DNA of 64,000 nt from Halorhabdus utahensis DSM 12940 (GTDB taxonomy: Archaea > Halobacteriota > Halobacteria > Halobacteriales > Haloarculaceae): contig NC_013158.1 of NCBI RefSeq assembly GCF_000023945.1, positions 2,170,001 through 2,234,000 on the forward strand. The letters are read 5' to 3'. The notes beneath the pieces are model-generated. The model ran no database searches. It was given only the letters and a program-made list of their open reading frames with translations, and was not told the origin of the DNA. The position numbers and the translations under genes were made by a program. Of this stretch, positions 1 to 64,000 are shown in pieces (position 1 is the stretch's first letter; the number at the start of each line of letters is the position of its first letter).

Positions 1-83
1 CCGCGAACGGCGCTGGATCCGGAGACCGGGACGGTGCCGAAGACGAGCAACCGGCCGATCAGTCCAGCCTGGGTGATTTCTGA
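1..83 (+). CDS. hel308: C-terminal end of Hel308-type DNA helicase (5' truncated)
   Basis: Only the last 26 codons lie in the window (frame beginning at base 3). The visible tail is acidic and ends QSSLGDF, which resembles the PCNA-interacting (PIP-like) motif at the C-terminus of haloarchaeal Hel308 repair helicases. The stop codon TGA shares its last A with the ATG of the next gene (TGATG), so the two genes are translationally coupled. In haloarchaea hel308 commonly precedes cgi121, and that neighbourhood carries most of the weight here. The identity is inferred from the tail motif and context, because no helicase motif is visible. Confidence 0.65.
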   Translation, partial: ANGAGSGDRDGAEDEQPADQSSLGDF

Positions 84-619
84 TGGAGGTCCTCGAGGGC
101 GAACTCCGGATCGACGACCTGGACGGCGTGCTGGAGCGACTCGACGCCATCGGGGACGAACACGGTGTGGCGGTTCAGGCGTTCGACGCGCGGTACGTCG
201 CCGGTCGCGAACATCTCCGGCGGGCCTGTGCACTGGCTGATCGCGCACACGTGCGAGATGAGATGATCGCCCGTGATCCCGGCGTCGAGATCCTGCTGTA
301 TGCGGCGGGTCGCCGCCAGATTCAGGACGCCCTGGAGATGGGCGTTTCACCGGGCCAAACCCCCGCAGTCATCGTCTGTCATGCGGTGGGCGACCGACCG
401 GGTGAGGCCGGGGCCGAGAGGGCGACCGAACGCGAACGCGCGGCCTGTGAGGTCATCGAGACGATGGCGTGTCTCGATCTGACGGCGACGCGCGAGGCCG
501 CCGATCCCCAACTGATCGCCGAGTTCTTCGACATCACGGACGCTGAGCGGGCCGCGACCGACGCGACGCTTTCCGAGCTCGTGTGTGAACGCGTCGCGAT
601 GCTTGTCGTCGAGAAGTAG
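83..619 (+). CDS. cgi121: KEOPS complex subunit Cgi121
   Basis: This 178-residue protein matches the archaeal Cgi121 family in length and in overall pattern: an N-terminal stretch with ALADRAHVRDEMIARDPGVEIL, then a central segment around LLYAAGRRQIQDALEMGVSPG, then DFFDIT-like ITDAER near the end. Cgi121 binds the Bud32 kinase and the tRNA acceptor end in the KEOPS complex, which makes N6-threonylcarbamoyladenosine (t6A) on ANN-decoding tRNAs in the cytoplasm. The start is the ATG overlapping the upstream stop codon, so it is probably co-translated with the helicase gene. There is no sign of truncation. The family call rests on recognised sequence pattern plus the conserved hel308-cgi121 order. 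Confidence 0.9.
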   Translation: MEVLEGELRIDDLDGVLERLDAIGDEHGVAVQAFDARYVAGREHLRRACALADRAHVRDEMIARDPGVEILLYAAGRRQIQDALEMGVSPGQTPAVIVCHAVGDRPGEAGAERATERERAACEVIETMACLDLTATREAADPQLIAEFFDITDAERAATDATLSELVCERVAMLVVEK

Positions 620-790
620 GGCAAGAGAGTCCGTTCGCCAGGGCTCGTCGTCGATCAGGGCGACCGCTTCGCCGACATCGACTGGACCGCTCCTCTCGAC
701 TATTGGCTCTCGTTCTTCCCCGAGCACGCCGTTCGTATCGGGCAGGTCAACGACGACAAGTCGGTGATTTTCACTGATCGTTCCGGGACT
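620..790 (+). pseudogene. Possible coding remnant downstream of cgi121
   Basis: Directly after the cgi121 stop, the same frame stays open and reads for about 50 codons with strong G/C bias in third positions. It includes an ordered, aromatic-rich stretch (DIDWTAPLDYWLSFFPEHAV). There is no start codon of its own, and the frame becomes arginine-rich noise once it runs over the 3' end of the opposing STT3-like gene. It may be the remnant of a gene cut by the insertion of the surface island, or simply a long open frame in GC-rich DNA. I do not recognise the family. Confidence 0.22.
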
Positions 791-3716
791 GTACTGCCTG
801 GGCCGAAAGTTCCGTGTCGTTCAACGCACGCTCATAGAGCCGGATCTCGTCGATCGTCCCGTCGAACGTATGCGTCGGGTCACCACCTCCGCCGAACGTC
901 AGTTGCCCACCCCAGGAGGGAGGCCCGACATCGACGGTGTCGGTCGCAACGGCCGCCCCGTCGACATACAGCGTTCGCTGGCTGCCGTCGTAGGTCGCGG
1001 CCACGTGCGTCCAGTTGCCGACCGGGACGGACCCACCACCCAGTGCCTTCGCGTCAGTTCCCGGCAGCCGGAAGGTAAGGCGTCCACTCTCCTCGACGTT
1101 GAGCACCAGTCCGCGTCCACTCCGCGCCAGGATGCGATAATCGTTCGCCTCGGTCGTGTCCAGCGCCTGGGGCTTGAGCCACATGCTTACCGTGAACTCC
1201 GGGGGCGACTCGACGGCCGCCCGGACCTGGCTGTCGTTCTCGCGGGTGAATTCGAGGGCAGTGCCGTTGACGCCGTTTTCGGCTACCGTCGCGTTCGATA
1301 TGTCCCCCTGAATGCCGCCGACCCGGTCGTAGGCGACGGTTCCGTCGGTCGCATCGAAGGGCCAGTGGGCAAGCCCGTCTCTGGCGTGGCGTACCACTCT
1401 GGTCCCGTTCTCGACGGCGGAGGCAGCAACGTCGACCTGGTCGCCGGCGATCGAATACGATCCAGGGTACGGGACGGTCACCGCATACGTTCCGTAGGGG
1501 TTGGGTGCTGCGTTCCGCTCGTAGGTATGGGATTTCCCCGAAACGGTCGGACTCGTCTCGGCCGTGACGGTGTCACTGGTCCGGTCGATCCCGACGATCG
1601 TCGCTCCTTCGACCAGCTGAAACACCCGTTTCGGACCGCTCGTATGGACCAGACGATACTGGGCGAAACCCGGCGTGGAGTCCCCGGTTTCCAGCTGTCT
1701 TTCGACGGTCGGGCCGCTCGACCCATTCATCGGCCTGCTGTAGACGACGAACCCGTACCGGTCCCGCAGTCGCTCGTACCACGCGTCCGGAGTAGTCGAC
1801 CCGAGGAACGACTCGAAATACTGTTGTTCGAACCAGTAGGAGTCCGCGTGGCCGTTCACGAAGTAATTGTAGATGCGCGTCGAACTCCACCCGGTGAAGA
1901 CGCCGTTTTCGGGATACTCCAGGTTCCGTTCGTCGCTGTAGCCGTCGATCCACTGTGCCGTCTCGTAGGTATCCTCGGAAACGACGAGTTGACTTTGCTT
2001 GATGGGGAGCTGGACCATCCCGAGACTACCCACCAGCAGAAACAGCAGGAACAGCGACACCAGCTGCCCGCCCTCGGGTCGTTCGAAACGGGCGATCGGC
2101 GTTTTCTCGGTGAAGCTGGTGACTGGCCTGGCAAGGTCGACCCATGCGGCAGCTTTGACGAACCCGATGCCGCCAAAGATTGCCGTGAATATGGTCAGCG
2201 GCCCCCCGAACCGAACTTTCACGCCAGCCCAGAACAGGAAGTACACCGCATAGACCACGGGTGCCGTCCAGCGTGGGTCGTTGTTCTCGAAGACGTGCCA
2301 CGCGCCGAGGACGATGAACGGCAACGCGAGAAACAGCACGAATCCGAAGAACAGGATCGGCTGGACGACCAGTCCGGATTCGGCACTGAACAGACCGGCT
2401 GACTCCGCGATCTGTTTCCCCCTGAACAACCCAACTGCTCGTTCGACGACGGCGTCCATTCCGGGTCCAACGAGGGCGAACCCGACCGTCCCAACTACCG
2501 AGAAGACGACACTACTTGCCACCGTCACTGTCGCTGACAACGATAGTGACCGACAGGCCTCGAAGTACCCGACTGCTCCCGCCCCGAGGACGAACACGGC
2601 TAGCGGCACGATCACCCGCGAGACCGGCAACCACCCGAACGCGAGATGCATTGTGCCGACGATCGTGCTGGCGACGCCGATTCCGCCGAGGTACGGCAGT
2701 GCCGCAACTGCCGGAGAACGCGACTGCCGGAACGCAACTGCCCCCCGAACGAACATCAGCAGACCGAAGGGGACCAACACCATCGGGGAACCGACCCAGC
2801 TCATCGTCTGGACCGCAAGCGTGCCCCCGAGTGCTGCTATGGCTACCCACAAGCGTCGCGACCGGAGTCGGTTCCGGATCGGGCCAGTGGCCATCCCGTC
2901 GGCCGAGCGTTCCCACCAGACGACGAGCAGCACTGTCAGCGCGATCCAGACGTAATCGAAGGCGTGATGATCGCCGAACCCGAGTGCCATCCGGTATCCG
3001 TTGATGGGCGTCACCGCGAGCATGAGCACACTCGCAAGCGCGATCCGAATGTCGTCCGTCAGGAGCTTCGTCGTCGCGTAGACGAACAGCCCAGTCACGA
3101 CGGCAGCGACGACCGGATAGATCGCGAGCGTAACGCGAGCCGCCGCCGGGGTCCCACCGAACAGCTCTGACACCCACCAGAGCGTCACGAGCATCATCGT
3201 ATCACCCGTGAGGCGGACGCCCTCCGGAATCGAGCCGAGCGCACCTGGATCGAATGCCGGGAACGCCTGGAGCTGTTCGACCCAGTACAGTCGCTTGTAC
3301 GGGTCGTTCCCCAGCAGCGTGATCACCTCCCGGAAAACTCCCTGGTAGACGAAGACCACACGGAATGCGACGAGTAGCGAGAGGGCGCCGAGCAAGGCCA
3401 GCACCGTTTCCCGCGGGACATCGAGTGTAACATTGACGTCCGGGATCCTGGACGACTGTTCGGACTCGGCCGCGGAATCGACGTCGTGGTCGAGTGCGGC
3501 CCGCACCGCGTCAGGGTTGGCGAGGCGATAGCCCCCGTCGTCGTGTTCGACCGCGATCCCCCGGGACACGCATTCACCGAACGCGCCTGAATCGAGCGGG
3601 ATGTCGTCGAACTCCCACGGGCCGCGGGCGTCGATTGTGAGGAGTGCCTCGAGTTCGGCTTCCAGCTCTGGATTGGCTTCGAGGAACGACTCGACCTCGT
3701 CGCGGCCCGTTTCCAT
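771..3716 (-). CDS. AglB/STT3-like glycosyltransferase fused to a C-terminal LamG domain
   Basis: The protein has 981 residues from the chosen ATG (METGRDEVE). Residues 1-80 form a small soluble domain. About a dozen hydrophobic segments follow from residue 95 to about 580. Oligosaccharyltransferase signatures are visible: GNDPYKRLYWVEQL (first catalytic loop; the usual DPYY is DPYK) and GFGDHHAFDYVW (the DHH loop). Where the family has WWDYG, this protein reads TGWSSTRIYNYF, so the sequon-binding motif is lost or remodelled. Residues 780-970 form a LamG/concanavalin-like jelly roll (VSMWLKP, GNWTHVAATYDG, YVDG, FDGTIDEIRLYERAL). Classical AglB transfers lipid-linked glycan to Asn on surface proteins, so this is a divergent paralogue whose activity is uncertain. 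ATGs at 3731 and 3743 are alternative starts. It flanks the surface-protein island. Confidence 0.8.
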   Translation of the reverse strand: METGRDEVESFLEANPELEAELEALLTIDARGPWEFDDIPLDSGAFGECVSRGIAVEHDDGGYRLANPDAVRAALDHDVDSAAESEQSSRIPDVNVTLDVPRETVLALLGALSLLVAFRVVFVYQGVFREVITLLGNDPYKRLYWVEQLQAFPAFDPGALGSIPEGVRLTGDTMMLVTLWWVSELFGGTPAAARVTLAIYPVVAAVVTGLFVYATTKLLTDDIRIALASVLMLAVTPINGYRMALGFGDHHAFDYVWIALTVLLVVWWERSADGMATGPIRNRLRSRRLWVAIAALGGTLAVQTMSWVGSPMVLVPFGLLMFVRGAVAFRQSRSPAVAALPYLGGIGVASTIVGTMHLAFGWLPVSRVIVPLAVFVLGAGAVGYFEACRSLSLSATVTVASSVVFSVVGTVGFALVGPGMDAVVERAVGLFRGKQIAESAGLFSAESGLVVQPILFFGFVLFLALPFIVLGAWHVFENNDPRWTAPVVYAVYFLFWAGVKVRFGGPLTIFTAIFGGIGFVKAAAWVDLARPVTSFTEKTPIARFERPEGGQLVSLFLLFLLVGSLGMVQLPIKQSQLVVSEDTYETAQWIDGYSDERNLEYPENGVFTGWSSTRIYNYFVNGHADSYWFEQQYFESFLGSTTPDAWYERLRDRYGFVVYSRPMNGSSGPTVERQLETGDSTPGFAQYRLVHTSGPKRVFQLVEGATIVGIDRTSDTVTAETSPTVSGKSHTYERNAAPNPYGTYAVTVPYPGSYSIAGDQVDVAASAVENGTRVVRHARDGLAHWPFDATDGTVAYDRVGGIQGDISNATVAENGVNGTALEFTRENDSQVRAAVESPPEFTVSMWLKPQALDTTEANDYRILARSGRGLVLNVEESGRLTFRLPGTDAKALGGGSVPVGNWTHVAATYDGSQRTLYVDGAAVATDTVDVGPPSWGGQLTFGGGGDPTHTFDGTIDEIRLYERALNDTELSAQAVQSRNDQ

Positions 3717-3893
3717 GTGGGCTCCCAGCATTGGGACTCTCATTAACGTTCTGTCCCACCGCCGAGAGTGTCCAGTTACTGTTCGTTGACAGTCCACCGC
3801 TAGACATGTAGTTTAATCACCGCCATCGCCAAGAAACGCGTTACTGCGACCACACAGTTTTGCTCAAACGAATTTTCGTTATCGTTATGTGAA

Positions 3894-3906
3894 CCGAATA
3901 TATTTA
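3894..3906 (+). promoter_or_regulatory. BRE/TATA-type promoter of the 3945 gene
   Basis: CCGAATATATTTA fits a purine-rich TFB-recognition element followed by an archaeal TATA box. Its centre lies about 42 bp before the ATG at 3945, which would give a short leader of roughly 15 nt. Confidence 0.5.
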
Positions 3907-3944
3907 GTAGGTGCCGTGATGTCTGGTTACCAGATAGCTTACCC

Positions 3945-6281
3945 ATGGGTGGGAAATTATCAAACGGTGACGTTTCGGACGCACAGCAACCAGCCGACTC
4001 GGGCGCGTACGTTGTCGAAGACGAAGACGGAAATCGGCGCGTCGTTCAGGATCCAACGGCCGAATCGACCGGGAGTGACCGCGAGGCGACAACTGCCGAC
4101 TTCCAGACTGCGGCCACCGGGAGCGTTGCGGTGCTCGTCTCTGGACCGAGACAGCACAGCGCTGGACCACTTCCCTCGAGTGTGAACGCGACGATATGGG
4201 CCGGCGCGTACGACGATAGTAGCGAAGTTCCGGTCGGAATTGCCGACGAGCAACTGGACATTACCGTCACGCGTCCCGACGGGACGACGGAGTCTTTCAT
4301 CGCGCAGACCGACAAACACGGGAGTGCATCGGTCGACTACGATCTTTCGGCGTCTAATCGCGGAGACGGAAGCTACGACGTGACAGTTACCGACAGCAAC
4401 GAGACAAGTACGTCGATAACGGTCGAGGTAGGAACGATTGAGGTTATGGCCACGACAGATGGGGTGAGTAATGGCGTTTTCGTCGGTAAAGAGACGACCT
4501 TCGCGTTTCTGGTACATGAGGCTGCTACGGGCGTTCAGGACGTCGAACTCACGCTCCGCGTGACACGCAACGGTAATGCGGTGAAAGAATCGACAGTCCT
4601 GACCGACGCGGATGGATTCGCACAGATCTCATTTACGCCCGATGAAAAGGGGATGTATCAGATTAAAGCGATTCGAAACGGGTTCACAGTCGAATCTACA
4701 ACCGTTAATGTGGTTGAGTATATTGGGGGAGGGTATTTCGATCTCAGACAAGCGCTCGTCGGCTCTACCTCCACATATGGTGGATACGTGTATACTTCGA
4801 ATGGACACGTGTCAAATTTTGACATTGTAATGTCAATATATGCTGGCGACGTGGCCGAAGAGAATCTCCTCACCGAGCAGACAGTCACGACGAACAACGG
4901 CGGGTTTTTTACAGTAGATTACGATGTGCCTTCCGATATCGGTGCCCACAATCTCGAAGCGAGAGCGGAAACAGACGATGGCGAACCAATTTCGCTTGAG
5001 TTCGATTATATCAGATTGAACGAATCGTCTGAGGGCGGCGGTGGTGACCCGGATCCGGTTCAACTATCTGGCAGTAAGGCGGACTGGGGAGACAAAGTTC
5101 CGGGCGAAACAGTTACAATTGATATTGAAGCTATAGACGATGGAACAGCAATCTCGGAAGAACCAATCGACGTATTTCTCAGATACGACTATCAGGGACC
5201 TCCTGCCTTTTCGACGACTGTCACGACGGGCAATGACGGGACTACCTCTGTGAATATTCCTCTTCCTGAGAACGCCCCTGATGCGTCCCAATTGCAAGGC
5301 AGCGTCGGCATGACATATAATGGGACGACATATACCGACTCTATTTGGGCGAATATTCAACGATACGACATTAGTTTCAATTACCCAGATGTAGTCCCGG
5401 GAACGACAGAACCCTATAGGATTAATGTCACTAACAACGCGACCGGAGATGCGGTCGAAGGAATCGAGTACTACTTCGATGCGGTTTATCAAAGTGGACA
5501 ATGCGGATCCTTCGAGACGGGGAAATTAGTATCTGGGAGCGATGGAACTGACGAAATGTCCGTGCAAGTGCCCGAAGACGTGGAATTTTGGTCTGGCGTC
5601 ACTGATATAACTCAGTATGATAGCGGGACTGGGGGGCCAATTACATTTTCGGAAGGGCCAGGGACAGTATCCACAGATGACACTATCGTGGCCGGGCGAA
5701 CGGCTGAATTCACCTTCAGTGTTCCCGAGGATGTGTCACTGTCGGGGATCGCCTTCTCGGAGGGGCCATACCAGACAACAAAGACATTCGGAACGCTGAT
5801 CGATGGTTCGGGCACCTTCTCTTTGACAATCCCGTCGGAGTTCCCTGAAGGCGAGACTTTCGAACTTCGGGTTTGGGCTGTCGATGAACAAGGAAATATC
5901 TACGAAGATGAAAATTGGTTCGAGATCGACGATGGGGGCTCTCTCCCGATCGCTCTCGAAGCCAGCGCCGAGAAGAACGTTCCCGTCGGCGGGCAGGCCC
6001 AACTCTCCCTCTCGGCACAGAAAGTCGATCTTCTCTCGATTGAGAAGCTCTGGTCCGATTGGAATCTCGTAAACTCCGCCACCGGTGGGACCGTCGCTGA
6101 TGATATCACCAACGCTGGGAGGGTAGATATCGACTACAGTTCCGTCCAGAACTCGGCGTCGCCCTCGTTGACGCTCTCGCTTCCCGAGCGATACGTGGGT
6201 GGGAAATACAGCCTGCTCGTCTCGGGAACGGACCCGGACGGGAAAACTGTCGACACGACGGCCACGCTCACGATCGAGTGA
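3945..6281 (+). CDS. Signal-less multi-Ig surface protein with shared C-terminal domain
   Basis: This 778-residue protein is almost entirely beta-rich and has no transmembrane segment and no N-terminal signal peptide (MGGKLSNGDVSDAQQPADSG). Ig-like modules recur, each with a VxxGxxTxFxV opening and a D(A)DGFAQISF-type strand, for example around residues 95-170, 170-260 and 265-350. A glycine-rich linker (EGGGGDPDP) precedes a second set of modules. Residues 666-778 are the same terminal domain found in three other proteins of this window (PVGGQA, KLWSDW, LPERYVGGKY). No catalytic motif is seen. I infer an adhesin or structural role outside the cell, delivered by a non-Sec/Tat route. No upstream in-frame ATG or GTG adds a signal sequence. 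Confidence 0.75.
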   Translation: MGGKLSNGDVSDAQQPADSGAYVVEDEDGNRRVVQDPTAESTGSDREATTADFQTAATGSVAVLVSGPRQHSAGPLPSSVNATIWAGAYDDSSEVPVGIADEQLDITVTRPDGTTESFIAQTDKHGSASVDYDLSASNRGDGSYDVTVTDSNETSTSITVEVGTIEVMATTDGVSNGVFVGKETTFAFLVHEAATGVQDVELTLRVTRNGNAVKESTVLTDADGFAQISFTPDEKGMYQIKAIRNGFTVESTTVNVVEYIGGGYFDLRQALVGSTSTYGGYVYTSNGHVSNFDIVMSIYAGDVAEENLLTEQTVTTNNGGFFTVDYDVPSDIGAHNLEARAETDDGEPISLEFDYIRLNESSEGGGGDPDPVQLSGSKADWGDKVPGETVTIDIEAIDDGTAISEEPIDVFLRYDYQGPPAFSTTVTTGNDGTTSVNIPLPENAPDASQLQGSVGMTYNGTTYTDSIWANIQRYDISFNYPDVVPGTTEPYRINVTNNATGDAVEGIEYYFDAVYQSGQCGSFETGKLVSGSDGTDEMSVQVPEDVEFWSGVTDITQYDSGTGGPITFSEGPGTVSTDDTIVAGRTAEFTFSVPEDVSLSGIAFSEGPYQTTKTFGTLIDGSGTFSLTIPSEFPEGETFELRVWAVDEQGNIYEDENWFEIDDGGSLPIALEASAEKNVPVGGQAQLSLSAQKVDLLSIEKLWSDWNLVNSATGGTVADDITNAGRVDIDYSSVQNSASPSLTLSLPERYVGGKYSLLVSGTDPDGKTVDTTATLTIE

Positions 6282-6635
6282 CGGTCCGCTCGACGCGATC
6301 GAGGTCGTGACGATCCGCCACACTCATTCGTGCACACGGAATAACCACTCTCGAAGCCGCTTCGCGTCGTTCTCGGTGTTTTCGTGCGCTCCGCCACTCG
6401 GAACGCCACAGCAGGTTCTCGTTCGATATCCACCACCAATACAACTGATCGATCATTTCTCCGCTCAGTATTGTCAATAAAGATTACTGATTGGCCATAC
6501 GTCCTGTCCTATATATACTATCAATACAACTGGTCAATCATGTTGGATCAAAAGAATTATACGGTTGCCTTACCCACCCCTACATGACTTGCCATCCCCG
6601 ACTATTGAATCGATCACGACGGAGGACAAACACCT
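6282..6635. other. Intergenic region with a 20-nt direct repeat
   Basis: I see no convincing gene in this 354-bp gap. It holds two near-identical 20-mers (CAATACAACTGATCGATCAT at 6437-6456 and CAATACAACTGGTCAATCAT at 6522-6541), which differ at two positions and start 85 bp apart. A TATATATA stretch lies at 6511-6518 just before the second copy, so the repeat may be a regulator site for the downstream glycosyltransferase gene. Confidence 0.45.
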
Positions 6636-7658
6636 ATGATCTCCCCAACACAAGTGTTGTTCCTCGGTGCGGCACTGTCGGTACTGTTGTGGGGGTTGGA
6701 GCGCTATCGGACGCGGTTCGTCAAGACTGACCTGTTCATCGCTGTCGTCGTCTCGTCCGGTCTGGCAGCCTTCGTGGTCGCGCCGGGCATCTTCTACACT
6801 GTCGGGGGGCTGTTGAACATCCAGAAGCGATTCGTCGTCGCCTCGTTGATTGCCAACGTCGTCTTCATCGTCCTGTTCATGTACGTCATCAATCGGATCC
6901 GGGATCTGCGAGGGGATCTGACCAGGCTCAATCGACAACTCTCGGTCGCACAGGCCCCTCAGGCCGACGGCGGTGTCGAACAGATCTCCGTCGTCATCCC
7001 CGCGTACAACGAGGCCGACACCATCGGCTCCGTCGTTCGGTCACTTCCCGAGCAGACTCACGGGTACGACGTCGAGCCAATCGTGGTCTGTGATGGCTCC
7101 GCGGACGACACCGCCCACCAGGCCCGGACCAACGGGGCGATGGTGGTCAAACACCACGTCAACCAGGGCCAGGGCGGCGCGCTCAAGACCGGGTTCGAAG
7201 TCGCGATCGAGAACGACGCCGCCATCGTCGTCACGATGGACGCCGACGGCCAGCATCCCGCCGAGGAACTCGAAACCCTGATCGAACCCATCGTCCAGGA
7301 TCGCGCGGATTACGTCATGGGATCGCGATACCTCGGCGTCGACCAGTCCGGCAACGGCACCGTTCGTGAGGCCGGCATTCAGTTCTTCACCCGCGCTATC
7401 AACGTCCTGACGAAGTCCTCGATCACCGACTGTACCAACGGCTACCGCGCCATCCGCGGGACGATGCTCGAGGATCTGACGCTGACTGAAGAACGCTTCA
7501 GCGCCCCCGAACTCATCATCGAAGCCCGCAAACAGGGCCTCCGGATCGAGGAAATCCCCGTTACGATCGAGGAACGTGACGCCGGCGAGAGCAAGAAACC
7601 ACAGCTCGGGTACGCGTTTGGCCTCTCGCGAACGATTTTCATGACGTGGATACGGTGA
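6636..7658 (+). CDS. Dolichyl-phosphate sugar synthase-like GT2 with N-terminal membrane domain
   Basis: The 340-residue protein starts with a DUF2304-like region of three hydrophobic helices (about 5-20, 32-55 and 66-88). A GT2 domain follows: ISVVIPAYNEADTIGSVV at 117-134, VCDGSADDTA, GGALKTGFEVA, and the metal-binding MDADGQHP (DAD at 202-204). The tail is IEEIPVTIEERDAGESKKP. This matches dolichyl-phosphate mannose/glucose synthases (DPM1, AglD/AglJ type), which load a sugar from a nucleotide donor onto a polyprenol phosphate at the inner membrane face. It probably feeds the nearby STT3-like enzyme or polysaccharide assembly. The exact sugar cannot be read from the sequence. Confidence 0.85.
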   Translation: MISPTQVLFLGAALSVLLWGLERYRTRFVKTDLFIAVVVSSGLAAFVVAPGIFYTVGGLLNIQKRFVVASLIANVVFIVLFMYVINRIRDLRGDLTRLNRQLSVAQAPQADGGVEQISVVIPAYNEADTIGSVVRSLPEQTHGYDVEPIVVCDGSADDTAHQARTNGAMVVKHHVNQGQGGALKTGFEVAIENDAAIVVTMDADGQHPAEELETLIEPIVQDRADYVMGSRYLGVDQSGNGTVREAGIQFFTRAINVLTKSSITDCTNGYRAIRGTMLEDLTLTEERFSAPELIIEARKQGLRIEEIPVTIEERDAGESKKPQLGYAFGLSRTIFMTWIR

Positions 7659-7794
7659 GTGGATTCTGGAATGATTTCTAAGGCGTTGGCTGTCTTGTCT
7701 CTCTTATCCACACCGGTTCGTCAGCCCCAAGTGAAGGGCCCGAGGAGAGGGTGCTGGTGACACAACACTTGAACCGCGGGTCACTGAACGAACG

Positions 7795-8907
7795 ATGAAC
7801 GTACTGATCGTCAACAAACGAGCGCCGTTCGAGGGTCGCGGTGCCGAGCAGGTTATCTGGGAGATCGGCAAGCGGTTTGCCCAAGCAGGCCATCAGGTCC
7901 GTTTTTTCTGTCCCGATCCGACTTCGGACGCCGAACCGCCTGACTTCGACGGCATCGACTTCTCGTTCGTCGCGACCGCAGACGATCCGACACGTTCGAT
8001 GATCGAATTGTTCGCCCGTGGCCCACGTCACTACCCTGGCGTGTATCGATCTTTCGAACCTGACGTCGTCTATGACAACCCGTCGCCGTTTCCCTTTCAC
8101 CTTGCTCACTTCTATGGCTCAGTGCCTGTGATCAGCAAAGTCCATGCAGTGTATCGTCGTCTCGCGTTCGACTGCAAGGATCATCCGCTTGTCCAGGTTG
8201 GAACCGTCATCGGTGAGGAAACGTATCGGCTGTTCAGTGGCGAGACGTTCGTCACGAACTCAGCGTCGACCGCTGAGCGATTGGAACCGCTGCTTGATAC
8301 GGACAGTAACCGCTTGATCGAGAATCCGATCGGGATTGACGCGGACGAGTTTGAGTATCACGTGCCCGACGAACCCACGGAAGTTGTAACGGTCTCGAAG
8401 CTCTCACCACGCAAGCGGGTGGGTGATCTTCTCCGCGCATGGCGTCACGTCGAGCGGCAGACCGAGACGGTGTCGCTCACAGTAGCGGGTAGCGGGCCTC
8501 TGGAGGATGAACTTCACGAACTGGCAGGGGATCTGGGTCTGGATCGTGTTAACTTTCCGGGGTACGTGAGTGAATCTCACAAGAAGGGCCTCTTGCGAGA
8601 TGCCAGTATATACGTCACGCCGACGATTTACGAAGGATTCGGTATCTCGCCGCTGGAAGCGATGGCGAGCGGGTGCGCTGTCGTCTCCAGTGATACTTGG
8701 GGGGTGAAGGACTATATCGAGGATGGAGTGAACGGTCGTCTTGTTCCGACCAGATCACCGCACCAGGTGGCCACTGCAGTGACCGATCTACTGGAAAACG
8801 ACGAACGACGGTGTTCCGTCGCTGAACATGGAAGGGCGACTGCCAAGGTATATTCCATGGATAAGAGTCTGGATCGTGAGGTAACCGTCTTGGAGAATTC
8901 CGTTTGA
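7795..8907 (+). CDS. GT4-family glycosyltransferase
   Basis: This 370-residue GT-B protein shows the usual two halves. The N-terminal acceptor half begins MNVLIVNKRAPFEGRGAEQVIWEIGKRF (glycine loop then helix). The C-terminal nucleotide-sugar half contains VVTVSKLSPRKRVGDLLRAW, then the EX7E region YEGFGISPLEAMASGCAVV (Glu pair around residues 280-288), ending in GVNGRLVPTRSP. Such enzymes add one sugar from an NDP-sugar to a lipid-linked glycan on the cytoplasmic face. It is followed by a sulfatase-like gene on the same strand and lies inside the polysaccharide cluster. Donor and acceptor are unknown. Confidence 0.85.
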   Translation: MNVLIVNKRAPFEGRGAEQVIWEIGKRFAQAGHQVRFFCPDPTSDAEPPDFDGIDFSFVATADDPTRSMIELFARGPRHYPGVYRSFEPDVVYDNPSPFPFHLAHFYGSVPVISKVHAVYRRLAFDCKDHPLVQVGTVIGEETYRLFSGETFVTNSASTAERLEPLLDTDSNRLIENPIGIDADEFEYHVPDEPTEVVTVSKLSPRKRVGDLLRAWRHVERQTETVSLTVAGSGPLEDELHELAGDLGLDRVNFPGYVSESHKKGLLRDASIYVTPTIYEGFGISPLEAMASGCAVVSSDTWGVKDYIEDGVNGRLVPTRSPHQVATAVTDLLENDERRCSVAEHGRATAKVYSMDKSLDREVTVLENSV

Positions 8908-8961
8908 GAGACATTCATCAGTTTCATACGTCTCGTTGACTGTACTTCTATTCGATTAGAG

Positions 8962-10251
8962 ATGAAAAATGTTGTATTACTCACAATAGATGCCCTTCGC
9001 GCGGATCATCTCTCCTGTTATGGGTATGATCGGACCACCACCCCATTTTTAGACAGCTTTGCTGAACAGTCTATATTGTTCGAAAACACCTATTCTACGA
9101 GCTCTCACACCAGGGAGGCGATGGCATCGTTGCTTTCAGGCACCTATCCTGACGAGGCAATCGAAGACGATTATTCGATCTCCGCAGAGACCGTGGCCAG
9201 CCATCTTGCTGACACACATTTGTGTGGTGGATTTCACTCGAACCCGTATCTCTCACGAGCCTTCGGATACGACCGAGATTTTGAGGCTTTCGACGATGAT
9301 CTTCGACTGGGACAAAATCGAATTCTTGGACTCATTCAACGTGCTCTCGATAAGTTTGTTTTCAACAGGGGGTCGTATCATGCACGGGCTTCAGAAATCA
9401 ACGAACGATCACTGAACTGGTTGGATTCGATTCAGGACGAAGAGCCGTATTTTCTCTGGAATCATTATATGGACGTACACGGCCCCTATAATCCACCGAC
9501 AGACTATAACACGTGGTCGGATCCCATCTCTGACAGCGACGCTCAACAGTTATATGACGCTCTCTCCGGCGGTGAAGCCGTTTCTGAGGATGACGTAGGC
9601 AGAGCCCTGAATCTCTACGATGGTGAAATATTGTATACAGATGCCCTCATTGAAGAGTTCATTACCGAACTAGACCGGAGAGATCATCTCGAGGATACGT
9701 TGGTACTGATCACTGCAGACCACGGGGATCTGTTCGGCGAATACGATTCGTTCGCCCATCCTCGGTACGTATATCCCGAGCTAACACGGGTGCCGCTGTT
9801 GGTGCGGACGCCGGAGACACAGACTGGGCGCGTCCAGGGGGCCTGTTCGACGGTTGACATTCTTCCGACGATACTCGACTGGATTGGTCAGTCAAACGAA
9901 CAGCTCGCGGGTCGATCTCTCTTCGACGATGTCGAATCGGATCGGGTTGTCTACAGTACTGCGAGAGGGGAAGATGACAACCAGCACTGTCGCCGGATCG
10001 CTGCAAACCAGCGTGGCCATTCGCATCTGCTGGAATATGACACGCAGAGGGAGACCATCCAGCACGAACGACGCATCGTGAGTAACCCGGAACAATCGTC
10101 TGCAAACAACTGCGACATTGATTGGGGCATGTTGCGGGATAACGCACGTTCGTTCGGTCAGGTCCATGCAGAGTCGAAATCCGCTCCGGGGAGTGGGGCG
10201 GAAGTTGAGGAAGAAATAGAACGACGTCTCGACGCCCTCGGTTACAAGTAA
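8962..10251 (+). CDS. Sulfatase/alkaline-phosphatase superfamily enzyme
   Basis: The 429-residue protein has the sulfatase-fold metal motifs LLTIDALRADHLSCYGY (metal Asp near residue 9-10) and LITADHGDLFGEY (Asp-His pair near residue 253), plus the helix-capping STSSHTREAMASLLSGTYP where the nucleophile normally sits. There is no CxPxR formylglycine motif, so a Ser or Thr may be the nucleophile. That would suggest a phosphotransferase, phosphodiesterase or sulfotransfer role rather than a classical sulfatase. No signal peptide is visible. The end, EEIERRLDALGYK, is a tail common in haloarchaeal members. It lies 54 bp after a GT4 gene and probably modifies the glycan or its lipid carrier. Confidence 0.8.
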   Translation: MKNVVLLTIDALRADHLSCYGYDRTTTPFLDSFAEQSILFENTYSTSSHTREAMASLLSGTYPDEAIEDDYSISAETVASHLADTHLCGGFHSNPYLSRAFGYDRDFEAFDDDLRLGQNRILGLIQRALDKFVFNRGSYHARASEINERSLNWLDSIQDEEPYFLWNHYMDVHGPYNPPTDYNTWSDPISDSDAQQLYDALSGGEAVSEDDVGRALNLYDGEILYTDALIEEFITELDRRDHLEDTLVLITADHGDLFGEYDSFAHPRYVYPELTRVPLLVRTPETQTGRVQGACSTVDILPTILDWIGQSNEQLAGRSLFDDVESDRVVYSTARGEDDNQHCRRIAANQRGHSHLLEYDTQRETIQHERRIVSNPEQSSANNCDIDWGMLRDNARSFGQVHAESKSAPGSGAEVEEEIERRLDALGYK

Positions 10252-10262
10252 TATCGCAAAAT

Positions 10263-11327
10263 TCAATCCGATTGCAACACTGCAGTGACCTGCTCGCCCA
10301 ACAACTCACAGTCACCTTCTGGGACCAACCTTCCGGGGGGTACTTCTACTGTTTCTGGATGAGCCCCGGCGTCAAACGCCACGACGGGTAACTCCATTTG
10401 TTGGGCTTCGAGGACCGTGAGATTACACCCTTCCCAGAGGCTTGCTGTGACGTAGACGTCTGCCTGCGCATAGTAGGACGTCAGATACTTCTCTTCTACA
10501 TATCCGGCAAATCGAACGTTTTCACCGGCTTGTGCTTTGATTTGCTCGTAGTACCTGTTCTGCGTTGGCTTTCCAACTAGGACGAGATATGGTTTTGTTC
10601 CTTCCGTGTCGATCGCGCTCTTCTGTGCCTCTAACAAGCAGCTGACGTTCTTGTGCTTTGTAATGCGGCCGACAAACAGAATCACCGGTGCAGTCGCCGG
10701 GATATTATGATAGGAACGGATGTCACGGAGATCGAGTTCGTACTCGTGGATGAAACTAGATGGTGAATTGTAGATGATCGCAGTCGGTCGTGGCCCCCAC
10801 TCTTCACGTAACTCGTCGGCAACGAACTCACTGATCGCTATTACCGCCGAGGCTGGCCGTGCCGTCACAGCCTGTAACCGCCGCATGAGCTTACTGTACA
10901 CCTTGGCGACCAGATTATCGTACAACTCCGGCGGGGCGACACCGTGATCGTAATACACGTAGGTCGGTCCCAGCCATGCTCCGAGCGTACAGGCAACGTT
11001 AAACGGATACTTGTGAGAAATGATCGTGTCGTAGTTTCGCAGACGCACAGCCAGCGTCAATACTGGGAGTACGAGGAGCGGCCAGAGAACCCGATACAGC
11101 CGATTCAGGTGGTCGTTCTCGGGAGCGTAGAGTTCGATCACATCGTATGTTTCCGGTGCAAGGTCCGATTCGAAACTATACACCGTCACTTCGGATCCGT
11201 TTTCGGAGAGGACCTCCGCCTGCCGGCGCATGACTTTTGCGACTCCATTGTGTCCCGAAAAGGTAATTGAGAGTAACGCGATATGATCTCCTTCAACGTA
11301 TTCCAAAATCTCACTCTCGGCCATCAT
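10263..11327 (-). CDS. GT4-family glycosyltransferase
   Basis: A GT-B enzyme of about 354 residues. The N-terminal half contains IALLSITFSGHNGVAKVMRRQAEVL and a short hydrophobic patch (LLVLPVLTLAVRL) that may sit on the membrane. The C-terminal half has ILFVGRITKHKNVSCLLEAQ, then SLWEGCNLTVLEAQQMELPVVAFDAGAHPE, the typical EX7E donor-site helix. The start is taken at the MMAESEILEY methionines, because upstream codons read as random sequence. It is transcribed divergently from the flippase gene. Donor sugar and acceptor are unknown. Confidence 0.8.
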   Translation of the reverse strand: MMAESEILEYVEGDHIALLSITFSGHNGVAKVMRRQAEVLSENGSEVTVYSFESDLAPETYDVIELYAPENDHLNRLYRVLWPLLVLPVLTLAVRLRNYDTIISHKYPFNVACTLGAWLGPTYVYYDHGVAPPELYDNLVAKVYSKLMRRLQAVTARPASAVIAISEFVADELREEWGPRPTAIIYNSPSSFIHEYELDLRDIRSYHNIPATAPVILFVGRITKHKNVSCLLEAQKSAIDTEGTKPYLVLVGKPTQNRYYEQIKAQAGENVRFAGYVEEKYLTSYYAQADVYVTASLWEGCNLTVLEAQQMELPVVAFDAGAHPETVEVPPGRLVPEGDCELLGEQVTAVLQSD

Positions 11328-11489
11328 GTTCCTTTTAGCCCAGACGTACATATGCGCGGTGATTGTGACAGGCTGACACAATGATGGATGTTCGCAATCC
11401 GAAGAATACTAATACATTTGTGTCGGTCATCCATAGAGGGCGACAGTCTTGACGATAACGTCGGTTTCCACGGGCCCGGGCGAGGAAGC

Positions 11490-12902
11490 ATGAACATCGG
11501 CAAATCCAGTCTCAAACTATTCGCTGCCAACGCAACGGGTGCTCTGTCGAATTTCACCGGCGTCGTCGTTTTCAACCGGATCCTTGGCGGCTCGCTCGTC
11601 GGTTCGTTTTTCCTGTTCGAAGCCGTTCTCGGGTTACTCTCGATCCCGTCGAATTTCGGCATTCGCGATGGTGTCGAAAAGCGGATCAGTGAAGGAACGG
11701 ATCAGGGTTCGTATTTATCGGCTGCATTACTGCTCAAATTCATTCCACTGGTCGGCATTGCCAGTCTCGTCGTGGTGTTCCGAGGGTATCTGAACGACTA
11801 TATTGGGCAAGATTTCGCCCTCATGCTCGTCGGAGTGCTGTTTCTTCGGGAGTATGCACAACTGTCTTTGAGTGTGCTTCGCGCCGAACTCCGGGTCGGT
11901 GAAACAGCCGCGCTCAAAATGGTCCGACAGGTCTCCTGGCTCCTCATCGGGGTTGGGTTCCTGTACTTGGATTTCGGAGTCGAAAGTCTGGTTGGGGGGC
12001 TGGCGGTCGGCTACGGGCTCATGTTTGTCGGTGGTTGGTACCGAGTATCGACGAGGCCCGCCCGCCCATCACTCTCTCACGCTCGCTCGCTGTTCGATTA
12101 CAGCAAGTTTAGCTTCGTCTCCTCCGTCGGCGGGTATTTCTACAGCTGGATGGATATCGTCATCATTGGCTTGTTCCTGACACAAGCGCACGTCAACGCA
12201 TACGAAGTGTCCTGGCGTGTCACGATGGTCGTTATGTTGTTCAGTCGTGCTCTGGCGACGACGATATTCCCACAGGTGAGTCGGTGGGACACCGAGGAGG
12301 CTATCGAACGGATCGAGAATTTACTGCCGACCGTGCTCCTGTATTCGCTACTGTTCGTCGTGCCCGCTTTCTTCGGGGTTCTCGTGCTATCGGATGAGAT
12401 CTTACAATTGGTGTTTCAGATCGAACTTCCGGGCGTCGGGATCGTCCTCGTGGTTCTCATGGGTGAGAAGATACTGCAGGCGATTCACGTCGTCATCGGT
12501 CGGTCGTTACAGGCGATCGACCGGCCGGACCTTGCCGCCCTGGCAACGCTCGCGACGATCAGCGTAAATCTGGTGTTGAATGTCGTCCTCGTCTGGCAGT
12601 TCGGTCTCGTTGGCGCAGCCGTTGCGACCACTGTTTCGTTCCTTGTGAACACTGCCTTGCACTGGCATTACCTTCGGCAATTTCTCAGAATCAAAATACC
12701 CTTCTGGCAACTTGGGTGGATTATTGCCTCATCAGCAGGAATGGGCATAGTGCTTATGATCCTCAAATCATCACTAAATATATCTTCAATTTCTTGGTTA
12801 TTTGCGGTCATCGCAGCAGGTGTTTTGGTATATTTGGGAATCGTTTTAGTATCCCCATCGATACGAAATGACCTTTTTCAGAAATTCCTATCCCTTTCTT
12901 AA
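11490..12902 (+). CDS. Polysaccharide flippase (MATE/MVF, Wzx-like)
   Basis: This 470-residue integral membrane protein has roughly 12-14 hydrophobic helices throughout and no soluble domain. It begins MNIGKSSLKLFAANATGALSNFTGVVVFNRILG, the typical amphipathic start of Wzx-type exporters, and contains the cytoplasmic-loop Arg (VSTRPARPS) seen in the family. It should translocate lipid-linked oligosaccharide across the membrane. The ATG at 11490 was chosen because GAGGA precedes it and the in-frame codons upstream look noncoding. Base composition shifts to AT-rich in its last 200 bp, where the AT-rich block begins. Confidence 0.85.
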   Translation: MNIGKSSLKLFAANATGALSNFTGVVVFNRILGGSLVGSFFLFEAVLGLLSIPSNFGIRDGVEKRISEGTDQGSYLSAALLLKFIPLVGIASLVVVFRGYLNDYIGQDFALMLVGVLFLREYAQLSLSVLRAELRVGETAALKMVRQVSWLLIGVGFLYLDFGVESLVGGLAVGYGLMFVGGWYRVSTRPARPSLSHARSLFDYSKFSFVSSVGGYFYSWMDIVIIGLFLTQAHVNAYEVSWRVTMVVMLFSRALATTIFPQVSRWDTEEAIERIENLLPTVLLYSLLFVVPAFFGVLVLSDEILQLVFQIELPGVGIVLVVLMGEKILQAIHVVIGRSLQAIDRPDLAALATLATISVNLVLNVVLVWQFGLVGAAVATTVSFLVNTALHWHYLRQFLRIKIPFWQLGWIIASSAGMGIVLMILKSSLNISSISWLFAVIAAGVLVYLGIVLVSPSIRNDLFQKFLSLS

Positions 12903-12972
12903 CCGTTTACCAATCCAATTATATGAATTAATGCTATTGTGAGTAATAGATATATCATTCACCCTCTACTGG

Positions 12973-12983
12973 TTACTTAAATA
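12973..12983 (+). promoter_or_regulatory. Putative TATA element before the GT2 gene at 13023
   Basis: TTACTTAAATA lies about 45 bp before the ATG at 13023, in an AT-rich gap. It is a plausible archaeal promoter for the two-gene GT2/GT4 unit. Confidence 0.4.
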
Positions 12984-13022
12984 CGGAAGCTTTTTTGCGC
13001 CCCATCCAATGATATTTGATAA

Positions 13023-13958
13023 ATGACAACGAATAATGGATCCTCCACTTCTCCTTTGACTGCTGTCGTCTTAATCAACTGGAATAATTTTGAAGATACT
13101 TCAGAGTGCTTAGACTCATTACAAAAATCAACGTACGAAAACATTCAAATCATTGTAGTAGACAACGGATCAACTGATAACTCTCTTAGTCGTTTACAGT
13201 CTAAATTTGAAAATGTGAAATATGTATCTCTTGATGAGAATGAGGGCTTCCCAGCAGCAAATAATGCTGGTATTGAATTTGCTTTGGAAAATGGAGCAGA
13301 ATATGTATTTCTGCTGAATAACGACACCATCGTACCAGAAGAAGACGATGTTCTAAAGAATTTAGTGACATATATGGAAACTAATGAGCAGGTTGGAATA
13401 GTTTCACCACTTGTAACGTACTATCCAGAAACACATTTGGTGTGGTTCTCTGAAGGATCTATTGATTGGATTACTGGAAAAATCCAGCATACTAATATGG
13501 GAAAATCAAAACAATCATGTAACTTACAGATGTATATTTGTAATGATTGTATTCCCGGCTGTGCCATGATGATACGGAGCGAACTATTCGATAGAGTCGG
13601 CCTTTTAGATCCTTCATATTTCTTAAGGTTTAGCGATACCGAGTTTTCACTTAGGGCACTCAATAGTGGATACGATTTAGTCACAGATACATCGGTAGAA
13701 ATATTCCACAAAGCGTCCAGCAGTAGCGGTTCGAAGTTTGATCTTTCGTATTACCAGAGCCGAAATAGGTGGCATCTTATCCGTGACTATTTCCCAAAAA
13801 TATCTTTGTTATTTTATTTTTGGTGGCTGATTAAAGCAACAGCGAATAGGGGACTCCACCGGGATTTTAGTGCAATTACCGATCTATTTTGGGGGGCAAA
13901 AGATGGAATACTTGGAAGGAAGGGGAAAGTTGTCCCTCCAAGCAATCGGATTGAGTAA
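13023..13958 (+). CDS. GT2-family glycosyltransferase (rhamnosyltransferase-like)
   Basis: The 311-residue GT-A protein has AVVLINWNNFEDTSECLDSL, IIVVDNGSTDNSL, NEGFPAANNAGIEFAL and LLNNDTIV (the metal-binding NND in place of DXD). The CIPGCAMMIRSELFDRVGLLDPSYF segment and the FSDTEFSLRAL acceptor-side Asp-Glu follow. This is the pattern of the WcaA/rhamnosyltransferase subgroup, which fits the rml genes nearby. Codons are clearly AT-rich compared with genes outside 12.9-17.8 kb, which suggests recent acquisition. The stop is separated by a single base from the ATG of the next gene. Confidence 0.85.
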   Translation: MTTNNGSSTSPLTAVVLINWNNFEDTSECLDSLQKSTYENIQIIVVDNGSTDNSLSRLQSKFENVKYVSLDENEGFPAANNAGIEFALENGAEYVFLLNNDTIVPEEDDVLKNLVTYMETNEQVGIVSPLVTYYPETHLVWFSEGSIDWITGKIQHTNMGKSKQSCNLQMYICNDCIPGCAMMIRSELFDRVGLLDPSYFLRFSDTEFSLRALNSGYDLVTDTSVEIFHKASSSSGSKFDLSYYQSRNRWHLIRDYFPKISLLFYFWWLIKATANRGLHRDFSAITDLFWGAKDGILGRKGKVVPPSNRIE

Positions 13959-13959
13959 T

Positions 13960-15033
13960 ATGAAAGTTGGGTTTCTTACAGACGGTCAGACTGGTGGCGG
14001 GATTCCTAATTTCGCTAAAGAGCTTTCGGAGAGTATTTCACAATTTGAAGCAGTTGATCTAAAACCGATCTCTCCGTCAGGGCCGAATATTGAAATTCCG
14101 ATATTCACCTCATACGTGCTCACTCCCCGCAAAATAAGAAAAACACTTCGAAATGTAGACGAAGATGTTGATATTCTTCATCTGCCTTCTCAGTTTGATG
14201 CTGCAGCATTAATCGGATATGACTTGCCTGTACCAGTCATCGTGACGGTTCATGATCTCATCCCAGTTGTGACAAATTACGGGAATATGTTTTTGTCCCA
14301 CTATACCGAACGTGTATTGCGAGGACTAGAATCTGCCGACTCAATCGTATCCATCTCCAATCACACAAAAATGGACATATTAGATTCTACAAATATATCT
14401 GAAGAGACGGTACATACAATCTATCCATCAATTGATAAAGATAAGTATACCAAAGCTGCACCACTTGATGCACTCGCTGAATTCGAAATAGAACGTCCAT
14501 ACTTATTATATGTTGGAACTCAGGCTCCTCGGAAAAATCTTGAAGTCATTTTCAGAGCTCTAGATCGTCTACCCGATGAATTTTCGGTAGTACTAGCTGG
14601 TTCTCCTGGTAATCCAATCCAGAAATTCAGAATCAAGAGGCAAATCAAGCGGTATGGGGTAGTAGAGAAGGTAAAATTGACTGGACATGTATCAATCGAA
14701 ATGCTTTCGCGACTTTATCAATCTGCATTTGCCTTTACGTTTCCTTCGAAGTACGAAGGATTTGGACGTCCTCCATTGGAAGCCATGAGTGTTGGGACAC
14801 CGGTCATTTGCGCAAACACAACGTCTATTCCGGAAGTTGTTGGTGACGCCGCTATTCTTTGTGATCCTGATGATGAACATGAGTGGATCGAAGCTGTTCG
14901 GTCATTGTTCGCGAACAAGGCCGAATACGACAATCTATCTGAGGCTGGCCGCCGTCAAGCTAAGAGTTTTTCCTGGGAGCAAACAGCTCAAAAAACTATT
15001 GAACTCTACGATGAGATCGTTGAAGGTTACTAA
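13960..15033 (+). CDS. GT4-family glycosyltransferase
   Basis: This 357-residue GT-B enzyme starts [22 protein letters not shown], contains [16 protein letters not shown] in the acceptor half, and has [22 protein letters not shown] and [23 protein letters not shown] (EX7E) in the donor half. This resembles mannosyltransferase B / WbaZ-type enzymes. The ATG at 13960 is chosen because it begins the conserved fold and lies one base after the previous stop, giving a two-gene operon. Codon use is AT-rich like its partner. The sugar specificity cannot be told from sequence. Confidence 0.85.
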
Positions 15034-15064
15034 TTCAAATAATCTCAACACTCTCTTCAACGTT

Positions 15065-16717
15065 TCACGTGAAGATCGCAGATTCTCCGCTGTGATATAC
15101 CAAATTTCTCTCCGTGGTTAGTACTGATTCCCCATCTGTGAACTGATGGAACGAACCCGTATCTTGATTCACCCATTTCTCTTGAAATTCATCGTCCCAA
15201 AATATATATTTGTTATCACATATGTCTTTATAACACTTCTCATTTGGGTATGTCTGATGTCTATATTTCTCTTCAAACATGAAAAACCAAGTACCAGTTA
15301 CTGCCGTGGCTGTTTGTTCCGTATGAGCATCAAGCCATCCGGTAGAATAATGCACTTCCTCATCCGGATAAAGATCTCTCCCAGTGATTGATTCTGGAGA
15401 AACTTCTTCTGAAAAGGTATTCGAGGGTATTAGTACAACTGAGGTGATTATGGCAACTAGTACTGCATATCTAATCACCCGGGTGATGCTAGGCAGCCCC
15501 ACTTTTTTATCACTAGTTAGATAACCTACTAATGGGGCTGACAATAAAGAGGCGAATATCCATCCTCGCTTTATTGAGGCAGGTCCGAAAGTAACTGACA
15601 AAGCACCCATAGCCCCGGCGAAAAACAAAAATATAGTGAGAACACCGATATCTCGAACTTTATTAACGACATATCTTTTGAATATGACTGTTGCGCTGGC
15701 TGCTAGCATCATAAATAATGGCAATCGGCCAAAAATGGCAAACCACTCAACTGGATATCTGGTTATTGGCAGGGGATATATTGATATCTGGCCGGGTTTA
15801 GGTCCTACGCTCACTGCGGCCCCACTTTCAGATCCGAATAGCTGTATTAGAGCTGCTATGATTCCTACGAGGATTATTTGAATTTCATTGTAGACCCAAA
15901 CTGTTGCTATTATTGTAGTATATATTAATGAAAAAATAAACAATCCTCTACTCTCGCTAATATATGACAATATTAATAATGGTATGATCAAAATGCCTGT
16001 GATAAATGGCGTAAGAGAGTGAGAAAGTACCATAGCGATTCCAATAATAGTTATCATCACTCCCTCTCGGAAGGGAAATACTTCGCCATTATTTATATAT
16101 ACTCTGACTATTAGGGAGATAAGCACCCCAAATAACACCAACGAAAATTGTTGGGGTACGTACCCACCACTGGTGGATAAATATAAAGTAGGGACAATCC
16201 ATAGAGAGGCGCCAGCCACTTTCCCATGCCGACTTGATGGTGTCACGGCATAACCAAATAGTGGAAGTGTTGAGAGAATAATAGCTGGTGAGTATTTTAC
16301 GATTATCAGAGATGACAACCCTGTCGTCGTTTTCATTGAGTGTGACAATATATACATGATTGGATAGCTCTGCAATTTATCGGATCCCCTCAGCGAATGT
16401 GAAATCGGCTCCATTAGCCTTGAATTTTCAGATAATCTTTTTAAAATTGATAATGTAATATTGGAATCATATCCGTAAACGCCCATAAGGGGCGCACGAG
16501 CTATGTAACTCGCTACGATAACAAGGACCCCAAAGATCCCAATCACCAATGCTGTCCGGGGCCTTTTTCTCCAGAGAATTGAGAGGATTAAGATTGCCAT
16601 TCCCAGTATAACGAAAGGCACTGTCCAAAGCACTGCAGAGAGTCCATATCTTGCAAACAATGGCAGGGGTGCTAGCAATAGGAATGACGCGGAGGAGAGA
16701 ATCCGCCAATCAACCAT
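15065..16717 (-). CDS. Multi-span membrane protein of the polysaccharide locus
   Basis: The 550-residue protein has about a dozen hydrophobic helices over residues 1-420, then a soluble C-terminal part of about 120 residues rich in Trp, Tyr, Cys and acidic residues (EKCYKDICDNKYIFW). An early loop has YGYDSNITLSILKRLSE and PISHSLRGSDK, where GT-C enzymes carry their catalytic Asp. It could therefore be a GT-C transferase or an oligosaccharide polymerase (Wzy-like). I do not recognise the family with certainty. It is AT-rich, converges with the GT4 gene and is divergent from the fibre gene. The position beside a flippase makes polymerase or transferase the likely role. Confidence 0.65.
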   Translation of the reverse strand: MVDWRILSSASFLLLAPLPLFARYGLSAVLWTVPFVILGMAILILSILWRKRPRTALVIGIFGVLVIVASYIARAPLMGVYGYDSNITLSILKRLSENSRLMEPISHSLRGSDKLQSYPIMYILSHSMKTTTGLSSLIIVKYSPAIILSTLPLFGYAVTPSSRHGKVAGASLWIVPTLYLSTSGGYVPQQFSLVLFGVLISLIVRVYINNGEVFPFREGVMITIIGIAMVLSHSLTPFITGILIIPLLILSYISESRGLFIFSLIYTTIIATVWVYNEIQIILVGIIAALIQLFGSESGAAVSVGPKPGQISIYPLPITRYPVEWFAIFGRLPLFMMLAASATVIFKRYVVNKVRDIGVLTIFLFFAGAMGALSVTFGPASIKRGWIFASLLSAPLVGYLTSDKKVGLPSITRVIRYAVLVAIITSVVLIPSNTFSEEVSPESITGRDLYPDEEVHYSTGWLDAHTEQTATAVTGTWFFMFEEKYRHQTYPNEKCYKDICDNKYIFWDDEFQEKWVNQDTGSFHQFTDGESVLTTERNLVYHSGESAIFT

Positions 16718-17025
16718 GTTCTTATCTCAACTATCAATGGATATATGCATATCGATAACCCATAACTGATCTTTCTGTAAATAATCCATTTCCTCAAATG
16801 GCAATGTCGTGATATTTTAATTACTTACAATATATTTAACTTCAGGTTTTTGACTCCCTTTTCCATTTATTATCTGATAATAATATTCTCAATAATGTTA
16901 TTTCATATTCAAAAACCATCTTAACTTTAAGATTACCTTGTCCAAAACACTTATTAAATGTCCGGGGGACGTATTTCGTGCCTAGGTTGAAACAAGCAGT
17001 TTGGATTAAACCAGGGGTGATTACC
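16718..17025. other. AT-rich divergent intergenic region
   Basis: This 308-bp gap separates the leftward membrane protein from the rightward fibre gene and is among the most AT-rich DNA in the window. It should hold both promoters. For the rightward gene, TTATTAAA at 16951-16958 is a good TATA candidate. A GTG at 16978 lies close to the expected transcription start, but GGGGTGATTACC before the ATG at 17026 looks like a Shine-Dalgarno site and favours that start. No gene or RNA was recognised. Confidence 0.5.
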
Positions 17026-18288
17026 ATGGGAAATGATGGTATTGAAGAACGGCTTGGAAAATTAGAGGAAGAGAATCAGAGACTACGCACCCGCTTGAAT
17101 TCGATGGGGGTGGAAGAGGATGAGAGTGCTGAAGATCGAAAAGCTATAGGCCGACCGTCGTTGGAGAATAGTGACCGTTCGTTTATCAAAACATCTCGAC
17201 GGGGAATTCTGGCTTCATTAGCAACCCTTGGTTTGTTGGGAAGTGCAACTGGCGCTGCTAGTGCTGATACTGGAGGGCATTTAGGTGACGCTTGGTCAGG
17301 TTCACCAGGTAATGGAGTTACCGGATTGAAAGTTGCGAAGGGGGACGACGGCAGAACGATTGAAGGGAGGGCCAAATCTACCAATGGAACGGGTATTTTC
17401 GGCTATGCGGATGCTGGGTCGGGAAACACGCGAGGATTAGTCGGTCGTGTAAACTCCCCAGACGGAACCGGGTTGGAAGGACAGGTCCGGTCTAGCGATC
17501 CTGGCAGCGGTGAAGCTCTTTTCGGCTATAGCGAATCGCAAGACGGAACTGCTGTGCGTGGAGAGGCATCCGGAGAAGGTAACACCTTTGCTGTCAGGGG
17601 TGAATCACACTCGACGGATGGAACGGGTATTTTCGGCTATGCGGATGCTGGATCGGGCAATACTAGGGGTTTAGTCGGCCGGGTAAATTCCCCAGATGGG
17701 ACCGGATTGGAAGGACAGGTCCGGTCTAGCGATCCTGGCAGCGGTGAAGCTCTTTTCGGCTATAGCGAATCGCAAGACGGAACTGCTGTGCGTGGGCAAT
17801 CTACAGGGTCCGGCACTACCTATGCTGTTAAAGGCGAAGTCAGCTCTGCCGACGGCTACGGACTCTACACTCCTGACGACGCCAAAGTCGACCAGACACT
17901 CGAAGTCGGTGGGGACCTGCAGGTAAGCGGCACGAAGAACTTCGTCCAGACGGTCGACACGACGGGTGGCCCCAAGCAGGTCGCCTATACGGCCGTCGAG
18001 GCGGGCGAGCCGCGGACCGAGACGACCGACGTTGCCGAGATGGATGCGGGTCGCGCCGAGATCGAGCTGCCGGAGCACTTCGAAATGGTCACCAGCGAGG
18101 AGGAACCGCTCTCCGTGCAGGTGACGCCTTACGCGAAGGATCAGGTCCACCCGCAGGTCGTCGAGACGTCGACCGAGCAGATCGTCGTCGAGGACTTCGG
18201 CGACGGGCCACAGGATTACACGTTCTCCTACACGGTCAAGGGTGTCCGCGAGGGCTTCGAGGACCAGGAGATCGTCCGCGATCCCTGA
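17026..18288 (+). CDS. Tat-exported fibre-like protein with N-terminal coiled coil
   Basis: The 420-residue protein opens with a short coiled coil (IEERLGKLEEENQRLRTRL, residues about 5-25). A Tat-type signal follows unusually late (SRRGILASLATLGLLGSATG, residues about 61-80). The body contains two 78-residue repeats with GTGIFGYADAGSGNTRGLVG and SGEALFGYSESQDGTAVRG. The last ~120 residues (NFVQTVDTTGGPKQVAYTAV, then AEIELPEHFEMVTS, VQVTPYAKD, FSYTVKGVREGFEDQEIV) resemble the end domain of phage-tail or trimeric surface fibres. I infer a trimeric extracellular fibre. The N-terminal part is AT-rich, while the last third returns to normal haloarchaeal GC, so the gene looks mosaic. A GTG at 16978 is an alternative start. 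Confidence 0.75.
   Translation: MGNDGIEERLGKLEEENQRLRTRLNSMGVEEDESAEDRKAIGRPSLENSDRSFIKTSRRGILASLATLGLLGSATGAASADTGGHLGDAWSGSPGNGVTGLKVAKGDDGRTIEGRAKSTNGTGIFGYADAGSGNTRGLVGRVNSPDGTGLEGQVRSSDPGSGEALFGYSESQDGTAVRGEASGEGNTFAVRGESHSTDGTGIFGYADAGSGNTRGLVGRVNSPDGTGLEGQVRSSDPGSGEALFGYSESQDGTAVRGQSTGSGTTYAVKGEVSSADGYGLYTPDDAKVDQTLEVGGDLQVSGTKNFVQTVDTTGGPKQVAYTAVEAGEPRTETTDVAEMDAGRAEIELPEHFEMVTSEEEPLSVQVTPYAKDQVHPQVVETSTEQIVVEDFGDGPQDYTFSYTVKGVREGFEDQEIVRDP
17386..17853 (+). repeat. Tandem 234-bp in-frame duplication in the fibre gene
   Basis: Two copies (17386-17619 and 17620-17853) encode 78 residues each. The second part of each copy is identical over about 88 nt (near 17477-17564 and 17711-17798), while other parts differ at scattered sites. 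This points to recent duplication or gene conversion. Confidence 0.9.
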
Positions 18289-18399
18289 CGATAGCGATAT
18301 TTTCTCGCGGTTCCCGGTGTCGGTCGATCCCCGGAAACCGGGGAATCTTCCGCAAAACGACAAAGGTGATGTGGGAGACCCCACAATCACTCAGCGAAC

Positions 18400-18867
18400 A
18401 TGATACACGACGTGGAACTGCGAGCCCTCCAGATCAACGCCGACGAGCGTGGCACGCTCACGGAGATCTGGCGGTCGGACTGGGACTTTTTCGCGGGCGA
18501 GGACGAACCGACGATGAGCTACCTTTCGGAGTCGTATCCGGGTGTCGTCCGGGCGTGGCACCGCCACGAGCGCGGCCAGATCGACCACTTTGTCGTCCCC
18601 CATGGCAACGTGAAGGTCGGGATCTACGACGACCGCGAGGACTCACCAACACAGGGTGAACTGGACACGTACGTCATCGGCGAGGACAACCCGACGGCGA
18701 TCAGAGTGCCGGGGGAGTGCTGGCACGGATTCAAGGTGATCGGCGACGAGCGCGCGACGTTGATCAACTTCCCGACGAACCTCTACGATTACGAGGATCC
18801 CGACGAGCAGCGCCTGCCGCCGGACACCGACGAGATCCCGCTCGACTGGGACGAACAGCCACACTGA
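18400..18867 (+). CDS. rmlC: dTDP-4-dehydrorhamnose 3,5-epimerase-like cupin
   Basis: This 155-residue cupin has RAWHRHERGQIDHFVV and a second half with IRVPGECWHGFKVIGDE, the paired beta-barrel motifs of RmlC. The His in HRHERGQ matches the catalytic region. It converts dTDP-4-keto-6-deoxyglucose to dTDP-4-keto-rhamnose in the cytoplasm. Its stop is three bases from the rmlA start, and rmlA, rmlD and rmlB follow, so the full dTDP-L-rhamnose pathway is encoded here. A related isomerase acting on the same intermediate is possible, but the presence of all four rml genes favours RmlC. Confidence 0.85.
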   Translation: MIHDVELRALQINADERGTLTEIWRSDWDFFAGEDEPTMSYLSESYPGVVRAWHRHERGQIDHFVVPHGNVKVGIYDDREDSPTQGELDTYVIGEDNPTAIRVPGECWHGFKVIGDERATLINFPTNLYDYEDPDEQRLPPDTDEIPLDWDEQPH

Positions 18868-18869
18868 CC

Positions 18870-19943
18870 ATGAAGGGAGTGCTACTCGCCGGGGGGACCG
18901 GCTCCCGGCTGCGACCGATCACCCACACGGGCCCGAAACAGCTGTTGCCGGTGGCGAACAAACCCGTCCTCGAATACGCGGTCGAGGACCTCAAGGACGC
19001 CGGCATCACCGATATCGGGGTCGTCCTGGGTCACAAGGGCCGCGAGGCGATCCAGGAACTCCTCGGGGACGGCTCCGAGTACGGCGTCGATATCACCTAC
19101 ATCGTCCAGGGGAATCCACTCGGCCTAGCTCACGCGGCGGGATGTGCCCGTGACTTCGTCGGCGACGACGACTTCGTGATGTACCTGGGTGACAACATCC
19201 TCAAACAGGGCATCGAGGACCTCGTCGAGAGCTTCCAGGCGGGCGAGTACGGCGCGGGCATCGCCCTCCAGGAGGTCCAGAACCCTTCGGAGTTCGGCAT
19301 CGCCGAGACCGACGCCGACGGGGCGGTCACGCGCCTCGTCGAGAAGCCGGCGGATCCGCCGAGCAACCGCGCGCTGATCGGCATCTACGTCTTCTCGAAC
19401 GATGTCTTCGACGTCATCGAGGAGTTAGAACCGTCCTGGCGGGGCGAACTCGAGATCACCGACGCGATCCAGGACCTCCTGGAGGAGGGCAACCCAATCG
19501 ACTCTCATGTCGTCGAGGGCTGGTGGAAGGATACCGGCCGGCCACAGGACATTCTCGACGCGAACCGTCTCGTCCTGGAGGACGTCGCCGACGACCGGGC
19601 GGGTGAGATCTCGACCGACGCCGAGGTGACGGGCAGAGTCGATCTGGCACCGTCGGCGAGGGTCGAGGCGGGGGCGGTGATCCGCGGTCCGGTGTCGATC
19701 GAGGCGGGGACGACGATCGGCCCCGGGACTTACGTCGGCCCGTATACGTCCATTGGACCGGACTGTGAGCTGGCCGACGTCCACGTCGAGAACACGGTCC
19801 TCGTCGGGGAGTCTGAAGTAACCTCCGCCGAAACGATCGTGGACAGTCTCATCGGTCGGAACACCCGAATCGGGAGTGCGGCCGACGAACGCCCGGCGGG
19901 ACGACGACTCGTCGTCGGCGAGAACTCGAATCTCAAGCTCTAA
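18870..19943 (+). CDS. rmlA: Glucose-1-phosphate thymidylyltransferase with left-handed helix tail
   Basis: The 357-residue protein begins MKGVLLAGGTGSRLRPITHTGPKQLLPVANKPV, the nucleotidyltransferase signature with the G-x-G-x-R loop. VMYLGDNI carries the metal Asp, and EFGIAETD and WKDTGRP are typical of RmlA. Residues from about 245 on form hexapeptide-repeat left-handed beta-helix turns (IRGPVSIEAGTTIGPGTYVG), as in the long archaeal form. It makes dTDP-glucose from glucose-1-phosphate and dTTP, the first step to dTDP-rhamnose. It is three bases after rmlC and two bases before a small zinc-ribbon gene on the same strand. Confidence 0.9.
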   Translation: MKGVLLAGGTGSRLRPITHTGPKQLLPVANKPVLEYAVEDLKDAGITDIGVVLGHKGREAIQELLGDGSEYGVDITYIVQGNPLGLAHAAGCARDFVGDDDFVMYLGDNILKQGIEDLVESFQAGEYGAGIALQEVQNPSEFGIAETDADGAVTRLVEKPADPPSNRALIGIYVFSNDVFDVIEELEPSWRGELEITDAIQDLLEEGNPIDSHVVEGWWKDTGRPQDILDANRLVLEDVADDRAGEISTDAEVTGRVDLAPSARVEAGAVIRGPVSIEAGTTIGPGTYVGPYTSIGPDCELADVHVENTVLVGESEVTSAETIVDSLIGRNTRIGSAADERPAGRRLVVGENSNLKL

Positions 19944-19945
19944 GC

Positions 19946-20125
19946 ATGCACATCATCACACACACCTGTTCCGATTGTGGAACCGTCGTCGCCGCGAACG
20001 AGCTCGAAGCCAACCGGGTGATGAAGTGCCCTGGTCTCGGGTGTCAGTCCGTGCTCCGGTTCGATGATCTCCCGGCCGACGATCGGGACTTCTTCCTCGA
20101 CAACCGGGAGCAGTACCAGCTCTAG
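19946..20125 (+). CDS. 59-residue zinc-ribbon protein
   Basis: The ATG lies two bases after the rmlA stop. The 59-residue product has THTCSDCGTVVAANELEA and MKCPGLGCQSVLRF, i.e. two Cys pairs (CxxC and CxxxxC) that would bind one zinc, followed by an acidic helix ending REQYQL. It belongs to the many small zinc-finger proteins of haloarchaea; its function is unknown. Its TAG and the TAG of rmlD on the other strand share the tetranucleotide CTAG at 20122-20125, so the two convergent genes end on the same bases. High GC3 and operon-like spacing support it being real. Confidence 0.8.
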   Translation: MHIITHTCSDCGTVVAANELEANRVMKCPGLGCQSVLRFDDLPADDRDFFLDNREQYQL

Positions 20126-21015
20126 CCCGACAACCAGGGCTCGATCGCCGTGAGGTCCGCCTCGAGTGTCGGCTGTGGCCGATCGAGCACTGACTCGACC
20201 CGATCGACCGCCAGACAGGTATCGGTCGGTCGAGCGGCAGCCCGGTCGACCTCAGTCTGTGATCCCTCTTCAAGTAACACCGCCGGCGCATCCATCTGTC
20301 GACAGATCGCTTGTCCGAACGTATACGGCATAACGCACGATCGACTCGCGACGTGGACAGTCCCGTGGAACTCGGTCTCAAGGAGTGCGAGGATCGTCGA
20401 GGCAGTCGCCCCGGCCCGGCTCGGTGTCACCCACTGGTCCGTGAACAGCGGCGTCGACTCGCCGGCTGCGAGGCGGTCCCGGACCCAGGCAGGGAATCCC
20501 GTCAGCTCTCCACTGGCGCGGTGGACACCGTAGATGAACGACGGCCGGACGATGATCGTCTCGGCCTCGGATTCTCTGACACGCACCTCGCCGTCGCGTT
20601 TCGATTCTCCGTACACCTGAATCGGATTCGGCGTTGCCGATTCAGTGTACGGCGTGTCAGTGTCGCCATCGAAGACGTAATCCGTCGAAACGTGGACCAG
20701 TGGAATGGCGCGCTCCGCGCACGCTGAGGCGATCTGTCCCGGTGCTTCGGCGTTGATCTCGTGGGCCACCCCGGATGCCGTCTCGCAGGCGTCGACGTCG
20801 GTCATCGCCGCACAGTTGATGACTGCGTCCGGTCGTCGTTCCTCGAGTTGCTCTCGGATTGCCTCTCGATCGCGGATATCTACTTTCGCGAGCGGTGCAT
20901 CCACCGATGGCTCCGCTTCGTAGTACGTCCCGGAGACCGCGAAGTCGTCCTCGAGGGCGTGGTGGACGACGTTGCTACCGAGCAGCCCACCGGCACCGAG
21001 AACCAGTATGTCCAT
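20122..21015 (-). CDS. rmlD: dTDP-4-dehydrorhamnose reductase
   Basis: This 297-residue short-chain dehydrogenase begins MDILVLGAGGLLGSNVVHHA (the NAD(P)-binding GxGGxxG). It contains VINCAAMTDVDACE, LVHVSTDYVFDGD and the catalytic YGESK. RmlD reduces dTDP-4-keto-L-rhamnose to dTDP-L-rhamnose with NADPH. The start at 21015 is chosen because it begins the Rossmann motif, and longer versions would run into the divergent rmlB. It faces rmlC-rmlA head-on and is divergent from rmlB, with a 54-bp gap that must hold both promoters. Confidence 0.9.
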   Translation of the reverse strand: MDILVLGAGGLLGSNVVHHALEDDFAVSGTYYEAEPSVDAPLAKVDIRDREAIREQLEERRPDAVINCAAMTDVDACETASGVAHEINAEAPGQIASACAERAIPLVHVSTDYVFDGDTDTPYTESATPNPIQVYGESKRDGEVRVRESEAETIIVRPSFIYGVHRASGELTGFPAWVRDRLAAGESTPLFTDQWVTPSRAGATASTILALLETEFHGTVHVASRSCVMPYTFGQAICRQMDAPAVLLEEGSQTEVDRAAARPTDTCLAVDRVESVLDRPQPTLEADLTAIEPWLSG

Positions 21016-21069
21016 ATCCCGACAAAGTGTAAACGAAAACATAAAGCCTCGCGTCTCGCAGTGGCAGGT

Positions 21070-21996
21070 ATGCGCGTTCTCGTCACTGGCGGTGCCGGTT
21101 TCATCGGCTCGAACTTCGTCCACTATCTGCTCGACGCGACCGACCACGAGATCGTTGTCCTGGACGCCCTCACCTACGCGGGTGATAAATCCAACCTCGA
21201 CGGCGCACTCGACTCGCCACGCTGTGAGTTCGTCGAGGGCGACATTCGTGATCAGGAACTGGTCGAAGAACGCACTGCCGACGTGGAGGCGATCGTCAAT
21301 TTCGCCGCAGAGTCACACGTCGACCGATCGATCCACGAGGACGCCCCCTTTGTTTCGACCAACGTCGGGGGTACCCAGACGCTCCTGGACGCCGCACGAA
21401 CCCACGACATCGAGCGGTTCGTCCAGATTTCGACCGACGAGGTGTACGGCCAGATCGCCGAAGGGACCTTTAGCGAGGATGACAAGCTCGACCCCCGAAA
21501 CCCGTATGCGGCGACGAAAGCCGGCGCCGATCACCTGGCCATGAGCTATCACGTCACCTACGACGTTCCTGTCCTCATCACCCGATCGTCGAACAACTAC
21601 GGTCCCCGACAGCACCGGGAAAAGCTGATTCCGAAGTTCCTCACCCGGGCCGCCGAGGGGGAGTCCCTCCCGCTGTACGGCGACGGGACGAACGTCCGGG
21701 AGTGGACGTACGTCCGGGACAACTGCCGGGCGATCGAGAGGGTGCTGGCGGACGGGGAACCGGGCGAGATCTACAACGTCGGTAGCGGCGAGGAGTTGCC
21801 GAACGTCGAGGTCGCCGAACGTATCCTCGAAGCCGTCGACGCGCCCGAATCGCTGATCGAGTTCGTCGAGGACCGACCGGGACACGATCAGCGATACGCG
21901 CTGGATACGGCGAAGATCGAGGAGTTGTGGTGGGAGGCCGAATGGTCGTTTGAAGAGGGGCTCGAAGAAACGGTACGGTACTATTTGGATGAGTAG
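21070..21996 (+). CDS. rmlB: dTDP-glucose 4,6-dehydratase
   Basis: The 308-residue extended SDR begins MRVLVTGGAGFIGSNFVHYL. It has NFAAESHVDRSI (characteristic of RmlB), FVQISTDEVYG, the catalytic RNPYAATKAGADH (YxxxK), RSSNNYGPRQHREKLIP and ERPGHDQRY-like DRPGHDQRYALDTAKI. These are diagnostic of dTDP-glucose 4,6-dehydratase, which forms dTDP-4-keto-6-deoxyglucose. The ATG at 21070 follows AGTGGCAGGT. Together with rmlA, rmlC and rmlD it supplies activated rhamnose, probably for the local glycosyltransferases. Confidence 0.92.
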   Translation: MRVLVTGGAGFIGSNFVHYLLDATDHEIVVLDALTYAGDKSNLDGALDSPRCEFVEGDIRDQELVEERTADVEAIVNFAAESHVDRSIHEDAPFVSTNVGGTQTLLDAARTHDIERFVQISTDEVYGQIAEGTFSEDDKLDPRNPYAATKAGADHLAMSYHVTYDVPVLITRSSNNYGPRQHREKLIPKFLTRAAEGESLPLYGDGTNVREWTYVRDNCRAIERVLADGEPGEIYNVGSGEELPNVEVAERILEAVDAPESLIEFVEDRPGHDQRYALDTAKIEELWWEAEWSFEEGLEETVRYYLDE

Positions 21997-22174
21997 TGTG
22001 ACTGCGGTAGGTGGGTAACATTCCGGTGATGCCACATTTAGTGCAGTTTTCGAGCTCCCCTCATTCAGAACTGTAGTTTTGCTGCCGTAGTCGTGTGTCT
22101 CAAGCATTGGCTGTGTCTCAATTGGATTCGAAAGAAAGAATAAAATACTAAACAAATGTTATATTCTTATTACA

Positions 22175-22182
22175 TTTAAATA
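22175..22182 (+). promoter_or_regulatory. Putative TATA box of the giant surface gene
   Basis: TTTAAATA within an AT-rich stretch (22130-22200) lies about 55 bp before the ATG at 22235. This is compatible with a leader of about 30 nt. Confidence 0.45.
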
Positions 22183-22234
22183 ATAGAGTTGAAGCATTGG
22201 ATTATATATTGGTGTAGTTCGAACCCCGCTGCAT

Positions 22235-25200
22235 ATGGCAAAAGATGATACATTTCTCTCTGATGACTTTGAGGAGTATGCTATTGGTTCGTTCCCTGGC
22301 CGATGGCAACAGAGTGGAAACAGCGATCAAAAAATCGTTGATGAACCCGTCACAAGCGGCGACAAAGCGCTTCAGCTTGTAGGTAGTTACGGCAGTTGTT
22401 GGCAGGCATTAGCGCACCGGGAACTTGGTAGCTCTTTGCCTAAGGACGAGTCAGTCATCGTCCGCGGAGAGATCGATCCGACTGGTGAGGGAGGAGGCGG
22501 CTGTCATGGCACAAAGAATGGAAGCATTGACATACGAGAGAATCCATCGGCTTGGCCAAATGTCGGATTCAAAAGAAAGCTGATTCAATTCGATGCAGAG
22601 GGGTCCGTTCGAGGCGGCGGTATTGATCTCGGATCATGTGAGATTGGTGTGTATAATAGTTTCAAAATTGAATACTACTGGGATTCAAACGGAGAAGAAG
22701 TGAATCTTCAGTACCAAATCAATGGCGAATTCAGAGGGGAGACGACTGTTGATGTCCAGACCAATGATAGTGGGGATGTTGTTGAATCCAAGCTTCAATA
22801 CCTCACTGTAGTTAGTGGTGACTATAAAATACATGTGGACCGCCTTTCAATCGTTTCTGGCTCAGATATTATAACACGTCCAGATCTCAATTCAGAAATT
22901 TCCGTTTCGACCGCTACTACGTCTCCTGGCAACCAGATTACCTTTGATGCGAGTAAGTCGACGGGCCAAATTGATACGTATAAATGGGAGTTCAGCGATG
23001 ATACTTCAGCCACAGGATTAACCGTCACCCGTAGCTTCGATACTACGGGAATATATTCTATCACTTTGACTACCGTAGATGGTGATGAGACGGATACGAC
23101 GACATCAGAGGTTGCCGTTGTCAGGGAAACGGAACTCAATTTCTCGGCCCAACCAGCACAGCCGGTAACCGGACAATCCGTCACATTCGAAGGAACCGGA
23201 GGCAATTCATACACTTGGGATTTCGGTGACGGGAGAGGGGCAACTGGTCAGCAAGTCACCCACACCTATGACGAGTCTGGCGACTATCGCGTGACACTTG
23301 CGACAGAGCAGGATACAGTCACTCGTACTATCTCGGTGAATTCAGCGAACATAGAGATAGCCAATCTCGATCGAGATATCGGCGGAACATTGCTTCCGAA
23401 ACTTGGTATCGATGAGGGTGTCGAAGCGACCATTAACACGGCTGATGGACAGGATATCGATCGTGTGGAATTCTATTTTGCTGGTCAAAAAGCCATCTCC
23501 AAGAGTCCGCCATACGATGCGTCCCTCACGATCGACGACATCGAACCACCTGCCACTCCGCTCACGGTCCGTGCGGTCACGACTGATGGAATGCAACAAG
23601 ACTTTCAACAGGACATTCCTATTCAGCGACTCCCTGACTGGCTTGAATTCTTGCTGAAGTCTACGGACACACTCGGCGTTGCACTGACCGACGAAGAAAT
23701 TGAGATCACATATACTCCCCTATCGAATCTCGCCCCGGGGATTGACATTCCAAATGATCTTCTTGGAGGAGATGAATCTCCCCGCGAGAACGGTGACGGC
23801 GATTATGATTTCGGCGTCGCGATGGGCGGTATCTACGATCCCCGGACCAACGAGGCCGAACTGACTGCCGCGGGGAACATCACTGCCGAAGTGATGGCAC
23901 TCGCATTCGAAATCAAGGTCGCATTGATTGGGGAAATCGAAGCAACGACGCTTGAACTGCAGAGTGCGCAAGCAGATATTGACAGCCTCCTATCATTTGA
24001 TGTCGCACCACCCACAATACCCGTTCCAGTCAGCATTCCGATTCCCGGGACTGACAGTGCTATCGGTATCGTGCCAACAATCCTCATTTCCGCCGACGGA
24101 ACGTTCGATTTCAATGCAGACCTTTCGTTCGATACTGGCACAGTGGAACCAGGTGTCGAACTTCAAGTGTCGATCGGTATCGCGCTTGAGCTCCCTGCCC
24201 TTCCTGACGGGGAACTCAAAGGCGTTCCGAGTGGTGGAATTGATGGTCAATTCGACGTTGGCACTGACGACTGGAACATTCAGGCCACATTTTTCCTCGC
24301 GGGAAAAGTCGTCCTTGATCCACCGTTCCTTCCCGGAATCACACTGGAGCAAGATCCGATCTGGGATCAGCCACTCACAGGGAGTACTACAGAACAAGTA
24401 ACAGCGACCACAGTGTCTCGACCACGTGTCTGTCACAAGTCTGCGGGAGGCCCGCAACCGCTCCCAGAGATCGATAGTGTGGACACTGTTTCCGTTGATA
24501 CTGACACAATTTCACCGCGGGAGTCGTTCCGTCTCACTGACCGGCCTTACGAGGACATCGAACCGGTACTCGCAAGCCCGGCAGAGAATACACAAGTCGT
24601 GATCTGGGGGCAACAGGCCGAGAACAAACCAGCTGATGCAGGTCACGATCTTGTCGGCCGGTGGTACGAGAACGGTTCCTGGAGCAAGACGTTTGCAATT
24701 ACCGACGACACATATGCAAATGCCAGTCCAGTTTGTGCAGCGATGTCGACTGGTGAGATTCTTCTCGCCTGGAAACGCCTACCCGAAGACCTCACGGCAA
24801 GTGGAGAGCAACTGGACACGCTTGCTGCGGTCAACAACACACGAGACAAAGCGGAAATTGCCTACAGCATTTACGACGGGAATTCGTGGTCGGATCCGAC
24901 GCTGCTCACAAGCACGAGCGTTACCCAACGACGTCCAACGGTAGCCAAAGCGGACGGTGAATGGCATCTAGCCTGGGAGTCGTTCGACCGCGAGACGGGT
25001 TCGACGACTGTTCGCTCGACAGTTGTCTCCCCAGACGGAACGACAGCGCCCATCTCAGAGTGGTCCGGGGCTGCAAGCCCGGATCTGGGACGGCGCAACG
25101 ATGGCACTGTCGATCTCGCATATCTTGTCTGGGATGGAGCGCAGGTCACGGGTGTAACTCACACAATCCGTGATGGAACGGCGACTATGTCCGACCAAAC

Positions 25201-26905
25201 CTATAGTGCGACGGCTGCTGATACGGTCGTCGTTTCGAATGGACGGGTCCTTTGGGCGACGAATACAAACCGAGACCCGACCTTGGTCGAAGGAACAGAC
25301 GGGACGACAACCGAACTGTCTCTTCGTGAGGATGTTGCGGAGGTCCGGGAACTGTCTTTTTCGTCGCGGTCAGACGAGGCGATACTCTCCTATATCTCGA
25401 CGCTGGAAGGAAAAGACACTCGCGATCAAGTGTATCGACTCGATCGTGGCAATGGCTGGATTTTTGATCGGAGAATCACCGAGAATATCAAAGATGGGCT
25501 TCGGGTTCGGTACAGTGATCTAGTTTTTGCCGGGAGCGCTTCGTTCCTCTCGGCCTACGCTGTCCGTGATACAGGGACTGATGCGGTGAGTGACGTGTTT
25601 GCGACCCTTCAGGAGTTCGGTCCTGCATACGCCATTGATGGATCGATCGATAGTGGTACAGCGGGCGGAGAAACGACATTGTCCTACACGCTGGAGAACC
25701 GCGGCGACGTTGACGGGGCAGAACAGGTCACTGTTAGAATACTCCGTGATGGAACAGAAATCAAGGCGATCACGCACAAGCCCTTGGAGTCCGGCGGAAC
25801 GCTGGCTCGCAATTGGACAGTCACGGTCGGTGATGGGGGCGAGTTCGAACTCCAGTTGGATGTGCCGGAACCGTCGCTTGAGACAGAACCACACAGTGTC
25901 GAGTTGATTGCTGCGACTGTCCAGCTACGTGTTGATACAGTGGCTGCGACGCGGATCGGACCGAGCGAAGCGACAATCGCCGTGACAGTCACGAACCATG
26001 GCGGTGCGGTCGCTGAGAACGTACCTGTGGAACTGAGCGATGCCGCTGGTCCGGTAGGCACACCAATGCTCGATCGAATCGAGCCAGAAACGACCACCAC
26101 TGTCGAGACTGTCATTGACCCAGTGTCGCTGGACAACTCCGACACCCATACTGTTCGACTTGATCCAAATGAGAGACTCCCGCCACAGGCAGAAACAACT
26201 TCGCTACGCCGAACGTACTTGGTTCGTCCAGACCTTCGTGTTGAGGATATCCGCTACCGAGAGGACAATGATCGATTCGTTCGAGTGCTCGTGTCGAACC
26301 ATGGTCCAGGCGAGGGAACAGCGAGCCTTACGATTAGAGACGGCACCGACACGGAACTGGCGACGACAGATATCTCATTGCCGCCGGCGAAGACAGAAAA
26401 CGGGAGTACTGTTGCAGTGCATCGCGCCATTGATTTACAGGTTCCAACCCTGGAACCGGCGCAAACGGTTGCCATCGAGGCGGAGCCAGACGTAAGTAAT
26501 CTGCACCAGGAGACACTTTCCCGCGTCGAGACAGCCGAGCCGATTTTGCCGGGAGAGTACAGAGGCGATGTTGGTGATCTCACTGTGAATGCCTCTAATG
26601 AGACCATTCCAGTCGGCGGAGAAGCATCAATCGATGTTTCTGCGGACAATGTCGGGCAACTTATAATCGAAAATATCTGGACGGACTGGACAGTGTCTGT
26701 CGATGTACCAAGCGACATCGTCGAGAAATCTGTCGAAGCCAACGGCAGAGTGACACTCACTTGGCCAAGTACGAAGAGTGCTGTTTCGCCAACGCTGGCA
26801 ATATCAGTACCTGACCGTTACATCGGTGGGACATACGAAGTGAACCTCACTGCAACAAACGCAAGCGATGTCGCCGAAACCACTTCGATGCTCGTCATAA
26901 AATAA
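22235..26905 (+). CDS. 1556-residue PKD/propeller/CARDB-like surface protein with shared C-terminal domain
   Basis: No signal peptide precedes the first domain (MAKDDTFLSDDFEEYAIGSF), which looks like a jelly-roll carbohydrate-binding module (residues 1-210). Two PKD domains follow (about 217-296, YKWEFSDDTS; 298-370, YTWDFGDGRG). A long beta-rich region (370-720) then leads into sialidase/propeller-like strands (about 760-1110, e.g. EILLAWKRLPED, WHLAWESFDRETGS). CARDB-like Ig modules occupy about 1125-1440 (LENRGDVDGAEQVTVRI, VTNHGGAVAENVPVEL, VSNHGPGEGTASLTI). The last 110 residues (1447-1556) are the terminal domain shared with three neighbours (PVGGEA, NIWTDW, VPDRYIGGTY). It has no transmembrane helix and no sortase-type tail. 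I infer a large extracellular matrix or adhesin protein. Confidence 0.78.
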   Translation: MAKDDTFLSDDFEEYAIGSFPGRWQQSGNSDQKIVDEPVTSGDKALQLVGSYGSCWQALAHRELGSSLPKDESVIVRGEIDPTGEGGGGCHGTKNGSIDIRENPSAWPNVGFKRKLIQFDAEGSVRGGGIDLGSCEIGVYNSFKIEYYWDSNGEEVNLQYQINGEFRGETTVDVQTNDSGDVVESKLQYLTVVSGDYKIHVDRLSIVSGSDIITRPDLNSEISVSTATTSPGNQITFDASKSTGQIDTYKWEFSDDTSATGLTVTRSFDTTGIYSITLTTVDGDETDTTTSEVAVVRETELNFSAQPAQPVTGQSVTFEGTGGNSYTWDFGDGRGATGQQVTHTYDESGDYRVTLATEQDTVTRTISVNSANIEIANLDRDIGGTLLPKLGIDEGVEATINTADGQDIDRVEFYFAGQKAISKSPPYDASLTIDDIEPPATPLTVRAVTTDGMQQDFQQDIPIQRLPDWLEFLLKSTDTLGVALTDEEIEITYTPLSNLAPGIDIPNDLLGGDESPRENGDGDYDFGVAMGGIYDPRTNEAELTAAGNITAEVMALAFEIKVALIGEIEATTLELQSAQADIDSLLSFDVAPPTIPVPVSIPIPGTDSAIGIVPTILISADGTFDFNADLSFDTGTVEPGVELQVSIGIALELPALPDGELKGVPSGGIDGQFDVGTDDWNIQATFFLAGKVVLDPPFLPGITLEQDPIWDQPLTGSTTEQVTATTVSRPRVCHKSAGGPQPLPEIDSVDTVSVDTDTISPRESFRLTDRPYEDIEPVLASPAENTQVVIWGQQAENKPADAGHDLVGRWYENGSWSKTFAITDDTYANASPVCAAMSTGEILLAWKRLPEDLTASGEQLDTLAAVNNTRDKAEIAYSIYDGNSWSDPTLLTSTSVTQRRPTVAKADGEWHLAWESFDRETGSTTVRSTVVSPDGTTAPISEWSGAASPDLGRRNDGTVDLAYLVWDGAQVTGVTHTIRDGTATMSDQTYSATAADTVVVSNGRVLWATNTNRDPTLVEGTDGTTTELSLREDVAEVRELSFSSRSDEAILSYISTLEGKDTRDQVYRLDRGNGWIFDRRITENIKDGLRVRYSDLVFAGSASFLSAYAVRDTGTDAVSDVFATLQEFGPAYAIDGSIDSGTAGGETTLSYTLENRGDVDGAEQVTVRILRDGTEIKAITHKPLESGGTLARNWTVTVGDGGEFELQLDVPEPSLETEPHSVELIAATVQLRVDTVAATRIGPSEATIAVTVTNHGGAVAENVPVELSDAAGPVGTPMLDRIEPETTTTVETVIDPVSLDNSDTHTVRLDPNERLPPQAETTSLRRTYLVRPDLRVEDIRYREDNDRFVRVLVSNHGPGEGTASLTIRDGTDTELATTDISLPPAKTENGSTVAVHRAIDLQVPTLEPAQTVAIEAEPDVSNLHQETLSRVETAEPILPGEYRGDVGDLTVNASNETIPVGGEASIDVSADNVGQLIIENIWTDWTVSVDVPSDIVEKSVEANGRVTLTWPSTKSAVSPTLAISVPDRYIGGTYEVNLTATNASDVAETTSMLVIK

Positions 26906-27029
26906 CGCGCACTTATATATTTGAACCCTGTCACATATTGGCCAGCAAAAAGCATAACTACCGTTCGATTACATTCACTACTATGTGCATCACATATTCC
27001 AAAACATCAGTACTAGAGAGAGTGGAAAT

Positions 27030-28628
27030 ATGATACAATACGGTGATACGGTAACTGGGACAACCGAAGATCGACTGTTCTTTACAGCTGAAGAAGAGGA
27101 CGTGGTAAGTATCGATTTGAGAGTGAACAACCCAATCGACAATGAAGGTCGGATAGACTTACGCCGTCCGAATGAAGATCATTTGACTTATGCACGCGGG
27201 AATGCTGAAGATGGAAATGCGGCCATTTCGCTGCATAGTCTACCGCGAATTTCTGGCGATTATATTATCGATGTGACGAGTTCAGTCAATTCTGATAATG
27301 ACACGTTGGACTATGAATTATCTTTGTATAAAGGGGTCCCTTCAGAAAAGGTGATAACGTATGGTGAGAGTCTAACCGGGGAAATCACCCGCGATGATCG
27401 GTATTATGATAACTATACTATTGCGGGCTATCATGACACGTATGGCTTTGAAGCGGACGTAGGCGATGAGGTCACGGTCGAAATGCGGCCGGACAACGAG
27501 ATAGATAACGATGCGCAGATTGCATTATTCGATCCGGATGGAGACCTCGCAAAAACTGCCGAATACAATGGTGAAGACGGGAACGCGGTTATTACGCAAT
27601 ACGGTGTTGACCAGTATTCGGCAGGTGAATATACGATTGTTGCGACAGGAGACCAAGATACGGATCTTTTCAGCTACGAAATCTCTGTGTACGAAGGGAT
27701 TCCGATCGATCGAATGATCTCGTATGGTGAGAGTCTAACAGGGGAGATCACCCGAGGGGACCGATATTATGATAATTTCTCTGTTAAGGGCTATCACGAT
27801 ACGTATGGCCTACAAGCCGACGTAGGCGATGAAATTACAATCGAGATACGGCCGCACAACGAGATAGATAATGATGCATGGATAGCACTGTACGATCCGG
27901 ATGGGAACCGAGTAGAATATGACGAACACGGCGGCGAAGATGGGAACGCTGTTATTACGCAATATGGTGTTGACCAGTATTCGGCAGGCGAATATACGAT
28001 TGTTGCGACAGGAGACCAAGATACGGATCTTTTCAGCTACGAAATCTCTGTGTACGAAGGGATTCCAATTGATCAAACAATCTCATATGGTGAGAGTCTA
28101 ACAGGGGAGATCACCCGAGAAGATCGATATTTTGATAATTTTTCTGTTAAGGGCTATCACGATACGTATGGATTCGAAACCCGAGAAGATAATGTAGTAA
28201 CTATTGAAATGAAGCCTCATAATGAATTAGATAATGATGCATGGATAGCACTGTATGATCCGGATGAGAACCGAGTAGAATATGATGAACACGGCGGCAA
28301 AGATGGGAACGCAATAATCCCAAACCTATCGGTAGACCAAGCAGGAACCTATACTATCGTTTCATCGGGCGATGGTAACACAGATACTTTCAGATATACA
28401 ATCTCTCTTTCGTTAGAGAATGGGACACCTCCTCAAGAAGTTCATCCATCCGGTGTATCCCAAGAAGTATGGAGTGCTGTTACTTCGCAAAACAGCCCGG
28501 CTGGCGAACTCACTGCAGGTGATCTGGACGGTGCAGTTCAATCGTATCAGAACAACTCTCCCATCAACGGGGTGTCAATCATATTTCAGGACCTGATTGA
28601 CCTTGTTCAGTGGTACAATCAACAATGA
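27030..28628 (+). CDS. Four-repeat PPC-like protein with dockerin-like C-terminus
   Basis: The 532-residue product consists of four ~110-121-residue beta-sandwich repeats resembling pre-peptidase C-terminal (PPC) domains. Each opens with YGESLTGEITR-type sequence and contains NEIDNDAWIALYDPDGNR and GEYTIVATGDQDTD. The last ~65 residues (GVSQEVWSAVTSQ, GELTAGDLDGAVQSYQNN, INGVSIIFQDLIDLVQWY) look like a degenerate dockerin/EF-hand pair. No signal peptide is present. The ATG at 27030 is used because the first repeat begins right after it; a GTG at 26985 is an alternative. Its stop overlaps the next ATG (ATGA), so the two products are made together and may interact. Confidence 0.75.
   Translation: MIQYGDTVTGTTEDRLFFTAEEEDVVSIDLRVNNPIDNEGRIDLRRPNEDHLTYARGNAEDGNAAISLHSLPRISGDYIIDVTSSVNSDNDTLDYELSLYKGVPSEKVITYGESLTGEITRDDRYYDNYTIAGYHDTYGFEADVGDEVTVEMRPDNEIDNDAQIALFDPDGDLAKTAEYNGEDGNAVITQYGVDQYSAGEYTIVATGDQDTDLFSYEISVYEGIPIDRMISYGESLTGEITRGDRYYDNFSVKGYHDTYGLQADVGDEITIEIRPHNEIDNDAWIALYDPDGNRVEYDEHGGEDGNAVITQYGVDQYSAGEYTIVATGDQDTDLFSYEISVYEGIPIDQTISYGESLTGEITREDRYFDNFSVKGYHDTYGFETREDNVVTIEMKPHNELDNDAWIALYDPDENRVEYDEHGGKDGNAIIPNLSVDQAGTYTIVSSGDGNTDTFRYTISLSLENGTPPQEVHPSGVSQEVWSAVTSQNSPAGELTAGDLDGAVQSYQNNSPINGVSIIFQDLIDLVQWYNQQ
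27354..28420 (+). repeat. 363-bp direct repeats in the PPC-like gene
   Basis: Units start at 27354, 27717 and 28080, with a diverged first unit from 27030. Units 2 and 3 share a block of about 100 nt with only a few mismatches (near 27603-27710 and 27966-28073), indicating recent unequal exchange. Unit 4 is more diverged at its 3' end. Confidence 0.85.
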
Positions 28629-29671
28629 CGAAAAGTGAAATTGAAGGCGGAAAAATATCCGAGCTCAGTCACCCTGAGATCATCGCACCAGATAGCGAGT
28701 TTACCGTGATTGTCGACACTGTTGACTCTGCAGGGACGGTTGTCGAAGTTGAGTCTGGCGGATTTGATCTCGATATCACAACATCTCACGATGACGTTGT
28801 AGCCAATAACAACGGTCGTGTCGAATTCATTGACCGGACGGAAGGAGAATCTACATACGTAGTTGATGTTGATGTACTCGATGGTGCCGATGGAGAGACA
28901 GGCACTGTTCGGTCATGGGTCAATGCAGAAAAGCCAGCTGACGCTGATTATGAGCAGTCATCTCAATTTAGGATTGATGACGAGGCAACGGAGAATGCAA
29001 ACGGCGAGATCACCTTGCTTGATCACCCCAATGCTGTCCCTCCCACTGGTGAGCTCACACTAACGATTGAGAGCAAAGCCTCCACAGGAACGATTGTCGA
29101 CTTCGACCCGGATGGGTTTGAAGTTAATATGACAACTAGCGATACAGATTTGGTCAAAGAAACTGGAAACAAACTGGAATTCATTGACCTGGGGAGTGGT
29201 AATTCGGTCTACGATATCGGAGTAGACATTTTGAATGGGTCCCAGGGAGATACTATAGGAATTTCTAGCTGGGTGAATTCTGAATCTCAAATGAGAGCCG
29301 ATGATGAACGGACCTCAGATATTCTCTTAGGAGATGTTGAACCATCGCTCAGTGCTTCCGGTGACGTCATTTCGCCAGGTGGGAAAGCAAAGGTAACGAT
29401 TGAAGCCTCGGGCATCAACGCTGTAGAACTTGATGGACTGTGGGTGGGTATGGATATCCTTGAATCAGCGTCTGACTTTTCCAGAGGTACATTCAATCGT
29501 AACGGGCGAAAATCGATCATAAGCTACGACAATACACGGGTCGGGTTAGAACTCACCGTCATCATTCAACCATCACAAAAATACGGAACAGGGGACTATC
29601 TTTTCACCATCAGAGGTAGCGGGTCAGGAGACAATCCCGCCACAGATGAAGTTATCATTCGGATTGAATAG
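28625..29671 (+). CDS. Two-repeat beta-sandwich protein with shared C-terminal domain
   Basis: The 348-residue product has two related modules of ~110 residues (about 8-120 and 121-235). Both read L-x-HP...P...ELT-I...S-GT-VD...GF-V--TTS--D-V...FID, followed by a VDIL-G--G-T--I-SWVN strand. The last 109 residues (240-348) are the divergent fourth copy of the shared terminal domain (SPGGKAKVTIEASGI, LWVGMD, YGTGDYLFTI). No signal peptide or membrane span is present (MTKSEIEGGKISELSH). The start overlaps the stop of the dockerin-like gene (ATGA). The repeat resembles cohesin-like beta sandwiches only loosely, so binding to its coupled neighbour is speculation. Confidence 0.72.
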   Translation: MTKSEIEGGKISELSHPEIIAPDSEFTVIVDTVDSAGTVVEVESGGFDLDITTSHDDVVANNNGRVEFIDRTEGESTYVVDVDVLDGADGETGTVRSWVNAEKPADADYEQSSQFRIDDEATENANGEITLLDHPNAVPPTGELTLTIESKASTGTIVDFDPDGFEVNMTTSDTDLVKETGNKLEFIDLGSGNSVYDIGVDILNGSQGDTIGISSWVNSESQMRADDERTSDILLGDVEPSLSASGDVISPGGKAKVTIEASGINAVELDGLWVGMDILESASDFSRGTFNRNGRKSIISYDNTRVGLELTVIIQPSQKYGTGDYLFTIRGSGSGDNPATDEVIIRIE

Positions 29672-29712
29672 TAACCCCCCAATCACACACATCTAGTAGA
29701 ACTAACGATATT

Positions 29713-31263
29713 TCACTCCAGATACCCGATATCTTCCAATCGCTCCTCAACATCCGAATCCAGATCACCGCGAGCGGATCCGGATCCACGCCCGGGAAGC
29801 GGCGACCGCGTCCGCACCGCCCGCGTCGCCGTCGGACTCCCGTCCGCAAACGCCGACAACACGACCTCACCGTCGACGTCTTCGGGCACTGCCTCTCCCA
29901 TCCAGTGAAGCACGGTCGGTGTAATGTCCGAGATCTTGATCGACCCGAGGTCCGTGGCGGCGACGTCCTCGCCGTGGAACAACACGAGCCCGTCGGGGAT
30001 GTTCTCGCCGCGCCAGTCGGCCGGTTCCGAGGTGACCGGCCCGTCACCCATTGCCCCACTCGTGTGGACGCCGGGTCGCTGATCGAAGATTAGATCGGGC
30101 GCAAGATCGACATAGGGGCCCTCGTAGATCTCCTCGGGCCGATAGATCGCGCCGGTGATCGGCTCACCGGTCGTCCCGGTCGCCTCGGCAAGGTCGGCTT
30201 CCAGATCAGTCAGGATCGATTCCCGTTCCGCGTCGTCCGCGGCGTTGACGTACAACAGGCCTTGCCCGCTGGCGATGACGTCGGTGTTCGCCCAGTCGAC
30301 GAGTTTGAGCTTCTCCTGGCGGACGACGCCGTCGTCGCTGGGGAACCGTTCGATGATTCGCCGCGGAACCAGCGGTCGGATGTACTGTTCCAGTCCGAGC
30401 GATCGGACGATGCCGGCAACGCGCTCCTGAGTGAACCCCATGCCGTGGAGTCGCGAGGCGAGACTCGACTCCGTCGAGAGGTATCCGTTCTCCTCGAGCC
30501 AGCGATTGGCGTAAAACACCGTGTCGATCTCGGTACAGCCGTGGTCGGACATGAGCACGAGGTTGTACTCGCCCTCGACGAACGGTTCGAGTGCGGCGTC
30601 GATGCGCTCCCAGGCCTCGCGGGTCTCGGGGCCGTCCCAGAAGTAGTGCTGGAGGACGTTCAGGTGAAAGAGCGTCACGTGGAGGAAGTCGAGGTCGCGC
30701 TCTTCGAGCAGTGCGTGTGCCGTTTCCAGGCGCGTCTCGAGGAGATCCTGGACCATCTCGACCGCCCGGTCGCTGTCCTCGTTGGAGGTGAGGACGTTCG
30801 CCGGGTGGACTCGATAGTCGAAGCGATCCTCTATTTCCGCCTGCAGTGCTGGCGGCTCCGTGTACTCGTCTTCCCGGGAACGGGGCCCGCCAGCGACCAT
30901 AACCCCGTCAACCTTTCGCGGGGGGTAGGACATCGGGAGGTTGACCACGCCCGTTCGGTGGCCGGCGTCGTTGAGGTAATCCCACAGTTCCGGGCTCGTA
31001 AAGTCCGTCGAGTCGGGCAGTGCCATCGTTCGCTCGTCCGTGTCGATGCGTTCCCACCAGTAGACGCCGAGCTTTCCGGGGTTCTTCCCCGAGGCGTAAC
31101 ACTTCCAGTTCGGGCAGGTGACTGGCGGCAGGTGACTTCGGGAGATGCCCGAAGCGCCCGACTCGCGCAACCGTGCGATGTTTGGGAGTCGCCCCTCCTC
31201 GATCCAGGGTTCGATGAGGGGCCAGTTGGCCCCGTCGAGACCGATGACCACAGTCGGGTTCAT
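29713..31263 (-). CDS. Alkaline-phosphatase superfamily phosphodiesterase (nucleotide pyrophosphatase-like)
   Basis: The 516-residue protein starts VVIGLDGANWPLIEPWIEEG (metal Asp near residue 10) and has SHLPPVTCPNWKCYASGKNP, where the Thr is the likely nucleophile of type I phosphodiesterases. It also has FLHVTLFHLNVLQHYFWDG and NLVLMSDHGC (Asp-His metal site). HTSGAMGDGP, then ISDITPTVLHWMG, follow, with the usual tail VEERLEDIGYLE. It lacks a signal peptide. Members hydrolyse phosphodiester or nucleotide-sugar bonds, or transfer head groups; in this locus a role in glycan or lipid-carrier modification is plausible. It converges with the surface-protein operon and lies 74 bp downstream of the subtilase on the same strand. 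Confidence 0.85.
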   Translation of the reverse strand: MNPTVVIGLDGANWPLIEPWIEEGRLPNIARLRESGASGISRSHLPPVTCPNWKCYASGKNPGKLGVYWWERIDTDERTMALPDSTDFTSPELWDYLNDAGHRTGVVNLPMSYPPRKVDGVMVAGGPRSREDEYTEPPALQAEIEDRFDYRVHPANVLTSNEDSDRAVEMVQDLLETRLETAHALLEERDLDFLHVTLFHLNVLQHYFWDGPETREAWERIDAALEPFVEGEYNLVLMSDHGCTEIDTVFYANRWLEENGYLSTESSLASRLHGMGFTQERVAGIVRSLGLEQYIRPLVPRRIIERFPSDDGVVRQEKLKLVDWANTDVIASGQGLLYVNAADDAERESILTDLEADLAEATGTTGEPITGAIYRPEEIYEGPYVDLAPDLIFDQRPGVHTSGAMGDGPVTSEPADWRGENIPDGLVLFHGEDVAATDLGSIKISDITPTVLHWMGEAVPEDVDGEVVLSAFADGSPTATRAVRTRSPLPGRGSGSARGDLDSDVEERLEDIGYLE

Positions 31264-31337
31264 GTACTGTGCCTAACACACAACGCCCTCTAAGGCGTTC
31301 CGTTCTCCCGTCCTGATCGGGGTTGTCACAGCGGCCG

Positions 31338-33239
31338 TCAGGAGATATCGATCTGGACCGTCTTCTCGACGGGCGATCCGGATTTCTGACCGATCACGTC
31401 CACCACATACGTACCGCCGACGTAGCGACTCGGCACGTCGACAGTCAGCGACACGGAGACCGACGACTGCGTCGAATCCCACGAGAATGACCCCGTCCCG
31501 GCGGACGCAACGTCGTCACTGAAGGTCCCGCCGTCGGGTTGCGTCGAGTCGACCGACCAGTCCGTCCAGAGGTCCGCTACGGTAATGTTCTCGATGTCGC
31601 TTCCCGCGGCTGTTATCGTCGCGCGTTCCCCGGGCGAGATCACGTCGCCGGTCGCATGAATCGACGTCGACCACTCCTGAGCGGCCGCGACGTCGGTGTA
31701 TCCGTGACCGATCTTGGTGTTGTTCTCGCCGGGCTCGGCGACATCGGAATCGACGATCGACCGTCCCGTATCGAACAGTGCGTCACGCGCTTGGACTGGA
31801 CTGGCGCTGATCGCCGAGCCGAACAGCAACCCGAACGCCCCGCCGACATGTGGTGAGGCTGCCGATGTCCCGTTGAAGCCGCCACCGTCTTCGAGTGCGC
31901 CATACGCGCCGTATTCACCCTCGTCGGTCGTCGAAACCATCGACGGTGCGGCGATGTCGATCCCCCGTCGCCCGTCCTGTGTCGGCCCCTGCGAGGAGTA
32001 GGGCTTGAGATGTTCCTCGCTGGTCCGACCGTACTCCGTTGCCTGTACGGCCGCCACGGAAAGCAGATTTTCGTCGGGACTCGTCGCCGGGATCCCGATG
32101 CTTCGACGCGCGGTTGTGCGACCGAGCGACGAGTACCAGGTGAACATGTCGAAGTGCTCGTCGCCGGTGGCGTCGACCTTCTCGATTTCGAGATGGTACG
32201 GGTTACTTCCCGACGACGGTGCCGAGATGATCTCGACGGGATCGGTCGTCTGTTCAGTGAGGAGTGCCGAGCTATCACCGACTGGATCGTCTTCGTTGTC
32301 GTACACCCGGACTTTGTAGCGCTGGTCGTCCTGGCTCCAGTCGGCATCCCAGTGGACGTGGATCTCGCTGCCCGAATAGGGCATTTCCACGGGGAACCGT
32401 GTGGGCGTCGACAGCGAACTGTCGAAGACCATCAGATCGTTGCCGTCGTTCTCGAACTGTCCGTCCCAGTGTGCGTTCGCCTCGTTGCCGGCGGAGTTCG
32501 CAAACAGCCGCCCGCCGTCAGTGAACTGATCGATTCGCGAACTGATCGGGTCCTCGCCGTCGATGCGGAGTCCGGTATAATACCCCAGCGACATCGTCGC
32601 CCCGTCCGGATCGTAACTTTCGATCTCGTTCATGATTTGGCCGAACGATTGCGGGCCGATGGTCGTCGCGAGAACCAGTTCCGCGTCGGGGGCGACGTCG
32701 GCGACCAGTTCGGCACAGGCCGTTCCGTGTTGTTCCGTTGGCCCTTCGTAACTTGTATCGTTGTATTCACTATCAGACGTGAAATACGTACTATCGCCGA
32801 CAGTCGCAACGATTCTATCTGAATATTTCGGGTTGTCGGTGTGGAACCTGTGGTCGATGACGGCGATGCGGGCGCCGTCACCCGTGACGCCTTCATCGTG
32901 GAGGGTGTCGGCGTGCATCACGCCGACGCCCTCTGAAATGTTCCGCTCCGGTACCTGATGTGCACGCGGCGTGTGGCGTTCCTGGATGTGACGCACCGCG
33001 TCCGATTCCGCGATCGTAAGCGTACTTTTCGGCGGCAGGTCGACCGCGATGTATCCGGCGTCCACCGATCGGATCTCCCTGCCGGTCTTCTCTATTGCTC
33101 GCTTGGCAGCCGAAACCTTCCCCGGTTCCGCTCTGACGTACAGCGGCAGTACTTTGTCAGAATCGGCCGTCTGTTTTCGCTCCCCTTCCCCCACCTTCCG
33201 TCGCACTGGGCCCGCCAGTTTTGACGGAGAAGAACTCAT
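31338..33239 (-). CDS. Subtilisin-like serine protease (S8) with prodomain and shared C-terminal domain, no signal peptide
   Basis: The 633-residue protein has an inhibitor-I9-like prodomain at about 30-95 (LPLYVRAEPGKV, DAGYIAVDLP, AVRHIQE). The catalytic set reads Asp129 (IAVIDHRF), His171 (EQHGTACAELVADVAP), oxyanion Asn252 (NSAGN) and Ser459 (FNGTSAASPHVGG). A beta insertion (~265-365) separates Asn and Ser. Residues 524-633 are the shared terminal domain (SPGERATIT, DLWTDW, VPSRYVGGTY). The N-terminus (MSSSPSKLAGPVRRK) carries no Sec or Tat signal, unlike classical secreted halolysins. It is downstream of a lipoprotein on the same strand that bears a prodomain-like domain. It may process the other surface proteins of the locus. 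Confidence 0.88.
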   Translation of the reverse strand: MSSSPSKLAGPVRRKVGEGERKQTADSDKVLPLYVRAEPGKVSAAKRAIEKTGREIRSVDAGYIAVDLPPKSTLTIAESDAVRHIQERHTPRAHQVPERNISEGVGVMHADTLHDEGVTGDGARIAVIDHRFHTDNPKYSDRIVATVGDSTYFTSDSEYNDTSYEGPTEQHGTACAELVADVAPDAELVLATTIGPQSFGQIMNEIESYDPDGATMSLGYYTGLRIDGEDPISSRIDQFTDGGRLFANSAGNEANAHWDGQFENDGNDLMVFDSSLSTPTRFPVEMPYSGSEIHVHWDADWSQDDQRYKVRVYDNEDDPVGDSSALLTEQTTDPVEIISAPSSGSNPYHLEIEKVDATGDEHFDMFTWYSSLGRTTARRSIGIPATSPDENLLSVAAVQATEYGRTSEEHLKPYSSQGPTQDGRRGIDIAAPSMVSTTDEGEYGAYGALEDGGGFNGTSAASPHVGGAFGLLFGSAISASPVQARDALFDTGRSIVDSDVAEPGENNTKIGHGYTDVAAAQEWSTSIHATGDVISPGERATITAAGSDIENITVADLWTDWSVDSTQPDGGTFSDDVASAGTGSFSWDSTQSSVSVSLTVDVPSRYVGGTYVVDVIGQKSGSPVEKTVQIDIS

Positions 33240-33498
33240 GCGGCATCACCCACTGCGCTCCCCGAATGTCGTCGTATCATACCCGTTCCAGCCAGGTAGA
33301 TGCGTCCCATTGGACGGTAATTCTCGGCTCCCTATTATATTGTTTTTGTGACGATACGATCACGTTTTTGTGACTCTTCACCACAACGTTTGCTCGCTTT
33401 CATGGGTGGCCACCCAGGGGTGTCAGTGGTCACTCTCCGCTCGCTGAACAGGACGGCACACGAGCGAAGTATAGCCCAGTCCCCGTCCACGATCTCGA
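33240..33498. other. Gap between the lipoprotein and the subtilase
   Basis: The 259 bp contain no recognisable gene. The half nearer the subtilase (33320-33370) is T/A-rich on the leftward strand and could hold a promoter for the protease gene, so co-transcription with the lipoprotein is not certain. Confidence 0.4.
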
Positions 33499-34017
33499 TC
33501 AGGGGCTGCCCGTTTGCCCGCCATGGGGTTTTGACTCTGCGGGTCGCTGGATCTTCCGCACTGCGGGTTCCATCGCCAGTGGAACCAGATCGTCGACGTG
33601 AACGTAGGCTTCGATATAGCCATCGAACGCATCTTCCACGTCTACGCGATACCCGTCCGGAAGTTCACCGTCAGCTTCCAACCGGATCGAGACCCGGACC
33701 GAGTGATCCTCCTCCCGGAACTCGTAGCCGGCATCCTCGGCGACTGAACGCCTGTCGTCCGCCGCGACGACGTCTTCGAGTGACCGGACCAGTGGGCTCG
33801 TCTCGGGAAGTTGTTCGATCAACTCCTTGCGGTCCTCCGGTTCGGTCGGCGTGCTCGTTCCCGTCTTCGAGTCGCTGTCTGTCGGCGTCATGTTTGGTTC
33901 GTCCGTCGTTTGCGTGGTCGTGTTCGTCGGAGTCTTGCCCGCCCGCTCGGCACAGCCGCCCAACACGGCGACGAGGAGACTGCCGAGGAAGTGCCGTCTC
34001 GAGAAGCGATCAGGCAT
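33499..34017 (-). CDS. Tat lipoprotein with subtilase-prodomain-like domain
   Basis: This 172-residue lipoprotein has a Tat signal and lipobox (SRRHFLGSLLVAVLGGC, lipidated Cys near residue 22). A Thr/Ser-rich linker follows (about 25-60), then a small domain (about 85-165). The domain reads VRVSIRLEADGELPDGY, FDGYIEAYVHVDDLVPLA and AVRKIQRP. The last two segments parallel the subtilase prodomain downstream (DAGYIAVDLP, AVRHIQE). I infer a membrane-anchored I9-like inhibitor or folding helper for the neighbouring protease. The gene is on the same strand, 259 bp upstream of the subtilase. The resemblance is short, so the relation is a hypothesis. Confidence 0.7.
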   Translation of the reverse strand: MPDRFSRRHFLGSLLVAVLGGCAERAGKTPTNTTTQTTDEPNMTPTDSDSKTGTSTPTEPEDRKELIEQLPETSPLVRSLEDVVAADDRRSVAEDAGYEFREEDHSVRVSIRLEADGELPDGYRVDVEDAFDGYIEAYVHVDDLVPLAMEPAVRKIQRPAESKPHGGQTGSP

Positions 34018-34132
34018 GTTCTATCTCCGGGTTCGGTCGGCCCATAATTAAAAGCTCGTGAGACGTTCGACGGCGTGAACGGATATCGACTCGTTCTCAG
34101 CCGTGATCGTCGACGGGTCGTTCTCTGCCGTA

Positions 34133-36304
34133 TCAGTTGTGATCTTCGTCGTCAACATGTGTGTCGGCGAGTTCTTCGGCGAGCGTGATCGCCCTGGCCC
34201 CGCGATCGGCGGAAACTGTGTCGTCTGCGAACGCCGCCCGCTCGTATAGCTCCGTCAGCTCCAGCAGTGTATCGAGATCGTCCTCCTCGATACCCGCCGT
34301 TCGACACGTCGTATAAAACTCCCAGTGCGTTCCGGGTTGGTCCACCGACAGCGCGGCCTCGAGCGTCTGGCGGCACGCAGCGTAACTCGCCATGACCGCA
34401 CTGTCGGGCTGTCCGTCTTCGAGTTCGGTTCCGGCGTGTTCGAGCAGCCACTCCGGGTCTCTCCCCGTCGCGACGGTCTCCGATGACCGGTCGCTCTGTT
34501 CACTCCCGCCGGTCGGTGGAGTGGTGTCCTCACGCCGGACCCACACCACTGCCACGCCCGCGACGGCGACCAGAGCCAGGCCGACGCCGGCGAGCCCAAG
34601 CAACGCGGGCCCACGGGCGACAGTCACCGTGGCCGTCGCCCTGGACGGTCGCAGATTTCCGCCACCGGGTTCGAATACAGCTTCCAGCGACACCTGCGTC
34701 TCGCCACCAAGGACACCCGCCGAAGCGGCGTCGTCCGGCAGGCTGATCGTCGTCTCGAAGGTCCCGTTCGCGGTGGTCCGGACGGTCGAGACTGGCTCGC
34801 CATCGGCCAGCAGCGCGACCCGTTCGGCGACCACCGGCGTCCCGTCCGGCAACCGAAGCGTCCCGGCCACCCGGGCCGTCTGGTCAGCCGTGGCGGGCGC
34901 AGATACCGAGAGTTCGGTATCGCTCTCGCCGACCTGCAGGGGTGTCGTCGCGTTCGCCGCTCGGAGTGTCGTGTTTTCCGCGCGCACGCGGACCCGGACG
35001 GTGTGCTCACCGGCCGGGACGTCGCCAGACAGCGACGCGTTGATGAGGAAGCGTCCCGAGCCATCGGTCTCGGTCCGGTTGAGGAGTCGCCCGTCGATGG
35101 TTGCGACGACGGGGACGGCCGGAATCCCTTCCTCACCACCGCGAACCTGACCCGTGACCGGCACGGGATCACCATAGTGGACCGTCCCTTCGAGTGGTTC
35201 TATTGCGACGGTTGGCTTCGACCGCTCGACCGTCACGTTGATGCTCGTTTCGGCAGCGGCGTACGGCGCAGTCGCGTTCGGGACGTACTGGACCCGCACC
35301 GTCGAGGTGTTCGACGGGTGGAACACTGGCCAGTACGTGAGTGAGAACGCCCCGTCATCGTCGGTGGTCGTCGACGTGGTCTCGTTGGTGCCGATTGCGA
35401 TACGACGCCCCTCCAGCGCGGTTCCGTTCGCGGTCCTGAGACGGCCGGTCACTGTCAGTGGGTCGGCTGCCGAAATTCGACCGGCGTTCGACTCGATTCG
35501 CAGTGCTGTTTCCCTGAACGTTGCTTCTCGGACTTCCCGGGTCGTTTCCGAGATGTTAGCGAGGCTCGTCCGGATCGCACGCGCAGACGTCTCGTTTCCC
35601 CCCAGTGCGGACCCGTTCCGGTACAGACTGATGAGTTCCGCTCCCGTTTCGTTGATCCGCTCGTCGAGTTTCAGGAGGTCCCTGGCGGTTGTTCGCCGGA
35701 ACTCGGTGAGTGTCGTGTTCCGGTCGAGTGCCTGCCTGAACAGTGCTCGTCGTCTTTCGTCGGCCGTCGCCACCGCGCCCGGATGGACGACTACCCCGCG
35801 ATCGACCGGCCGATAGATGTCGAAGACGGTCGTCGCGTTACGCAGAATCGAGTAGTTCCGGTGGGTATCCCAGTAGCCCGATACCATCGTGGAGTAATTC
35901 CCCAGCAAGCGACTGCTTCGGAGGAGGGCTCGCACGTCACTTTCGTTTTGCCCGCCGGTAGAGACGTTCGAGTACGCCGAGAGGACCGATTCGTACTCGG
36001 TATCGTCGAGGAGCGATCGGGCACGGTCTACGTCCCCGGAGCTGAGGTTTGCCGACGCCTGCCGCGCTCGGGACGCCAGGCGCTCGGCGAGTTGGCGTTG
36101 GTAGGCCGATAACCCCCCTGACGTCGTTAGCTCGTTGGGGTCTTCCTGGGATAGACCCTCAATACTGTCGCTGGATGCGCCAGGGCCGAATTCCGCGTCC
36201 GAGACGGCAACGCCCACGACCGCAGCTGCGAGCAAAGACACCACGCTCACCACTAACAAGGCAAGGGAGAGCCGACGCCAGCGGTCGAAACCGGGGCGGG
36301 ACAC
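34133..36304 (-). CDS. DUF4129-domain membrane protein with Ig-like repeats
   Basis: The product has 723 residues from a GTG start chosen because MSRPGFDRWRRLSLALLVVSVVSLLAA gives a basic leader followed directly by the first membrane helix; a longer TTG version begins at 36370. The extracytoplasmic part has a helical region (about 60-260), then carboxypeptidase-regulatory/Ig-like modules (TVTGRLRTANGTALEGRRI; VPVTGQVRGGEEGIPAVPV; VAGTLRLPDGTPVVAERV). A second membrane helix lies near residue 590 (LLGLAGVGLALVAVAGVAVV). The cytoplasmic DUF4129 domain follows (VMASYAACRQTLEAAL, FYTTCRTAGI, LYERAAFAD). DUF4129 proteins travel with MoxR and DUF58, as here. The function is unknown but envelope-related. 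Confidence 0.8.
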   Translation of the reverse strand: MSRPGFDRWRRLSLALLVVSVVSLLAAAVVGVAVSDAEFGPGASSDSIEGLSQEDPNELTTSGGLSAYQRQLAERLASRARQASANLSSGDVDRARSLLDDTEYESVLSAYSNVSTGGQNESDVRALLRSSRLLGNYSTMVSGYWDTHRNYSILRNATTVFDIYRPVDRGVVVHPGAVATADERRRALFRQALDRNTTLTEFRRTTARDLLKLDERINETGAELISLYRNGSALGGNETSARAIRTSLANISETTREVREATFRETALRIESNAGRISAADPLTVTGRLRTANGTALEGRRIAIGTNETTSTTTDDDGAFSLTYWPVFHPSNTSTVRVQYVPNATAPYAAAETSINVTVERSKPTVAIEPLEGTVHYGDPVPVTGQVRGGEEGIPAVPVVATIDGRLLNRTETDGSGRFLINASLSGDVPAGEHTVRVRVRAENTTLRAANATTPLQVGESDTELSVSAPATADQTARVAGTLRLPDGTPVVAERVALLADGEPVSTVRTTANGTFETTISLPDDAASAGVLGGETQVSLEAVFEPGGGNLRPSRATATVTVARGPALLGLAGVGLALVAVAGVAVVWVRREDTTPPTGGSEQSDRSSETVATGRDPEWLLEHAGTELEDGQPDSAVMASYAACRQTLEAALSVDQPGTHWEFYTTCRTAGIEEDDLDTLLELTELYERAAFADDTVSADRGARAITLAEELADTHVDDEDHN

Positions 36305-36396
36305 AGGTGAGGGTAGTCGCCGACAGCCAAAACGTCTTCTCTCTGTTCCAGTGGTTACCAACACGTTCAATTACGTGTCTGCCGTTCGTCCGGAGC

Positions 36397-37845
36397 ATGG
36401 AGGTGACGCGACGGTTCTGGGCCGCGGTCGGGGCCGGTGGAGTCCTCTCCGTTCTCGGACTGGTCTTTGCCCGGCCGATCCTGGTTGTTGGTGCGGGGGG
36501 GATCTGGGGGCTCGTTGTCGGCGCGCAACTCGTCTTTGTGCTTCGGCTCCTCGCACTCGATCGATCGATGACGATCACCCAGACGCTCGACAGCCCGTTC
36601 GTCACCACCCGCGGGACCGTCCGGTGGTCACTCGAAGCGACCCTCGCTCAACCAACTCCACTCGAGGTGTCCATCGTGCCGACGTTTCCGGTGACTCTTG
36701 ACGTCTCGAAACAGCCACGTGTGACGATCCCACCGGGAGAGACGGGGGGGTGGGCGGACGCCACGGTGACCGCGACGGTTGCCGGGACGACGACGATCCC
36801 ACGGCCGACCGTTGCAGTCTCGGGCACCTGGGGGCTGTTCGGCGAACAGTTTCGCCGCGGACCGACGACGGACCTCACCGTCGAACCTCGACAGGTCGGT
36901 GACGTTCACGTCGGGCAGGGTGGCGAGTCGGTGATCGCGACGCCGGGTGGCAGGCATCGGACTGGCGAAATCGGATCCGGTATCAGCCCGGCGGAAGTCC
37001 GCGAGTACGTTCCAGGGGACACTGTCAGTGACATCGACTGGAAGGCAACGGCACGCCTGGCGTCCCCGCATGTCCGGGAGTTCGAAGTCGAGACCGACCG
37101 GCAGACAGTCCTGCTTTTCGACCGCCGGAGTCGGCTGGAAAGCGGCCCTGGCGGCGAATCGATGCTCGCATATCTCCGGGAGGTGGCACTCAGGTTTGTC
37201 TCGGCCGCGGCGAACCTCGACGATCCGCTCGGGCTCTATGCGATCGGTGACGGCGGTGTGACGGACGAAGTCATGCCGCGGGCGGACGAACGGACCTACG
37301 AACACATCCGGTCACGACTCCAGACCGCGACGCCGACCGGTGGGGCCGAGACGGCGGATGCTTCGACAGCGATGGAGGCCGATCTGATCGGTCCCGGAAC
37401 CGCCCGGCGGAACGCGACACGGCTTCGCGAGGCGGCGTCCCCGTACGCCCGGTCTCTCCACCCGTTCTTCGCGGACGGCACCCGGTACGTCCGGCAGATC
37501 GCCGATCGACCGCTGTTTGGGGCTGGGAAAGCCTACCTGCCCCGGATCGACGGCGAGATGTGGGTCGTTATATTCACTGACGACCGTGACCGAACCGAGG
37601 TGCGAGAGACAGTCAAACTGGCCAGAGAGCACGGGAGACGGGTCGTGGTATTTCTTGCGCCGGGGGCGCTGTTCGAGACGGAGCTGGTCGGTGATCTCGA
37701 TGCTGCGTATACCTCCTACCGTGGGTTCGAGGAATTCAGGCAGACACTCGCTGGACTCGATCGGGTCGAGGCGTACGAAGTTGGGCCAGGTGATCGCGTG
37801 GAAGCACTGCTTTCAACACGCCGCGAGCAAGGGGGACGACAATGA
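36397..37845 (+). CDS. DUF58-domain protein
   Basis: The 482-residue protein has two N-terminal membrane helices (about 8-45), an Ig-like segment (about 60-165), then the DUF58 core GSGISPAEVREYVPGDTVSDIDWKATAR and FEVETDRQTVLLFDRRSR. A vWA-like remainder follows (WVVIFTDDRDRTEVRETV, RRVVVFLAPGALFE). DUF58 proteins partner MoxR ATPases; the vWA-like fold suggests metal-dependent protein contacts. The ATG at 36397 is used because it begins the first membrane helix. The gene is divergent from the DUF4129 gene, with 92 bp between starts, and its stop overlaps a 24-codon frame (ATGA). Confidence 0.85.
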   Translation: MEVTRRFWAAVGAGGVLSVLGLVFARPILVVGAGGIWGLVVGAQLVFVLRLLALDRSMTITQTLDSPFVTTRGTVRWSLEATLAQPTPLEVSIVPTFPVTLDVSKQPRVTIPPGETGGWADATVTATVAGTTTIPRPTVAVSGTWGLFGEQFRRGPTTDLTVEPRQVGDVHVGQGGESVIATPGGRHRTGEIGSGISPAEVREYVPGDTVSDIDWKATARLASPHVREFEVETDRQTVLLFDRRSRLESGPGGESMLAYLREVALRFVSAAANLDDPLGLYAIGDGGVTDEVMPRADERTYEHIRSRLQTATPTGGAETADASTAMEADLIGPGTARRNATRLREAASPYARSLHPFFADGTRYVRQIADRPLFGAGKAYLPRIDGEMWVVIFTDDRDRTEVRETVKLAREHGRRVVVFLAPGALFETELVGDLDAAYTSYRGFEEFRQTLAGLDRVEAYEVGPGDRVEALLSTRREQGGRQ

Positions 37846-37916
37846 CTGATCAGGACGCCGTTGTCCCAGGAGATCAGTTGGTTGATAGGGGTCACTCTCG
37901 GAGGACCTATCCATGA
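37842..37916 (+). CDS. Possible 24-residue coupling ORF
   Basis: An ATG overlaps the DUF58 stop (ATGA), and the frame ends in a TGA that overlaps the ATG of the next gene (ATGA at 37913). The 24-residue product (MTDQDAVVPGDQ...) has no recognisable feature. The double overlap suggests a translated spacer or the leftover of a longer gene. It could equally be chance. Confidence 0.3.
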   Translation: MTDQDAVVPGDQLVDRGHSRRTYP

Positions 37917-38290
37917 GTGTCGTGGGAACTGACTGGCGCGGTGCGGATCGACGTCACACGCGTGCCGGTGTGGCGATCGTTGCGGTGGCGCTCCTGCATC
38001 TCCTGGTCCTGTCTGTCGGGTCCATTCGTCCGGTCCCGGACGGTGTCGTTCTGGAAGCGACGGTGGTGATCGCACTCGCGGCCGGCGGGCTCAGCAGTGA
38101 TGGCTCGTCGCGGGTAGCCGTCGCGATGGCGCTCTCGTATGGGTTCGCGGCCGGCGTGGCGCTGGTGGCGATCACCCACCTCGCCCTCCCGTGGGCGGCG
38201 GTCGGCGTCGGGACACTCGCTGCCGTCGTCCTCTATGGCGTCCATCGGTACGCACTCCTTCGGCTCGGTCTCCTGGAGGGATCCTCGTGA
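37913..38290 (+). CDS. Small membrane protein of the MoxR/DUF58 module
   Basis: This 125-residue protein has a short charged N-terminus (MSVVGTDWRGADRRHTR), then four hydrophobic helices (about 18-40, 45-60, 68-90 and 92-115), with no soluble domain. I do not recognise a named function. It lies in the operon between DUF58 and a coiled-coil membrane protein, and its stop overlaps the next GTG start (GTGA). It probably belongs to the membrane complex of the module. It is shorter than many multi-span partners in such operons, which may mean it is reduced. Confidence 0.65.
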   Translation: MSVVGTDWRGADRRHTRAGVAIVAVALLHLLVLSVGSIRPVPDGVVLEATVVIALAAGGLSSDGSSRVAVAMALSYGFAAGVALVAITHLALPWAAVGVGTLAAVVLYGVHRYALLRLGLLEGSS

Positions 38291-39126
38291 GCGAAGCATC
38301 GACCGACACCGACGGCCCCGCTCAGGACGACCGAACGCTGGCCGCCGAACTCGAAGTCCTTCGCGAGGAGAACAGACGGCTTCGTCGCGAGTATTCCCGG
38401 GCGAGGCAGGCGGAATATACGCAGATGGCAGCGATACTCGCGGGGCTCGGTGTGGTCGGTTTCCTCGGCGGTGTGGTATATCCGTCCGCCCAGACGGTCC
38501 TGTTCGCCTTCGGCGGGACGGGGGTGTTTCTGGCGTCGTTGCTGTATTTTCTGACGCCGGAGCGGTTCGTCCCGGCGACGCTCGGGGCGGACATATACGC
38601 GACCCTGTCCCAGAGCGAAGCGGAGATCGTCGCCGGGCTCGGCCTGACTGACACCCGTGTCTACGTCCCGACCGACGACGACTCGGTTCGGCTGTTCGTT
38701 CCACAGCGAGCCGACTACCGGCTCCCGGACGAGACTCACCGGGGGGATCCTTTCGTCGTCACCGAGGAGCCGGCCGAACGCGGGATCACCTTCCCCGCAA
38801 CCGGTGACCCGCTCTATGAAACCTATACCGATGTCTCTACAACAGGCGGGGCAGGGATCGAGACGACGGTCGAACGACTGGCCGATGCGCTCCTCGAGCA
38901 GTTCGAGCTCGTCGACACCGTGGAGACTGACGTCGCCGAGGGGCGAGCGTCCCTCGGCGTCACCGGAAGCCTCTATGGACGTCTCGACCGGGTCGACCAT
39001 CCCGTGGTGTCGTTTCTTGCGGTCGGGATCGTCCGTGATCGCGATCGTCCCGTGACGGTCGCGGTCGAGACGCCCGACAACGACCGGGTCGAGTATCTCG
39101 TGACCTGCACCTGGCCAGCGGAGTGA
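38287..39126 (+). CDS. Coiled-coil membrane protein of the MoxR/DUF58 module
   Basis: The 279-residue product begins at a GTG that overlaps the previous stop (GTGA). An acidic N-terminus leads into a coiled coil (LAAELEVLREENRRLRREYS, about 16-40), two membrane helices (about 48-70 and 72-90), then a ~180-residue soluble domain with AEIVAGLGLTDTRVYVPT, DSVRLFVPQRADY, GDPLYETYTDV and LADALLEQFELVD. The family is typical of haloarchaeal MoxR/DUF58 operons, but I cannot name a function. It is the last gene of the rightward operon and converges with moxR, with a 48-bp gap. Confidence 0.7.
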   Translation: MSEASTDTDGPAQDDRTLAAELEVLREENRRLRREYSRARQAEYTQMAAILAGLGVVGFLGGVVYPSAQTVLFAFGGTGVFLASLLYFLTPERFVPATLGADIYATLSQSEAEIVAGLGLTDTRVYVPTDDDSVRLFVPQRADYRLPDETHRGDPFVVTEEPAERGITFPATGDPLYETYTDVSTTGGAGIETTVERLADALLEQFELVDTVETDVAEGRASLGVTGSLYGRLDRVDHPVVSFLAVGIVRDRDRPVTVAVETPDNDRVEYLVTCTWPAE

Positions 39127-39174
39127 GTCCCGGTTGCAGCCAGTAGGACGGACTCCGGATGGAGGGTGGCCGTC

Positions 39175-40158
39175 TCAATCGACGCTCGCCGCGGGTTCGT
39201 CCTCGACGACGAGCTCCCGGCTCGGTGGCTCGATCGAGTCGATGATCTCTTCGACGACTGCCCCGGTTTCGAGGTCGCTCAACTCCGCGTCGGTACTCAA
39301 CACCAGCCGGTGAGAGAGGATCGGTTCGGCGAGGGACTTGACGTCGCTGGGGATCACGTACGCCCGATCCTGGATCGCGGCCCTGGCTTTGGCAGTGTTA
39401 AGAAACGCGATCGATGCCCGGGGCGAGGCCCCGTACTCGACGTGTGACGATGTCCGGGTTGCCTCGACCAGGTCCAGGATGTACTCCTGGACTGCTTGGG
39501 CGACGTAGGTGTCGGCCACCCGTTCCTGGGCCTCGCGGATCTCCTCGGCAGTCACGACGCGTTCAGCCCGGGACGGTCCGAGATCGGGGTCCGCGTCGAA
39601 CCGCCGGAGGAGTTCCGTTTCGTCGTCACGGTCCGGGAGCCCGGCGATGAGCTTCATCTGGAATCGGTCACGCTGGGCTTCGGGGAGTTCGAACGTCCCC
39701 TCCATTTCGATCGGGTTCTGCGTGGCGACGACGATGAACGGATCCGGGAGTTCGAGGGTCTCCCCCTCTATCGTGACGTGGCGTTCCTGCATCGCTTCCA
39801 GCAACGCCGACTGCGTCTTCGGCGTCGCCCGGTTGATCTCGTCCGCGACGACCACGTTTGCGAACACCGGGCCACGCTGGAGTTCGAACTGGCCGGTCCC
39901 TTCCCGGTAGATCGAGGTCCCGGTGATGTCCGCGGGGAGGATGTCAGGCGTCATCTGGATGCGATTGGACTCCAGTCCAGTCGCCCGCGCGAAGAGGTCT
40001 GCAAGCGTCGTCTTCGCGACGCCAGGGACCCCTTCGAGTAGCACGTGGCCGTCGGTGAGCAGGGCGATCGTCAGCCGTTCGACGAGATCCTCGTTGCCGA
40101 TGAGCACGGACCCGACTTCCGCCTGGACGGCGTCGTGGATCTCGGCGGGGTCACTCAT
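39175..40158 (-). CDS. MoxR-family AAA+ ATPase
   Basis: The 327-residue ATPase has Walker A GVPGVAKTT (about 43-51) and Walker B VVVADEINRA (about 105-114). Sensor 1 reads FIVVATQNPIEMEGTFELPEAQ, the Arg-finger region is QRDRFQMKL, and the lid domain has VEYGASPRASIAFLNTAKA. MoxR ATPases act as chaperones that load metals or remodel vWA/DUF58 partner proteins. Its ATG overlaps the stop of the DUF4350 gene by eight bases (ATGAGTGA), so it is the last gene of a leftward three-gene operon opposing the DUF58 operon. Confidence 0.92.
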   Translation of the reverse strand: MSDPAEIHDAVQAEVGSVLIGNEDLVERLTIALLTDGHVLLEGVPGVAKTTLADLFARATGLESNRIQMTPDILPADITGTSIYREGTGQFELQRGPVFANVVVADEINRATPKTQSALLEAMQERHVTIEGETLELPDPFIVVATQNPIEMEGTFELPEAQRDRFQMKLIAGLPDRDDETELLRRFDADPDLGPSRAERVVTAEEIREAQERVADTYVAQAVQEYILDLVEATRTSSHVEYGASPRASIAFLNTAKARAAIQDRAYVIPSDVKSLAEPILSHRLVLSTDAELSDLETGAVVEEIIDSIEPPSRELVVEDEPAASVD

Positions 40159-41284
40159 TGCCTCTCCGTTGGCGTCGCCGTCGTATAATGGCTTTCGTCA
40201 CACGTGAGACCTGCTCGTCGTCCCAGTCCGGATGGCGATCCCGGATGAACGCATCCAGGTCTTCCGCGTCGAGGTCGATCCGGGGCCGGTCTCGGTCGCC
40301 ACGTCCGACGGATGCGAACAACCGCTCGCGCCAGAATGCCGGTGCGAACAGCCGCGGGAACTGGTACCACATCGAGAAGCCGCCGAACACCGCGAGGCCG
40401 ACCACCACCTGAAGTAGCGGCGTCTGACGGAGCGAGAGCACGATCAACGGGACGACCGGGAGTGAACGACCCTGGGAGTAATCCAGGATGGCCCGGCCGC
40501 TGTCGTCGACGATCCCGCTCACCAACGCTTGATTATCCGTCCGCTCCAGCATGGCGTTCGTAAACATGCTCGCGTCCCCGGAGACGATCACGGTCCCGGC
40601 ACCGACGGATTCGACCGTCGCGACCGGCCGTCGACCGAGCGTCTCGTCGTCGTCGAGCGTCCCGTTCCCGTTCGCATCGAGGTACGCTGTCGCCCGGGTC
40701 GACAGGAGTGGCTGGGCGGCGTTCGGCTCGACCGTCGCCGCGTGGTTGAGGGTCACCCTCTCGACGCCGTCGAGCAAACGGCCCGCTGCCGTCCGCACGT
40801 CGTCCGTCGCGTTGTCGTCGATCGTCGCCGGCACGACTACCGGCAGGGCGGACGACCGGTAGTTCGATTGCTCGTCCCGGAGGACGCGAGGGCCGAGTCG
40901 GGCGTCCGCATCGATCGACGCGAGAAGGGGGTTGGCCCGTGATCCGTTCTCCGCAGCGACGACCACCGTCCCCCCGTTGGCCAGGAACCGGTTCAGCCGT
41001 GCGGTATCGGCGGCTTCGTATGCCGAGATCGGAGCGAGTACGAAGCTGACTGCATCTTTCGCCGACCTGTCTTCGTACGGTGCGGTGTCCAGGGCGATCG
41101 ACGTGTCGACGCCTTCCGCTTCGATCTGCGATCGGAGATCCGAGACGCCATCCCACCCCTGGTTGTACACCGAATACGGTGCTGCCGAGGTACTCATCGC
41201 GACCACGAGCCCGATGTTCGCCCCGAGCAGGACGACGACCAGCGTGAACCGCGGGCCCCAGACCAACACCGTCCGCCAGTTCAT
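40151..41284 (-). CDS. DUF4350-domain membrane protein
   Basis: This 377-residue protein has one N-terminal membrane helix (FTLVVVLLGANIGLVVAM, about 13-30). The extracytoplasmic domain resembles a glutamine-amidotransferase-like fold of DUF4350 (SVYNQGWDGVSDLRSQIE; LNRFLANGGTVVVAAENGS; GAGTVIVSGDASMFTNAML). A second helix lies near residue 290-310 (TPLLQVVVGLAVFGGFSMWY). The basic C-terminus (FIRDRHPDWDDEQVSRVTKA) faces the cytoplasm. DUF4350 proteins accompany MoxR and DUF58. The start at 41284 overlaps the preceding stop (ATGA). Confidence 0.82.
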   Translation of the reverse strand: MNWRTVLVWGPRFTLVVVLLGANIGLVVAMSTSAAPYSVYNQGWDGVSDLRSQIEAEGVDTSIALDTAPYEDRSAKDAVSFVLAPISAYEAADTARLNRFLANGGTVVVAAENGSRANPLLASIDADARLGPRVLRDEQSNYRSSALPVVVPATIDDNATDDVRTAAGRLLDGVERVTLNHAATVEPNAAQPLLSTRATAYLDANGNGTLDDDETLGRRPVATVESVGAGTVIVSGDASMFTNAMLERTDNQALVSGIVDDSGRAILDYSQGRSLPVVPLIVLSLRQTPLLQVVVGLAVFGGFSMWYQFPRLFAPAFWRERLFASVGRGDRDRPRIDLDAEDLDAFIRDRHPDWDDEQVSRVTKAIIRRRRQRRGNE

Positions 41285-41610
41285 AGTCCGGCCCCCATAG
41301 CGAGAATCTCCGGGAGCACTCGCTCGACCAGTTCCGACGGCAGCAGTTCGATAGTTCGGCGCAACACGATCAGTCCAAAGACGACGGATCCACCGGCCAT
41401 GAACCACTTCAGTCGACTGCGCCACGTCGGGGTCGTGGCAACTGGCGTCGTCAATCCGATGATTACGATCAATCCGAACCACGAGACCGAAACATACAGA
41501 TCCAGCGACAGCGCTCCGAGTGCCGCCAGCGTGAGGAGGGCGCCGAGCATCCACAGCGCCTGGGCGTAGATAAACTGCTGTCGCCGACGCGTAGGCATCG
41601 CTACCGTCAT
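41281..41610 (-). CDS. Small membrane protein, first gene of the moxR operon
   Basis: The 109-residue product has a basic N-terminus (MPTRRRQQFIYAQ), three hydrophobic segments (about 18-30, 35-55 and 70-90) and an amphipathic end. No family name is recognised. It is the promoter-proximal gene of the DUF4350-moxR operon, and its stop overlaps the DUF4350 start. The start at 41610 (MTVAMPTRRR) is preferred; an internal Met lies four codons later. Confidence 0.6.
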   Translation of the reverse strand: MTVAMPTRRRQQFIYAQALWMLGALLTLAALGALSLDLYVSVSWFGLIVIIGLTTPVATTPTWRSRLKWFMAGGSVVFGLIVLRRTIELLPSELVERVLPEILAMGAGL

Positions 41611-41800
41611 TACCACGTAGTCCGGTTAGAATCTAACGACCTTTCGATCGTTCCCGTCTCTAGCGCGGCCACCTACTGTGACCGACGACGCTGGCGATAC
41701 ACTCCCGTGGATCGATGGCTGTTGTTTGCAGCACGGTCACGTCCGCTGGATCTGCGACCTATGGCATCAGATGGTACTCAATGGAACTCAGCGGCAAAGC

Positions 41801-41807
41801 TTATGTA
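41801..41807 (+). promoter_or_regulatory. Putative TATA box of the phaR-phaP operon
   Basis: TTATGTA within AAAGCTTATGTACC lies about 31 bp before the phaR ATG. Transcripts would then start only a few bases before the start codon, as is common for haloarchaeal leaderless genes. In Haloferax the product PhaR is known to bind its own promoter. Confidence 0.45.
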
Positions 41808-41834
41808 CCTGTAGGCTGTATGTATAGTTGACCG

Positions 41835-42125
41835 ATGACAGACGAGGACGACGGCTTCCCATGGCCGCCGGCGATGTTCACGGAAGCGAGCGAGAAGGCG
41901 CTCGAGCAGCAACAGGAGTTCCTCCAGCAGATGACTGGTGGAGGGGCTGCCGGACTGGACATGAACCAGCTCGGGACGATGAGTCAGCTGGCGACGTTCA
42001 AGACCCGTGTTCAGAGCGGCGGTCGGCTGTCGATCCCGGACGCCGAGCGTGAGGCGCTGGACATCGAGGAAGGCGACATCGTCCAGGCCGTCGTCCTGCC
42101 GGTCAAACGCAACCGGAGTGACTAA
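41835..42125 (+). CDS. phaR: PHA-granule regulator with AbrB-like domain
   Basis: The 96-residue protein has a Gln/Met-rich helical N-terminus (EQQQEFLQQMTGG) and a C-terminal SpoVT/AbrB swapped-hairpin domain (about 55-92: FKTRVQSGGRLSIPDAEREALDIEEGDIVQAVV). The arrangement phaR-phaP-phaE-phaC matches the haloarchaeal PHA locus described in Haloferax mediterranei. There, PhaR binds granules and represses its operon until polymer accumulates. It is followed three bases later by phaP, so the two are co-transcribed. The assignment rests on both domain and gene order. Confidence 0.85.
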   Translation: MTDEDDGFPWPPAMFTEASEKALEQQQEFLQQMTGGGAAGLDMNQLGTMSQLATFKTRVQSGGRLSIPDAEREALDIEEGDIVQAVVLPVKRNRSD

Positions 42126-42128
42126 CCC

Positions 42129-42680
42129 ATGACAGACTACACCACACCCGTCACGACCGCATTCGAAGCACAGCGCGCAACCATCGAGCAGAGTCAAAAG
42201 GCCGTCGAGCAGGGCGTCAAACTCCAGCAGCGGATGAACGATGCCGTCCTGGGCAGCCTCGAGAGCCAGGAGTCCGCCCAGCGTCGCGGCGTCGAGTTGA
42301 GCCAGACGGCGATCCACACGTACCTCGACACGCTCGAAACGAGCGTCCCCGGCGTCGAGCCGGCCGTCGAGGAGATCCGGTCCACCGTCGACGAGCAGTT
42401 CGAATTCCTGCTCGAGAACCACGCCGAAGCCTTCGACGCCGTCGAGGAGGAACTCGGCGAGGGCGTCGACGCCTACGACGAGATGACGGCCGACTCGCTG
42501 TCCGCGCTCGACGACCAGCTCTCGATGCTGATCGAGGCCCATGAGGATCTCGAAACCCAGTCGGTCGAAGCCGTCGAAGGCATGGCCGACCAGGTCGAGG
42601 ACCTCCAGGAGCAGGTCGAGGAAGTCAGCGACCAGATCCAGGACGTGCAGGAACAGGCCGCTGAGGCCGTCGACGCCTGA
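42129..42680 (+). CDS. phaP: Phasin (PHA granule structural protein)
   Basis: This 183-residue protein is strongly helical and acidic, without membrane spans. Repeated heptads fill most of the length (IEQSQKAVEQGVKLQQRMND; DQVEDLQEQVEEVSDQ), ending in a coiled coil and an Ala/Glu tail. This is the usual form of haloarchaeal phasins, which coat polyhydroxyalkanoate granules and limit their fusion. It sits directly after phaR and before phaE. A short T-rich stretch after its stop may separate it from phaEC. Confidence 0.82.
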   Translation: MTDYTTPVTTAFEAQRATIEQSQKAVEQGVKLQQRMNDAVLGSLESQESAQRRGVELSQTAIHTYLDTLETSVPGVEPAVEEIRSTVDEQFEFLLENHAEAFDAVEEELGEGVDAYDEMTADSLSALDDQLSMLIEAHEDLETQSVEAVEGMADQVEDLQEQVEEVSDQIQDVQEQAAEAVDA

Positions 42681-42692
42681 GGTAGTACGTAG

Positions 42693-42702
42693 TTTTTTCT
42701 TT
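42693..42702 (+). terminator. Possible T-rich terminator between phaP and phaE
   Basis: TTTTTTCTTT follows the phaP stop by 12 bp. Oligo-T tracts act as intrinsic terminators in archaea. No hairpin is needed and none is obvious. Read-through to phaEC is still possible. Confidence 0.3.
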
Positions 42703-42723
42703 CAAGCGCACACGTGATAACTC

Positions 42724-43272
42724 ATGAGCGATAAGAACGCGGACGTCGGGGCGGAGTACAGTGAGATGGTCGAGGAGATGAACGAGGCCCTCGCGGAGTC
42801 GGTCGAACAGAACATGCAGGCCCAGGCGGCGTTCGTCGAATCGTGGTCCGATGCCCTCTCGGATTCGGTGATGGAAGACGACGATTTCACCGACGGTATT
42901 GAGGGGTACAACCAGGCGACGGAAGTCTGGATGGACGCCGCCGAACGGATGTTCGAACGGTCGGCCGACGCCGCACAAGGCGAGGAGGTCGACCCCACCG
43001 AGTTCCGTGACATCTGGCTGTCCTCGGCCAACGAGGCCGCAAAGGAGATCATGGGCACGAGCGCGTTTGCTGCCGCCAACGGCCAGCTCATCCAGTCCAT
43101 GCTGGACATGCGCCAGCAGGCCGACGACTTCAGCCAGGAGACCATCGCCGAGCTCGGTTTCCCCACTCGCGGGGATGTCGAAGAGATCGGTGAACGCCTG
43201 GTCGAACTCGAACGCCGCCAGCATGCGGTCGAGGAGAAACTCAACCGGATTCTCGAGGCCGTAGAGGAGTGA
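42724..43272 (+). CDS. phaE: Class III PHA synthase subunit PhaE
   Basis: The 182-residue helical protein has [16 protein letters not shown] and [17 protein letters not shown] in the middle. The end is the conserved [28 protein letters not shown] coiled coil, typical of archaeal PhaE. It is much shorter than bacterial class III PhaE, as is normal for haloarchaea. PhaE pairs with PhaC to polymerise hydroxyacyl-CoA on granules. The stop lies just before the phaC ATG (five bases), so the two subunits are made together. Confidence 0.88.
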
Positions 43273-43277
43273 TCCCC

Positions 43278-44672
43278 ATGGCAGATCCACTCAGCGCCGC
43301 ACTGGACGTCCAGCGCCGGGCGCTCGAGGAGATGCAGGAGGCCGGCGAGACCGCCGACGTTCTCGACGAGCGCCTCGAAACCATGGCCGACGTCGAAGTC
43401 GGGGGGACCCCCGCCGACGTCGTCTACGAGGAGAACAAACTCCAACTCCTCCACTATGATCCCGAAGCGGCGGGTATCGACATTCCCGAGGAGGAACGCG
43501 AGGACGTGCCGATCCTCGTCGTCTACGCGCTGATCAACAAACCCTACATTCTCGATCTGCAGCCCGATCGGTCCGTCGTCCGTCGCTTGCTGGAAGCGGG
43601 CCACGATGTCTACCTGATCGACTGGAACGAGCCCTCGCGGCTCGACCAGCACCTCACGCTTGAGGATTACGTCGACCGCTATATCGAAAACTGCGTCGAC
43701 ACTGTCCGGGAGCGCTCGGGCCAGGATGCGATCAACATCCTTGGATACTGCATGGGTGGCACGATGAGCGTGATGTACGCCGCGCTTCACCCGGCGAAGG
43801 TCAACGCCCTCGGGCTGATGGCGACCGGACTCTACTTCGAGAACTCCGGTGGCGTCCTCGAACAGTGGGGTGCCGAGGAGTACTACGACCCCGCGAAGGT
43901 GACCGAGACCTTCGGGAACGTCCCCTCGGAGTTCTTAGACGAAGGGTTCGCGCTGATGGACCCGATCGACAACTACGTCACCAAGTACGTCCGCTTCGTC
44001 GAGAACCTCGACAACGAGGACTTCGTGAAGAACTTCGCCCGGATGGAACAGTGGCTCGAAGAGGGCGTCGACGTCGCCGGCACGACCTACACGCAGTTCC
44101 TCGAGGACATCTACCAGGGCAACAAGCTCTACGAGAACGAACTGTACCTCGGCGACCAGCACGTCGACATCGACAACATCGACATGCCGATACTGCAGAT
44201 CGTCGGCGAGTACGATCATCTCGTCCCGCCGGCGGCGAGCAAGCCGTTCAACGACGTGATCGCGAGCGACGACACCGACATCATCGAGTACTCGACGGGC
44301 CACGTCGGCATGGCCGTCTCCTCGAGTACCCACGAGGACGTCTGGCCCCAGGTCGCCGAGTGGTTCAGCGAGCGCTCGCAGCTCGACGAGGCGGAGTCAG
44401 CCGACGAGGAGTCCGAGGAAACTGAGGAACGCACCGAGGAGACCCCGGAGCCGGCCGAGGATGCCGAGGAGACCCCGGAGCAGGCAAAGGACACCGAAGC
44501 GTCCCCCGATGTCGAGACGATCGACGGGATCGGCCCGACCTACGCCGAGCGGCTCGAGGCGGCCGGATTCGAGACGGTCGACGATCTGGCCGAATCCGAT
44601 CCCGAGACGGTTGCCGAGGCCGCCGAGGCACCGCTCGGCCGCGTCGAGGACTGGTTCGAAGCCATCGAGTGA
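43278..44672 (+). CDS. phaC: Class III poly(3-hydroxyalkanoate) synthase PhaC with HhH tail
   Basis: The 464-residue enzyme has the lipase-like box GYCMGG with nucleophile Cys158. The charge relay is completed by Asp313 (GEYDHLVPP) and His342 (STGHVGMAV), and the core also has [19 protein letters not shown]. It polymerises (R)-3-hydroxyacyl-CoA into PHA. After the catalytic core (~365) comes a low-complexity acidic linker (about 370-410, repeated EETPE motifs). A ~50-residue helix-hairpin-helix-like domain follows ([20 protein letters not shown]). Haloarchaeal PhaC proteins are known to carry C-terminal extensions. The ATG at 43278 is chosen over an in-frame GTG at 43269 because [11 protein letters not shown] is the usual beginning. 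Confidence 0.93.
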
Positions 44673-44800
44673 GGCCATCTCCCCTTTTGAATATCGAGAG
44701 CTGACGGTCAGCACACCCCCAGCCGGCGGTCCGTGTTTCGACGGCCCATCCGACATGGCTGACGCCGATGACTGTCAGTGTGGAACGAACCCCTGAACCG

Positions 44801-45037
44801 TCAGTCACCGATTTCGGAAACGGTGCGTTCGAGTTCTACATCGGGGTGAAACAGGTCTTCGACGGGAACCTCGAAGAACGCTGCCAGTTTGAACACCAGT
44901 TCAACCGATGGGTCGTACCGGTTGCCTTCGACGGCATTGATCGTCTGTCGGGTGACCGCGACGTGTTCGGCGAGGGCCCGCTGGCTGAGCCCGGACGCCT
45001 CGCGATACTCCGTGAGTGAGTTGTCCACCGTGATCAC
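44801..45037 (-). CDS. XRE-family HTH regulator
   Basis: The 78-residue DNA-binding protein is a single helix-turn-helix (LTEYREASGLSQRALAEHVAVTRQTINAVEGNRYDPS, about 8-45), followed by LAAFFEVPVEDLFHPD. This is the compact form of archaeal regulators found beside small membrane proteins. The GTG start overlaps the stop of the DUF2178-like gene (GTGA), giving translational coupling. It probably autoregulates through the palindromes upstream of the three-gene operon. Confidence 0.88.
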   Translation of the reverse strand: MITVDNSLTEYREASGLSQRALAEHVAVTRQTINAVEGNRYDPSVELVFKLAAFFEVPVEDLFHPDVELERTVSEIGD

Positions 45038-45429
45038 CTCTGGCTACGGAGCACGACGAGGAACGCGCCGTAGATCAGATAGAGAACGGCGACGAACATG
45101 GCGATCGCGGTGCTCCAGGGCTGCCACTCGAATTTGTCCACCCCCCACGCGAAGGTGAGTGTGGGGAACACTAACATGGAGCTTATTCCCAACAGCGATA
45201 GCGTCCACTCGGCGGCCTCCCGGGAAATCTGCTCGTCGCGTTCGTCAAACACTGGCCGTTCCGTCCGGTACATAGCGACCATCACACCGGTTATAGCGAG
45301 GCCGAATACGGTGACGCCGACCAGTGGCCGTTCCAGCACGGTGAAGCCGGCGAGGGCAACCGCGCCGACGACCGTCAAGCCGGCGACCACACGTCGGATC
45401 CGAGACGGTCGTTCGAGGAATCCGCTCAT
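45034..45429 (-). CDS. DUF2178-like small membrane protein
   Basis: This 131-residue protein has four hydrophobic helices (about 13-30, 34-52, 75-95 and 103-125) with a conserved cytoplasmic loop RPVFDERDEQISREAAEWT, the signature of DUF2178 proteins. These are regularly paired with a compact XRE regulator like the one that overlaps it downstream. The function is unknown. Its ATG overlaps the stop of the preceding 45-residue gene (ATGA). Confidence 0.75.
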   Translation of the reverse strand: MSGFLERPSRIRRVVAGLTVVGAVALAGFTVLERPLVGVTVFGLAITGVMVAMYRTERPVFDERDEQISREAAEWTLSLLGISSMLVFPTLTFAWGVDKFEWQPWSTAIAMFVAVLYLIYGAFLVVLRSQR

Positions 45430-45563
45430 CGTTCCTCCGCGCGGAACCACTCGATGAGTGGCCGAAACGACAGCAGGTTGTTCAGGGTACCCGCGCTAAC
45501 ACCGAACAACCGCCCAGCGCCCATCGATGCGTTCGAATCGTGCGTGTGTTGTGTCGTTGCCAT
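45426..45563 (-). CDS. 45-residue protein leading the DUF2178/XRE operon
   Basis: An ATG at 45563 opens a 45-residue frame (MATTQHTHDSNASMG...) ending RPLIEWFRAEER, whose TGA overlaps the DUF2178 start. It contains an amphipathic stretch (RLFGVSAGTLNNLLSFRPLI) that may lie on the membrane. The chain of overlaps and its position right behind the operator-like repeats support it being translated. No family is known to me. Confidence 0.55.
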   Translation of the reverse strand: MATTQHTHDSNASMGAGRLFGVSAGTLNNLLSFRPLIEWFRAEER

Positions 45564-45577
45564 TGTTTTGACCCGTC

Positions 45578-45642
45578 AAACACTCTTGTCGGAAAGAGTG
45601 TTTTACAGTAAAACGGTTTTGACGTAGTAAAATAAGTTTTAC
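45578..45642. promoter_or_regulatory. Nested inverted repeats, probable operator of the XRE operon
   Basis: The 65-bp block contains a perfect 10-bp inverted repeat (AAACACTCTT at 45578-45587 with AAGAGTGTTT at 45594-45603). A TTTTAC-A-GTAAAA palindrome (45601-45613) and GTAAAA-TAAG-TTTTAC (45627-45642) follow. It lies 15 bp upstream of the leftward three-gene operon and contrasts in composition with surrounding DNA. It is a likely binding site for the encoded XRE regulator, and could also affect mcm on the other side. Confidence 0.6.
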
Positions 45643-45823
45643 GGGTCGTGACTGAATGAAGTCAGTCACCCCGAACTGGATCGATTCGAGCGTTTCGTCG
45701 GACGAAACTGTCGTATCGAGGGAGCTGGTAAAATCGCCCTCGCGTCGCGCTGGTCGCTGGTGAGTACTTTCACCCCGGTTTGGGAACCTTCTTGAGGGAG
45801 TGCGCACAACAAATGCTACCATA

Positions 45824-48800
45824 ATGGCTCGCGCGGAGAACACGGAGTTCATCGATCTCTTCGAGGAGTTCTATCGCGATTACTACCGCAACGAGATCGG
45901 CGAGCTCGCCCAGAAATACCCCAACGACCAGAAGTCGCTGTTCGTCGACTACCAGGACCTCTATCGGTTCGACCCCGACCTGGCGGAGGACTACCGCAAC
46001 AAACCCGACCAGCTCCAGGAGTACGCCGAGGAAGCCCTCCGGCTGTTCGACCTGCCGATCGACGTGAAGCTCGGCCAGGCTCACGTCCGGATGACCAACC
46101 TCCCGGAGTCGACGGATATCCGGGATATTCGAGCCGACCACCGCGGCCAACTCGTCAGCATCCAGGGCATCATCCGGAAGGCCACCGAGGTCAGACCCAA
46201 GATCACCGACGCCGCCTTCGAATGCCAGCGCTGTGGCACGCTCACTCGCATCCCCCAATCGACCGGCGACTTCCAGGAACCACACGAGTGTCAGGGCTGT
46301 GAACGCCAGGGCCCCTTCCGGATCAACTTCGACCAGTCGGAGTTCATCGACGCCCAGAAGCTCCGGGTGCAGGAATCCCCGGAAGGGCTGCGTGGCGGGG
46401 AGACGCCACAGAACATCGACGTCAACATCGAGGACGACATCACCGGCCACGTCACCGCGGGCGATCACGTCCGGGTAACGGGCGTGCTCAAACTCGATCA
46501 GCGTGGCAACGACCGCGAGAAGTCGGCCATGTTCGACGTCTACATGAACGGCGTCAGCGTCGAGATCGAGGACGAGGAGTTCGAGGAGATGGACATCGAC
46601 GAGGACGACAAGAAGGAGATCGTCGCCCTCTCGGAAGAGTCCGACATCTACGAGCAGATGACCGACTCCATCGCCCCCTCGATCTACGGCTACGACCAGG
46701 AGAAACTCGCGATCGCCCTCCAACTTTTCTCAGGAGTGACAAAACACTTGCCTGATGAATCGCGGATACGTGGGGATCTGCACGTGCTTCTAATCGGGGA
46801 CCCTGGTACCGGGAAGTGCCTCGATGCCGACACGAACGTGCAACTCGCCGATGGGACCACGAGCGCGATCGGCGAACTCGTCGAGGCGAACCTCGACGAT
46901 CCCAAGCCCGTCGACGACGGCGTCTGGGATCACGCGTCGATCCCGCTGCCGACGCTCGCACCCGACGGGTCGCTCACAACGGCCGAGGCGACTAAAGTTT
47001 GGAAGCGGGAGGCTCCTGAGCACCTGTATCGGATCCGGACCGAGAGCGGCAAGGAACTCGATGTGACGCCGTCCCATCCGCTGTTCGTCCAGCAGGACGG
47101 GACGCCGACGGCGATGGAAGCTGAGAATCTTGAAGAAGGTGAGTTCGTTGCTACGCCGCGATCAGTTCCGACGGCAGGGGACGATCGAATCGAGGCGGAC
47201 CATCGCGAGTCTCAGTCGCCCAACGCCGTGCGGTTTTCGGCACCCGATACGTGGACACCCTCACTTGCTCGGCTCGTGGGGTACATCGTCGCGGAAGGCC
47301 ACGTGGTCCATCGGGCGGACAACACTGCTGACCTGCGGATCACGAATGAGGACGAGCCAGTCTTGGAAGATGCCCGGGCGGCCTTCGAGGCGCTTGACTT
47401 GCCCTACTCCGAGGATGTGCGAGAAGAATCTGGTGTCACTCGTCTTCGCTGTCACTCAAGCGAATTTGTCAGCTTTCTCGAAGCTATCGAGCCGGCGATT
47501 CTCGAAAACTCCGCATACCAACGCGTCCCGGAAAGAATCAAACAAGCGAGCGATTCCATCCGTCGGGCGTTCCTGCGGGCGTATGTCGAAGGGGAAGGCC
47601 ACGTGGCCGCGTCCGAACGTGAACTCACCGTCGCCTCGATGAGCGAAGCGCTACTCGAAGACGTGCGCTGCCTCCTCACCACGCTCGGTATCGACGCAAG
47701 CATCCACGAACGCGTCAACGGGAGCTACCGTCTCCGCATCAGTGGGGACGACTTCGGTCACTATGTTTCGGCAGTTGGCTTCGTCACCGACCGGAAACAG
47801 CTCGCTGCGGAGTCCTACGAAGGGACGGCCGGGAATACGAACCGCGATGTCGTTCCTGTCTCTGGAGACACGTTGCGTGAGGTCCGTGAAGCTCTCGCGC
47901 TCACACAAACAGATTGCGGCGTTCCAAGAACCACCTACCAGCATTACGAGCGCGGCGATCGAAACCCGAGTCGCGGATCGCTCCGCGCCGTCGTCGACGC
48001 GTTCGAGAAGCGACTCGCGTGGCTGAAAGACCAGCGGGAGGGGCTCGCCGCTGAGGACTGGGAGACGATCGTCGAACTGCGGGACGAACTCTCCATCTCA
48101 CAGCAATCGCTCGCCGACGGGATGGACGTTACCCAGACGGCGATCAGCTACTACGAGCGTAACGAGGTCGCACCCGACGGCGGTGAGACGGTCGCTGCCA
48201 GCTCAGTCATCAATGACCGACTCGAAGAAGCGCTTGCCGTCGAATCCACTGTCGACCGATTGGACGACCTCGCCACGAACGACGTTCGCTGGGATCGCAT
48301 CGCCTCGATCGAAGCGGTCGAACCCGACGACGAGTGGGTGTACGACCTCGAAGTCGAGGGCACTCACAGCTACGTTTCCAACGGTGTCGTCTCGCACAAC
48401 TCCCAGATCCTCCAGTACATTCGCCACATCGCACCGCGGTCAGTTTTCACGTCGGGGAAGGGGTCCAGCTCGGCAGGGCTCACCGCTGCGGCTGTTAGAG
48501 ATGACTTCGGCGACGGCCAGCAGTGGACGCTCGAGGCCGGCGCGCTGGTGTTGGCCGACCGCGGGATCGCCGCCGTAGACGAGTTAGACAAGATGCGGTG
48601 CGTTACTGGGGATACTCTCGTGCAGGCGGGTGACGGACGACGACGAATCCGCGAACTGGCCGGCGAAACTGCCGAAGCGGGATCAATCGAGGAACTCCCG
48701 AACGGGCGCACGATACGGGACGTCGATATCGACGTATGGACGATGACCGATGACGAGACGTTGACGCGACGCCCAGTGACGGCCATCCACGAGTACGACG

Positions 48801-50062
48801 CACCCGAGACACTCTACGAGGTGACGCTTTCGACCGGCGAAGAAGTGACTGTCACGCCGGATCATCCGTTCTTCATCGAACAGGCCAGCGGGAGAGTCGA
48901 GACACCTGCCGAAGACCTGCAACCGGGCGATCTCGTTTTCGTCCCGGAAGGCTCAGCGATGGCAACTGACGGTGGAATAGCCCAAATCGACACCTCATCC
49001 GATCGCCTTGGCCCGGCGGAATCCGGACTCGGCGATATCGGGCTTCGAACGATCGAAAACGTCGAGAGCGTCCCGGACCACGACTACGATTCAGTTTACG
49101 ACCTGACTGTCGAAGGCACCCACAATTTCCTCGCCAACGGAATGGTCGTCCATAATTCCGAGGACCGCTCTGCCATGCATGAAGCCCTCGAACAACAAAG
49201 TATTAGCATCTCAAAGGCTGGAATAAACGCCACACTCAAATCCCGCTGTTCGTTGCTCGGGGCGGCAAACCCCAAGTACGGCCGCTTCGATCAGTACGAG
49301 CCCATCGGCGAGCAGATCGACCTCGAGCCGGCGTTGATCTCGCGGTTCGACCTCATCTTCACCGTCACCGACCAGCCCGACGAAGAGGAGGACGCCAAAC
49401 TGGCCGAGCACATCCTCCGGACGAACTACGCGGGTGAACTCAACACCCACCGGGAGCAAAACAGTACCTCGGACTACAGCGCCGAGGAGGTCGCGAACGT
49501 CACCGACACGGTCGCCCCGGAGATCGACCCCGAACTCCTCCGGAAGTACGTCGCCTACGCCAAGCGGAGTTGCTTCCCGACGATGACCGAGGAAGCCAAG
49601 GCGGCCATTCGAGACTTCTACGTCGAGTTGCGGACGAAGGGCTCGGGCGAGGACGCGCCGGTGCCCGTGACTGCCCGGAAGCTCGAGGCGCTGGTTCGCC
49701 TTGCGGAGGCCAGCGCCCGCGTCCGGCTCTCCGATACCGTCGAGGAAGAAGACGCCGAACGCGTCATCGGGATCGTCCGCTCGTCGCTGGAGGACATCGG
49801 GATCGACCCCGAGACGGGCGAACTCGACGCCGACGTGGTCGAAACGGGGACCTCCAAATCACAGCGCGATCGGATCAAGAACATCCGCGGGATCATCGCC
49901 GACATCGAGGAGGAGTACGACGAGGGCGCACCGGTCGATGTCGTGATCGAGCGCGCCGAAGAAGTCGGGATGGAGGCTTCAAAGGCCGAACACGAGATCG
50001 AGAAACTCAAACAGCAGGGCGAGGTGTACGAACCCCGCACCGATCATCTCCGAACGACCTGA
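45824..50062 (+). CDS. mcm: MCM replicative helicase with two inteins
   Basis: The precursor has 1412 residues; removing the two inteins leaves 698, the normal haloarchaeal MCM length. N-terminal domain A/B: zinc site FECQRCG ... HECQGCE (about 118-150). AAA+ core: Walker A GDPGTGK|S is split by intein 1, and Walker B AAVDELDKMR is followed at once by intein 2. Sensor 1 (LLGAANPKYGRF) and the Arg finger (LISRFDLIF) are intact. A winged-helix domain ends the protein (IIADIEEEYDEGAP ... EVYEPRTDHL). MCM unwinds DNA at replication forks as a hexamer. Splicing of both inteins is needed for activity, because each interrupts or abuts the ATP site. The ATG at 45824 begins the conserved MARAENTEFIDLFEEF. 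Confidence 0.95.
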   Translation: MARAENTEFIDLFEEFYRDYYRNEIGELAQKYPNDQKSLFVDYQDLYRFDPDLAEDYRNKPDQLQEYAEEALRLFDLPIDVKLGQAHVRMTNLPESTDIRDIRADHRGQLVSIQGIIRKATEVRPKITDAAFECQRCGTLTRIPQSTGDFQEPHECQGCERQGPFRINFDQSEFIDAQKLRVQESPEGLRGGETPQNIDVNIEDDITGHVTAGDHVRVTGVLKLDQRGNDREKSAMFDVYMNGVSVEIEDEEFEEMDIDEDDKKEIVALSEESDIYEQMTDSIAPSIYGYDQEKLAIALQLFSGVTKHLPDESRIRGDLHVLLIGDPGTGKCLDADTNVQLADGTTSAIGELVEANLDDPKPVDDGVWDHASIPLPTLAPDGSLTTAEATKVWKREAPEHLYRIRTESGKELDVTPSHPLFVQQDGTPTAMEAENLEEGEFVATPRSVPTAGDDRIEADHRESQSPNAVRFSAPDTWTPSLARLVGYIVAEGHVVHRADNTADLRITNEDEPVLEDARAAFEALDLPYSEDVREESGVTRLRCHSSEFVSFLEAIEPAILENSAYQRVPERIKQASDSIRRAFLRAYVEGEGHVAASERELTVASMSEALLEDVRCLLTTLGIDASIHERVNGSYRLRISGDDFGHYVSAVGFVTDRKQLAAESYEGTAGNTNRDVVPVSGDTLREVREALALTQTDCGVPRTTYQHYERGDRNPSRGSLRAVVDAFEKRLAWLKDQREGLAAEDWETIVELRDELSISQQSLADGMDVTQTAISYYERNEVAPDGGETVAASSVINDRLEEALAVESTVDRLDDLATNDVRWDRIASIEAVEPDDEWVYDLEVEGTHSYVSNGVVSHNSQILQYIRHIAPRSVFTSGKGSSSAGLTAAAVRDDFGDGQQWTLEAGALVLADRGIAAVDELDKMRCVTGDTLVQAGDGRRRIRELAGETAEAGSIEELPNGRTIRDVDIDVWTMTDDETLTRRPVTAIHEYDAPETLYEVTLSTGEEVTVTPDHPFFIEQASGRVETPAEDLQPGDLVFVPEGSAMATDGGIAQIDTSSDRLGPAESGLGDIGLRTIENVESVPDHDYDSVYDLTVEGTHNFLANGMVVHNSEDRSAMHEALEQQSISISKAGINATLKSRCSLLGAANPKYGRFDQYEPIGEQIDLEPALISRFDLIFTVTDQPDEEEDAKLAEHILRTNYAGELNTHREQNSTSDYSAEEVANVTDTVAPEIDPELLRKYVAYAKRSCFPTMTEEAKAAIRDFYVELRTKGSGEDAPVPVTARKLEALVRLAEASARVRLSDTVEEEDAERVIGIVRSSLEDIGIDPETGELDADVVETGTSKSQRDRIKNIRGIIADIEEEYDEGAPVDVVIERAEEVGMEASKAEHEIEKLKQQGEVYEPRTDHLRTT
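46817..48400 (+). mobile_element. Large intein with LAGLIDADG-like endonuclease and two HTH segments in MCM Walker A
   Basis: The 528-residue intein begins with Cys1 (CLDADTNV) and ends with SHN before extein Ser+1. Block B (LDVTPSHPLF) and block F (YDLEVEGTHSYV) are intact, so splicing is expected. Two LAGLIDADG-like helices are recognisable (LVGYIVAEG at 153-161; FLRAYVEGEG at 252-261), but both catalytic Asp positions read Glu. Residues about 352-385 and 416-452 form two XRE-like helix-turn-helix motifs (ALTQTDCGVPRTTYQHYERG; SISQQSLADGMDVTQTAISY). Insertion between Lys and Ser of GDPGTGKS is a known haloarchaeal MCM site. Confidence 0.93.
48599..49156 (+). mobile_element. Mini-intein directly after MCM Walker B
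   Basis: The 186-residue intein begins CVTGDTLVQAGDG and ends GMVVHN before extein Ser+1. Block B (VTVTPDHPFFI) and block F (VYDLTVEGTHNF) are present. There is no room for, and no trace of, a LAGLIDADG domain, so it is an endonuclease-free mini-intein that can splice but no longer home. It lies only 66 extein residues downstream of intein 1. Confidence 0.92.
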
Positions 50063-50117
50063 GCAACGCCACTGTCACCCTGGCGCGTGCGTTCCCTGTC
50101 CGTCCATCACCAGTCGC

Positions 50118-50990
50118 TTAGGCTTTGCTGTGCACGTCCTGATACGTCGACCTGAGCGTTGCAGGTGCCACCCCAGCGATGTCCGCAACCTCGCGTTGCG
50201 TGACATCGACCTTTCGCTCACGGGCCGCCGTATACAGACACGCTGCTGCCACCCCGCTCGGCGCGCGCCCGCCAGCCAGATTCTCCTCGGAGACGAACGC
50301 GGCGAGTTCGCGAGCGCGGCGCTCGACGTCCGTCCGGAGGTCCAGCCTGCTGGCGAATCGTGGCAGGTACTCCCGGGGATCGATCGGCCCGGTTTCCAGC
50401 CCCAGTTCGCGATTGACGGCAGCGTAGGCGACCGTCAACTCGTCCTCGCTCGCGTGGGCGACCGTCGCGACCTCTTCGACCGTCCGCGAGACGCCGGCGA
50501 TCCGGCACACGGCGTAGACCGCGGCGGCGGCCATCCCCTCGATGGAGCGGCCGTGTAACAGTCCCTCCCCCTGGGCTGTTTCGAACAGGACGCAGGCGTC
50601 GTCACGGAAGCTTCGGGACAGTGACAGTCGACCGACGAGCCGGCGGATCTCCATGATGCCATACATCAGATTCCGCTCGGCTTTCGAAGCCGTCTGTGAC
50701 CGTCGGTGTTGTCGGCGCAACCGCGCGATGCGTCGTCGGCGTCGCGGCGGTGCGCCACGGTCGCGACCGATCCGAGTCGACAGCCCGTGATCGTGGCGCG
50801 ACCGCGAGACCGGTGGTCCGGTACGACGACGGTCACTTGTGTCGTCGTCGAACGACCGCCACTCCGGACCCCGGTCGATCCGTGCTTCGGAGACGACCAG
50901 CCCACAGTCGTGGCAGATCGTTTCGCGGCCGTCACGCAGCAGTTCCCCCGAACATTCCGGGCATTCCCCCGATGTGCCTGGAGCGTGCAC
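50118..50990 (-). CDS. tfb: Transcription initiation factor TFB paralogue
   Basis: The 290-residue protein has an N-terminal zinc ribbon (GECPECSGELLRDGRETICHDCGLVV, CxxC pairs). The B-reader/linker follows (RGPEWRSFDDDTSDRRRTG ... GLSTRIGRD), with an Arg-rich stretch, and then two cyclin folds (about 120-200 and 215-285; GRSIEGMAAAAVYAVCRIAG and GRAPSGVAAACLYTAARE). TFB bridges TBP-bound TATA/BRE and RNA polymerase. Haloarchaea have several paralogues with different gene sets. There is no ATG at the N-terminus in frame; GTG at 50990 lies six residues before the ribbon and is the best start. It converges with mcm. Confidence 0.9.
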   Translation of the reverse strand: MHAPGTSGECPECSGELLRDGRETICHDCGLVVSEARIDRGPEWRSFDDDTSDRRRTGPPVSRSRHDHGLSTRIGRDRGAPPRRRRRIARLRRQHRRSQTASKAERNLMYGIMEIRRLVGRLSLSRSFRDDACVLFETAQGEGLLHGRSIEGMAAAAVYAVCRIAGVSRTVEEVATVAHASEDELTVAYAAVNRELGLETGPIDPREYLPRFASRLDLRTDVERRARELAAFVSEENLAGGRAPSGVAAACLYTAARERKVDVTQREVADIAGVAPATLRSTYQDVHSKA

Positions 50991-51059
50991 AGCATACCAA
51001 ACCAGACAACTATGCGTAATTAATCTACTGATTTCACGCTTGGAAGACACCAACTGTCG

Positions 51060-51482
51060 TCAGATATTGGCGGCGATGTCGGCCACGATCGACTCCCGTT
51101 CGGTGTCTCCAATCCGTGGCCGATCGGTGAACAGGGCGTGGACCGGTCCGGCACTGTCGTCCGGAAACCGCGGGATGACGTGGGCGTGGACGTGCGGAAC
51201 TTCCTGGCCGGCGGGTTCGCCATTGTTGACGGCGACGGTCGTCGCGGGCGCGTCGACGGCCGCCTCGACGGCAGGGACAACCTCGTGAAGCGCAGCGTAG
51301 AACCCCTCGGCTTCCTCGGGCGGGACATCGCCGAGTCGCTCGTGGTGCGCTTTCGGAACCACGAGCGTGTGCCCCTTCGCGAGCGGGTTGGCGTCCAGAA
51401 ACGCCAGCGCGTCATCAGTTTCGTGAACGGTGTCGCTCGGCACGTCGCCCTCGACGATCGCACAGAACACGCAGTCGGTCAT
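51060..51482 (-). CDS. HIT-family nucleotide hydrolase
   Basis: This 140-residue protein begins CVFCAIVEGDVPSDTVHETDDALAFLD and contains the HVHAHVIPRF histidine triad (about 99-108), the catalytic motif of Hint/Fhit-type enzymes that hydrolyse nucleoside phosphoramidates or dinucleotides. The CxxC at the start is typical of Zn-binding Hint-like members. The start at 51482 begins the conserved block. It is divergent from the GalT-like gene, itself a HIT-superfamily member. Confidence 0.88.
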   Translation of the reverse strand: MTDCVFCAIVEGDVPSDTVHETDDALAFLDANPLAKGHTLVVPKAHHERLGDVPPEEAEGFYAALHEVVPAVEAAVDAPATTVAVNNGEPAGQEVPHVHAHVIPRFPDDSAGPVHALFTDRPRIGDTERESIVADIAANI

Positions 51483-51590
51483 ACGCCACCGAACGACCGC
51501 CCGTATCAAAAACCGCCGGGTCTGGGGACGATCGGTGCCCCGGGAACGCCGCGGGTAGCTTTTTTAGCGCGCTGGCCGTACATCGGACCG

Positions 51591-52598
51591 ATGACGTTCG
51601 AATGTGACCCCGCAATCCAGACGACGTGGTTCCACAGTCCGCTCGAGGACTTCGAGGAGGTCTCCGTCGAGACAGAGATCCGGGAGGATCCACTCACCGG
51701 CCGCCAGAGCCGGATCGTCTCGGAGAACTTCGTCCGGCCGGAGGGCGACCCCGACATCGAGGGCGTCGTCGGGGACAGCGAGGGCTGTTTCTTCTGTCCC
51801 GAGATGGTCACCGACGCGACGCCGACCTACCCAGATTGGGTGGGGTTCGAGCGCGGCGAGTGGGGCGAGGCGACGTCGTTCCCGAACCTCAACCCCTACG
51901 GCGATCACTCCAACGTCGTCGTGCTGACTGAGGATCACTACGTTCCGATCGACGAGTTCACCGTCGAGCAGTTCACCGACGGCCTCGCGGCCGCCCTGGA
52001 GTTCGTCGGTGCCGCCTTCGAGTCAGACGCCGCCGACGAGTACGCCTCGATCAACATGAACTTCCTGCGGCCGGCCGGCAGCAGCATCATCCATCCCCAC
52101 ATGCAGACGCTGATCGACGAGTGCGGGACGAACCTCCAGGCCGACCGCGCCCAAGCGGCCCGCGCCTACCGAGATGAACACGACGCCTCCTACTGGGAGG
52201 ACGCGGTCTCGGAGACGACCGAGACCGACCGATACATCGGCTCGACCGGCGCCGTCGAGTGGGTCGCGCCGTACGCGCCCAAACACCACCGCCACGTCCG
52301 CGGCGTCGCACCGGGCGTGGACGTCCCCGACCCGACCGATCCGGTCGTCGAGGACCTGGCGGCCGGGATCGTCAACGTTCTCCGGTACTACGGGTCGGCC
52401 GGCCACAACAGTTTCAATCTCGCGATCACGTTCCAGGACGGTGACCTCTCGAACCCGCCGGTGATCGACCTGATCGCGCGGGCGGTCTTCGAGGAGTACT
52501 ACTGGTCGGACTCACCGTTCTTCGCCACGCTCCACGACGAGAGCGTCGTCGACGTGCCGCCAGAGGACTACGCCGCGGAAGCGGCCGCGTTCTTCTGA
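51591..52598 (+). CDS. Hexose-1-phosphate uridylyltransferase-like protein
   Basis: The 335-residue enzyme has CFFCPEMV (CxxC metal site, about 63-66), LNPYGDHSNVVVLTEDHYVP, and the HIT-type active site SSIIHPHMQTLIDE (HPHxQ, about 165-172). EWVAPYAPKHHRHVRGV and a terminal GHNSFNLAITF follow. This is the GalT fold, in which the central His is uridylylated while UDP is moved between hexose-1-phosphates. The conservation favours galactose-1-phosphate uridylyltransferase activity, but archaeal members may act on other sugar phosphates. The ATG at 51591 begins the conserved N-terminus. Confidence 0.82.
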   Translation: MTFECDPAIQTTWFHSPLEDFEEVSVETEIREDPLTGRQSRIVSENFVRPEGDPDIEGVVGDSEGCFFCPEMVTDATPTYPDWVGFERGEWGEATSFPNLNPYGDHSNVVVLTEDHYVPIDEFTVEQFTDGLAAALEFVGAAFESDAADEYASINMNFLRPAGSSIIHPHMQTLIDECGTNLQADRAQAARAYRDEHDASYWEDAVSETTETDRYIGSTGAVEWVAPYAPKHHRHVRGVAPGVDVPDPTDPVVEDLAAGIVNVLRYYGSAGHNSFNLAITFQDGDLSNPPVIDLIARAVFEEYYWSDSPFFATLHDESVVDVPPEDYAAEAAAFF

Positions 52599-52640
52599 GC
52601 TGGGCTGATTTTGTCTCAACCGTCGCCGTGAGCCAGGCAG

Positions 52641-52868
52641 CTACTCCGTCAGCGGGAGCACGATGCCGAACACGAGCGGCGCGATCAGACCGATCAACAC
52701 GCCGAGGATCTCCAGGTCGAGCAGGAGCGTCGATACCCACCCCTCTAACTGACCGACGAGTGCTGGACCGACGATGTGGCCCAACGCGCCGATCGTCAGG
52801 AGGCCAACGCCGAGGAGAAAGCTGTTTTTCGTCCACGCTGCGTAGTCCATGTTCCGGGTCGGTGCCAT
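52641..52868 (-). CDS. 75-residue two-span membrane protein
   Basis: The small protein reads MDYAAWTKNSFLLGVGLLTIG near its start, then has two hydrophobic helices (about 16-36 and 48-72) and ends VFGIVLPLTE. The YAAWTK opening and LPLTE end fit a widespread haloarchaeal family of unknown function. The Met at 52868 (MAPTRNMDY) is used; the Met at 52850 is possible. Confidence 0.7.
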   Translation of the reverse strand: MAPTRNMDYAAWTKNSFLLGVGLLTIGALGHIVGPALVGQLEGWVSTLLLDLEILGVLIGLIAPLVFGIVLPLTE

Positions 52869-52982
52869 CGATCTCGAATATCTCGGGCCAAAGTATAACG
52901 ATTTCGTCACGCGTCTCGGAAACCTTCGGCGGCAGTCCACGGAGTTACGAACGTCAACGTTGGATCTCTCCCGGTGATCCAC

Positions 52983-54278
52983 TCACTCGAAGACGAATGC
53001 TGCGCCAGCAGCACCGACGACGGCCGTCGTGGCGTCACCGGAGAGGGCCAGTGACGCCCCGAAACCCATTTCCGGTCTGTCATCGCCAGTCGTGAGTACC
53101 GTCTTTCGGCTCCAGGAGCTTCCCGACCGAGTGAAAGCCTCGACGGCATTCTTCCGCTCGCCACTCTCTCTGACGATGAGGGCGGTATCGCCGTCACCGG
53201 AGAGCGCGACATTCGCGTTACTCCAGGGGTCCTCCGTGGGGCTGGCTTCGAGTGTCGCCGATCGGGTCCACTCGCAGTCCGCCCACTCGAAGACGGCTGC
53301 CGGACCGCCGTAGTCCCCGGTGACCGCCGTCGTTCCGTCAGTCGATATGCCGATCACACCGTCGCGCCTCAGGAAGACGTCATCATCGATCGGGAGCGCC
53401 GATGCTTCGGTCCAGGATCCGTCAACGCGCTCGAACACGGAAACCGAACTGCGTCCCTGGGAGGCGACGAATGCTTTCGACCCATCAGCCGTGAGTGCGA
53501 CGGCCGATCCCACGTGGCTCTGTCCCTGCCATTCGCCGGTGGCGAACTTCGCCGTCTGGTGCCACTCGCCGTCGGATCGCTCGAAGACGAACGCCGCCCC
53601 CGGTGCCGGGCCGATCGGGTTCCAGACGGACGCAACCAGGTTTTCGAAGTCCGACCCGCCCGACACCGGCGGCGCACCGCTGCTCCCACTGACAGCGTGG
53701 AACGGTGCGCCGGCCAGGACTGTCTCGCCGTCGGCCGAGACCGCGACGGATTCACCGAGTGCATCGGTATACGCTGCAGATCTGTCTGCAGGGTCGGCTG
53801 CCATGTCCTCGATCAATCTCGCCCGTTGAATCCACTCTCCGTCGACGCGTTCGAAGACGTACACCGCGCCGGATGGGCGTGTCTCGCGTCGCTCGTCGAA
53901 CGCGCATCCGACGACAGCTGTCCTGCCGTCAGCCGACAGTGCCACACCGAATCCAAACATAGACTTTTCCTCTATCGTTTCGGGAACGAGCTTCCCGTTT
54001 TGGGTCCACGATCCGTCTGTTCGTTCGAAGACGTAGGCAGCGCCTGTTTCCGTCCCGTCGGGCGTGTCTGCTCGAGATGCGCCGACGAGTACTGTCGATC
54101 CGTCCGCCGATACCGCGACCTCGTGGCCGAAATTGTCGCCAGTGCCGCCGTCGTCAGCTGTGAGTCCCGTTCGGTCTTCGAAGGATTGGCCCGGAGCGGC
54201 GATCCCGCTGCAGCCGGCAACTGCCGTGATACTCGCCGAGCCGAGGAGTGCCAGGGCCCGCCGGCGGTAGATGTCCAT
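52983..54278 (-). CDS. Lipoprotein with FG-GAP-like beta-propeller
   Basis: This 431-residue protein has a basic start and lipobox (RRRALALLGSASITAVAGC, Cys near residue 23). Seven or so repeats of about 55 residues follow, of the form FGxxVAVSADGxTVLVGA ... GAAYVFERxDGxW. These are FG-GAP/integrin-alpha-like propeller blades (e.g. SMFGFGVALSADGRTAVVGC, LGESVAVSADGETVLAGAPF). It should be anchored on the outer face of the membrane and bind a ligand or ions. No enzyme motif is seen. The start at 54278 gives the signal sequence. Confidence 0.82.
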   Translation of the reverse strand: MDIYRRRALALLGSASITAVAGCSGIAAPGQSFEDRTGLTADDGGTGDNFGHEVAVSADGSTVLVGASRADTPDGTETGAAYVFERTDGSWTQNGKLVPETIEEKSMFGFGVALSADGRTAVVGCAFDERRETRPSGAVYVFERVDGEWIQRARLIEDMAADPADRSAAYTDALGESVAVSADGETVLAGAPFHAVSGSSGAPPVSGGSDFENLVASVWNPIGPAPGAAFVFERSDGEWHQTAKFATGEWQGQSHVGSAVALTADGSKAFVASQGRSSVSVFERVDGSWTEASALPIDDDVFLRRDGVIGISTDGTTAVTGDYGGPAAVFEWADCEWTRSATLEASPTEDPWSNANVALSGDGDTALIVRESGERKNAVEAFTRSGSSWSRKTVLTTGDDRPEMGFGASLALSGDATTAVVGAAGAAFVFE

Positions 54279-54439
54279 ATCGAAAATGCACAACGATAGA
54301 ACAAAAATTATGCTGGTGACCGGCACCTGCCGACCCGTGGTTCCGGTCGATCCGGCGCAGTTGGTCCGAGCCCACCGTCGTCTCGACGCCGACGACGGAA
54401 CGGAAAGAGTCATAATCGCCGGTTCTCGTAGATCCGTGT

Positions 54440-54676
54440 ATGTTAGATGTTGTAGTCGAGCAACTCACTGGCGTCGCGATGGCACTTTTGGCCGGCGTGT
54501 TGACGCTCGTCGGATTTCTCGCAGAATCCGCAGGTTTCGAGAGTCTCGCCGCCGGCCAGCAGATGGTCGGCGTCTGGGAAATCGTCGTCGGCGCGCTCCT
54601 CTTGATCGCGGGTGCGAAACTGGTGCGGGACGAAGCCCTGCCGCGGATCATGGCCGTCACCGACGACTCGGCCTGA
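54440..54676 (+). CDS. 78-residue membrane protein
   Basis: Two hydrophobic helices (about 8-28 and 42-62) flank a short loop (ESAGFESLAAGQQMVG), and the tail RDEALPRIMAVTDDSA is charged. The pattern GVWEIVVGALLLIAGAKLV resembles small haloarchaeal membrane proteins of unknown function. It converges with the RaSEA gene, with only two bases between stop codons. Confidence 0.65.
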   Translation: MLDVVVEQLTGVAMALLAGVLTLVGFLAESAGFESLAAGQQMVGVWEIVVGALLLIAGAKLVRDEALPRIMAVTDDSA

Positions 54677-54677
54677 C

Positions 54678-55754
54678 TCACTGCGCCAGCGGCAACGAAT
54701 AGCTTTTCTCGCGCTCCCGGACGATATCCCAGGTTCGCTCACACTCACACTCGACCTGCGTGAACACGCTCGGGTCCTGCCGGAGGTTGAAGTCCTTGAT
54801 CGCCGTCTGGACATGATCGTCACACTCTCCGCAGTTATGCGGTCCCCGGTCGCTACCGTGGCCGACGGGATCCGAGACGACGGTCACGTCTTCTTCGGCC
54901 GTTTCCCGGAGGACCTCGGCGACGCTCCAGAGCCATGGCGGGCGGTAGCCGCCGTCGAAGTAGAGCTGTTCGACCATCGTGTAGCGCTGGACGTTCGTCG
55001 GGTTCATCGAGACGGTGTGACAGCCCTCGACGGCCGCACATCGCTCGACCGAGGAGATCATGTCCTCGATCGCCTCGTTTTCGCTGAGGAACGGCGGCTT
55101 CATGAGGAGATAGGCCTTCACGCCGGCGTCGGCGGCGACCGCCTCCGTGCAGGCGTCCTCGAAGTCGGCGAAGTCGAAGTACTTGTTTACGCAGTCGTGG
55201 CGAACCCGATCGGTCGCCGTCTCCAGACCGATCGCCACGTCAGTTTCCAGACCCTGCTCGCGGAAGTCCGCGATCTTCTCCCGATCGACGAAATCGGGGA
55301 GCGATTCGACGACGATCCGATTCCGATCACCGAAGGCGTCGGCGATGGCTTGCTGGGTCTCGGCCGGGACCTCGCGCTCGTCGAGGAAGCTCCCAGACGT
55401 GTAGATCTTGACCTGCCGGCAGGTGCCGTCGTGGGTCTCGCGCTCCTGTTCGAGTGCGGCATCGATCTGGGCGAGGAGGTCCTCGTGGGCGACCGTCCCG
55501 CCGTCGACGCTCTCGGCCACGTAGCCACACATCGTACACCCGCCGGCCCGGGCCCACCGACACCCGCCGGTGTTGAGGACGATCGTCAGCGAATCGACGA
55601 CGCCGTCGGGCGTGTTGTCCCTGTCGATCCAGACCCGGGTGGGCTCGTCGGGTTCGTAGGACGCGTCGTTGCGGGATCGGATCTCCCGCATCACTTTGTT
55701 GTGGGCGTCCATGCCCCGTCCCTGCTCGTAGACGTCCGGACTCGGCTGGCTCAT
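54678..55754 (-). CDS. Archaeosine-synthesis radical SAM lyase RaSEA
   Basis: The 358-residue protein has a Cys cluster GGCRWARAGGCTMCGYV (Cys65, Cys73, Cys76) that would hold the [4Fe-4S] cluster. KIYTSGSFLDEREVP, VESLPDFVD, VAIGLETATDRVRHDCVNK and LLMKPPFLSE follow, the Elp3-like radical SAM core. The C-terminal part has a further Cys/His set (HNCGECDDHV; FTQVECECERTW). It fits RaSEA, which with ArcS turns lysine-adducted preQ0 in tRNA position 15 into archaeosine. ArcS and TgtA are encoded nearby on the same strand, which supports the assignment. Confidence 0.88.
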   Translation of the reverse strand: MSQPSPDVYEQGRGMDAHNKVMREIRSRNDASYEPDEPTRVWIDRDNTPDGVVDSLTIVLNTGGCRWARAGGCTMCGYVAESVDGGTVAHEDLLAQIDAALEQERETHDGTCRQVKIYTSGSFLDEREVPAETQQAIADAFGDRNRIVVESLPDFVDREKIADFREQGLETDVAIGLETATDRVRHDCVNKYFDFADFEDACTEAVAADAGVKAYLLMKPPFLSENEAIEDMISSVERCAAVEGCHTVSMNPTNVQRYTMVEQLYFDGGYRPPWLWSVAEVLRETAEEDVTVVSDPVGHGSDRGPHNCGECDDHVQTAIKDFNLRQDPSVFTQVECECERTWDIVREREKSYSLPLAQ

Positions 55755-55805
55755 TGGAAGCTGATAGCCGGTCAGTGCCTAAAGCCCCTGCGGGACGACC
55801 GGACC

Positions 55806-56048
55806 CTACTCTTTTCGCTCTTCTTCTGCCCACTCCCGACCTGCCTGTTCGACCCGTTCGCGCTGCTCCGCGGAGATGCCCGACTCGCGTGCCTCCTCCA
55901 GCTGGGACTCGATGAGCGAATTGAGTTGTGGGCCCCAGACGTCCGGTGGATTCTCCTGGATATAGGTGACCCATCGCTCGATCTCCGCGCGGCGCTGCTC
56001 GCGGTTGCGCTCGTGTTTCTCGGCCAGTGGCTCACTCGAGTCGGTCAT
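55806..56048 (-). CDS. 80-residue acidic helical protein
   Basis: The product is all-helical (EKHERNREQRRAEIERWVTY; LIESQLEEARESGISAEQRE) with a central PPDVWGPQLN. It resembles small haloarchaeal proteins found beside nucleotidyltransferase-like genes, but I cannot name the family. Its start overlaps the end of an upstream truncated frame. GC3 and Glu content fit a real gene. Confidence 0.6.
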   Translation of the reverse strand: MTDSSEPLAEKHERNREQRRAEIERWVTYIQENPPDVWGPQLNSLIESQLEEARESGISAEQRERVEQAGREWAEEERKE

Positions 56049-56199
56049 ACTCGTCCTCGACGCCGAGCGCGTCTACCCATCGTTCGAGTTCGGGTACATT
56101 GAACTTTTCTCGAATATCATCGGTATGTTTAGTTAGGCGATTCCCGGGTGGGAACAGCCAGAAAGCCCCGAGTGGCTCCGATCGAGGGTAGCGAGGGAC
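56032..56199 (-). pseudogene. C-terminal remnant of an upstream partner gene
   Basis: The frame ends RLTKHTDDIREKFNVPELER plus about 14 more residues, which read as good protein and overlap the next start, as an intact operon partner would. Upstream of about 56199 the reading frame passes into hairpin-rich noncoding sequence with no proper start. I interpret this as the 3' end of a gene whose front has been lost. It may have been a nucleotidyltransferase-like partner of the 80-residue protein, but that is a guess. Confidence 0.4.
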
Positions 56200-56729
56200 C
56201 GTAGTACTACATACAAGAGATGAGTATTGGAGAGTGGGAAGCCCACGCCCGCTCGACTCGGGGGACTCGCTCACGGGTCGCTTGCTCACGGGTCACTTCG
56301 TTCCCCGTTCGCATTCGAGGCGCTCACGTCCGCTCGCGCCTCGCTCTCCCCGTTCGCGTTTTCGTGGCCTCGCCCTGCTCGGCCACGCACTCGTTGCGCT
56401 CCTCACTCACTTCGTTCGTTGCGGTGTCCGCTCACGGGCGCGAAGCGCCCGTTCGCGCGTGCCGAGGCGCTGCGCGCCTTGCGCCTTACTTCGTCCGCCG
56501 TCCCCGAGCGGGCACCCCCTTCCATTCCCGCCCGTTTCGGCCGCTCAGTGGGGCGGTTCGGGTGGGACTGAAAGGGGCGAGGCGGTCGGCGACGGCGCGC
56601 ACGGGCAAGCACTGCTGCGAGGGAGCGCGCGACCGAGCGAAGCGCGCAGCCGGCGCACCGAGCCGACCGCCTCGGGGCTTTCTGGCTGTTGCCAGCGATT
56701 CCTGCCAAACTAAACACTACCATATCATC
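56200..56729. other. Hairpin-rich noncoding stretch
   Basis: About 500 bp with no gene. It is dense in short complementary words (GGGCGCGAAGCGCCC near 56435-56451; GGCGCTGCGCGCC near 56465-56480; CGAGCGAAGCGCG near 56632) and recurring CACGGGTCGC/CACTTCGTTC motifs. Near its left end GTGGGAAGCCCACGCC (56233-56248) resembles the subterminal hairpin of IS200/IS605 ends. All frames are interrupted or compositionally unlike haloarchaeal proteins. Confidence 0.55.
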
Positions 56730-57146
56730 TCACGATCGCCGAAATCCGAGTGCCGCCAGCGCGGCTCGGCCGTAGGCCCACACGGCGACCACCACGACGG
56801 CCCCGACCGCGTCCGCGAGGATGTCCCCCACGCCAAAGGAGCGGTAGGGGATCAACAACTGGACGAGTTCGAGCAGGATGCCGTAGGCGACGACGATGAT
56901 GGGGACGACCGCTGGATGGAGCGTCGGCTCGTCGGGCGTATCCAGCAGTGCGTACACCAGCGTCAGGCTGAAAAAGGCGTAGCCGAAGACGTGCAGCCAG
57001 GTCGCCTGTGTGAGCAGGCCGAACGGTCCCGATCGGGCGATATCCGACGAAGGTTCGACGACCGCCGCGACGAAGAGGATCGCCGTGACGACGAGGACGA
57101 CCAGCCACCGCAGCGATCGATCAGCCTGCCGGGAGCGGGTGCTCAT
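56730..57146 (-). CDS. VanZ-like membrane protein
   Basis: The 138-residue protein has four hydrophobic helices. The VanZ signature elements are HVFGYAFFSLTLVYAL (His-bearing helix), ILLELVQLLIPYRSFGVGDILADAVGA (E-x-x-Q ... R-x-x-x-x-x-D) and a final AVWAYGRAAL helix. VanZ-like proteins are envelope-associated and of unclear activity in archaea. Its ATG overlaps the arcS stop (ATGA), so it is translated from the arcS message. Confidence 0.82.
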   Translation of the reverse strand: MSTRSRQADRSLRWLVVLVVTAILFVAAVVEPSSDIARSGPFGLLTQATWLHVFGYAFFSLTLVYALLDTPDEPTLHPAVVPIIVVAYGILLELVQLLIPYRSFGVGDILADAVGAVVVVAVWAYGRAALAALGFRRS

Positions 57147-58891
57147 TTTTCTTCGACGTGGCGGACCTCGCTGGCGATCCCGCGCGAACTGTCGACCATC
57201 TCCGGCCCGCTCATGTTCGCCCGGCCGACCGCGAACGCCGAGGGCCCTTCGAAGACCACTTCGTCACCGACGCGGATCGAGTCGTCGGCGTCGATGATCC
57301 CCGGCGCGAGCACGCTGCCGTGGGGGACGAAATCGTCGATCTCGACGCGCTTCGTGGGGACATCAGCATCGACCCACTGACGAGCGCCGGCGAGCGTCAG
57401 CGCGAGGACGCCGTACTCGGGCACCATCGCGGCGAGTTGCTCGCCGTCGTCGTCTCGAACCCGGAGCTTCGGATAGCGACTCTCGACGCTGAAGTCCCCG
57501 AAGAGTTCGTTGCCAGCGTCCGCGCCGAACTGGTAGTCGGCGATGGCGCGGATTACGTTGTGCTGGCGCTCACGCTTGCGATACTTTTGCTCGCCCGCGA
57601 GCGCTTCCGAGAGGTTCGCGAGCGATTCGTCGGTCGTGGGATGGTCGACGACGGTGTACTCGAACTCCCGATCCAGCCGATCCTCGACGCGCTCGGTGAT
57701 CGCCCGGTAGTCCTCGGGAACGTGGGCGATCACGCGCGGGTAGTCGTTGGCGGCGAGGTAGGCTTCGAGCACATCCGCGACGAATTCGATCTCCGTCTCG
57801 GACCACCGGCCGGTGACGACGGTGTCGTAGTGCTGGGCCGGGTAGGTGAGTTCGAGTTCCTGGGGGACGACGCCGATCGGCGAGGTCATCGAGGCGACGT
57901 GCCCGCGGTAGTTGATCGCCTCGCGGAACTGGCCGTGGCTCTGGGAGTCGCTGTAGGGTTTGGTCGCCGAGCACGGCACCAGAACGAGGGGGGCATCGAA
58001 GCGGTTGCGGTAGCGGTCGGTGACCCGCTCGGCGAAGCGCTGGATCTCGACCCGCCGGAGGGTGTCGTCGGTCGACGCCGTGATCTCCGCCTTCCGGAGC
58101 AGCGGCGTCCGCCCTTCGAGGTAGTCGTACTCGTCGTCCAGCCGACGCATCGTCGCGGTCAGCCACTGCTCGTGGCGGGCCTGGCCCTCGATGTAGTCCC
58201 GAAGTTCCCCATTTCGAATCCGGTTGCGGACGGTCCGGAGCTCGGCGTCGAGGACGTTCTCGTTGTGCTCGACGCAGTCCTCGCGGTCGAAGTCCTCGAC
58301 AGCCTGCTGACACGCCGGGCACGAACACGGGAGTTCGTCGAGGTCGTCGACTCGATACTCGCCGTCGCGGGTGAGATACCAGCCTTGCGTCCCACGGACG
58401 ACGGCGCGGTCCGTGTCGAAGAGGTCGACCCCGGCGTACGCGAGGGTGGCGACGTTGCCTGGCGAGGCGACGCCTGGAAGGTAGAGCCCGGCGTCCGGCG
58501 GGATCGACTCCCGAGTCTCGACGATGGCCTCGACGAACGCCTCGCTGTGGCCGACCAGGCCGGCCCCGCCGGCGAGGACGTACGCGTCGGTGCCGTGATC
58601 GGCAGCCGTCTCCGGGGAGATGACGGCGGCGCTGGGATACTCGACGTCCGGGACGGCGGGGTCGAAGGCTGTCTGAACTTCATCGGGCGTCCCGGCCGGG
58701 AACCCGCGGTGGGGCAGGACCGTCAACTCGTCGTCGCTGCCATCCGGGACCTGGCGATCTTCCGTCCAGAGGTCACCGGCGTCGACGAGCACGTCGTCGA
58801 TCAGCGCCGGCGTGGTGATCGACGCGGCCAGCCTGAGGTCGCCGATCCTGGCGGCCCCGTCCCGGTCGATCACTTCGAAATACTCGGTCAT
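57143..58891 (-). CDS. arcS: Archaeosine synthase subunit ArcS (TgtA2)
   Basis: This 582-residue TGT paralogue has an N-terminal TGT-like half (SITTPALIDDVL, HRGFPAGTPDEVQ), a Cys-rich segment (LPCSCPACQQAVEDFDREDC), and the ArcS-specific PCSATKPYSDSQSH region. It ends in a PUA RNA-binding domain (about 500-580; VDADVPTKRVEIDDFVPHGS, GDEVVFEGPSAFAVGRA). ArcS attaches lysine to preQ0 at tRNA position 15 before RaSEA completes archaeosine. The Met at 58891 (MTEYFEVIDRDG) is preferred over 58900. Confidence 0.92.
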   Translation of the reverse strand: MTEYFEVIDRDGAARIGDLRLAASITTPALIDDVLVDAGDLWTEDRQVPDGSDDELTVLPHRGFPAGTPDEVQTAFDPAVPDVEYPSAAVISPETAADHGTDAYVLAGGAGLVGHSEAFVEAIVETRESIPPDAGLYLPGVASPGNVATLAYAGVDLFDTDRAVVRGTQGWYLTRDGEYRVDDLDELPCSCPACQQAVEDFDREDCVEHNENVLDAELRTVRNRIRNGELRDYIEGQARHEQWLTATMRRLDDEYDYLEGRTPLLRKAEITASTDDTLRRVEIQRFAERVTDRYRNRFDAPLVLVPCSATKPYSDSQSHGQFREAINYRGHVASMTSPIGVVPQELELTYPAQHYDTVVTGRWSETEIEFVADVLEAYLAANDYPRVIAHVPEDYRAITERVEDRLDREFEYTVVDHPTTDESLANLSEALAGEQKYRKRERQHNVIRAIADYQFGADAGNELFGDFSVESRYPKLRVRDDDGEQLAAMVPEYGVLALTLAGARQWVDADVPTKRVEIDDFVPHGSVLAPGIIDADDSIRVGDEVVFEGPSAFAVGRANMSGPEMVDSSRGIASEVRHVEEK

Positions 58892-59209
58892 GGAACCCAT
58901 TCGGAGACGCGCTCACAACTATCTTTCCAGTCCCGAACGCTCTCAGTCCGAAACCGATCCGCCGCCCCCTCAACCGTCTGTCTCAGCCCGGCGATACGCT
59001 ATATATACGATATTTGATCTGATTCGACTATATCCGGCATTTCTTTGCGGCAAGTGAAAACAATCAAAACGAGTATAATTATTTCGAATCGATGGTCTAT
59101 ATCCGCCAATAACCGTTCAAGAGTCGAAATTTGAATATCAAATATCCTTCTAAAATCCGCTACAGAGAACGTTCATATCCCTCACGTTCATCAAATCAAA
59201 TTGCCTACC
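58892..59209. other. Divergent arcS/sod intergenic region
   Basis: This gap of about 318 bp is AT-rich from 58990 to 59160 and has TATATATA at 59001-59008 and several A/T words. It must hold promoters for arcS and sod. TTCATATC at 59172-59179, about 34 bp before the sod ATG, is a plausible TATA element. No gene or structured RNA is evident. Confidence 0.45.
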
Positions 59210-59812
59210 ATGAGCGACTACGAGCTACCGCCGCTACCGTACGACTACGACGCACTGGAACCGCACATCTCCGAACAGGTACTGCGCTGGCATCACGACA
59301 CCCACCATCAGGGTTACGTCAACGGCTGGAACGCCGCCGAGGAGACCCTCGCCGAGAACCGCGAGGCCGGTGAGTTCGACTCCTCGGCCGGGGCGATCCG
59401 CAACGTCACGCACAACGGCTCCGGCCACGTCCTGCACGACCTCTTCTGGCAGTCGATGAGCCCGGAGGGTGGCGACGAACCCGCGGGCGACCTCCGCGAG
59501 CGAATCGAGGAGGACTTCGGCTCCTATGACGCCTGGAAGGGCGAGTTCGAGGCTGCCGCCAGCGGGGCCGGCGGCTGGGCGCTTTTGGTCTACGATTCGT
59601 TCAGCAACCAGCTTCGCAACGTCGTCGTCGACAAACACGACCAGGGCGCGCTCTGGGGCAGCCACCCCGTCCTGGCGCTGGACGTCTGGGAGCACTCCTA
59701 CTACCACGACTACGGTCCAGCCCGCGGTGACTTCGTCGCAAACTTCTTCGAGGTCGTCGACTGGGAGGAACCCGCCGCGCGCTTCGAGCAGGCCGTCGAA
59801 CTGTTCGAGTAG
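59210..59812 (+). CDS. sod: Fe/Mn superoxide dismutase
   Basis: The 200-residue enzyme begins YELPPLPYDYDALEPHISEQ. It carries the metal ligands His28 (RWHHDTHHQGY), a second His in SGHVLHDLFWQ, and Asp/His in LDVWEHSYYHDYG near residues 160-165. The GGWALLVYD strand is also typical. It dismutates superoxide in the cytoplasm. Haloarchaeal members are usually Mn-dependent, but the metal cannot be fixed here. The ATG at 59210 is chosen over an alternative start nine bases earlier. Confidence 0.95.
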   Translation: MSDYELPPLPYDYDALEPHISEQVLRWHHDTHHQGYVNGWNAAEETLAENREAGEFDSSAGAIRNVTHNGSGHVLHDLFWQSMSPEGGDEPAGDLRERIEEDFGSYDAWKGEFEAAASGAGGWALLVYDSFSNQLRNVVVDKHDQGALWGSHPVLALDVWEHSYYHDYGPARGDFVANFFEVVDWEEPAARFEQAVELFE

Positions 59813-59966
59813 ATACGCGACGTCGTCTCGAACACCCGACAGTGGGTATTTTCGCGGAGCCATTTTCCGGCCGCTGAACTCTCCGTTACTCGATCACGGC
59901 CACGGTCGAGCTGACCGTGCCCCGCAATATTATCACGTGACGCCCCAAACGCAGCGTCGCCGACAA

Positions 59967-60569
59967 TCAGGCGTCGTCCGTGGTCTCCGCTGTCGTCCCC
60001 CACTCGCCGCGGTGGTATGTGAGCGCTTCAGCCTCGGGGTTCAACAACTCGGCCGCTTCGACCTTCCCGACGTAGACCGTGTGATCGCCCGCCTCGAAGC
60101 TATCGTACACCGAACAGTCGACGTACGCGAGGTCGTCGTCGAAGACGGGCGCACCCGTGGCCGGCGCGTCGGTCGCTTCGGCGAGGGGATCGCCATCGTC
60201 GGTCATCCCCGCGAAGAACTCGCCGACCTCGCGTTGGTCTCCCGCGAGGATGTTGACGGCGAACCCGTCGTCGTCTCCGTCGGCGAGTCGCCGGTGGGCG
60301 TCGGTGTCGTGGTCGAGCGAGATCAACACGAGCGGCGGGTCCATCGACAGACTGGCGAAGGCGCTGACGGTGATGCCGTGGGGCGGCTCACCCGGCAGCG
60401 TCACGACGGTCACGCCGGTCGCGAACTGCCCGAGGACGGCCCGGAACTGCTCAGCGTCGACCATCGTTACCGATCCCTCAGCAGGATCGTCCGCGTCGTC
60501 CATGTCGTCGATACGATCCGTCCAGTCAGTGACTGCGTCATACACGCTCCGTACGAGGTCGATCGACAT
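59967..60569 (-). CDS. Flavin reductase-like FMN-binding protein
   Basis: The 200-residue protein has an acidic lead (about 1-38), then the flavin reductase/split-barrel domain: FRAVLGQFATGVTVVTLPG, GITVSAFASLSMDPPLVLIS, FAVNILAGDQREVGEFFAG and AYVDCSVYDSFEAGDHTVYVGKV. Such proteins bind FMN and reduce it with NAD(P)H or serve monooxygenases. The start at 60569 (MSIDLVRS) is a choice; MVDAEQFRAV at about residue 36 would give the bare domain. Confidence 0.85.
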   Translation of the reverse strand: MSIDLVRSVYDAVTDWTDRIDDMDDADDPAEGSVTMVDAEQFRAVLGQFATGVTVVTLPGEPPHGITVSAFASLSMDPPLVLISLDHDTDAHRRLADGDDDGFAVNILAGDQREVGEFFAGMTDDGDPLAEATDAPATGAPVFDDDLAYVDCSVYDSFEAGDHTVYVGKVEAAELLNPEAEALTYHRGEWGTTAETTDDA

Positions 60570-60623
60570 TAGCCCTTGCTGCATCCGAATACAGTTGGGT
60601 ATCTGAGACGTTCGCCATCCGCG

Positions 60624-61571
60624 CTACTCCGGGAGGCGTTCGACGACTGCAGTGTCGATCACGGAGACGGTTTCGTCGAGCAGGACGCGAAGTTCGTCGC
60701 CTGCACAGGGGAGAGTCAGCCGGACACGGAGCGGCTCGTCGTCGACGATCTCCGTTCGCTTGTCACTGACGCACCAGTCGAAGTGCCAGAACGGCTCGGC
60801 GTTCAGGTCGACGCCGCGCTTCGAGAAGAACACCAGGACGTCGGCGACATCGAGCATCGTGATGCCGACAGTCGACTCCAGGCGGTAGCCACAGCGCTGA
60901 CAGACGTGTTCGACGGCGACGTCGAGGGCGTCCTCCTCGGGATCGGTGACGAGATCCGACTCGATCGAGCCGGTACACTCGGGACAGACGCCGTCGGCCG
61001 CCAGACAGTAGTGATGGCGGACGTAGTGCTGGAAGGCTTCGAGGACGTCCTCGGTCGAGCGGTCGTCGAGGCCGCCGGCGGGGAACGGGTAGCTGACCTG
61101 GATCGTCCCGCAGTCCGTACAGCCGATGGTGAGTTCGTCGTCGACGTACCAGCCGTGTAGCGGCCCCTCGCAATCGTAACACGACCCCTCGACGGGGAAA
61201 AAGCCGAGCTGGGCGCGTTCGGTGAGCGTGCCCGTGAAGATCGAACTCACGACCTTCCGGCCGGGATATCTGAACACGTAGCCGTCCTCACGCTGGGCGA
61301 GGAAGTGGCCCGTCAGCTGTTCGAGGTGGTAGCTGAAGTTCGCGCTGTCGGCCATGTCGACCTGCTCGAAGATGGCCGTGAAGCTGACCGGCTGCTCGTC
61401 CGCACCGAGTTCCAGCATCGCCTGGAGGATCGCCACCCGGGTGTCGTTGCCCAGAATGGAAAAGACCTCCGCCGGCGGGATCCGCGACTCGGTCCGGGCC
61501 GGTCCCGGACCGGTCTCGGTCCCTGCCCCCGATTCGTGTCCGGACTCTTTCGTCCGGTCGAACTGACTCAT
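60624..61571 (-). CDS. ArsR-like HTH regulator with zinc-ribbon C-terminal domain
   Basis: The 315-residue protein has a winged helix (about 33-110: PAEVFSILGNDTRVAILQAM, VDMADSANFSYHLEQLTGHF). A domain with three Cys pairs follows (CYDCEGPLHGWY, CTDCGTIQVSYP, CPECTGSIES, CQRCGYRL) and then a ligand-like beta domain. This layout is common in haloarchaeal regulators of unknown target. It may sense metal or redox state through the Cys pairs. It lies between flavin reductase and tgtA on the same strand, but gaps suggest separate promoters. Confidence 0.82.
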   Translation of the reverse strand: MSQFDRTKESGHESGAGTETGPGPARTESRIPPAEVFSILGNDTRVAILQAMLELGADEQPVSFTAIFEQVDMADSANFSYHLEQLTGHFLAQREDGYVFRYPGRKVVSSIFTGTLTERAQLGFFPVEGSCYDCEGPLHGWYVDDELTIGCTDCGTIQVSYPFPAGGLDDRSTEDVLEAFQHYVRHHYCLAADGVCPECTGSIESDLVTDPEEDALDVAVEHVCQRCGYRLESTVGITMLDVADVLVFFSKRGVDLNAEPFWHFDWCVSDKRTEIVDDEPLRVRLTLPCAGDELRVLLDETVSVIDTAVVERLPE

Positions 61572-61677
61572 ACTGGCGAAACGGCGACCCGACGGGAAAA
61601 CGCACGGGTGCTGTCAGACCTTACCGGGTTCGGCGATGCCGGCAGTCGATCCAGCCGAGCGATCCGGTGAGCGTCTG

Positions 61678-63147
61678 TCACTCTTCGACTGTCGTGTCGA
61701 TGTCCACGCCCTCGGCGAGCAGGTCGAGCGCGCTTGCCGGCCAGCCGTCGTCGACGAGCGTGATCGCGGCGTCACTCGTTTCTGCGAGACGATTCACGCC
61801 ACGAGCAGCGGCCCGGTAGGCCCGGTCGTCGAGCCGGTCGGGCAGCTCCGCCGTGAGTGGATAGGTCTGATCGAGGCCACGCGGGACCGGCCCGAAGGGA
61901 GGCTCGACCGCCCAGACGTCCGCGTCGGCCCCGGCGTGGGCGTCGGGATCGGTCGCGAGCAGGAGGTCCGCGGGCGGTGACAGCCGCGCGAGGCGGTCGT
62001 GATGTCGCCGGACCTCCGGGCGGGCTGCGCTCTCCCCTGAGAGGTAGAAGAAGGCGTCCTTCGAGGCGGGGTCGGTGCGTTCGAGCTGTTCGGCGTGGTC
62101 GAGCAGTGCCCGGTAGCCGTCGAGCATTGTCGGGTGGGCGCGAGCGCGGGTCTCGACAAGTTCCAGCAGATTCCCCTGCCGGATCGCCTGCTTGATACGG
62201 CGCATTTCGCCGAAGGAGACGTGGAGATTGTGCTCGGCCAGCAGCTTGGTGCGCTCGTGAGTCGGGCGGTCGCGCAGCTCCGCCGGGGTACGGGCCGAGC
62301 AGACGGGACACTCACACGGGAAGTGTTCGAGTTCGTCCAGGTGTTCGGTCCCGCGGACGGTGAGATACCGGCCGTCCCGGGCGTACAGGGCGTAGGCGGC
62401 AGAGTCGAACAGATCACAGCCGGCCGCGACGGCGAGGGCGAACATCATGGGGTGGCCCGCGCCGAAGAGGTGGACCGGGGCGTCCTCGCCGAGGCCGCGC
62501 TTTGCCCCGGCGACGGCGTCGACCATCTCCCCGTAGCGGTAGTCGTTCAACAGGGGGACGACCGCGCCGATCGGAAAGACATCGAGCCCCGTCGCGTACG
62601 CGTCCCGAGCGGCCTGCTCCCGAAGATCGGGGTAGGTCGCCCCCTGGACTGGCGCGTTGAGCAGCATCTCCCCGGCGTCGAAGTCGGCGGCCGTTTCGAG
62701 TCGAGCCTGTGTCGTCTCCATCTCCCGGCCGACCTGCTCGCGGTCGGCGTCGGGCGGCGTCGGGATGTCCACCGGCGTCGCGATGTCCGACCCGATCTCA
62801 CGCTGGAATTCGAGGATCTCAGTCGTATTGACGTCGATCTCGCCGTACTCGGCGAGCTGAAACGATCCCGAGTCGGTCATGATCGCGCCGTCGAAATCCA
62901 GCAGGTCGTGGAGCCCATCTTCAAGCGCCGGCTCTCGGACCTCGTCGCTCCCGTAGATGACGTAGCTGTTCGTGATCAGGATCTCGGCTCCGAACTCCGC
63001 CAGCCGTCCGGGATCGATCGTCTCGTGGTGGGGGTTGATGACCGGCAGCAGTGCGGGCGTCTCGACGGTGACGTCCGCTCGCGGGACGGTCAACTCGCCG
63101 AGCCGCCCCATGGCGTCGTACGCCTGGAGTTCGAAGTGATCGCGCAT
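61678..63147 (-). CDS. tgtA: tRNA-guanine(15) transglycosylase TgtA
   Basis: The 489-residue enzyme has the archaeal TGT core: [32 protein letters not shown] (active-site Asp-Ser-Gly-Ser-Phe-Gln), and [13 protein letters not shown]. The zinc site is [13 protein letters not shown] followed by [10 protein letters not shown]. It swaps guanine 15 of tRNA for preQ0, the first tRNA-level step to archaeosine. The usual PUA part is short: after about residue 370 a degenerate C-terminal domain follows ([20 protein letters not shown]) and the protein stops at 489, with ArcS carrying the PUA instead. Confidence 0.93.
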
Positions 63148-63275
63148 AGCCGTCCTGGGTGATCGGCGGGCCTAAGAATTCCGTTTGGTGATCACAGCGC
63201 CCGACTGGCGGACAACTCGTCGGCACCACCGTCCTTGATCCCCCGTACTGCTGGCTCGGAAGCTCTGGTCGTCGG

Positions 63276-63283
63276 TTTATATC
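63276..63283 (+). promoter_or_regulatory. TATA box of the 37-residue gene
   Basis: TTTATATC lies 23-30 bp before the ATG at 63306, placing the transcription start almost on the start codon (leaderless mRNA). Confidence 0.6.
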
Positions 63284-63305
63284 CCATAGCGACCAACGGG
63301 ATGAT

Positions 63306-63419
63306 ATGAGTTCGAAAAAGAAACTCGCTGTCGGTGCTGTACTGTTCGCAACCATCGCCGTCGTCGCCGCCAAACTTCGCGGCGACTCGTCGGTTCCCGA
63401 GGAACCTGGCCCTGAGTAA
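63306..63419 (+). CDS. 37-residue single-span membrane protein
   Basis: The frame MSSKKKLAVGAVLFATIAVV... has a basic start, one hydrophobic helix (about 6-23) and an acidic Pro/Glu tail (SSVPEEPGPE). A good TATA box at the leaderless distance supports transcription. No family is recognised. It lies between tgtA (divergent) and a leftward HhH-like gene. Confidence 0.6.
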   Translation: MSSKKKLAVGAVLFATIAVVAAKLRGDSSVPEEPGPE

Positions 63420-63471
63420 GGTCCGACGCCGTTCGATTCAGCGCGCTTATCCGAGTCTTCACGACGCGCGG

Positions 63472-63996
63472 TCAGTGGAGTGTGCCTTCCCGGACGTGCT
63501 CGTCGTAGGCGAACAGCGCGTAGCCGACGTCTGCCGGTGAATGCCCTGTCTCGTCGGCGATTTCGCGGATCGGTTCGATCATCGCCACGTAGTCGGCGGC
63601 GTCGAAGTTCTCCTTGCGGCCCTCGAGGTAGTCCAGCCGTTCCAGGGCGGCCCAGACGCGCGTGTCCACTACGGCGTGGCGGTCGGGATCCAGCGCCGTC
63701 AGGGCGGCCGAGGCGACGGGGGCCTTGAACCCCGAGAGGCCGGAGAGCAGCTGCACCTGCGAGAAATCGCCCTCGACTGTTCGGACGTTACGGGTCACCT
63801 CGATGCACCGGTCCTCTGGATTGGACTCGACGTGATACGCACTCCGTGTTGCGGTCTCGTAGGCCAGTTCGTACAACTGATCGCGGGTCAGGTGGCCCTG
63901 CTGGCGGTACTGCTCGCCGAACTCGCTCAGCCGCTCGGGCAGGACACCCTGGGTGTCTCCGTACCGATCAAGGTTCTCGGCGACGAATTGTTCCAT
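63472..63996 (-). CDS. HhH-GPD-like protein of unknown function
   Basis: The 174-residue product contains LLSGLSGFKAPVASAALTAL followed by DPDRHAVVDTRVWAALERLDYL. This resembles the helix-hairpin-helix and following Asp region of DNA glycosylases (KVASAxLTxxxPDxFPVxDxRVWxAL). It lacks an iron-sulfur cluster, and the rest of the fold is shortened. It may bind DNA without glycosylase activity. The ATG lies four bases from the window edge, so the start could be further upstream. Confidence 0.55.
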   Translation of the reverse strand: MEQFVAENLDRYGDTQGVLPERLSEFGEQYRQQGHLTRDQLYELAYETATRSAYHVESNPEDRCIEVTRNVRTVEGDFSQVQLLSGLSGFKAPVASAALTALDPDRHAVVDTRVWAALERLDYLEGRKENFDAADYVAMIEPIREIADETGHSPADVGYALFAYDEHVREGTLH

Positions 63997-64000
63997 GTGG

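Follow-up and report, generated by a model that had tools for sequence, protein, structure and literature searches.

The window, a stretch of 64,000 nucleotides from Halorhabdus utahensis DSM 12940, contains four proteins that look extracellular, carry no N-terminal export signal and end in a similar C-terminal tail. This raises the question of whether the tail is one domain, and whether it serves in place of the signals.

Results

Four proteins of the window share a C-terminal domain

A first-pass annotation of the sequence had aligned the four tails by eye. The four ORFs are real, and the shared domain was recovered by alignment and by an independent profile.

3945..6281, plus strand: 778-aa signal-less protein with an MG2/filamin/Ig-like body
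5934..6281, plus strand: domain copy 1 (residues 664-778; A1/A2 alignment; blind profile E 2.2e-32)
22235..26905, plus strand: 1556-aa signal-less PKD/CARDB protein
26564..26905, plus strand: domain copy 2 (residues 1444-1556; alignment and blind profile)
28610..29671, plus strand: 353-aa signal-less two-repeat protein
29330..29671, plus strand: domain copy 3, the most diverged (residues 241-353; blind profile E 8.5e-15)
31338..33239, minus strand: signal-less subtilase of family S8 with a prodomain; its catalytic D/H/S motifs look intact by eye
31341..31682, minus strand: domain copy 4 (blind profile E 3.3e-33; AF2 model pLDDT 90.4)

The blind profile was made from 17 copies in other genomes, leaving out all sequences of the present genome (G000), and matched the window tails at E 3.3e-33, 4.8e-33, 2.2e-32 and 8.5e-15. 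Shuffled window ORFs (163 ORFs, 20 shuffles each) gave no match to this profile, and chance similarity of the four tails was ruled out by the two results together. The third copy is the most degenerate, as noted previously, without the second W of LWxxW and the first G of RYxGG. The first-pass annotation was right about the four ORFs and was corrected in two details: the subtilase lies on the minus strand, and the third ORF starts at a GTG at 28610. This start overlaps the stop of the upstream gene by 19 nt, in an operon-like manner. Homologues of the 3945..6281 product with the same end were found in G018 (48%) and G142 (39-40%), and a fifth copy of this genome lies outside the window (G000:C1:2313424-2313747), on a repeat protein of 914-921 aa.

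No Sec or Tat signal, transmembrane segment or PGF-CTERM tail was detected on the four proteins, in agreement with the first reading. No longer start was overlooked: upstream of the four ORFs, in-frame stops occur at -141, -42, -9 and -6 nt, and no start codon lies between these stops and the starts used. Among the wider set, 14 of 18 copies have an in-frame stop no more than about 40 nt before the start, and the remaining copies have no earlier start codon; start-site error as the cause of the missing signals is thereby ruled out. A few hydrophobic out-of-frame stretches upstream of the starts resemble the ends of neighbouring genes or chance.

The domain has a predicted Ig-like fold

No family model of Pfam, NCBIfam or PHROGs matched the domain, which excludes a known family of these collections; it is new to the searched domain databases, and the open literature searched contained no account of one like it. 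AlphaFold predicted a compact Ig-like sandwich for copy 4, the subtilase tail (pLDDT about 90). The fold search gave a cohesin match at Z about 11, tied with pilins, adhesins and integrins at 5-15% identity. This match of the predicted fold is generic and establishes no sequence relation to cohesins, adhesins or pilins.

The domain family consists of two clades

Copies with the LW and RYxGGxY motifs (clade A) were found in 8 of the 146 genomes of the host's taxonomic family, 22 copies in all and 19 of them on intact proteins. The profile search of haloarchaeal genomes, which had been suggested as a check, found this clade nearly always C-terminal (18/19) and always signal-less, with a credible Sec or Tat signal, a transmembrane segment or a lipobox in 0/19. 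The bodies in front form about 12 unrelated clusters, as the four window proteins had suggested. The proposed strictly terminal position has one exception, an FG-GAP protein of G018 with the domain at its N-terminus. A copy in G137 looked internal, but its sequence runs into a stretch of N.

More distant relatives (clade B), in G011, G190, G060, G081 and G092, are mostly internal or tandem, have neither the LW nor the RYxGGxY patch, and carry a signal (Sec or lipobox) in 9/9 complete proteins. The first-pass annotation had set a mostly internal or signal-bearing domain against its own proposal; this is the situation in clade B and not in clade A. The two clades split on one branch of the domain tree (support 100/99), and the division between signal and no signal is a single event on that tree. 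Residues G18, W42, W68, P84 and G90 form a core common to both, and L38, W39, P77, Y87, G89 and Y92 mark a conserved patch specific to clade A.

Clustering at a polysaccharide locus, proposed for the window, was observed in three genomes, and copies also lie away from such loci in G027, G031, G144 and G147, with isolated single copies in G142, G144 and G147. The viral contigs, phages and plasmids searched contained no domain copy, which rules out a mobile or viral origin. A GTDB-220 contig scan with A3 recovered no relative, though it missed G031, itself in that collection, and was therefore insufficiently sensitive. At order and phylum level the searches scored just 11 and 23 candidates in each genome, which makes the rarity beyond the taxonomic family an estimate.

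N-terminal signals are replaced in the domain proteins

The domain proteins were compared with their domain-free homologues. For three catalytic bodies, a Sec or Tat signal was present in 79/84 domain-free homologues vs 0/4 domain copies (Fisher 5e-5). The former comprise the subtilase (25/28, or 26 with a shorter start in L132), a second S8 family (27/27) and the GH13 amylase (27/29). The PKD/CARDB body has a signal in 2/2 homologues without the domain and 0/2 with it, and the domain-less homologues of 22235..26905 carry a Tat-like signal in G154 and a Sec signal in G060. G027 encodes two amylases, 77% identical, of which one has an intact Tat signal and the other combines the domain with a broken one; in the two sequences compared (SRRGVLKGIGGAVAAATAGVGFAQSA vs TRREVLKQVSGGAGAAISDVATT), the h-region is broken in the domain copy. 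One further case involves a protein of the window.

52983..54278, minus strand: FG-GAP Tat lipoprotein, with a 30% identical homologue in G018

In this homologue the domain stands at the N-terminus in place of the signal. As read from these sequences, the N-terminal signal is replaced, rather than merely absent, in the domain proteins.

Proteins without both signal and domain also exist, namely same-family subtilases in G027 and G134 and island proteins (PQQ, S74 fibres and the 26985-28628 product). The domain is therefore unnecessary for the signal-less state, and signal loss has another or an additional cause. These island proteins and the one N-terminal copy argue against a strictly C-terminal export signal. 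Most domain-protein bodies have a secreted-like composition; the window subtilase body (score 0.22) and the 28610 body (0.34) are not clearly secreted-like.

Neighbouring genes and candidate partners

6636..21996, plus strand: polysaccharide locus with glycosyltransferase, flippase, sulfatase-like and dTDP-sugar genes; the domain copies cluster around it
16978..18288, plus strand: tail-fibre-like protein with intact Tat signal (SRRGILASLATLGLLGSATGAASA), candidate carrier or anchor
26985..28628, plus strand: signal-less repeat protein without the domain, PPC-like by eye, flanked by two domain genes
33499..34017, minus strand: Tat lipoprotein upstream of the subtilase

A conserved membrane gene had been expected to co-occur with the domain. 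The shared neighbourhoods of the copies held no conserved transporter or membrane gene beyond polysaccharide and MoxR/DUF58-type genes, and a transporter beside the copies was dropped as a candidate.

The signal-less subtilase retains a conserved partner gene for the Tat-lipobox lipoprotein. The pair is kept in 6 genomes, including beside Sec-signal subtilases; besides G000, the lipoprotein adjoins this subtilase in G018, G027, G134, G077 and G154. By hhalign (probability 78%, E 1.8e-5), the C-terminal half of the lipoprotein is similar to the subtilase prodomain; AF2 modelled the lipoprotein domain poorly (pLDDT 58), and that model was left out of the prodomain comparison. The fibre-like protein occurs in its Tat form in 4/8 domain genomes (G000, G018, G027, G031) vs 0/138 others, an association picked after the fact; its gene is unlinked in G031, and it is absent from the four domain MAGs, which are incomplete and belong to one genus. 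The 26985..28628 product has a tail that appears dockerin-like by eye.

Discussion

The domain resembles a portable module that has assumed the targeting role, with export itself and any route being inferred. Our tentatively preferred explanation, which falls just short of probable, is that the tail folds into an Ig-like docking module, which took over targeting from the N-terminal signal in extracellular-type proteins. The domain proteins would continue to function extracellularly, where a partner bound by the W/Y/G patch of clade A would bring or retain them. Against this stand the single event on the domain tree, the signal-less proteins without the domain, the generic fold and the composition of the subtilase and 28610 bodies. 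A domain protein might be co-exported by hitchhiking, already folded, with a partner that has a Tat signal; the fibre-like protein 16978..18288 is a candidate for this partner. Tat is the likeliest known route, because it carries folded proteins and is used by 39-55% of haloarchaeal secreted proteins (PMC2945643). Taken on its own, the Tat co-export step is unlikely, and it is the weakest link of the explanation. The broader proposition of domain-directed export in haloarchaea, in which a transferable Ig-like module exports signal-less enzymes and adhesins and can substitute for a Sec or Tat signal, is rather unlikely.

The proteins may instead stay in the cytosol, extracellular-type modules having been recruited after signal decay and the domain serving there for scaffolding or oligomerisation. 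Subtilisins and amylases that work inside cells exist, and the complete lack of signals, transmembrane segments and lipoboxes, the broken Tat h-region of the amylase and the low composition score of the window subtilase all fit this reading. It sits poorly, however, with the Tat-lipobox partner kept by the subtilase and conserved beside Sec-signal homologues, with a copper-binding plastocyanin-type domain and Ig/PKD/PPC bodies among the domain proteins, and with the secreted-like composition of most bodies, and we regard it as rather unlikely. The domain could also be read directly by a dedicated exporter of a new kind, as the first-pass annotation proposed and as in type IX secretion with its C-terminal Ig-like domain. 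The near-constant C-terminal position, the clade A patch and the clustering at polysaccharide loci would agree with this, but the N-terminal copy in G018, the lone copies in G142, G144 and G147 and neighbourhoods that share no transporter make it improbable.

Release by lysis, in vesicles or on a cytosol-assembled tail-like or injection-system-like particle, with the domain attaching proteins to the particle or to the surface afterwards, might be suggested by signal-less proteins of the G027 island that are tail-fibre-like and contain an S74 chaperone domain, by signal-less fibre relatives in other genomes, and by the existence of haloarchaeal contractile systems (PMC11566945). No sheath, tube or capsid gene was recognised near the copies, the domain proteins had no PHROG match of note, and viral contigs, phages and plasmids lacked the domain; this route appears highly improbable. 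An ordinary Ig-like spacer inherited by descent, with signals missing from unrelated causes, would suit the internal spacers of clade B in ordinary surface proteins and the signal-less neighbours without the domain. It is very hard to reconcile with signal loss that recurs both in swapped pairs and across about 12 unrelated bodies, with a near-fixed terminal position and with a new conserved patch, and we give it almost no weight.

Archaeal exported proteins are predicted almost wholly from N-terminal signals, and a domain marking proteins with lost signals would uncover a hidden part of the secretome. If Tat co-export is true, it would be a modular adaptor form of hitchhiking; if the proteins are exported otherwise, a new export system would be implied. 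Should they be cytosolic, they would still clearly exemplify extracellular families that were brought inside the cell along with a shared new domain. The two G027 amylases form a ready-made pair for testing the domain against the Tat signal.

Among known systems, the type IX C-terminal domain of Bacteroidota (TIGR04183/TIGR04131 type) is alike in being a C-terminal Ig-like sandwich of 70-110 residues on unrelated cargo, close to surface-polysaccharide functions. Type IX cargo crosses an outer membrane, whereas haloarchaea have a single membrane. The cargo also has a Sec signal (PMC11285876), unlike the clade A proteins. Type IX sorting models of NCBIfam (E up to 0.1) matched none of the four window proteins, and the absence of these domains among the fold matches listed is uninformative. 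PGF-CTERM/archaeosortase substrates likewise have a C-terminal sorting feature on haloarchaeal surface proteins, but combine an N-terminal signal with a short tripartite tail containing a transmembrane helix; the domain is a folded unit of 110 residues with neither, and a PGF motif with a transmembrane helix and basic tail was not found in the domain proteins. Cohesin, Ig-like adhesin and pilin domains belong to the same fold class, and Pfam cohesin had no match in the window proteins. Clade B is homologous and has the same core residues, but lacks the patch and is found on Sec or lipobox proteins. In Tat hitchhiking, signal-less folded proteins are escorted by a Tat-signal partner, as in HybO-HybC and PaoABC (PMC4273604), and the clade A proteins similarly have no signal of their own. 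The known cases are fixed enzyme complexes, whereas a portable adaptor on many cargoes would be new.

The terminal domain and its two clades

Four ORFs of the window (3945-6281, 22235-26905, 28610-29671 and 31338-33239) were proposed in the first-pass annotation to have unrelated bodies and a common tail. A blind profile of 17 copies, all from genomes other than that of the window (G000; other G numbers are compared genomes), recovered all four tails (E 3.3e-33, 4.8e-33, 2.2e-32 and 8.5e-15) and matched 0 of 3,260 shuffled ORFs, confirming that the tail is real. The third gene starts at 28610, and the subtilase gene, 31338-33239, is on the minus strand. A fifth G000 copy, on a repeat protein of 914-921 aa, lies about 110 kb beyond the subtilase. 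Pfam and NCBIfam models matched the bodies (MG2/filamin, PKD/CARDB and subtilase), and no model in either recognised the tail, which is a new domain family. The bodies are indeed unrelated, forming 12 clusters after removal of the domain. AlphaFold2, given the four window tails only, predicted with confidence a sandwich of the Ig-like type, built of beta strands throughout (pLDDT 90.4, pTM 0.82), and its matches to adhesin, pilin, cohesin and integrin domains were tied at Z near 11; therefore, the fold gives little indication of function.

A search of the family's 146 genomes with an 18-row alignment gave matches in 17, eight of them with close copies (G000, G018, G027, G137, G142, G144, G147 and G031, the MAG Halobacteriales archaeon QH_10_67_22). 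Beyond the family, G190, with more distant copies, was the sole addition (order sample 392, phylum sample 197), and the viral contigs, phages and plasmids searched had none.

A single branch of the tree (support 100/99) divides the copies into clade A, with 22 copies including those of the window, and clade B. Among the 19 intact clade A proteins (three members are fragmentary or masked), the domain is at the extreme C-terminus in 18, with 0-4 residues beyond, and at the N-terminus in one; all 19 lack a credible signal of the Sec or Tat type. Two RR pairs found by a loose rule, GNRRVVQDPTAE and RQRRKLKKVAEQ, stand in a charged context and were rejected as Tat motifs. In clade B, a Sec signal or lipobox was present in 9 of 9 proteins with complete N-termini, the domains are mostly internal or tandem, and some hosts end in a PGF-type anchor or dockerin-like tail. 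Two G011 loci (L042, L043) encode PGF-anchored surface proteins, the longest of 1665 aa, in which tandem clade B domains alternate with stretches that look cohesin-like by eye. In clade A, the earlier claim of signal-lessness is supported, and that of strictly C-terminal placement is not, given the one exception. Both clades have the core G18, W42, W68, P84 and G90. Clade A (motifs LW..W and RYxGGxY) is set apart by L38, W39, P77, Y87, G89 and Y92, with W39 and Y87 at 100% against 0% in clade B. From these residues, clade A looks like an old surface-protein module with a newly gained conserved patch.

Replacement of N-terminal signals

Since the split happened only once on the tree, the signal contrast between the clades is no proof by itself; the bodies provide independent tests. 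In the window subtilase family, an N-terminal signal is present in 25 of 28 domain-free homologues, or in 26 if one of them is given a shorter start, as compared with 0 of 2 domain copies. The G144 subtilase, of a separate S8 lineage, gave 27 of 27 against 0 of 1; a rule-based Tat call for this domain copy was not counted, as the RR falls within the prodomain, NRRDGVEITNQLWLANAVVLRVDTDR. A truncated second domain-bearing subtilase, by appearance a decaying duplicate, directly follows the intact copy in G018 (L034, 4624-5328). For the G027 GH13 amylase, the signal was found in 27 of 29 domain-free homologues and not in the one domain copy. Domain-free homologues of the PKD/CARDB protein have signals in G154 (Tat-like) and G060 (Sec), and neither of the two domain copies does. 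The clearest case is a G027 amylase pair with 77% identity: one has SRRGVLKGIGGAVAAATAGVGFAQSA and a PGF-type end, and the other has the domain and TRREVLKQVSGGAGAAISDVATT, which retains the twin arginine but has an aspartate within its hydrophobic stretch. The same genome has several tandem GH13 amylases, all Tat-signalled (L178, G027:C1:2917500-2927500). The FG-GAP protein at window 52983-54278 is a Tat lipoprotein, and its G018 homologue (30% identity) has the domain at the N-terminus, in place of the signal. The module is therefore not tied to the C-terminus, and in the body comparisons its presence goes together with the loss of Sec as well as of Tat signals.

Location of the proteins

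A possible partner lies beside the window subtilase:

33499-34017, Tat lipoprotein, upstream of the subtilase

Its strong homologues (G000, G018, G027, G134) each adjoin a signal-less subtilase of this family, that of G134 having neither signal nor domain, and weaker ones (G077, G154) overlap a subtilase with a Sec signal. By hhalign (probability 78%, E 1.8e-5), the C-terminal half of the lipoprotein is similar to the prodomain of the subtilase. Since this partner is exported where its signal is readable, the window subtilase is indirectly suggested to be outside the cell too. Body composition, likewise indirect evidence, was scored with a classifier (AUC 0.87) and leaned towards the secreted type in 14 of 20 cases, but not for the window subtilase or the 28610 protein.

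Further products of the polysaccharide islands look extracellular and have neither a signal nor the domain:

G027 island, subtilase-PQQ protein
Islands, PQQ propellers
G018 island, 1910-aa PKD protein
G027 island, S74 tail-fibre-like proteins
Window 26985-28628, +, repeat protein between two domain genes

The last has, by eye only, a dockerin-like tail, a possible partner for a cohesin-like fold. Of the signal-less tail-fibre-like proteins in the G027 island (L102, 6143-8602 and 8730-10604), one has an S74 intramolecular chaperone domain. These island proteins, and the G134 subtilase, count against a simple C-terminal export signal such as the one that had been proposed; they may get out of the cell bound to domain proteins or to each other, or all may stay inside.

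A candidate export route

The neighbourhoods common to G000, G018 and G027 contain polysaccharide genes and a MoxR/DUF58-type operon, and no obvious exporter was found in them. In the window this operon (MoxR/DUF58/DUF4129-like, names by eye) spans 34133-41284 and adjoins the island, as it does in G018 and G027. Other window genes are an AglB/STT3-like oligosaccharyltransferase whose C-terminal domain is of the laminin-G (concanavalin-like) type (771-3743, minus strand), with a 55% identical counterpart within the G027 island, and a 1420-aa MCM helicase ORF (45800-50062, plus strand) with two intein-like insertions by eye.

The tail-fibre-like product of one conserved island gene (16978-18288) carries a textbook Tat signal. 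This form is present in G000, G018, G027 and G031, each with several domain copies, and in 0 of 138 genomes without the clade A domain, where the relatives seen had no readable Tat signal, some being cut at locus edges (Fisher 3.9e-6, uncorrected for the choice among about 40 genes). The G031 gene adjoins gyrase-like genes and has no linkage to domain genes, and this case is therefore not accounted for by co-inheritance of the island. The protein is absent from the four single-copy MAGs of one genus, which counts against the route proposed below. In haloarchaea, 39-55% of secreted proteins use Tat, which carries folded proteins (PMC2945643), and signal-less subunits ride with Tat partners (PMC4273604). 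For these reasons we hypothesize, as the least costly explanation, that the domain would act as a folded adaptor through which a signal-less protein is co-exported with a Tat-signalled partner.

The domain proteins do not belong to the PGF-CTERM substrates, and type IX sequence models gave no match in the four window proteins. Unlike type IX cargo, which has a Sec signal (PMC11285876), the domain proteins carry none, and their host has no outer membrane, but the arrangement works like that of the C-terminal Ig-like domain in type IX secretion.
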